From a virus, in the IMG/VR virus record IMGVR_UViG_3300022222_000021, positions 1-23,355 of that record: 23,355 nt of DNA; one strand, written 5' to 3'. Below, one piece after another: positions 1-23,355 of the stretch. The notes below the pieces were generated by a model. It worked only from the letters and a program-made list of their open reading frames with translations. It was not told the DNA's origin and made no database searches. The stretch's first letter is position 1. Each line of letters starts with the position of its first letter. Made by a program: the position numbers and the translations under genes.

Positions 1-1
1 C

Positions 2-346
2 CCCACGAAACACGCCCCGCGCAGCGTCGAGGCCCGCGAGTGCCTCATGGCCGCGGATGGGGTGCTGAAGAAGATCCAGATGCTCCCCACCATGCTCGCC
101 GGAGCGCAAGACGAGACGGTGCGGCTGGTCCGCGACGAACTCGTGGGGTTCCACCGCCGGCTGCGGGAGATTATGAACGGCCAGCGGAAGGACGAGGAAG
201 CGGACTGGGTGCGGGCCCGGGGCGAGTCGTTCTTGATGTCCCTCGGACGGGGGGCGATCGAGGGCGCGACCGTTCCAGGATCCATGCAGATGCGCCCGCC
301 GATCCCGCAACACCCCAACAGCCCGGTCGATGGCGGCGGTGGCTGA
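2..346 (+). CDS. Unknown phage protein, 5'-truncated by the window edge
   Basis: The frame is open from the left edge with no stop before the first ATG at 47, so the gene probably starts outside the window; the last 114 codons and the TGA stop are visible. The visible part is charged and probably helical around GAQDETVRLVRDELVGFHRR (about residues 34-53 of the visible part), and ends in a Pro- and Gly-rich tail (HPNSPVDGGGG). I recognise no family. It lies 15 nt before the next gene, in the same direction. Coding status is supported by the continuous open frame and typical amino acid mix; an overlapping frame starting at 40 encodes an Arg/Pro/Gly-rich product typical of a GC-rich shadow frame. 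Function unknown. Confidence 0.6.
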   Translation, partial: PTKHAPRSVEARECLMAADGVLKKIQMLPTMLAGAQDETVRLVRDELVGFHRRLREIMNGQRKDEEADWVRARGESFLMSLGRGAIEGATVPGSMQMRPPIPQHPNSPVDGGGG

Positions 347-348
347 GG

Positions 349-361
349 CGTCTAATCGCAC
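349..361 (+). promoter_or_regulatory. Leaderless-type promoter element (CGTCTAATC) before the gene at 362
   Basis: The element reads GGCGTCTAATCGCACATG. TCTAAT (351-356) resembles a -10 box and ends 5 nt before the ATG at 362, which places a start of transcription on or next to the start codon. No Shine-Dalgarno sequence lies at a usable distance. No -35 box is convincing. The same 9-mer recurs at 7801, 12842 and 17023, and the 5-nt spacing is repeated at 12284 and 17036. Promoter function is inferred. Confidence 0.5.
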
Positions 362-961
362 ATGCCCCGCTACAAGTCACGCCCCATAGTTCAGGTGCGG
401 CTGCGCGGCCTGGTCGCGGAGGCTTCGGCCGTTGAGGTCGAGCTGGCCGATGGCCAGGTCGTTGGGCGCGTGGGCTCCGACGCAGTGGCGGTCGATTTGG
501 CGGACGCGCTGGCAGAGGCCGCCGGCAACACCGAAGACACCGCGGTGATGATCGGCGACCAGGCCCTCACGACGTCCTACGCGGACCTGCCGAGCCTCTC
601 CTTTGAGGTCGTCGCCAACAAGCACTACAGGTTCCGCTTCGAGATGGTGGCCACCGCCGACGCGGTCGGCACTGGCATCGACCTGGCGGTGAACGGGCCC
701 TCGGGCGAGGTCCTGATCGCCTATTCGCAGCTCTACCCCAGCGCGGTCAACGCCATGTGGTTCAAAGCGGCGGGGGCCTATGACGTCGACACCGCCAACA
801 CCGGGAGCGGCGGAACCACCCCCACGCGGTACGTCTGCGAGGGATCGCTTGTCACAGGCGCCTCGGGTGGGACGCTCACGGCCAGGGCCAAGTACGAGGC
901 CGCCGGCGTCTCGGCGACGGCCAAGGCCGGGTCCTGCGCGTTCCTGTGGACGCTGAGCTGA
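362..961 (+). CDS. Protein with a C-terminal virion-type beta domain
   Basis: 199 aa. The first ~60 residues are rich in Val, Ala and Asp. The rest resembles a beta-rich domain I know from many phage structural proteins: a segment like ALTTSYADLPSLSFEVVANK, then HYRFRFEMVATADAVGTGID, a NGPSGE turn, and an ending of the type VSATAKAGSCAFLWTLS. By family knowledge such domains sit in capsid decoration, fibre or other surface proteins, so a virion role is likely but not proven. The start is the ATG directly behind a TCTAAT box, with no ribosome binding site, so translation is probably leaderless. It precedes a strong promoter at 980, so it may be the last gene of a structural block whose earlier part lies left of the window. 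Confidence 0.75.
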   Translation: MPRYKSRPIVQVRLRGLVAEASAVEVELADGQVVGRVGSDAVAVDLADALAEAAGNTEDTAVMIGDQALTTSYADLPSLSFEVVANKHYRFRFEMVATADAVGTGIDLAVNGPSGEVLIAYSQLYPSAVNAMWFKAAGAYDVDTANTGSGGTTPTRYVCEGSLVTGASGGTLTARAKYEAAGVSATAKAGSCAFLWTLS

Positions 962-962
962 T

Positions 963-1008
963 GGTCATGTGTTGGTCACTTGACACCGATAGACCGTCAC
1001 CGTATCCT
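963..1008 (+). promoter_or_regulatory. Sigma70-type promoter with possible operator repeats
   Basis: A perfect -35 box TTGACA (980-985) and a -10 box TATCCT (1003-1008) are separated by exactly 17 nt, in the 67-nt gap before the gene at 1029. The expected transcript start is near 1015, giving a short leader with an AAGGAG ribosome binding site at 1019-1024. Just upstream, GGTCA occurs at 963-967 and 974-978, 11 nt apart (one helical turn), and TGAC inside the -35 box is the inverted core. This could be a regulator site overlapping the promoter. It is the only consensus sigma70 promoter I see, so it probably starts the early or middle operon. Confidence 0.8.
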
Positions 1009-1028
1009 GAGCCCTTCAAGGAGACCCC

Positions 1029-1526
1029 ATGGCAGCAAACCAGCCGCGAGTCCGTCTTCACGCAAACGGCGAAGCCCACCTGATCGCCCCCAACCTGATG
1101 ATGGTTGCCTCGTACGCCGAGATCAACAGCGGGAAGCTGCTGGCGGAGCTGGATGAGGTGATTGGGGAGTGTGCCGAGCAGCTCCACACCTACAGCGAGC
1201 GGACCAACGACAAGCGCGGCAAGGCGACGGTGACGATCAAGCTCGAGATCGGATACGACCCCGAGTACGACGGCCACGGCACGATCGTCCAGAAGATCGC
1301 CAAGGGATTCCCGGCCACGAAGCGCAAGGTGCTGGTGACGTTTGCAGGCGGGCGCATCCTGATCGACGCGACGGACAAGAACCTCCAGGGCCGCGCCGTC
1401 CGCGCCGTCCAGCAGATCGACCTGTTCACCGACCTGGGCGAGATCGTCGGGGTTGCCGATCCGGCCTCCGGCACGATGGAGAAGGTCGAATACCCGCCCA
1501 AGGCCAAGCCGCCCAAGACCGCCTGA
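1029..1526 (+). CDS. Conserved phage protein of the DUF2303 neighbourhood
   Basis: 165 aa, first gene behind the promoter at 980, with AAGGAG 5 nt before the ATG. The central part (GKATVTIKLEIGYD, then FPATKRKVLVTFAGGRILID) has the alternating pattern of a small beta domain; the C-terminus is Lys/Pro-rich (EYPPKAKPPKTA). In many phages a protein with a similar GKxTxTxxxE strand and a downstream F-x-x-GG/DG motif is encoded directly before a DUF2303 gene, as here. I know no established biochemical function. Being directly behind a strong promoter and upstream of DUF2303 and SSB genes suggests a role in early DNA metabolism, but that is inference from context only. Confidence 0.8.
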   Translation: MAANQPRVRLHANGEAHLIAPNLMMVASYAEINSGKLLAELDEVIGECAEQLHTYSERTNDKRGKATVTIKLEIGYDPEYDGHGTIVQKIAKGFPATKRKVLVTFAGGRILIDATDKNLQGRAVRAVQQIDLFTDLGEIVGVADPASGTMEKVEYPPKAKPPKTA

Positions 1527-1579
1527 ACCACTCCGCGGGAGTGCCAGCAACGAGCGGGAACCGAGAACCGAGGAAACCG

Positions 1580-2500
1580 ATGGAAAATCCGCAGAGGCCG
1601 CATCCGCATCCGATCGACAACGTGGTGGGTTCCCTGATCGAGGGCGCGGCCCAGAATGGCCGATCGTGGCTCCTGGACGCGGTCCGGGACAACGACGGCA
1701 AGGTGAAGATCGAGTTCGCCCACGTGCTCCCGCCCGTGGACGAGCACCTGAGTATCGCGGATGGCCGCGAGCACACCTTTGGGGACACCATGTCTCTGGC
1801 GCTGTACATGACCAGGTACGGCACCCCGCAGGGCTCGGTGATCTTCTACGACGAGAACGGCGTGCACGCCATCATCAACGAGCCGATCACTCGCGGCCAG
1901 CGCGAGATCGGCAAGTGCCAGTTCCGCTACAGCAGCGACTTCAAGGGGTGGAATGAGATCCTGGGAAAGGCCATTTCGCACCACGACCTGCGCGCCATGA
2001 TGGTGCCTCTCCAGCACACCGTTCGGACGCCGGAGTTCCTGCAGGCGCTCGGCTCGATCAAGTACGTCGAGAACGTCAAGCACGACACCGAGATCAAGGA
2101 GATCGACGGCGAGGCGTCCTACGGCGTGATGTTCACCGTGGCTGGTCAAGGGGAGTCCCTCAAGGAGATCCCCAGGACGCTGCGGATCGCCGTGCCCATC
2201 CTCGACGAGGACGTGATCGACCGTCAGGCGGTGGTCACGGTTGAGTGCACGGTCGCCCTCGACATGCCCAAGCGCCCCGGCGATCCGCTGCGGCTGGTGA
2301 TCCAGTGCCAGGAGCTTGAGATCATGCGGCGTGAGCGGCTCCGGACGGCGATGAACTCCCTCCGCGACGTGCTCGGCGCAACCGGGAGCGGCATCCCGGG
2401 CGAGTCGTGGCTGATCGTGGCCGGCCGCCCCGAGTACAAAGCCACCGTCAGCGGGGCCAAGCTCCGCTTCGAGGGATACCAGGTCGCCCTCCGCGACTGA
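1580..2500 (+). CDS. DUF2303 / YfdQ-like phage protein
   Basis: 306 aa. Resembles the DUF2303 family (YfdQ of E. coli prophage CPS-53): an N-terminal part with FGDTMSLALYMTRYGTPQGS (about residues 67-86), a segment on a stored or blocking value (VIFYDENGVHAIINEPI), and a C-terminal beta-rich half ending in long strands and an MRRERLRTAMNSLRDVLG helix. The role of the family is not established; it is common in recombination and replication blocks of phages near SSB or recombinase genes. The start chosen is ATG 1580, preceded by GAGGAAA; the frame is open further upstream, but that part overlaps the previous gene and is Arg/Pro-rich shadow. It is co-transcribed with the previous gene (53-nt gap) and followed by an SSB gene. 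Confidence 0.75.
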   Translation: MENPQRPHPHPIDNVVGSLIEGAAQNGRSWLLDAVRDNDGKVKIEFAHVLPPVDEHLSIADGREHTFGDTMSLALYMTRYGTPQGSVIFYDENGVHAIINEPITRGQREIGKCQFRYSSDFKGWNEILGKAISHHDLRAMMVPLQHTVRTPEFLQALGSIKYVENVKHDTEIKEIDGEASYGVMFTVAGQGESLKEIPRTLRIAVPILDEDVIDRQAVVTVECTVALDMPKRPGDPLRLVIQCQELEIMRRERLRTAMNSLRDVLGATGSGIPGESWLIVAGRPEYKATVSGAKLRFEGYQVALRD

Positions 2501-2515
2501 CAAGACCCTCCTTTA

Positions 2516-2547
2516 GCGGCCGGGTGCGCTCCCGTGCGCTCGGTCGC
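2516..2547 (+). other. Stem-loop directly upstream of the SSB start codon
   Basis: GCGGCCGGGTGC (2516-2527) can pair over 12 positions with GCGCTCGGTCGC (2536-2547), 9 Watson-Crick pairs and 3 G-U pairs, around the 8-nt loop GCTCCCGT. TTT follows and the SSB ATG is at 2553. No Shine-Dalgarno sequence exists between the stem and the ATG. It could be a weak terminator, an mRNA stabiliser, or a site for translational control of the SSB gene. Confidence 0.45.
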
Positions 2548-2552
2548 TTTCC

Positions 2553-2954
2553 ATGTACCAGAACGAAGTGACGATCAACGGCGTGGCCCGGGCGGAGTTC
2601 CAGCTCGAGAATGTGGGCCAGTCCCGCATCCCCAGGGCCATTGGGATCGTCGTGCTCGAGCGCCCGGCCCGCGACAATCTCGGCAGGGAGACGGTCGAGC
2701 CGATTGGAGTCGAGGTCGAGGCGTGGGGCGAGATGGCCAACGACGTCCGACGCAGCATTGCCGCCGGCTCGGAGGTGAAGGTGACGGGCGCCCTGCGGAA
2801 GTGGGGCAACAGGCTCGTGGTCCGGGCCAGTACGATGGAAGTCGGGGGACGCACTCTGGCGTCTACTCCATGGAAGGCCGCGCAGGGGAAGCAGGATGAA
2901 CGAGCTGGATACCGCGATGACGATCGCGATTGGTTTGGAATGGACAACGGCTGA
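2553..2954 (+). CDS. ssb: Single-stranded-DNA-binding protein (SSB-like, OB fold)
   Basis: 133 aa. The sequence has the SSB order: an N-terminal strand with NxVTINGVAR-type start (YQNEVTINGVARAEF), a core IGIVVLERPA strand, a VEVEAWGEMANDVRRSI segment matching the family's V-x-x-WG/F-x-x-A/L-A-x-x-x-x-x-x-L/I-x-x-G pattern, then GSEVKVTGALRKW (OB strand 4) and an acidic tail with RDDDRDWFGMDNG. The family coats ssDNA during replication and recombination. The tail is acidic and carries an aromatic residue but lacks the usual DDDxPF ending, so partner-protein recruitment may differ from cellular SSB. The start has no ribosome binding site and follows a stem-loop at 2516-2547. The 3' end overlaps the next gene by 59 nt. 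Confidence 0.8.
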   Translation: MYQNEVTINGVARAEFQLENVGQSRIPRAIGIVVLERPARDNLGRETVEPIGVEVEAWGEMANDVRRSIAAGSEVKVTGALRKWGNRLVVRASTMEVGGRTLASTPWKAAQGKQDERAGYRDDDRDWFGMDNG

Positions 2955-3243
2955 GCTGGCCCGGGAGCGATACCGGGCCCAGACGGGCCGCGGCGTGGCC
3001 CTTGGAAAGACGCGGGAGGCTCTGGGCCGCATTGAGCGTGCCGGCTTCATAGAGAGTATCGTGGACCCGGGCCGGAACCGGGTCTGGCGAATGACGCCCG
3101 AGGGCGGCGCGTTCGTCAAGGGGAGAATCGCCCAGGTCACAGGTGACATGCCGCAGACGATCATGGGCGTCCCGGTGGAGAGGAAGCGGAATGGACCAGG
3201 CAGTTGCGCGACGGGTGCTGAGTCTCCGTCGCAAGAGCAGTGA
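2896..3243 (+). CDS. Small winged-helix-type DNA-binding protein
   Basis: 115 aa. Residues about 10-75 read like a winged helix: a helix (WTTAELARERYRAQTG), a second (LGKTREALGRIERAGFIES) and a wing with a beta hairpin (VDPGRNRVWRMTPEGGAFV). This layout is that of MarR/PadR-like or phage wHTH regulators, in which the RxxLxRLExxGxI helix leads into the wing. The C-terminal 35 residues are low complexity. The start at 2896 has AGGGGAAG upstream and overlaps the SSB 3' end by 59 nt. Position in the early block suggests a transcription regulator or replication accessory factor; no specific target can be read. An alternative ATG lies at 2917. Confidence 0.65.
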   Translation: MNELDTAMTIAIGLEWTTAELARERYRAQTGRGVALGKTREALGRIERAGFIESIVDPGRNRVWRMTPEGGAFVKGRIAQVTGDMPQTIMGVPVERKRNGPGSCATGAESPSQEQ

Positions 3244-3469
3244 AGTCCGGCGGACCGAGAGCATGATGGCGACGCTGACCGTGCTCGTCGCGGCGGCGAC
3301 CTTGGTCGCCAGCGTGTGCTGGGGATTCGAGGTTGCCACATGCGAGCTGGTTGCGATCCTGGGCACGGTGCTGGGGGTACTGGTCTTTTGCACGCTGCTG
3401 CTGAACGCCTACCGCTGGTCCCTGCACGACAAGAGCCTGGCCATTGAGCACCGCGAGAACGCCGCGTGA
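3191..3469 (+). CDS. Two-pass small membrane protein
   Basis: 92 aa. Two hydrophobic segments are clear: MMATLTVLVAAATLVASVC (about residues 25-43) and LVAILGTVLGVLVFCTLLL (about 51-70), separated by an acidic turn (WGFEVATCE); both ends are charged. The start at 3191 has GAGAGGAAG 5 nt upstream; the frame is open upstream but without support. The gene overlaps the previous one by 53 nt and ends in a GTGA overlap with the ParB-like gene. Size and topology fit a holin, a superinfection-exclusion peptide or another small phage membrane protein. Function is not decided by the sequence. Confidence 0.6.
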   Translation: MDQAVARRVLSLRRKSSEVRRTESMMATLTVLVAAATLVASVCWGFEVATCELVAILGTVLGVLVFCTLLLNAYRWSLHDKSLAIEHRENAA

Positions 3470-4143
3470 GCAAGCGCAAGCCGACGAGCATCTGGGTGCC
3501 CATCGACACGGTGGTGCCGCACCCGTTGAACGCCAACATGATGTCCGATGAGCAGAGGGCGAAGCTGGATGCCTCGATCGGCACCTGGGAGTTCGCGCCC
3601 TGCATCGTCCGGTCACTCGAGATGAGCGAGGACTTCAAGGCCGAGCATGCCGCGGGCAAGCTCCAGTGCCTCGACGGGGAGCATCGGTGGCGCCGGGAGA
3701 TCGACCGGGGGGCGTCGGAGATCGAGGTCCGGGTCTGGAAGGGCGTGCCGGACACCAGGGCGGTGCTGCTGCTCAAGACCCTGAACCCGCTCCGGGGCGA
3801 GCACGACAAGAAAAAGGACGCCGAGCTGCTGCGGATCCTGCACGCGGCGTCGCCGGACCCCGCGGAGCTGGCCAAGATCCTGCCGGAGACGGAGGACCAG
3901 ATCAGGCGGATCATCGCCGAGCTGGACCGGGGCGACGTCCAGGACGCCACGACGCGGGCGCGGGCGATCACGATGCGGACGCCGCTGATGGTGTACTGCG
4001 GGCCCGGGCAGGTGGAGATCATCCGCCGGGCGCTCCGCGAGCAGATGCGGCGGATGGACGCGGCGCACCAGACAGTCGATTGCGAGGATGGCGAGGCGCT
4101 GTCCATGATCTGCCAGGCGTACCTCGACTCGCTGGAGGGGTGA
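3466..4143 (+). CDS. ParB-like nuclease-domain protein
   Basis: 225 aa, GTG start inside a GTGA overlap with the stop of the membrane-protein gene. The N-terminal ~105 residues show a ParB/sulfiredoxin-fold domain: IWVPIDTVVPHPLNANMM (the usual I-x-x-l-x-P-x-p-x-N-x-x start), SIGTWEFAPCIVRS and the hallmark LDGEHRWRREI (residues 69-79; family motif D/GEHR). The C-terminal half is helical and charged (DAELLRILHAASPDPAELAKILPETEDQIRRII), probably a DNA-binding or specificity part. Phage ParB-like proteins often sit beside DNA methyltransferases, as here (52-nt gap), and may act as site-specific DNA-binding or nicking partners. No ParA is visible, so true plasmid-type partition is unlikely. Confidence 0.75.
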   Translation: MSKRKPTSIWVPIDTVVPHPLNANMMSDEQRAKLDASIGTWEFAPCIVRSLEMSEDFKAEHAAGKLQCLDGEHRWRREIDRGASEIEVRVWKGVPDTRAVLLLKTLNPLRGEHDKKKDAELLRILHAASPDPAELAKILPETEDQIRRIIAELDRGDVQDATTRARAITMRTPLMVYCGPGQVEIIRRALREQMRRMDAAHQTVDCEDGEALSMICQAYLDSLEG

Positions 4144-4195
4144 CGACGGGTCAGGCCAATGATTCGATCCGGATTCGGAAAGGACGCCTCCCTCG

Positions 4196-5476
4196 ATGAC
4201 AACCGCCCAGGCCGAAACTACAGCCTTCATCGACCTGTTCGCGGGTTGCGGTGGATTGTCTCTTGGCTTGAAGCAGGCTGGGTGGCGGGGGGTCTTCGCG
4301 GTGGAGCGGGACTCGATGGCATTCGCCACGTTCCGCCGGAACTTCCTGAAGGGACGCGAGACGATCAAGTTCGACTGGCCTCGCTGGCTGGAAACAAAGG
4401 CATGGTCGCTCGATGAGATGCTCGAGGCGCACGCTAAAGATGTCGCCTCGCTTGCCGGGCAGATCGACGTTGTCGTAGGGGGACCTCCTTGTCAGGGATT
4501 TTCGTTCGCTGGCCGTCGCCACAAGGCCGATCCGCGGAATCAACTCTTCAAGGGGTACGTTGAACTCGTTCGACTCGTGCGCCCGTCAGCCCTCATCATT
4601 GAAAACGTACCTGGGATGAAAGTGGCGCACGGGAGTGGACGCCGCGTTCCCGGCCCCAAGCCGAAGTCCTTTTACGACGAGCTGGTCGCGGCACTGGACG
4701 ACGCCGGATACGCCGCCTTGGGACGCATTCTTGACGCATCCACATTTGGCGTGCCGCAGCGGCGTTCACGGTTGGTGGTCATCGGCCTCAAGAAAGACCT
4801 TGCTGAGAGTCTTCCAGGCGGGCTGGGCCGCGCGTTCGATCTGATCGAGCAGCACCGAAAGCTGCAGCTCGCGGCGTTGGGTCTGGCTGCGCCCGTGAGC
4901 GTCAGCGATGCGCTGGGAGACTTGCTGACTGACGGCGTCGAGCGATTGCCTTGCCAGGACAAGGAGTCTCCGAAGGGCTTCCTTGTTGCCAAGTACTCGG
5001 CTCCTTCCACGACGTATCAGAAGCTCATGCATGGTGATCTCTCGGCCACCGAGATGGACAGCATGCGATTGGTCCGGCATACGGACAACGTTGTTGCGCG
5101 ATTCAAGAAGATACTACAGAAGTGTCCGAGGGGCGTCCGGATGAACGACGCAAATCGAGAGAGCTTCGGGATTCGCAAGCACCGTGTCTACCCGATGGCC
5201 CCCGCCCAGCCGGCACCAACAGTGACCACGCTCCCGGATGATGTCCTGCATTATGCTGAGCCTCGGATTCTGACTGTGCGCGAGTCGGCGAGGCTGCAAT
5301 CCTTCCCGGATTGGTTCGCGTTCGCGGGCAAGTACACGACTGGCGGTGACCGGCGCACCCGCGAGTGCCCGCGTTACACACAGGTCGGCAATGCCGTACC
5401 GCCCCTCATGGCCACAGTGCTAGGCATGGCAGTCGCCGCCCTGTTGGCCGAGTCAAGGAATGCCGGGAGCGAGTAG
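4196..5476 (+). CDS. C5-cytosine DNA methyltransferase
   Basis: 426 aa with all core motifs in order: I DLFAGCGGLSLGL (SAM binding, residues 13-25), IV GGPPCQGFS with catalytic Cys99, VI ENVPGM (136-141), VIII QRRSRLVVIG (188-197), a target-recognition region (about 200-330), IX RESARLQSFP and X QVGNAVPP near the C-terminus. The enzyme transfers methyl from SAM to C5 of cytosine; the target site cannot be read. No restriction nuclease gene is next to it, so it looks like an orphan methyltransferase, perhaps protecting phage DNA from host restriction. AAGGA lies 11 nt before the ATG. Codon third positions are visibly richer in A/T than in flanking genes, which suggests recent acquisition. An intact gene; no frameshift. 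Confidence 0.95.
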   Translation: MTTAQAETTAFIDLFAGCGGLSLGLKQAGWRGVFAVERDSMAFATFRRNFLKGRETIKFDWPRWLETKAWSLDEMLEAHAKDVASLAGQIDVVVGGPPCQGFSFAGRRHKADPRNQLFKGYVELVRLVRPSALIIENVPGMKVAHGSGRRVPGPKPKSFYDELVAALDDAGYAALGRILDASTFGVPQRRSRLVVIGLKKDLAESLPGGLGRAFDLIEQHRKLQLAALGLAAPVSVSDALGDLLTDGVERLPCQDKESPKGFLVAKYSAPSTTYQKLMHGDLSATEMDSMRLVRHTDNVVARFKKILQKCPRGVRMNDANRESFGIRKHRVYPMAPAQPAPTVTTLPDDVLHYAEPRILTVRESARLQSFPDWFAFAGKYTTGGDRRTRECPRYTQVGNAVPPLMATVLGMAVAALLAESRNAGSE

Positions 5477-5527
5477 TTTTCTCGCACACGGAGCAGTGGG
5501 GCGGACTCGGGAGGGACTTTGGGAGGA

Positions 5528-5557
5528 GTGACGTCGTGCGTGTCATGGTGATATGCT
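5528..5557 (+). promoter_or_regulatory. Extended -10 promoter giving a leaderless terS transcript
   Basis: TATGCT (5552-5557) is preceded by TGA, forming an extended -10 (TGATATGCT), and GTGACG (5528-5533, four of six matches to TTGACA) lies 18 nt upstream. The -10 ends 7 nt before ATG 5565, so transcription should start on the start codon. The only purine-rich run, GGGAGGAG at 5521-5528, is 36 nt from that ATG and an in-frame TGA at 5529 follows it. Confidence 0.6.
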
Positions 5558-5564
5558 GCCGCCG

Positions 5565-6296
5565 ATGTCATCATGGATCGAGAAGCTGATGGAAGACGAG
5601 CCGGAGCCGGCGGGTGCGTTGACGCCCTCCGAAGCTCTGCTCATCGACCGCCTCAACACCATCTCGATCTGGATCGCGCGAGAGAAGAACCGCGTCGCCG
5701 TGGTGGCGCTGGTCGCCCAGGAGTGGGGGACGACCAAGCAGGCGGCCGAGCGGTGGGTCGCCAAGACCGAGGACTTCCTGTGCCGCGGCATCTTCGAGGA
5801 CGTCCAGGCCAGCCGCGCCCTGTACCTCCGCCGGCTCGAGGACATCCACGGCCTCGCCATGACCCACGCCGTCAAGGACCAGGTCGAGGTCACGACCAAG
5901 CCCGTCCGCCTCAAGAACGAGTCCGATGGCAAGATGGTCCAGATCAACGGCCAGCACACCAAGATCAAGCCAAACGCCCTGGACCCGAACGCCCTCGCGA
6001 TCGCGATGAAGGCGGCCAGGGAGATCGCCCACATCACCGGCGCCCGCCCGCGCGACGGGCGGATGAACGTCGGCCACATGAACGTCCTGGTCAACGGAGC
6101 CGGCGGGATCGAGGCCTCGGCCCAGACGACCAATCAGCTCAGCAACGAGTCCCTGGCCCAAATGGTCGGCGGCGAGGTGGTCGATGAATCAGCACCCGGA
6201 CCAGAGGTTTTTCAGGACGATCCTGCCGACTCCCCCGAAGATCCCCCGCCAGCCGATGATGAAGGCGCTGACGAAGACGAGACGGAGGATCCGTGA
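5565..6296 (+). CDS. Terminase small subunit (TerS)
   Basis: 243 aa from ATG 5565 (another ATG at 5553 lies inside the proposed -10 box and would add 4 residues). The N-terminal part has a helix-turn-helix-like segment (IAREKNRVAVVALVAQEWGT, then TKQAAERWVAKTEDFL), the usual DNA-recognition part of TerS, followed by a helical oligomerisation region (ASRALYLRRLEDIHGLAM) and a later KPNALDPNALAIAMKAAREI helix. The C-terminus is very acidic (EDPPPADDEGADEDETEDP), fitting TerL contact. TerS recognises the packaging site and recruits TerL. Identification depends strongly on position directly before terL. The 3' 113 nt overlap the start of terL in another frame, so the acidic tail of TerS and the first ~37 residues of TerL share DNA. 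Confidence 0.75.
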   Translation: MSSWIEKLMEDEPEPAGALTPSEALLIDRLNTISIWIAREKNRVAVVALVAQEWGTTKQAAERWVAKTEDFLCRGIFEDVQASRALYLRRLEDIHGLAMTHAVKDQVEVTTKPVRLKNESDGKMVQINGQHTKIKPNALDPNALAIAMKAAREIAHITGARPRDGRMNVGHMNVLVNGAGGIEASAQTTNQLSNESLAQMVGGEVVDESAPGPEVFQDDPADSPEDPPPADDEGADEDETEDP

Positions 6297-8166
6297 CGTG
6301 GTCGGTCCCAAGCCCAAACCGGATCGCCAACCCAACGAGATCGTGACCATCCTCGTCACCAGGCCTGACGGGCGGAAGGTGCAGACTCCCATCCGCCGCG
6401 ACGTGCTCGTGCGTAGGGCCATGGCCGCGCAGGTGGCACGCCGGACGATGCACCTGGCCCTGAATGTCCACATCACCGACAAGGGCCAGCCGATCGTGCT
6501 GGACCCCCAGTGGGAGCAGATTTACGCCGATCCCTCCCCCGACATGCGGATCATCGCCCCCGCCCAGCGCGGCAAGACCACCTACGAGATCGTGAAGACC
6601 CTCGCCCAGTGCTCGCTGGGGCTGGCGGTGGGCTGGGTCATGCCCAAGCACGCCAAGGTGATCGAGCTGGTGAACGGCAAGCTCAACCCCACGATCAAGA
6701 ACACCCCCTACTACCAGGAGCTTCAGGAGATCGCCGACGCGACGGACGCGACGTCCTTCAAGCGGTTCGGGCCGCACGGGAAGCTCTACATCGTCACGGC
6801 CAACTCCGAGGACGAGCTGACGTCGTTCACCGCGGACTGCATGCACATCGACGAGCGGGACTTCTGCAATCGCACGAACCTGCCCATGTACCCGAAGCGC
6901 ATGAACGCGTCGGACTACAAGCTCAGCGACGAGATTTCAACCCCCACCGTCGAGGGCTCCGAGCTGAACGCCGGCGCCCCGGGCAACGACAACATCCACG
7001 CGGAGTTCCTCGCCGGCGACCAGCACCGCTACTTCCACGACTGCGAGCACTGCGGCGAGCGGCAGATCATCGACTGGTACGACAACGTCGTGATTACCAG
7101 GATCGACGACTCGGGCCGCATTATGACCTTCGACGTCCGCGACAAGGACTGGTCGCCCGGCTCCCCGCGGGACATCCGGCCATGCTGCCGCTACCCGAAG
7201 TGCGGGCGGCCGATGAACCGCTTTGCCCCCGGCCTCTGGATCCCCCAGCGCCCCGGCCGCAAGATCCGGTCGTACTGGACGGAGGCCCTGTCAACCCGCA
7301 TCGGGCCGACGATGGACACCCTGATCGACACCTTCAGCAAGAGCCTGGGGAACCCGTCCAAGCTCCAGCAGTTCAACAACATGGACCTGGGGCGGCCATT
7401 CTCCGGCGGCACGCTGCGCATCAACCGCAAGATGTTCGAGCGGTGCACCGCCAAGGGCCGGCGCATGGTCTCCTCATCCGAGCAGCCGACCACCATCGGG
7501 ATCGACGTCAACCGCCCGTGGCTCGACTACCAGATCAGCCGATGGGACGACGGGAAGCAGATCAAGGTCCACGCCGGCCGGCTCGCGGGTGGGGTGGACG
7601 AGGTGATCCAGGTTCTCAAGCGATTCCGGGTCGTGGGTGGGGTGATCGACCACCAGCCCGAGGCGAAGTTCGCCATGAGCGTGCAGGAAGCCGCCATGGC
7701 CGAGCTGAAGATCCCGATCGTCCGGTGCAAATACGCCACGAACGACCAGCACAAGATGGTCGTCGTCTCCGAGGCAGGCGACGGCCGCCTGGACCCGCCG
7801 CGTCTAATCACAGTGCACCGGACAGTGGCGATCGACACGATCTACGAGTGGCACCTGACCAACCAGATCGAGTGGTTCGAGGATTGGACGGTGGCGGTGG
7901 ACGGACGGCTCTTTGATGAGATGAGCCGGCCGGTGCGGAAGCTGGTCATCAACGACCAGGGCAACGAGCGTTTCACCTGGGAGGGCATCCCAGACCACCA
8001 GCTCCACGCGGCCGTCTACGACATGCTGGCCGGCCTCGTGCTCGGATTCGACACCGTGCTCGACTACTCCGAGATCCGCCCGATGATGAACGTGTACACC
8101 GAGAGCGCCCCCAAGCTCATCGACCCCCGACGCGACGACGCTGGCATGATGATCCTGCGAGGATGA
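6184..8166 (+). CDS. Terminase large subunit, GpA type
   Basis: 660 aa, ATPase-nuclease of the packaging motor. Walker A is APAQRGKT (residues 125-132), Walker B MHIDER (220-225). A Cys cluster follows: CEHC (287, 290) and CCRYPKC (334-340), a zinc-ribbon-like insertion typical of the GpA family (lambda gpA). The C-terminal nuclease part has acidic residues in IGIDVN (Asp441), GVIDHQ (Asp489) and PDHQLHAAVYD (Asp604), at the usual three places of the RNase-H-like fold. Length fits the family. ATG 6184 has GAGGTGG upstream; a second start option (MMKAL at 6256) has no ribosome site. A copy of the CGTCTAATC element sits inside the gene at 7801. Confidence 0.93.
   Translation: MNQHPDQRFFRTILPTPPKIPRQPMMKALTKTRRRIRDVVGPKPKPDRQPNEIVTILVTRPDGRKVQTPIRRDVLVRRAMAAQVARRTMHLALNVHITDKGQPIVLDPQWEQIYADPSPDMRIIAPAQRGKTTYEIVKTLAQCSLGLAVGWVMPKHAKVIELVNGKLNPTIKNTPYYQELQEIADATDATSFKRFGPHGKLYIVTANSEDELTSFTADCMHIDERDFCNRTNLPMYPKRMNASDYKLSDEISTPTVEGSELNAGAPGNDNIHAEFLAGDQHRYFHDCEHCGERQIIDWYDNVVITRIDDSGRIMTFDVRDKDWSPGSPRDIRPCCRYPKCGRPMNRFAPGLWIPQRPGRKIRSYWTEALSTRIGPTMDTLIDTFSKSLGNPSKLQQFNNMDLGRPFSGGTLRINRKMFERCTAKGRRMVSSSEQPTTIGIDVNRPWLDYQISRWDDGKQIKVHAGRLAGGVDEVIQVLKRFRVVGGVIDHQPEAKFAMSVQEAAMAELKIPIVRCKYATNDQHKMVVVSEAGDGRLDPPRLITVHRTVAIDTIYEWHLTNQIEWFEDWTVAVDGRLFDEMSRPVRKLVINDQGNERFTWEGIPDHQLHAAVYDMLAGLVLGFDTVLDYSEIRPMMNVYTESAPKLIDPRRDDAGMMILRG
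7800..7810 (+). promoter_or_regulatory. Internal GCGTCTAATCA element in terL
   Basis: An exact copy of the 11-mer also found at 12841 and 17022. Here it lies inside the nuclease part of terL, where it codes Arg-Leu-Ile. TCTAAT (7803-7808) is 4 nt before an in-frame GTG (codon 544). It could be an internal promoter for portal and head genes or a chance coding match. The CTA leucine codon is out of line with the gene's strong preference for CTG/CTC. Confidence 0.3.
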
Positions 8167-8167
8167 A

Positions 8168-9844
8168 ATGAGCCGAATCGTCTCCATCACGAAGTCCGCG
8201 GTCGGAAGCCTGGGCGATCTGCTCTCCGGGCGGTACTCGACGCCCGAGCCGTCGCCGCTGGTGGGCGGCCCAGCCGGCGGCGTGTCCACGGCGGGCGACC
8301 CCAAGCTCACCCCATGGTTCAACACCGTGCAGGTCCCGATGGACCGGGTGCGCGAGATGCAGTACTACGACTTCCTGGAGACCAACATCTCCGACGTGCC
8401 GCGGGCACTGGACGCCTTCGCCACCATGGCCGTCACGGGCGACCTCTCGGGCGGCGGGACGCGGACCTACGCCGTGCGGATGGTCAACCCGCCCGACGAG
8501 TACCCCGAGGAACTGAAGGCCAGGTTCCGCCGGCTCGAGACCATCATCCGTGAGTCGTCGTTCCAGACGGTGCGGGCGATGTGCAAGTACGGGTCCTTCA
8601 TGCCGGAGAACGTGCTGGCCATGATGGCGGACAATCGGCTGGGCGTGGCGCACCTCCGCCCCATCCCGCCGGCGACGATCTTCCGCAACTTCGACTCCAC
8701 CGGCCGCTGGACCCCCGAGGCGTACTGGGCCCAGCAGATCACCCAGACGAGCCCGCCCAGCAACGGCGTCCGCCTCCAGCTCGACGCCAAGGCCAAGACC
8801 TTCCCGATCTGGCGGATGCCCCACTTCGCCCTGTGGTCCAACGGCGGTGTCTCGGCCACCGAGACGCTCCTGTACGGCCGCAGCATCCTCAAGCCATTCG
8901 GGGCGATCGGGCTCAAGGTCCACGGCGTGCTCGACTCGATGGTGCTGGCCCGCCTCACCCGCGCGGCGATGCGCTACCGCTGGAAGGTGGACGTCTCGGA
9001 CCTCAAGGGCGACCCCAAGCAGATCATGAAGCGGCTGGCGATGTGGAAGCAGTCGGTCACGCGCTCCACCACCGGCATCGGATCCGCCCAGGACTCGTAC
9101 AAGAAGCCGCCCACCCCGGACGAGGACTTCTTCATCGCCTCCGGCGAGGGGCTCGCTTACGACCTCGACACGATCGACGGCGACACCAACCTCGCCCGCG
9201 TGCAGGACGTGGAGCTGCTGTTCCGCGTCTACTTCGGCGCGCTGGGCGTGCCCCCGGAGTACCTGGGCCACGAGCGGAGCCAGGGCGGCCGGAGCAACCT
9301 GTCCCAGATCGACATCAACTTCGCCCGCACCGCGCGGCACATCCAGATGTACGGCGCGGCCGGCTATCAGCACATGGTCTGGGTGGACATGCTGGCCGGC
9401 GGGTACGACCCGCTGAAGTACCCGGTGGAGATCATCTCGCCCCAGATCGGGGCCCGCGACGACCTCCTGCAGGCCCAGATCCGGGCGCTCCAGGCCGGTG
9501 TCATCCTCACCCTCCGCCAGGCTGGCATGAAGCTGGAGAAGCACCCGCGGTGGGTCCTCTCGACGTTCCTGAACATGAGCGACGAGCTGGAAGGGCTCGA
9601 CGAGGGCGAACTCGCCGACCTGTTCGACGACATGCAGATCGAGGGCGGCGAGAAGCCCAAGGGTGTCGGCCGGCGCGCTGTCGAGTCGGTGCTCGCCCAG
9701 CTCCACAGCGAGATCGGGCCGCTGGTCCGGGAGAACATCTTGGCCCTGCTCGGGCAGAAGTCGCCGGAGATCCAGCTCGCCCTGTCCAGCTCGCTGGAGA
9801 CCCTGGACATGCTCCGGTCCGGCATGTTCGAGGTGGGCAGGTGA
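8168..9844 (+). CDS. Portal protein
   Basis: 558 aa, start 1 nt after the terL stop, with GCGAGGAT as ribosome site. It resembles phage portals, especially the T4 gp20-like group: an N-terminal variable part, KPFGAIGLKVHGVLDSMVLA and then LTRAAMRYRWKVDVSDLKGD (the crown and wing region), and the motif LGVPPEYLGHERSQGG followed by SNLSQIDINFARTARHIQ, typical of the helix that lines the portal channel. The dodecameric portal forms the DNA entry vertex and docks TerL. The position between terL and the Mu F-like gene is the standard order. The acidic stretch LEGLDEGELADLFDDMQIEG near the C-terminus probably starts the crown. Confidence in portal is high; in the gp20 subgroup moderate. Confidence 0.85.
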   Translation: MSRIVSITKSAVGSLGDLLSGRYSTPEPSPLVGGPAGGVSTAGDPKLTPWFNTVQVPMDRVREMQYYDFLETNISDVPRALDAFATMAVTGDLSGGGTRTYAVRMVNPPDEYPEELKARFRRLETIIRESSFQTVRAMCKYGSFMPENVLAMMADNRLGVAHLRPIPPATIFRNFDSTGRWTPEAYWAQQITQTSPPSNGVRLQLDAKAKTFPIWRMPHFALWSNGGVSATETLLYGRSILKPFGAIGLKVHGVLDSMVLARLTRAAMRYRWKVDVSDLKGDPKQIMKRLAMWKQSVTRSTTGIGSAQDSYKKPPTPDEDFFIASGEGLAYDLDTIDGDTNLARVQDVELLFRVYFGALGVPPEYLGHERSQGGRSNLSQIDINFARTARHIQMYGAAGYQHMVWVDMLAGGYDPLKYPVEIISPQIGARDDLLQAQIRALQAGVILTLRQAGMKLEKHPRWVLSTFLNMSDELEGLDEGELADLFDDMQIEGGEKPKGVGRRAVESVLAQLHSEIGPLVRENILALLGQKSPEIQLALSSSLETLDMLRSGMFEVGR

Positions 9845-10938
9845 CTCCTCTGACGCAGACGGCCGAAGACCGGGCCCGCATCGACGCCATCGAGCGGGAG
9901 ATGCCCACCGCGCTCGAGAAGCGGCGGGGCGCCACGCTGATGGACCGCACCAAGTTCGCGGTCTCCTCCGCCGTCGAGAACCTGGTGAAGGGCGTCGCGA
10001 CGGGCAAGTTCAGCGCCCGGCTGGCGCTCGAGACTGCCCGGAGCACCTTCAGCGCGGCGATCACGGCCGCGATGCAGCAGGGCTTCATCATCGCCGGCGT
10101 CCCCCGTAACAGCCAGTGGGCGCTCACGGCGTCCCAGAGGGCCACCCAGGCGGCCCTGGTCAAGAAGCACATGGACTACCTCGGCGGGTGGATCGGCGAG
10201 GCCCAGGGCGCTGGCCGGGCCGCCCTGTACGCCGGCATGGTGGACGACGCGCTCTGGCGCGGCATGGTGTCGATGCTCCCGACCGGGTCTCAGATCGAGT
10301 GGGTGCGGACTGTCGCCGAGAGCTGCTCCACCTGCATCGAGTTTGCCCGGGGCAGCCCGTACACCATGCCCGGCGCTGGCGGGAACGAGCTGCCGGCCGT
10401 GCCCCGAGATGGCACGAGTTCGTGTTTGGCGAACTGCAAGTGCTACCTGGTGGCGAGGGGGCGCGTCACGGCTACGCCGCGGAACCTGATCGGCGTCGAG
10501 GTCTTCGCGCTGGGGGCGTTCGACGTGGATCCAGCCTCGCCTGTGAACCAGGCCCAAGCCCAGTCCTACCAGCAGCTCGCCGAGATTTATGCGTGGAGCC
10601 TGCGCCGCGCGGCGCTGGGGGCGGGCTTCGGCGACCCAGCCGATGTCTGGCGGGAGATCGAGGCCCTGGCACGTGGGCTCGGGCAGCGGGTCCGGCTCAC
10701 GCCCACCCAAGGCGAGATCCTCGCCCAGGTCCGCGCGGCCGAGACCATGGGGTTGCATCTGGTCGAGGTTATCGACACCACGCTGCTGGGCGTAGCGGTG
10801 GGCGTGGTTGTAAATGACCGCGGGGACAGCGGATTGGTGACTGCAACTGGGCCGGACGGTGTTATCATCTTGGACGATGACCCGAAGCGGATGTACCGCA
10901 CGGGCCCCCAGGGTCGTGCCCTGGTGTTCAGGAGATAG
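9841..10938 (+). CDS. Mu F-like minor head / head morphogenesis protein
   Basis: 365 aa from GTG 9841, in a GTGA overlap with the portal stop; the open frame extends far upstream inside the portal gene but is Arg/Pro-rich shadow there. The diagnostic part is a Cys-rich segment: SCSTCIEFARGSPYTMPG, then ELPAVPRDGTSSCLANCKCY, which matches the Mu F / SPP1 gp7 family pattern (CxxC, LP..P.DG...C...CRC). Family members associate with the portal in the procapsid and some are injected with DNA. The N-terminal part is helical. The C-terminal ~80 residues form a separate small domain (LGVAVGVVVNDRGDSGLVTATGPDG) not usual in the family and unknown to me. Confidence 0.82.
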   Translation: MTPLTQTAEDRARIDAIEREMPTALEKRRGATLMDRTKFAVSSAVENLVKGVATGKFSARLALETARSTFSAAITAAMQQGFIIAGVPRNSQWALTASQRATQAALVKKHMDYLGGWIGEAQGAGRAALYAGMVDDALWRGMVSMLPTGSQIEWVRTVAESCSTCIEFARGSPYTMPGAGGNELPAVPRDGTSSCLANCKCYLVARGRVTATPRNLIGVEVFALGAFDVDPASPVNQAQAQSYQQLAEIYAWSLRRAALGAGFGDPADVWREIEALARGLGQRVRLTPTQGEILAQVRAAETMGLHLVEVIDTTLLGVAVGVVVNDRGDSGLVTATGPDGVIILDDDPKRMYRTGPQGRALVFRR

Positions 10939-10940
10939 CA

Positions 10941-11144
10941 ATGGCCAAGTCGATGGCGCGTGGGCGCGGGTTCCTGTTGTTCGTGGTGTGCGCCGCGCTC
11001 CTCGCCGGATGCGCGACCGACAAGACCAGGCGTGCGGATGGCCAGCCGTCTGGGTATAACGACAACCCGTACCGCCAGTTCAGGTACCTTCCCGAGAACA
11101 GGAGGTACGACCACAGGTACGACCACCACCATTACGGAGACTGA
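10941..11144 (+). CDS. Small lipoprotein 1
   Basis: 67 aa. A signal peptide with basic start (MAKSMARGRG), hydrophobic core (FLLFVVCAALLAG) and a lipobox LLAGC with Cys24, followed by Ala at +2, predicts a lipoprotein probably moved to the outer membrane. The mature part is short, hydrophilic, and rich in Tyr, Arg, Asp and His (YDHRYDHHHYGD at the C-terminus, a possible metal-binding cluster). AGGAGA lies 5 nt before the ATG. Together with the next two genes it forms a membrane cassette inside the head operon. Phage lipoproteins of this size act in superinfection exclusion or as spanins; the sequence alone does not choose. Confidence 0.75.
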   Translation: MAKSMARGRGFLLFVVCAALLAGCATDKTRRADGQPSGYNDNPYRQFRYLPENRRYDHRYDHHHYGD

Positions 11145-11147
11145 ACA

Positions 11148-11444
11148 ATGAAGACTCTGATGCTGCTCGCGGTCGTGTTCGCGGCCCTCGCGGGCTGCTC
11201 GGGAGCGTCCAAAACCGTAGTGGATCCTTCGGAGTCGAGAGTGCGCTCGACGACGACCGAGGTTCGTCCCCTCGACATCACGAGGATCACGGCCACGACC
11301 GCCCCAGCACTTCCGGCAGCGCCGGCACAGCCGGAGACGTACTCGTACCGGCTCAGGATTCAAGGAGCACTCCCATGCGCAGCGCCACCGTCTTCTTCCT
11401 CCTCGCCTCCAGCATCGGACTCGCCCAGCCCCAACCCTCCCTGA
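11148..11444 (+). CDS. Small Pro-rich lipoprotein 2 (possible outer-membrane spanin subunit)
   Basis: 98 aa. Signal peptide MKTLMLLAVVFAALAGC with lipobox ALAGC (Cys17) and Ser at +2. The mature part has a Thr/Arg-rich stretch (RSTTTEVRPLDITRITATT), a Pro/Ala-rich run (APALPAAPAQPE) and a Ser/Pro tail (SSSSSPPASDSPSPNPP). Short Pro-rich lipoproteins are typical of Rz1-type outer-membrane spanins, which fuse inner and outer membranes at lysis; this is suggestive, not proof. Its last 70 nt overlap the next gene, which encodes a membrane protein, in another frame; the tail read there could in part be a by-product of that gene. It begins 3 nt after lipoprotein 1, with GGAGA upstream. Confidence 0.68.
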   Translation: MKTLMLLAVVFAALAGCSGASKTVVDPSESRVRSTTTEVRPLDITRITATTAPALPAAPAQPETYSYRLRIQGALPCAAPPSSSSSPPASDSPSPNPP

Positions 11445-12157
11445 CCCCGGCACAGCAGGAGCAGATCACAAGCCTGCTCCAGTTGCCGCCGGGGTCGTCG
11501 ATCACCCTCGAGCAGATCCGCGATGGTGGCTCGATCACGATCGACGAGGAGGCGACGGGCACCGGCGCCGCGCTGCGTGCATCCGGCGACCAGATCGTGC
11601 AGGACCACGACGCGACAGCGCCCACGGCCTCGCTGGGCGGCGGGCGCGATGCCCGCGGGTCCGACACCAGCTCGTCGGTGTCTGCCCGCTCGGTGAACCT
11701 GTGGGGAAACCCGCTCCTGTGGCTCGGGCTCGCGGGCCTTCTGGTGGCGGGGCTCTCGACGATGGTCCGCCCGCCGACGTTCCCGGTGGCGATCCCGATG
11801 CGGGCGACCATGACCATCGCCCTGCTCAGCGCGTCGCTGGTGGCCGCGGCCCTGTTCCCCGGGATCATGCTGTTCATCGTCGCCGGCGCGGGCGCGCTGC
11901 TCGTGGGGGCGTACCTGTACCGCGAGTTCAAGGGGCGCAAGGCGGAGACCAAGGCCGCGGAGGGCGAGCTGCACTCGCAGACCCTGCGCAGCGTCGCCGC
12001 CGGCATCGCGGACTTCAAGCTGGCGGCCAAGGACCCGTCGGTGACGTCCGTGGCGCCCGAGGCGTGGGAGAAGCTCAAGGGCTTCCTGAGTTCCCACGTG
12101 GAGCCCCAAGAGGCGGTGGTGATCGAAGCGGTGCGGGCCAAAGACGGACTGGCCTGA
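11375..12157 (+). CDS. Membrane protein with signal peptide and three transmembrane segments
   Basis: 260 aa. Signal-like N-terminus MRSATVFFLLASSIGLAQ; an exported acidic region (about 20-105) with an SITLEQIRDGGSI repeat-like pair of strands; transmembrane segments at about 112-131 (PLLWLGLAGLLVAGLSTMV), 145-161 and 163-182 (IMLFIVAGAGALLVGAYLY); and a charged C-terminal helical domain (183-260) with RAKDGLA at the end. AAGGAG lies at 11364-11369 inside the previous gene. Neighbouring lipoproteins and the location before a terminator suggest a lysis or exclusion cassette (holin or inner-membrane partner), but head-assembly membrane docking is also possible. No known family recognised. Confidence 0.72.
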   Translation: MRSATVFFLLASSIGLAQPQPSLTPAQQEQITSLLQLPPGSSITLEQIRDGGSITIDEEATGTGAALRASGDQIVQDHDATAPTASLGGGRDARGSDTSSSVSARSVNLWGNPLLWLGLAGLLVAGLSTMVRPPTFPVAIPMRATMTIALLSASLVAAALFPGIMLFIVAGAGALLVGAYLYREFKGRKAETKAAEGELHSQTLRSVAAGIADFKLAAKDPSVTSVAPEAWEKLKGFLSSHVEPQEAVVIEAVRAKDGLA

Positions 12158-12235
12158 ACGAAATCTACCATTTGGCACCGCGGGAGCGCGGCGGTCCCCG
12201 GCGGAGAGGGCGGGACACGACGACGGCCGCTCAGC

Positions 12236-12259
12236 AAGGCCCCGAAAGGGGCCTTCTTC
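12236..12259 (+). terminator. Rho-independent terminator after the packaging/membrane operon
   Basis: AAGGCCCC (12236-12243), loop GAAA, GGGGCCTT (12248-12255), then CTTC. An 8-bp perfect stem with a GNRA tetraloop. The T tract is short and interrupted. It closes the operon that began at terS and lies just upstream of a new promoter-like element. Confidence 0.85.
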
Positions 12260-12270
12260 ATGCGCCCGTG

Positions 12271-12283
12271 CGTCTACTCAGAT
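12271..12283 (+). promoter_or_regulatory. Leaderless-type promoter element before the prohead protease
   Basis: The stretch GTGCGTCTACTCAGATATG places TCTACT (12273-12278) exactly 5 nt before ATG 12284, the same spacing as at 362 and 17036. It lies 15 nt behind a terminator, where a new transcription start is needed, and no Shine-Dalgarno sequence is present. CGTCTAC alone also occurs by chance in Val-Tyr codons, so the support is context and spacing. Confidence 0.5.
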
Positions 12284-13687
12284 ATGCCAGGCCTTCTCAA
12301 GCGCGTGACAACCCCGACCAAGCCCACGCCGCGCGGCACCGAAGTAACCGCGTCGGAGCACTTCGACGTGCGCGCGAAGTTTGTCGCGCTGGAGAAGATG
12401 GGCGACAAGGGCACGAAGGGTCGGCTCGGCCGACTCATCTACGAGTTCGAGACGGCCGACGTCCTGAACGTCAATCGCCGCATCTACCCGCAGGCCGTTG
12501 TGGCCATGGCCATCGCGGGGCTCAACGGGCGCTGCGAGAAGAACCAGGTCTTCGGCGGCCTCGACCATCCCGCGCCGTGGGACCACAACGCGCTGCTCGT
12601 CACGCTCGACGATGCCGCGATCAAGGTTGACTCGGTGGAGATGGTCGGCGAGACGCTCGCGCGTGTGACCGTCGACGTCATGGACAACGAAAAAGGCCGC
12701 AAGATCATGGCGATTCTCGCCGTGGAAGGCAACCCAGGAATCAGCCATCGCGCTGCCGTGCGCTGGCGTGATCCCACGCAGCAAGAGCGGCTCGAGTACA
12801 AGATCCCTGACAACACTTTTGTCGACGTTGCTGAGGCGATGCGTCTAATCACGTACGACATCGTCAGTGAGCCCGGATTCGCCGGTGCGGACGGCGCGAC
12901 AGTGACGGAGCAAGCAACTCCAGGAGCGGACGAAATGAAGACTCCCGCCGAACTCAAGGCAGCCCACCCGGCCCTGTACGACCTCATGATCGCCGAAGGG
13001 CGCGCTCTGGCGCTGGGCGACGCCGACGCGAAGGTGAAGGCCGCGAACGAGGCAGCCGCCACCAAGCATGCCGCGGAGCTGAAGACGGTCCAGGAGGCGC
13101 TGGCCGCGACCCAAACCAATCTCAAGATCGCCACCGAGGCGCTGAGCGGCCTCAAGACCGCGCAGAAGACGCTGGGCATCGTCAATGAGCAGATCACCGA
13201 CGCCCATGCCGCGGCCAAGATCGCCACGGCCGAGGGCGAGGTGAAGGCCCTCACCACCCGCGTCGCCACGCTGGAGGCCGAGAAGAAGACTCTGGGCGAC
13301 CAGGTCGAGACCGGCCTCAAGATCGGCCGCGTGCGGACCGCGCTCGAGGCGGTCGCGACCCAGTACCAGGGCAGCCCGGCCAAGAACCTCATCCTCAAGC
13401 GGGTCGCCCGCCTGGGCATCGAGGACACCAACAAGGCGCTCGAGGCCGCTCGGACCGAGCTGGCGGACCTGGAGGCGGCGGGCTTGGTGCCGCGGGCGAC
13501 GCCCGCCGGCAACCCGGGCGGCGGCGGGGGCGGCAACCCCCACATGACCACGGAGAACCTGCTCAACGGCCTGCTCGACGCCAACCCGCAGAACCCGGCC
13601 GCGGGCAGCGGCGGCGGCGGGTACCAGGTCGGCACCGAAAATGCCCTCGGAGCGATGGCGCTCCGCGGCCACAGCTTCGCCGTCTAA
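12284..13687 (+). CDS. Prohead protease fused to scaffold (T4 gp21-like)
   Basis: 467 aa from ATG 12284 (an ATG at 12260 would add 8 residues but lies on the terminator's 3' flank). The N-terminal ~205 residues resemble the T4 gp21 (S80) prohead protease: ADVLNVNRRIYP (usual N-x-N-x-R-x-YP), FGGLDHP with the probable catalytic His95, and EGNPGISHRAAV with the probable nucleophile Ser154, then ITYDIVSEPGFAGA. The rest is a long Ala/Lys/Glu-rich coiled coil (about 218-400), a Gly-rich linker and a C-terminal tail ending in ALRGHSFAV that probably binds capsid protein. Such a fusion guides capsid assembly and is then digested. An internal start at 12935 may make scaffold alone. Confidence 0.82.
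   Translation: MPGLLKRVTTPTKPTPRGTEVTASEHFDVRAKFVALEKMGDKGTKGRLGRLIYEFETADVLNVNRRIYPQAVVAMAIAGLNGRCEKNQVFGGLDHPAPWDHNALLVTLDDAAIKVDSVEMVGETLARVTVDVMDNEKGRKIMAILAVEGNPGISHRAAVRWRDPTQQERLEYKIPDNTFVDVAEAMRLITYDIVSEPGFAGADGATVTEQATPGADEMKTPAELKAAHPALYDLMIAEGRALALGDADAKVKAANEAAATKHAAELKTVQEALAATQTNLKIATEALSGLKTAQKTLGIVNEQITDAHAAAKIATAEGEVKALTTRVATLEAEKKTLGDQVETGLKIGRVRTALEAVATQYQGSPAKNLILKRVARLGIEDTNKALEAARTELADLEAAGLVPRATPAGNPGGGGGGNPHMTTENLLNGLLDANPQNPAAGSGGGGYQVGTENALGAMALRGHSFAV
12841..12851 (+). promoter_or_regulatory. Internal GCGTCTAATCA element upstream of the scaffold start
   Basis: Exact copy of the 11-mer at 7800 and 17022, in frame as Arg-Leu-Ile of the protease. TCTAAT is at 12844-12849, about 86 nt before the internal scaffold ATG at 12935. 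It could be the promoter of a separate scaffold mRNA. Coding chance cannot be excluded. Confidence 0.35.
12935..13687 (+). CDS. Scaffold protein from an internal in-frame start
   Basis: 250 aa, the C-terminal part of the protease-scaffold gene. ATG 12935 is preceded by AGGAG (12922-12926) at 8-nt spacing, an excellent ribosome site with no role in the full-length product. The start falls exactly at the border between the protease domain (ending EPGFAGADGATV) and the scaffold (MKTPAELKAAHPALYDLM). Nested scaffold production of this kind is well known for lambda C/Nu3. The product would be a long coiled coil plus the capsid-binding tail and would outnumber the full fusion in the procapsid. Inferred from the sequence only. 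Confidence 0.6.
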   Translation: MKTPAELKAAHPALYDLMIAEGRALALGDADAKVKAANEAAATKHAAELKTVQEALAATQTNLKIATEALSGLKTAQKTLGIVNEQITDAHAAAKIATAEGEVKALTTRVATLEAEKKTLGDQVETGLKIGRVRTALEAVATQYQGSPAKNLILKRVARLGIEDTNKALEAARTELADLEAAGLVPRATPAGNPGGGGGGNPHMTTENLLNGLLDANPQNPAAGSGGGGYQVGTENALGAMALRGHSFAV

Positions 13688-13694
13688 AGACGGC
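13679..13694 (+). promoter_or_regulatory. Palindrome with TCTAAA at the protease stop codon
   Basis: GCCGTC (13679-13684), TAAA, GACGGC (13689-13694): a 6-bp perfect stem with a 4-nt loop that contains the TAA stop. It also matches the promoter-like series (CCGTCTAAAGAC, TCTAAA at 13683-13688). It could be a promoter for the capsid gene 110 nt downstream, an operator, or an RNA hairpin; no T tract follows, so a terminator is unlikely. Confidence 0.4.
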
Positions 13695-13714
13695 ACCCGA
13701 CACCCCCGGAGCTT

Positions 13715-13733
13715 TGCGGTGCCGCACACCGCA
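13715..13733 (+). other. Stem-loop in the capsid gene leader
   Basis: TGCGGTG (13715-13721), loop CCGCA, CACCGCA (13727-13733): a 7-bp perfect stem, then GGGCTCTT. It lies in the 111-nt gap before the capsid gene. It may protect the 5' end of the capsid mRNA or act as a weak terminator. Confidence 0.45.
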
Positions 13734-13798
13734 GGGCTCTTCCCTGAACCGCACCCAGCCGGCCCGACCGGGCGACGGGCAAGACACACGAGGTCCCA

Positions 13799-15082
13799 AT
13801 GATCAATCCCTTTGCCGTTCCGGTGCCGCTGACGGGTCGCGGGAAGCTCTGCGATGCACGGCGAGCCCTCGGTCCGATCATCAAGGACCACTTCCCCGAG
13901 TTCGACAAGGCGATGGAGGGCCGGTTCGCCGCCGCGAGCCCGGAGCGGTACCGCGGCCACGCGATGCTCCGATCCGCGATCGCCGCCTACGAGCAGGCGT
14001 CGTACGTCGCCAACGCCGTGGTCCAGCGCTCGAACCCCATGGCCGCCGCGGCCGGTCTGGCGTTCGCCGCCGAGGCCCCGCTGGCGTCGTCCACGCTGCA
14101 GGCCCAGGTGACGGACTTCATCACCCAGATGATCCACGTCTCCCTTGAGGTGTACCCGCGCCTCATCGCGTCGCGGCTGACGTCGCTGCAGCCCTTCACG
14201 CAGCCCTCCGGCTACGTCTTCTACATGCGCCGCCTGGCCAAGGACAATGGCCCGACCGGCACCGGCATCGGCCGCAGCCTGGCTGACCTGGACACCCACG
14301 ACCCCGAGTACTCCTTGTGGGAGAACGAGGGCGACCAGATCCGCGCCGTGGGCATGGAGCTGACCAAGGAGCTGGTCGAGGTCGAGTGGCGCGCCCTGAT
14401 GCACCAGTTCTCGCACCAGGTCGACGTGGCGCTGCGTTCGCAGCACTCCATGGACATCCTGACCATCGGCGACATGATTACCGCCGATGAGCTGGCGTGG
14501 GAGGTTGACCGCACGGTGGTCGATCGCCTCGTGACCTTCGCTGGCACCAACACCCGCGGCGACGTCTACTGGGACCCGGACGACGGCGGCAGCTACTCCA
14601 CCTACGCGCCAAGCGAGCAGTCCGCCTACGACCGCCGTCTGCTCGAGGTCGCGATCACCGCGATCCAGGTCGAGATGGCCCACGACATCTTCCGCCAGCC
14701 CAACTGGGCGGTGGTCGGCACGAACGTGGCCAAGCAGATCGCCAAGACCCCGATGGCCTTCGGCCTGAAGGTCAGCGATCAGATGTTCGACCAGCGCCGG
14801 ATGAGCGGCAACATCCTGCAGATGGGGACGTCGATCGACGGCGTCCTGTATCTGCACGACCCGCAGATCGACCCCAACCTGGCGCTCTTCGGCCACGTCG
14901 ACAACATGAACCCGTTTTACGCGGGCGCGATCTTCTCGCCGTTCGGCCTGGCGTCGGTCCTCACCGCCGCGTTCCAGGACCCCGACACGCTGCTCACCAA
15001 GAAGTCCCGGGCCCTCGCGTTCGCCTTCAAGGGCGTGCGTCCCCAGCAGTTCCGCATCCTGCGGCTGGGCGCCGGCTCCTGA
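13799..15082 (+). CDS. Major capsid protein (HK97 fold, T4 gp23-like)
   Basis: 427 aa, directly after the protease-scaffold gene and before a strong terminator, the expected place of the most expressed phage gene. GAGG lies 5 nt before the ATG. The segment ELTKELVEVEWRALMHQFSH, then VDVALRSQHSMDILTIGDM and WEVDRTVVDRL, matches the spine helix and following region of T4 gp23-like capsid proteins (there: ELAQDL...HG..AE.EL...L..EI..EINREV). The N-terminal ~90 residues may be a delta region cut by the protease; a site cannot be fixed. NPMAAAAGLAFAAEAPLASS lies near the likely junction. The C-terminal part has the A-domain-like strands (WAVVGTNVAKQIAKT, VLYLHDPQIDPNLALFG). Confidence 0.87.
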   Translation: MINPFAVPVPLTGRGKLCDARRALGPIIKDHFPEFDKAMEGRFAAASPERYRGHAMLRSAIAAYEQASYVANAVVQRSNPMAAAAGLAFAAEAPLASSTLQAQVTDFITQMIHVSLEVYPRLIASRLTSLQPFTQPSGYVFYMRRLAKDNGPTGTGIGRSLADLDTHDPEYSLWENEGDQIRAVGMELTKELVEVEWRALMHQFSHQVDVALRSQHSMDILTIGDMITADELAWEVDRTVVDRLVTFAGTNTRGDVYWDPDDGGSYSTYAPSEQSAYDRRLLEVAITAIQVEMAHDIFRQPNWAVVGTNVAKQIAKTPMAFGLKVSDQMFDQRRMSGNILQMGTSIDGVLYLHDPQIDPNLALFGHVDNMNPFYAGAIFSPFGLASVLTAAFQDPDTLLTKKSRALAFAFKGVRPQQFRILRLGAGS

Positions 15083-15103
15083 TAGATCGTCCTGACTGAG
15101 GCG

Positions 15104-15146
15104 GCAAGGGGCGGGGGCTCATAACCCCCGCCCCTTGCTATTCTGT
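15104..15146 (+). terminator. Strong rho-independent terminator after the capsid gene
   Basis: A 14-bp perfect stem: GCAAGGGGCGGGGG (15104-15117), loop CTCATAA, CCCCCGCCCCTTGC (15125-15138), followed by TATTCTGT. It is the strongest terminator in the window. The T-rich tail doubles as an extended -10 box for the next gene. Confidence 0.9.
15136..15144 (+). promoter_or_regulatory. Extended -10 box (TGCTATTCT) overlapping the terminator tail
   Basis: TATTCT (15139-15144) with TGC before it forms an extended -10 and ends 6 nt before ATG 15151, which has no Shine-Dalgarno sequence. No -35 box exists, since that place is the terminator stem. A promoter giving a leaderless mRNA is inferred. Confidence 0.45.
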
Positions 15147-15150
15147 CGGG

Positions 15151-15630
15151 ATGCTCGCCTGGACAACCTCCACCACCCCTCGCACCATCCTCCGGAGCAC
15201 GGCGTTGCACCTGTGGCCGCGGTGGCTGACCCTGGTCCAGCCGTCCAGCGTCTCCGGGCTCTCCAACGTCAAGCTCTACCGGACGCTCATGGACTGGGCA
15301 GAGGAGCACAACCCCAAGCGGCTGTGCTTCGTTCGCACGCACGCGCTGGGAGACATCGTTATGCTCGTGCCGGTCTGCCGGGCGCTGTCCCGCCTGCTCG
15401 GGCTCGAGAGCACCAAGATCCTCGTGCAACGGCGGTTTGTCTCGGCTCTGGGAGCCAGGCACCCCGGCGTCGAGTTCGCCCCCTACATCTCGGGCAAGAT
15501 GGACTGGGGGGCGGACGCGCATCTGGACCTGAACCACGCCCTGGAGCGCGACCACCGCGGCGGCCTGGAGAGCAACAAGCACCGCGTCGAGCTGTACGCC
15601 GATGCCATGGGCCTGGAGATGATCCGATGA
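15151..15630 (+). CDS. Half-length GT9-family (heptosyltransferase-like) protein
   Basis: 159 aa. The core LCFVRTHALGDIVMLVPVCR (about residues 53-72) matches the N-terminal Rossmann start of glycosyltransferase family 9 (usual pattern vir.ghlGDvl...pair.Lr), followed by a helix and a RFVSALGARHPGVEFAPYI strand-turn. The usual length is about 350 aa; this protein has only the N-terminal half and lacks the sugar-nucleotide-binding C-terminal domain, so it may not act alone. Its stop overlaps the next start (ATGA at 15627), and the next gene encodes a full GT9 protein, so a two-subunit enzyme or a decayed copy is possible. The ATG has no ribosome site and follows an extended -10 box. Confidence 0.72.
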   Translation: MLAWTTSTTPRTILRSTALHLWPRWLTLVQPSSVSGLSNVKLYRTLMDWAEEHNPKRLCFVRTHALGDIVMLVPVCRALSRLLGLESTKILVQRRFVSALGARHPGVEFAPYISGKMDWGADAHLDLNHALERDHRGGLESNKHRVELYADAMGLEMIR

Positions 15631-16862
15631 ATCGAGTAAACCTCGCCTACGTGGGCCAGCGGGCCTCAGTGCAGAAGCGGTACGAGCGGCGGGCCTACAC
15701 CTTCAGGGTGGGCAAGCCGACGTCGGTGCCGGCGTCGATGGCGGAGGGGCTCCTGAAGTCCGACTCCTTCGTGCTGGCCGACGAGGCCGGCCGCACGGTG
15801 GAGGACAGCTTCCCGAACGGGGGCGTGATCGTGCTCCGGCGCTGGGGCGCCCTGGGGGACATCATCATGCTCCGGGCGGTCGTGTCGGCCTTCCGCCGGC
15901 TCGTGCCGTCGCTGCTGCCGGTGCTCCGGTGCTCGCACCAGTGGCACTCCCTGTTCGCCCATGACGACTGCTGGTACGGTGTCGACTCCCCGGCCAAGCC
16001 GGATCACGAGGCCAACGCCGCGCGGGTCGGCCTGGTGAACATGGACCAGGTGGCCGAGGCGGACCACCGGGGGTCCGAGCTGTCCCGCGTGGAGCTGTTC
16101 ATGGCCGCGATGACGTCGCGTGCGATCGAGATCCTGCCGGAGGACTGGGCCCTCAAGGTTCCCCCGGAGGCGGTGAAGTTCGTGGCGAGCTTCCTGCACT
16201 TCCGGAACCTGCAGCGGCCCATGTCCGGAGCGCCCCGGCCGGCGAATCGGAAGCTGATCGCGGTCCAGCTCCGAGGATCCGGGCCGATGAAGTCCCTGCC
16301 CAAGCCCCAGGTGGCGTCCCTGATCCGGCTCCTCAAGCCCATGGGCGACATCGTGCTGATCGAGTCGGACGAGAAGCTCGCCCGGGAGTACGCCGGCCCG
16401 GGCGTCCACGCCATGCCGGGGCGTGACGCGCTGCACACGGTTGAGCTGCTCCGCCACGTCGACCTGGCGGTGACGATGGACTCCGGGCCCCTGTGGCTGG
16501 CGCACGCGGCGGCCTGCCCCACCCTCTGCATCATGGGTCCCACCCGCCCCGCCCAGCGCATCACCTTCCACCCGCTCTACGCCAGCGGCCAGGTGCGTGC
16601 GGTGAGCCTGAACGAGATCATCAGCTGCCCGGCCTGCTTCGAGCAGGCCAAGGCGTGCAAGGGTGCGTTCGCGTGCATGCAGAAGCAGCCGGACTGGGCG
16701 GTGGCACTCCAGGCGATCGTGTCCGCGGCGGAGTCGATACTCGCGGGGGACCGGGCGCTGCCGCTGGCGATGGAGCCGGCGCGGGCCGCGCCGGCTGAGA
16801 AGGCGACGGATGCCGACCTGCCCACTGAAAGCGACGTCGAGGATGGGGCGGACGACGAGTAG
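15627..16862 (+). CDS. GT9-family glycosyltransferase with a phage-type N-terminal domain
   Basis: 411 aa. Residues 1-60 resemble a small domain of phage head proteins (AYTFRVGKPTSVPASMAEGL, LKSDSFVLADE: hydrophobic strand, G-x-P/T-x-x-VP, LL-x-x-D-x-F). Then comes a GT9 fold: VLRRWGALGDIIMLRAVV (69-86), the acceptor half, IAVQLRGSGPMKSLP (211-225), VTMDSGPLWLAHAAACPTLC (282-301) and IMGPTRP, matching the sugar-nucleotide site (usual D-S/T-G-P-x-H-L-A-x-A), and the family's Cys set at 334, 337, 344 and 350. The tail (380-411) is acidic and probably disordered. GT9 enzymes transfer heptose or related sugars, usually to LPS. Placement between capsid and connector genes suggests glycosylation of virion protein or surface, but target and sugar are unknown. 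The catalytic base of family members (Asp near the N-terminal loop) cannot be assigned with certainty. Confidence 0.8.
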   Translation: MNRVNLAYVGQRASVQKRYERRAYTFRVGKPTSVPASMAEGLLKSDSFVLADEAGRTVEDSFPNGGVIVLRRWGALGDIIMLRAVVSAFRRLVPSLLPVLRCSHQWHSLFAHDDCWYGVDSPAKPDHEANAARVGLVNMDQVAEADHRGSELSRVELFMAAMTSRAIEILPEDWALKVPPEAVKFVASFLHFRNLQRPMSGAPRPANRKLIAVQLRGSGPMKSLPKPQVASLIRLLKPMGDIVLIESDEKLAREYAGPGVHAMPGRDALHTVELLRHVDLAVTMDSGPLWLAHAAACPTLCIMGPTRPAQRITFHPLYASGQVRAVSLNEIISCPACFEQAKACKGAFACMQKQPDWAVALQAIVSAAESILAGDRALPLAMEPARAAPAEKATDADLPTESDVEDGADDE

Positions 16863-17020
16863 CGATCCAGAGGCAAAGGACCTTCGAGACGCCGATCGAC
16901 GCCCACCTCGCACTGACCCTGTGAGCCCACCGGCGACCGCTCATCCAGGGCCGGATCACCAGCCCCGCGACCGACTTCTGGTCTCGGATTGCCTCGTTCA
17001 CCGTCCACCGCAACAGCGCG

Positions 17021-17035
17021 GGCGTCTAATCAGGC
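17021..17035 (+). promoter_or_regulatory. Leaderless-type promoter element (GCGTCTAATCA) before the connector gene
   Basis: GGGCGTCTAATCAGGCATG: TCTAAT (17025-17030) ends 5 nt before ATG 17036. This matches 349-361 in the box, the flanking CG and the spacing. The 173-nt gap 16863-17035 holds no open frame or terminator I can support and no clear -35 box. Confidence 0.55.
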
Positions 17036-17755
17036 ATGGCACTCGACCTCAACGAGCTGATCGACGCGCTCAAGATCCACAGCCCGGACGGCGTCGAGAT
17101 CCCGCGCAACCCAGACGACAACCAGCCCCACGAGCCCACCATCGCCCGCTGGGCGGCCGATGCCGCCCAAGCCATCAACGCCAAGCGCGGCCGCACCACC
17201 TCGCTCGAGACCACGATCACGACCGTTGATGGCACCACCGACTACGCGATGCCGACCGGGTGCCGCGAGATCACCAGGATCCGGCGCGACCACGGCACGA
17301 CGGGCGGGCCCCGCGAGGTCGCCGGCATCCCCGTCAACGCGTACATGAGCGGGATGGTCCCGTTCGGCACTCTCCCCTCCGGACAGCAGATGTCGGCCTC
17401 CCTGGACTTCCTCAACCGCCAGCAGCTCGGCGCGGTGCAGCGCGAGGACACCTTTGAGCTGCGTGGCGAGAAGGTCCGCTTCCTGTTCCCGATCCGGGAC
17501 GGCGAGCAGATCATCGTCCGCTACGAGGTGGTGGACCGCGACCTGGAGTCGATCCCGGAGGACCGCTTCGAGCTGGTGCTCGCGTACCTGAAGATGAAGA
17601 ACCTCAAGTGGTTCATCGACAAGCAGGGCGCGGCGATCGCGGTGGACGGGGACCGGCTCGCCGGCGACAGCATCATGGTGCTCATGCGCCGCATGCGCGA
17701 TCTGGACAACGAGTGGACCGAGGGGCTCAACGCCATCCAGGCCGAGGTGGAGTGA
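17036..17755 (+). CDS. Head-tail connector / adaptor protein
   Basis: 239 aa. An N-terminal helical part (LDLNELIDALKIHSPDGVEI, then ARWAADAAQAIN), a central beta-rich part (TTVDGTTDYAMPTGCREITR, DTFELRGEKVRFLFPIRDGE, then QIIVRYEVVDRDLESIPED) and a C-terminal helical part (FELVLAYLKMKNLKWFIDKQ). The pattern of a strand-forming middle and the motif IPEDRFELVLAYLKMK, i.e. membrane-independent helical packing after a DG-x-x-I/V strand, is seen in phage neck and adaptor proteins that join the portal to the tail. The position (after capsid, before the gp10-like and tube genes) supports a connector. Exact family not established. The start lies behind a TCTAAT box; the stop overlaps a small ORF. 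Confidence 0.68.
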   Translation: MALDLNELIDALKIHSPDGVEIPRNPDDNQPHEPTIARWAADAAQAINAKRGRTTSLETTITTVDGTTDYAMPTGCREITRIRRDHGTTGGPREVAGIPVNAYMSGMVPFGTLPSGQQMSASLDFLNRQQLGAVQREDTFELRGEKVRFLFPIRDGEQIIVRYEVVDRDLESIPEDRFELVLAYLKMKNLKWFIDKQGAAIAVDGDRLAGDSIMVLMRRMRDLDNEWTEGLNAIQAEVE

Positions 17756-17821
17756 TGCTGCCAGGCCAGACCGTCATTGAGACGCGTGAGGGGTGGATGG
17801 GGTGGCCGTAAGGAGCGGGCT

Positions 17822-18469
17822 ATGCCGGTCATCGTCCGGGTCATCAACGCGAAGCGGCTCTTGCTCGCCCTGGTGCGACTCGAGCGCGCGATCGGCACCG
17901 CCTCCTCGACGTTGATTGGCCGCAAGCTCGCCAACGAGGGGCTCGGGTACATCAAGCGCGTGACGCCGGTGAATCGCTCCCAGGGCCGCCTGCCCGGGTC
18001 GCGCCGCGGGTACCAGCCGTTCCGCGACCAGTGGGAGGTGATCGAGAAGATCACGCTCGACAACCACTACCAGGCCGTGATCCGCAACCAGGCCCTCGAC
18101 ACCGGCGGCGGCATCGCGCTGGCCTCCCTGGAGTTCGGAGCCCGACCCCACAGGATCCCCAAGCACGGCTACGCGATGATGAAGTGGCACCAGGACGGCG
18201 GGCGGAGCCGGTTCGGCGGGCGGAGCAGCGATCTGGCCAGCGAGATCAACCGCTCGAGTTCTCGCCCCGGCCGCGTCTCGGACACCCTCGACATCGACTC
18301 CTCGGACGAGGCCTTCGTGCTCGCCCGCCGCGTCAACCACCCTGGGCACAAGCCCTACCGTATGGTCGCCGAAACCCGCGAGCACCTCCGCCGCGTGTCC
18401 AACACCGCGCTCGCCCAGTTCGCCGGCGAGATCGAGCGGATCTTCGGGCCCTTGAGCATTTCACCGTGA
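17822..18469 (+). CDS. HK97 gp10-like neck/tail-completion protein
   Basis: 215 aa from ATG 17822, with AAGGAG at 17811-17816; an upstream ATG at 17777 has no ribosome site. The HK97 gp10 family shows in LEFGARPHRIPKHGY (residues 103-117) and in FVLARRVNHPGHKPYRMV near residue 180, the family's GT/ARPHRI...RxVxHPGxKPxPF pattern. Between them sits a Gly/Arg/Ser-rich insert (WHQDGGRSRFGGRSSDL). Members attach the tail to the connector. The C-terminal helix (LRRVSNTALAQFAGEIERIF) is typical. The gap to the next gene is 7 nt. Confidence 0.82.
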   Translation: MPVIVRVINAKRLLLALVRLERAIGTASSTLIGRKLANEGLGYIKRVTPVNRSQGRLPGSRRGYQPFRDQWEVIEKITLDNHYQAVIRNQALDTGGGIALASLEFGARPHRIPKHGYAMMKWHQDGGRSRFGGRSSDLASEINRSSSRPGRVSDTLDIDSSDEAFVLARRVNHPGHKPYRMVAETREHLRRVSNTALAQFAGEIERIFGPLSISP

Positions 18470-18476
18470 GGTCGCC

Positions 18477-19037
18477 ATGCCAGCCCTTGAAGAGCCGATT
18501 TACCAGGTCCTCCGCGCCCAGCAGGCCAACATCGCCCGGATCGCCTCCGGCCTCGTGGTGAGCGGCACCGGCGGCAATGGCGGGGCGGTGACGCTCTGGG
18601 GGGCGACGCCCAACATCGTCCGCCTCTACGACCGTCCGTTGCGCTTCGCCCAGGACGCCGCCAAAGAGGGGTGGGAGCGGATCATCACCCTCCTGCCCGT
18701 CGTCAACGATGGCGCCGACCGCATCGTGGGGAGGAACGACCGGCGCGCCCAGTACCAGGTTCAGATGCTCGTGCGGCTGACCCAGCAGGAGGTCACCGCA
18801 GACCGGCAGCAGGTGGTCATCGGGGGCGTCGTCGACGATAACCCCCTGGCGGCCAAGATGCACCGCCTCCTCTACGACTTCCACCACGTCTTCTTCGACA
18901 ACCACCTGCTCGCCACGGACGATTGCCCGAACGGCCTGGTGGACGACGCGAAGTACTCCCTGGCGTGGGCCGCTGACGCCGATTACCCCATGGCGCTGGT
19001 GGTGGCGACGGTGCTGTGCGAGATTTCGGCATATTGA
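18477..19037 (+). CDS. Tail terminator or tail completion protein candidate
   Basis: 186 aa. Between the gp10-like and tail-tube genes, where the tail terminator or completion protein is normally encoded. An N-terminal helix (EEPIYQVLRAQQANIARIAS), a hydrophobic GLVVSGTGGNGGAVTLWG segment, then strands such as ERIITLLPVVNDGADRIVGR and a RAQYQVQMLVRL strand typical of the tail terminator alpha-beta fold. The C-terminus is strand-forming (LVVATVLCEISAY). GAGG precedes the ATG. The family is not directly recognised, so the call rests on position and general pattern. Confidence 0.55.
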   Translation: MPALEEPIYQVLRAQQANIARIASGLVVSGTGGNGGAVTLWGATPNIVRLYDRPLRFAQDAAKEGWERIITLLPVVNDGADRIVGRNDRRAQYQVQMLVRLTQQEVTADRQQVVIGGVVDDNPLAAKMHRLLYDFHHVFFDNHLLATDDCPNGLVDDAKYSLAWAADADYPMALVVATVLCEISAY

Positions 19038-19050
19038 CTGGGCCGAGGTG

Positions 19051-19058
19051 CGTCTAAA
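19051..19058 (+). promoter_or_regulatory. Promoter-like element (CGTCTAAA) upstream of the tail-tube gene
   Basis: TCTAAA (19053-19058) in GTGCGTCTAAACAGG belongs to the same series as at 349, 7801, 12841, 13681 and 17021. TTGACT (19034-19039) lies upstream but only 13 nt away, too close for a normal -35. Transcription would start near 19064, giving a ~33-nt leader with GGAGG at 19085-19089. Confidence 0.4.
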
Positions 19059-19096
19059 CAGGTGGCGGCGCGAGATGCCGACCTGGAGGCACCCCC

Positions 19097-20128
19097 ATGA
19101 CTTGCCGGCCCGATCGTGCAACTGGATCTCGCGCCCGAATCATCGTCCAGGAGGAGCCGTGCTGGGGCACCCTGAGCGAGGATGGCGATCCGTCGGTCGA
19201 GCAGGAGGCGCTCGGGTGGGACTTCGGCAGCGAAACGCTGGCCGATCCGCCCACGAACATCGAGTCGACCCTGCTCCGCGACGACCGTATGCGCTCGGCC
19301 CCCCAGACGGGCAACCACCGCCCGGGCGGCGACGTCATCGGCGAGCTGCAGCCCAACGGGCCGTGGGCGCTGATCTTCAAGCACGCCCTGACCAACTCCG
19401 ACGGCGTCAGCACCAGCGGCTCGGGCCCCTACGTGCACTCGATGGAGGGCTCCCCGGACCTGGACGAGGGCCTGACGGTCGAGAAGTACTTTGCCTTCCC
19501 CAGCGGCAACTCCCGCATCCTGCGGTACCTGGGCGGGCGCGTGAACGAGTGGGAGATCGGCGTCCCCAACGAGGGCGTCGTCACCGCCCGGGCCGGCCTC
19601 CTGTTCCGCGAGGAGGCGCTGGTCAACGATTCGATGGACGACTCGCCGACCTACCCGACCAACAACGAGCCCTTCAACTCCTTCCAGGCCGTCATCTACC
19701 TCGACCCCGAGGGCGATGGCTCGCGCGTGGCGGTGGCCACCGTCCGCTCCGTGACGATCCGCGGCAGCAACGCCATGTCGGCCGAGGAGTTCGTGCTCGA
19801 CGGCACCGGACTGCGGGCCGACATCCCCGAGGATGAGCGGTCGATCAACGGCGATATCGAGGTCATGTTCACCTACGACACCTACGAGCTCTATGAGCGG
19901 ACCAAGGACAACACCACGGTCAGCATGGAGCTGGTGCTGACGCGCGGCGTCAACTCGTGGCACTTCACGATCCCGGCGATGAAGCTGCGGATCAACACCC
20001 CCCAGGTGTCCGGGCGCGGCCCGCTCAACCTGTCGGGGACGTTCGAGGCGTTCCGCGACGAGGACTCCGGCACCGACATCCAGCTCGTCATCACCAACCA
20101 GGACCCCGCGATCTCGACGGCGGCCTAA
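19097..20128 (+). CDS. Tail tube (major tail) protein
   Basis: 343 aa. GGAGG lies 7 nt before the ATG. The N-terminal part has a phage tail-tube pattern: ARIIVQEEPCWGTLSEDG, LGWDFGSETLADPPTNIEST, then a segment like LLRDDRMRSAPQTGNHRPGG and ELQPNGPWALIFKHALT, matching the tube-protein start with S/T-E...RR/DRM/L..A..G...GGD.....P......l...L.G. The remainder alternates strands (RYLGGRVNEWEIGVPNEGVV, SIEVMFTYDTYELYE-like and LVLTRGVNSWHFTIPAM). Tube proteins polymerise into the hexameric DNA channel of the tail. No sheath gene follows, which points to a siphovirus tail. Moderate to high confidence. Confidence 0.8.
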   Translation: MTCRPDRATGSRARIIVQEEPCWGTLSEDGDPSVEQEALGWDFGSETLADPPTNIESTLLRDDRMRSAPQTGNHRPGGDVIGELQPNGPWALIFKHALTNSDGVSTSGSGPYVHSMEGSPDLDEGLTVEKYFAFPSGNSRILRYLGGRVNEWEIGVPNEGVVTARAGLLFREEALVNDSMDDSPTYPTNNEPFNSFQAVIYLDPEGDGSRVAVATVRSVTIRGSNAMSAEEFVLDGTGLRADIPEDERSINGDIEVMFTYDTYELYERTKDNTTVSMELVLTRGVNSWHFTIPAMKLRINTPQVSGRGPLNLSGTFEAFRDEDSGTDIQLVITNQDPAISTAA

Positions 20129-20207
20129 GATCGCGCCCCGTTGACCGTGTGTCTGATGGGCATGATTGGCTGCATGACCCTCACTCGACTCTACTGAGGA
20201 GATCGCA

Positions 20208-21476
20208 TTGGCAGACCTGCTAATCACACAATCATACCCTCAGAAGCCCCAGTACCACAAGCTCCTATTCACCGATCAGGTGGCGGGTTCGTCGGACCAG
20301 GATCGCTTTCAGGCTGCCTTCACTGCCGTCGCCAACGATATTGCTCTCGGCGGTGGGGCATCGCGGCAGAGGTACACCCACGTGGGCGGTCGAGCGGGTC
20401 AGGTCATCAACCTCGAATCCCAGATCCTTGTCACGCGGCGGATGTCGAGTGGGTTCATCGGAGCGGGTCGGCGTGAGTCCACCAGCGTTGGGCACAACCC
20501 CTACGTCAACAGCACTCATATCGTCTGCGCTGCTGGCTTCCCATCGGAGAGCGTGTTCCGCCTCGAAGACAACAGCGACTGCACCTACAGCGGCTTCTCG
20601 GTCGCGGGCCAATCCACAAGCGACCGCGTCCTCGGCGTGTTCGGAACGAAGAGCACCTCGGGAGCGGGCACCTTCCGCCTGCGGTTCGAGAACCTCCACT
20701 TCACATGGGTGGAGAACTTCGGCATCTACATGGGGCAGTACACTACAGCGCCCCTCCTCGATAGTGATAGCGAGTACATCAACATCAACGGCTTCGGTTG
20801 TGGGCGTGTCGACTCAGTATCCGGCGAGCCGATTGGTGGCATGATCCGGCTCGGCCACAACCAGTCCCTGGTACACCGGCTCCAGGCAATCGGACTCGGG
20901 GGCTCTGAGAGTGGGGTGGTTCTTCAGTGTGACCAAGCGGCCTTCGTGTGGATGCACGGCGTAGCGACCACGGACGCGGGCTGCATCTTGCGGATCAAGA
21001 AGGGCAACTCCAACGGTGGAGAGATCCATGTGGAGCATGTTCGATGTGAGGGCATTCTCCGACGCACGCGGGGCCTGTGGATCGACGGAGAAGCGGAAGG
21101 GGGCTATACCGACTGGTCGATGGTTCGGGTCAACTGCAACGCTCAGTTCACAGCGCCGACACTTTTCACCGGCGAAACCGTCGAAAATCCTGTTTACTGG
21201 GCCGAGTCCCGATCACGCTTCCAGGGTACCCTGGAGAAGATCCGAGGCGCGGGCTCGAAACTCATTCGCATCCGAAACGGAGCGGACAACACCGACCCCA
21301 CCCACGTGGACGTCGTGGCCTGTAATCTCGGTAACTCCACCCTCGGCAACGCCACCCTCGCTGGGGTCTCATCTGCGCTTGCGGGCCACACCGTGGCCGG
21401 GTTCCGGAACTACAACTACACCGGCTCGGGCCTTTCCCGCATCGCAGACGGAACGTTTGCGGGTTCGGGTCCCTAA
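20208..21476 (+). CDS. Beta-helix tailspike-type receptor-binding protein
   Basis: 422 aa from TTG 20208, the first start after GAGGAG (20196-20201). From about residue 30 the sequence has the character of a right-handed parallel beta-helix: short repeated strands broken by Asn, Gly and Ser (VINLESQILVTRRMSSGFIG, NSDCTYSGFSVAGQSTSDR, CGRVDSVSGEPIGGMIRLGH, VVLQCDQAAFVWMHGVATTD, KGNSNGGEIHVEHVRCEGIL). Such proteins bind or degrade host surface polysaccharide. No catalytic site is certain; the pectate-lyase-like fold alone does not show activity. The gene follows the tube gene by 79 nt and starts the host-recognition block, with somewhat lower GC than the head genes. The C-terminus (GNSTLGNATLAG and LSRIADGTFAGSGP) is repetitive. 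Confidence 0.75.
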   Translation: MADLLITQSYPQKPQYHKLLFTDQVAGSSDQDRFQAAFTAVANDIALGGGASRQRYTHVGGRAGQVINLESQILVTRRMSSGFIGAGRRESTSVGHNPYVNSTHIVCAAGFPSESVFRLEDNSDCTYSGFSVAGQSTSDRVLGVFGTKSTSGAGTFRLRFENLHFTWVENFGIYMGQYTTAPLLDSDSEYININGFGCGRVDSVSGEPIGGMIRLGHNQSLVHRLQAIGLGGSESGVVLQCDQAAFVWMHGVATTDAGCILRIKKGNSNGGEIHVEHVRCEGILRRTRGLWIDGEAEGGYTDWSMVRVNCNAQFTAPTLFTGETVENPVYWAESRSRFQGTLEKIRGAGSKLIRIRNGADNTDPTHVDVVACNLGNSTLGNATLAGVSSALAGHTVAGFRNYNYTGSGLSRIADGTFAGSGP

Positions 21477-21494
21477 GATAGATCTGGAGGTCCT

Positions 21495-22535
21495 GTGCCC
21501 ACGATCCCAACTTCCCGAACGCTCTTCGGCTTCGACGGTATGTTCAGCCACGACTCGCTGTCGAACGCGGCCGTCGCGACCCTCTCGTCGGCGACTCACT
21601 TCGCGGCAGCGTTCTTCCTGGCCGATCAGGCCAAGGCGATCCGTCGGATCGGGTTCTACTGCACGACAAAGAACGGCACCCCGACCTTCTCGGTCAGGCT
21701 GGAGGGCATCACGGGCTTCAACAACCCCAACAATACGGTCAAGGGCGGGGACTCTGACCCGCCGGCCCCGGCAAGTGCGTCGACGTCGTCCTTCTCGGTG
21801 GGGTGGAACTGGGTCACGCTCACCAATGACTACACCCCGACGGTGAACGAACACCTGGCTGCCGTCGTGCGGTATGAGTCGGGTGCGACGTCTGGTACTG
21901 TCTTCCGCGGGGTCAATGCCGCATACAACTACATGCCCCACGGAGCCTACAACGTAGGCTCCAATCAGGTGGACCACTTCGCTCCCGGCATCGCGGTCGA
22001 GTACTCCGACGGGACGCTGGTCTACGGGTTCGGGGGCATGGTCAACACTGCGGGCACCCTGACCTACAACACTGGATCCAACCCGGACGAGAACGGTGTT
22101 CTGATCGTCCTTCCCCACGCGGTTCGGACCATCGGAGCGATGCTGGACGCTCGCGGGGCAACGACGACCGGCGACTTCACCGTCAAACTCTACGACGCTT
22201 CCAACACCCTGCTGGGGTCCGCCAACGTCACGGCGGTGGCGCTTGCCGGGACGGGCGCAAACGGCCACATCACGGTCTTCTGGGCTTCTGCCCTGACACT
22301 CCCGGCGGGGACGTACCGGCTCACGGTGCTGCCTACGACCGCCAACAGTGTCACAGTGAACATCATACCCTTCGTGACGGCGGCGCTGCGAGTGAACTGC
22401 GGCTTCGCCTTCGGACGGACGCACAGGACCGATGCCACTGGGTGGACCGACGTCGCCACGGACGCATTGTTCATGGGCCTCGTGATCGACGCAGTTGTAG
22501 CCCCAGCCTTCGCAGGAGGATTCGACAATGGCTGA
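21495..22535 (+). CDS. Beta-rich fibre/tip protein with an internal duplication
   Basis: 346 aa from GTG 21495 (TGGAGG 4 nt upstream). Two related halves are visible: residues about 46-130 (AKAIRRIGFYC, TPTFSVRLEG, VGWNWVTLTNDYTPTVNEH, LAAVVRYESG) and about 206-285 (PHAVRTIGAMLD, GDFTVKLYDASNTLLGSA, FWASALTLPAGTYRLTVLP). Both have the same order: a strand with RxIG, an FSVRL/FTVKLYD strand, a W-x-x-x-LT strand and a final V/LV strand, suggesting a duplicated beta-sandwich domain such as a carbohydrate-binding or fibre jelly roll. The C-terminal part (GRTHRTDATGWTDVATDAL) is again strand-rich. A tail tip or fibre role is inferred from position behind the spike. The 3' end overlaps the next gene by 8 nt. 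Confidence 0.72.
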   Translation: MPTIPTSRTLFGFDGMFSHDSLSNAAVATLSSATHFAAAFFLADQAKAIRRIGFYCTTKNGTPTFSVRLEGITGFNNPNNTVKGGDSDPPAPASASTSSFSVGWNWVTLTNDYTPTVNEHLAAVVRYESGATSGTVFRGVNAAYNYMPHGAYNVGSNQVDHFAPGIAVEYSDGTLVYGFGGMVNTAGTLTYNTGSNPDENGVLIVLPHAVRTIGAMLDARGATTTGDFTVKLYDASNTLLGSANVTAVALAGTGANGHITVFWASALTLPAGTYRLTVLPTTANSVTVNIIPFVTAALRVNCGFAFGRTHRTDATGWTDVATDALFMGLVIDAVVAPAFAGGFDNG

Positions 22536-23331
22536 CCTACGGACTCGGGGACAGACCTCGAACCTCTTCCGTATGATCCTCAAGAACGCGGTGACGGGAG
22601 CGGCATACACCGGCCTGAGCTCGACCAGCACGGGGCTGCGGATCGGCACCGTCTGCGACAACGAGGCCACGGCGACGGTCTACGCTCAGGGGTCGAGCAA
22701 CGTGGAGACGATCGCCACGCTCGGCACCTTCGCGGCTCCCACGCTAAACAAGTGCAGGTTCCAGGAAGTCGATGCGACGAACCACCCTGGGCTGTATGAA
22801 ATCCAGCTCCCCAACGCTCGGTTCGCGGTCGTCAACTCGCTGGAGCTGGTGGTCAGTATCTCCGGGGCATCGAACCTGGACCCGGTGCACCACCGCTTCC
22901 AGCTCAACGCTCCGGTCAGCACGGCCCTCTGGGCCGGTACGACTGTGGCGGTTCCCACCGTCGCTGGCGTGCCGGAGGTCGACCTCGTGCTGGTCAACGG
23001 CGCGATCACCAACGAATCGACGATCGGCCCGGTGTATGAGGCGATCCTCTACTTCTACCAGAACGGGGCCACGAACCGCTACGTTGTGGTCTGGTACAAG
23101 GACCGGGAGCCCGTGCCCGTCACCGGCGTCCCCGATCTCTCGGTCTACAACATCAACACGAATACGGAGATCATCGCCGAAACCACCATGACTCGAATCG
23201 GATCGCTGAACTCCTACAGCTATTCGACCGGCGTGCTCCTGGCCGACGGTCATCAGGCGGTGGCCACCGTTACGGCGACAATCGACAGTGCAACGCGAAC
23301 CCAGACCCTTCCGGTGGGCCGAGACAGCTGA
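22528..23331 (+). CDS. Tail/baseplate-type protein with a common phage N-terminal domain
   Basis: 267 aa, ATG 22528 behind AGGAGG-like TCGCAGGAGGATTC (spacing 8). Residues 1-130 belong to a domain I know from many metagenomic phages: RGQTSNLFRMILKNAVTGAA, a TGL-x-x-x-x-TGLRIGT segment, TLNKCRFQEVDATNHPGLYE and IQLPNARFAVVNSLELVVSI, SGASNLDPVHHRFQL (usual F-x-E-V-D-A-T-N-x-P-G-x-Y-E-L-x-L-P). It is probably a beta-sandwich that links fibre or appendage proteins, BppU-like. The second part (about 140-267) is a separate beta domain (EAILYFYQNGATNRYVVVWY, SYSYSTGVLLADGH). Function likely structural. The stop overlaps the next start (TGATG at 23329). Confidence 0.75.
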   Translation: MADLRTRGQTSNLFRMILKNAVTGAAYTGLSSTSTGLRIGTVCDNEATATVYAQGSSNVETIATLGTFAAPTLNKCRFQEVDATNHPGLYEIQLPNARFAVVNSLELVVSISGASNLDPVHHRFQLNAPVSTALWAGTTVAVPTVAGVPEVDLVLVNGAITNESTIGPVYEAILYFYQNGATNRYVVVWYKDREPVPVTGVPDLSVYNINTNTEIIAETTMTRIGSLNSYSYSTGVLLADGHQAVATVTATIDSATRTQTLPVGRDS

Positions 23332-23355
23332 TGCTGATTATCAACTCCATTCCGT
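23331..23355 (+). CDS. Start of a further gene, cut by the window edge
   Basis: ATG at 23331 overlaps the previous stop codon (CTGATG), the coupling style used by other genes here. Only the first eight codons (MLIINSIP) are visible before the window ends, so nothing can be said about function. Confidence 0.45.

Follow-up and report, generated by a model that had tools for sequence, protein, structure and literature searches.

A recurrent, strand-specific element as a probable single-element promoter of virion genes in a phage

The late promoters of phage phiEco32 are described as single 9-bp elements, with transcription start sites located 6-8 bp downstream (PMC8948821), and those of phage T4 as an 8-bp TATA box set back from the start by approximately one turn of the helix, with no -35 (PMC2988020). 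Late promoters situated within genes are reported for phage AR9 (PMC5312081). Many of the targets listed for Streptomyces sigma-E have CGTCTA or CGTCTT at the -10 position (PMC6767563), while leaderless genes are described with a TANNNT box approximately 12 bp before the start (PMC3160421).

The element considered here, with the core GCGTCTANT, recurs in the window (the whole 23,355-nt stretch of viral DNA analysed, IMG/VR record IMGVR_UViG_3300022222_000021) and in its flanks (Table 1), and shares features with each of these systems. As in the phiEco32 middle and late promoters described for the phage sigma factor gp36, which lacks region 4, one conserved 9-bp element without a -35 is found before late genes, and a start 6-8 bp downstream would fall on the A of the ATG at four genes. 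However, the phiEco32 consensus, tAATGTAtA, is unrelated to the sequence found here, which has a GC-rich 5' half; four of the starts would be leaderless, and no sigma gene was found in the incomplete genome. The T4 late promoters (gp55/gp33/gp45), which are activated by the sliding clamp, likewise consist of a single box without a -35, and the phage encodes T4-type head genes, as the initial annotation had recognised, as well as its own sliding clamp, of the DnaN type. Unlike the T4 box, GCGTCTANT is no TATA box and does not correspond to an 8-bp box of the TATAAATA type, which is the T4 form given in the initial annotation, the account in PMC2988020 being of an 8-bp TATA box. Neither gp55 nor gp33 was seen in scans of the incomplete genome against general libraries. 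ECF sigma promoters, for example those of Streptomyces sigma-E, have the same CGTC(TA) at -10, but the listed ones carry an upstream AAC-type -35, which is absent at 15-19 nt from all eleven sites (0/11), and the element here has extra conserved positions around the hexamer. In its position relative to the start codon the box is like that of leaderless TANNNT genes, but TCTANT replaces TANNNT, and the same TCTANT results when the -10 is read as a sigma-70 box. The invariant part of the element is GCGTC, with position 8 varying.

The earlier observation that the sites have no clear -35 box is borne out, in that no shared second element occurs in the 60 nt upstream, and the best -35 candidates at individual sites carry 2-4 mismatches and are not TTGACA-like. 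No dedicated sigma factor or gp55-like gene, as had been envisaged, was seen in the available, incomplete genome with the profiles used: Sigma70_r2 matched none of the four records (0/4), the best Sigma70_r4_2 match reached only E 0.06, and no sigma factor appeared among the proteins scanned (50/52 called genes, each against at least one library). Because the sequence differs and no sigma-type gene was found in the incomplete genome, the T4 late promoter as such is unsupported as a model.

Table 1. Coordinates (positions in the window) of the element copies and of an adjacent hairpin.
Feature	Position	Strand	Context
Element GCGTCTAAT	348..356	+	5 nt before ATG 362 (199-aa protein of unknown function); putative leaderless type
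Element GCGTCTACT	2859..2867	+	28 nt before ATG 2896 (115 aa, weak transcription-regulator matches)
Element GCGTCTAAT	7800..7808	+	within terminase large subunit gene, codons CGT CTA ATC
Element GCGTCTACT	9225..9233	+	within portal gene, read GTC TAC (V Y)
Terminator-like hairpin AAGGCCCCGAAAGGGGCCTT, then CTTC	12236..12255	+	-15.9 kcal/mol, z -3.9
Element GCGTCTACT	12270..12278	+	5 nt before ATG 12284 (prohead protease-scaffold); putative leaderless type
Element GCGTCTAAT	12841..12849	+	within protease-scaffold gene, 85 nt before in-frame ATG 12935
Element GCGTCTAAT	17022..17030	+	5 nt before ATG 17036 (SU10-type adaptor, PF24175); putative leaderless type
Weaker element GCGTCTAAA	19050..19058	+	38 nt before ATG 19097 (tail tube, PF18906)

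The repeat is real. Its strict form CGTCTAATC, as first annotated, occurs at positions 349, 7801, 12842 and 17023, on the + strand only (0.06 expected; 0/100 shuffles reach four), and is also enriched under a codon-preserving null (4 in the window vs 0.02; 0/2000). All four copies are preceded by G; A follows at three sites and G at 349, which leaves three as the 11-mer. The argument that its triplets are rare stands for TAA (21 on the + strand); CTA occurs 103 times. Across 56.6 kb, made up of the window and overlapping near-identical contigs, the core GCGTCTANT, the definition of which was chosen only once all sequence had been seen, is present in ten copies, all on the + strand (0.35 expected under a codon-preserving null; 0/2000), seven of them at most 45 nt upstream of a start (codon-preserving null 0.038). 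The 33 kb of flanks that the initial annotation did not cover contain three copies of GCGTCTANT (null 0.04), each with a start codon at most 45 nt downstream (null 0.011; 0/2000), and one of the strict CGTCTAATC (0.02 expected; reached in 41/2000 nulls).

A look-elsewhere test was based on words with at least four copies and a null mean of at most 0.05, in the real window and 400 null windows. Two such words were found in the real window, both being the repeat, and none in the null windows (0/400), an outcome that depends on the cut, with no word in the real window at 0.03 (means 0.0325 and 0.0375) and one word in one null window at 0.1. This word-specific null and the flank copies, each before a start, make it very improbable that chance and codon usage produced a word picked after the fact, an explanation favoured by a cruder first-order Markov score, which was not significant (an equally surprising word in 236/300 null windows) and by which AGCAGATCA outscores the repeat in the real window. 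A loose one-mismatch family of CGTCTAAT was likewise not significant and was dropped (11 matches vs 6.6 expected; 8/100 shuffles reach 11). Using a PWM built from seven of the same sites, and hence partly circular, eleven sites could be distinguished at 12.7-18.7 bits, all on the + strand and eight at most 60 nt from a start; the matches from 12.0 down to 8.0 bits occur on both strands, with none near a start. Of the near variants noted earlier, those at 12271 (16.9 bits) and 19051 (12.7 bits) fall within the range of the true sites, and the one at 13681, 5' of the capsid gene, is missing from the 60 best PWM matches listed and was dropped. No element immediately precedes the capsid gene. Sites at 2860 and 9226, and three further sites outside the window, in the flanks, had been overlooked.

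Two strong copies lie away from any start. Possible targets of the copy at 7800 are an in-frame GTG at 7813 or the portal gene at 8168, and the copy at 9225 is possibly due to chance. The element at 2859..2867 sits within gene 2553-2954 (weak SSB match). The copy at 12270 directly follows the terminator-like hairpin, which ends 14 nt 5' of it and is absent from the output of a consensus terminator scan; this arrangement was counted in favour of a promoter. The element at 12841 is a candidate promoter for separate expression of the scaffold, the internal ATG 12935 having AGGAG upstream. An Rfam scan gave no match.

Eight of the eleven elements are located 5-38 nt before a start (5, 5, 5, 7, 18, 28, 30 and 38 nt), and the range left empty, between 7 and 18 nt, would give a leader with insufficient room for a ribosome site. 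The four that abut the ATG at 5-7 nt belong to genes 362, 12284 and 17036 and to the tape measure gene on G004, none of which (0/4) has a Shine-Dalgarno (SD) match of at least 4 bases at 4-12 nt. Two of the four more distant genes have an SD (GGAG, and GGAGG at the tail tube gene) and two only AGGGGA-like runs. Absence of an SD is common in this phage, with 15/51 genes showing no match of 4 bases in the 20 nt before the start, and two of the SD-poor genes have a distant element. The four abutting sites look as if their mRNAs were leaderless, with transcripts beginning at the AUG; both this implication and the exact 5-nt spacing at 362, 12284 and 17036 had escaped the initial annotation. Furthermore, gene 15151 has the classical leaderless form (TATTCT, 6 nt, ATG). 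The 790 loop of the 16S rRNA is GATTAGA, to which TCTAATC is complementary, and together with the exact 5-nt spacing at three genes lacking a usable SD this would suit a translation signal, that is, an alternative ribosome-recruiting or mRNA-binding site immediately 5' of the AUG in place of the Shine-Dalgarno. However, four other genes have the element at 18-38 nt, two of them with a good SD, the invariant GCGTC falls outside the 16S complementarity while position 8 varies, and one copy stands just after a terminator-like hairpin, which renders a translation signal unlikely.

The targets include the protease, the adaptor, the tail tube, a tail protein and the tape measure. Of the starts of genes for bulk products proposed earlier, those of the protease-scaffold, the adaptor and the tail tube have an element, the internal scaffold ATG is a candidate, and the capsid site (13681) is not supported. 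Two good sigma-70 promoters of the form TTGACA-N17-TAT(T/C)CT (U3457, W1029) precede genes without virion matches. The phage also encodes a LexA-type protein, and the regulator-like protein at 2896 has the element before its own gene, as might be expected if the element were an operator for a phage DNA-binding regulator of this kind and not a promoter. An operator is nevertheless slightly less likely again than a translation signal, considering that the element is not palindromic, has a single orientation in every copy and is positioned where a -10 box would be, with no common promoter box found beside it. The occurrence of every copy on one strand could also reflect a polar genome-maintenance signal, such as a Chi-, KOPS- or packaging-like oriented repeat, but the called genes, with one exception, share the + strand, and the concentration of GCGTCTANT upstream of starts leaves such a signal highly improbable.

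Over the stretches they share, the relatives are 99.4-100 % identical and have identical elements, and are therefore too close for a comparative test. Queries with the capsid, terminase, tail tube, portal and tail protein against viral contigs gave only matches at 98-100 % protein identity, a DUF4406 protein query returned its own contig and 24 distant ones without extending the phage, and megablast against 50,697 phage records gave nothing. Against named phages, the best-ranked terminase match has 24 % identity over 80 %, with others up to 26 % over less. The pattern GGCGTCTAATC-N4-ATG is found in 41 viral contigs, three being this phage, and in 20 when GTA replaces ATG as a control. Only two of the 38 unrelated contigs (L020 and L039) have an ORF of at least 100 aa from that ATG, the 530-aa product of L020 having no Pfam match, and a widespread viral element was rejected on these numbers. 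In a genome scan the spaced pattern occurs in at least 120 stretches, those listed spanning many phyla, and eight of the 80 listed start an ORF of at least 100 aa.

The phage is that of a GC-rich host, and this host is probably planctomycete-like. Across 392 genomes of the Planctomycetota, the likely host phylum, the element is not enriched: the spaced pattern is present in 180/392, with a top per-genome count of 7 (G380; control 3), and control counts are similar or higher as judged by eye, without totals. A phylum-wide host promoter was thus rejected, while the phylum scan leaves room for a rarely used host sigma factor reading the element. A pilin query against genome contigs confirmed no relative, querying the order of G087 (3 genomes) with the capsid gave no matches, and a portal query in the 392 genomes gave one weak match. 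A single GCGTCTANT copy, in L207, is present on the four Planctomycetota contigs that carry terminase homologues. Among the literature matches listed, those for the literal GCGTCTAAT have unrelated titles, those on phage leaderless late promoters show nothing with the element, and those on planctomycetes and phage sigma factors include no paper on such a promoter.

Because the element is enriched before starts, has no second element, precedes virion genes and shows phiEco32-like spacing, we infer that GCGTCTANT is probably a phage-specific single-element promoter at -10, mainly of virion (late) genes and partly leaderless. Of the -10-only late promoter first proposed, the single box without a -35 is the best supported part, while the capsid site is lost and the copy at 7801 is without a clear target. 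RNA polymerase with a phage-specified specificity factor would bind the nine bases without -35 contact and start 6-8 nt downstream. An element 5-7 nt before the ATG would then place the start at the A of the AUG and give a leaderless mRNA, one 18-38 nt upstream would give a short leader, and the copy at 12841 would probably give a shorter mRNA for extra scaffold from ATG 12935. It is possible, if somewhat doubtful, that these features define a new promoter class, in which the reader of a GC-rich, ECF-like one-box late promoter would be an unrecognised phage factor that makes no contact at -35, and transcription would start at the AUG, giving leaderless virion mRNAs (protease-scaffold, adaptor, tape measure), with an internal copy tuning the scaffold:protease ratio. 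If the single-element reading is right, a phage whose host is probably planctomycete-like would have a one-box late promoter unlike that of T4 or phiEco32 in sequence, exact transcript starts would be predicted at the A of the AUG of four genes together with an unrecognised specificity factor, and the internal copy would represent a DNA route to a separate scaffold from a fused protease-scaffold gene.

The window, which is an entire IMG/VR virus record (23,355 bases, 66 % GC), encodes a T4-type head module, comprising a terminase (GpA family), a T4-type portal, a head maturation protease, a Gp23 capsid protein, an SU10 adaptor and a tail tube. Overlapping contigs of other records, 99.4–100 % identical to it across the shared stretches, extended it by 9.97 kb upstream (contig G002; piece U) and 23.3 kb downstream (contig G004; piece D). 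The pieces, together 56.6 kb with 52 called genes, were treated side by side, with genes predicted by a simple in-house caller and a few starts set by hand. Strain indels include the absence from G003 and G004 of 66 bp of the intergenic stretch 5' of the adaptor gene (window 16868–16933), and ~830 extra bp in G002 at window 5488/5489, after a C5 DNA methyltransferase gene (4196–5476). A protein with a ParB-like/methyltransferase-type domain is encoded at 3466–4143, and a second open frame in the upstream contig (record L008, 10255–11189, minus strand) appears C5 methyltransferase-like by eye. The C-terminal part of a 1037-aa gene, possibly a fibre (U5660-8773), is repeated ~730 bp apart in the next gene, U8839-9387 (record L213, ~8325–9140).

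The four window positions given in the initial annotation for the strict 9-mer CGTCTAATC were all confirmed, against 0.02 expected (0/2000) under a codon-preserving null of 2000 shuffles, with synonymous codons shuffled within genes and dinucleotides between genes. In the flanks the 9-mer occurs once against 0.02 (41/2000). The nine-base element GCGTCTANT, whose definition was fixed only once all sequence had been seen, is found 7 times against 0.31 in the window, 3 against 0.04 in the flanks and 10 against 0.35 overall (each 0/2000). Near variants had also been listed, and the one-mismatch family of CGTCTAAT was not above chance. The rare codon CTA makes up 13/1461 Leu codons, three of the thirteen lying in in-frame CGT CTA ATC (7801, 12842 and one in D). 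The look-elsewhere outcome was mixed before word-specific null means were applied, a first-order Markov score being matched in 236/300 null windows. With such means, words with at least four copies and a mean of at most 0.05 occur in 0/400 null windows, whereas the real window contains two, each of them this repeat. Other cuts change the picture: at 0.03 no word of the real window qualifies, and at 0.1 a single null window contributes one.

A weight matrix trained on the seven GCGTCTANT copies that lie close to a start revealed a clear gap between 11 sites at 12.7–18.7 bits, all on the + strand, and the matches at 12.0–8.0 bits, which fall on both strands with none within 60 nt of a start. GCGTCTA is invariant in 11/11 sites, position 8 is variable and the ninth position is T in ten, with A at 19050. 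Genes with the element upstream include those for the protease, SU10 adaptor, tail tube, a tail protein (phrog_4271) and a tape measure (phrog_24, E 4e-4), which follows a tail-chaperone-like gene. In profile scans the products of 362 and U5355 gave no family match, and that of 2896 gave weak regulator matches only.

Positions of the elements and distances from the last core base to the start codon
Element	Coordinates	Distance (nt)
Before ATG 362		5
Before ATG 12284		5
Before ATG 17036		5
Before tape measure gene (G004)		7
Before U5355		18
Before gene 2896		28
Before tail protein gene (G004)		30
Before ATG 19097		38
Outside the window (converted coordinates)	5328 of L213; 8842 of L011; 9962 of L212	

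Three sites lie deep within genes (7800, 9225 and 12841), of which that at 7800 is without a clear target and that at 9225 (codons GTC TAC) may be a chance occurrence. The 12841 element is 85 nt 5' of the in-frame ATG 12935, which alone among the in-frame starts listed downstream (12902, 12935, 12986, 13034) has an AGGAG-type site. The Pfam protease match (residues 38–158) ends before this ATG; the PHROG protease profile extends further, to residue 320. The 250-residue product gave weak matches only, to families without known function, and by its position and its sequence as judged by eye the remainder of the protease gene would be the scaffold. A strong hairpin at 13708–13740 (−24.2 kcal/mol for 13704–13744), between the protease-scaffold and capsid genes, is possibly a partial terminator or an mRNA stabiliser setting their ratio.

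Between 48 and 12 nt upstream of the sites, no word recurs at more of them than random draws would give. AAC at 15–19 nt, the mark of an ECF-type −35, occurs at 0/11 sites (null mean 0.66); the closest TTGACA-like boxes carry 2–4 mismatches. Two TTGACA-N17-TATTCT/TATCCT promoters, each with 10/12 consensus bases, precede U3457 (NikA-like product) and W1029 (product without known function). Sections of PMC8948821 place transcription starts of the single-element phiEco32 promoters 6–8 nt after the box. With the same spacing, four mRNAs would begin at the A of AUG, so that the genes with the box 5–7 nt before ATG are predicted to be leaderless. These four have no Shine-Dalgarno (SD) match of at least 4 bases at 4–12 nt; in two of them such a match sits further upstream and adjacent to the box, at 13 and 15 nt. 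The remaining four would have leaders of ~11–33 nt, two with GGAG or GGAGG and two with only AGGGGA-type runs. This contrast is only suggestive, not clean, because an SD match is missing from a fair share of this phage's genes (15/51). The element could alternatively be a ribosome site in the abutting genes; the evidence argues for a promoter, and no site falls 8–17 nt ahead of a start, a spacing that would leave a leader scarcely long enough for ribosome binding. The 12270 element starts 15 nt past a terminator-like hairpin (−15.9 kcal/mol), which the consensus terminator scan did not list. Within 15104–15163, after the capsid gene, a very strong hairpin (−33.7 kcal/mol) is followed by TATTCT 6 nt before ATG 15151, without a Shine-Dalgarno; this would be a classical leaderless TANNNT arrangement within the same phage.

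The core contains CGTCTA, tabulated as the −10 of several Streptomyces sigma-E targets in part of PMC6767563, and the phiEco32 sigma is described in sections of PMC8948821 as lacking region 4. Taking CGTCTA as a sigma-E-type −10, and phiEco32 as the model, the natural candidate for reading the box would be an ECF-like factor without −35 contact. Among the four records of this incomplete genome Sigma70_r2 had no match, Sigma70_r4_2 matched only inside a LexA-like protein (E 0.06), and no sigma factor emerged from the 50/52 called genes (all except U8839 and U9387) that were compared with one or more of Pfam, PHROGs and NCBIfam. Membership of the T4 late promoters was not borne out. The phage encodes a sliding clamp of its own, of DnaN type, in which all three Pfam domains are recognised (L008, 8367–9575, minus strand), known here as a gene only; in T4 a clamp serves as late activator (part of PMC2988020).

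Of 392 Planctomycetota genomes, 8 have terminase matches, and in three the match is strong (E at or below 7e-48, 29–32 % identity; L199, L200 and L201, contigs of 8–18 kb). The best-ranked named phage terminase has 24 % identity, the E-values of the phage and genome searches not being on one scale. The portal query had no match in the genomes with a strong terminase match, which may reflect the shortness of the contigs. At the end of G004 a prepilin-type protein carries an H-X9-DG-like motif just below the motif's cut-off, a prepilin type common in planctomycetes and their kin. The terminase matches and this protein point to a planctomycete-like host, short of proof. This end (record L013, 206–1246 and 1567–1803, minus strand) encodes the prepilin-type protein and a CsrA homologue, separated by the repeated unit TGGTCGGCGCTGCC(C)TGACCACAAGGGG, and represents either genes carried by the phage or host DNA at the border of a prophage. 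Across the 392 genomes the spaced element showed no visible enrichment over the reversed control.

The promoter originally suggested stands as a sequence-based prediction, carried by enrichment and position before starts, and gains two additions, the predicted leaderless spacing and the copies beyond the window's ends. Statistical and positional support is strong, and the element is judged from sequence to be real, phage-specific and promoter-like.
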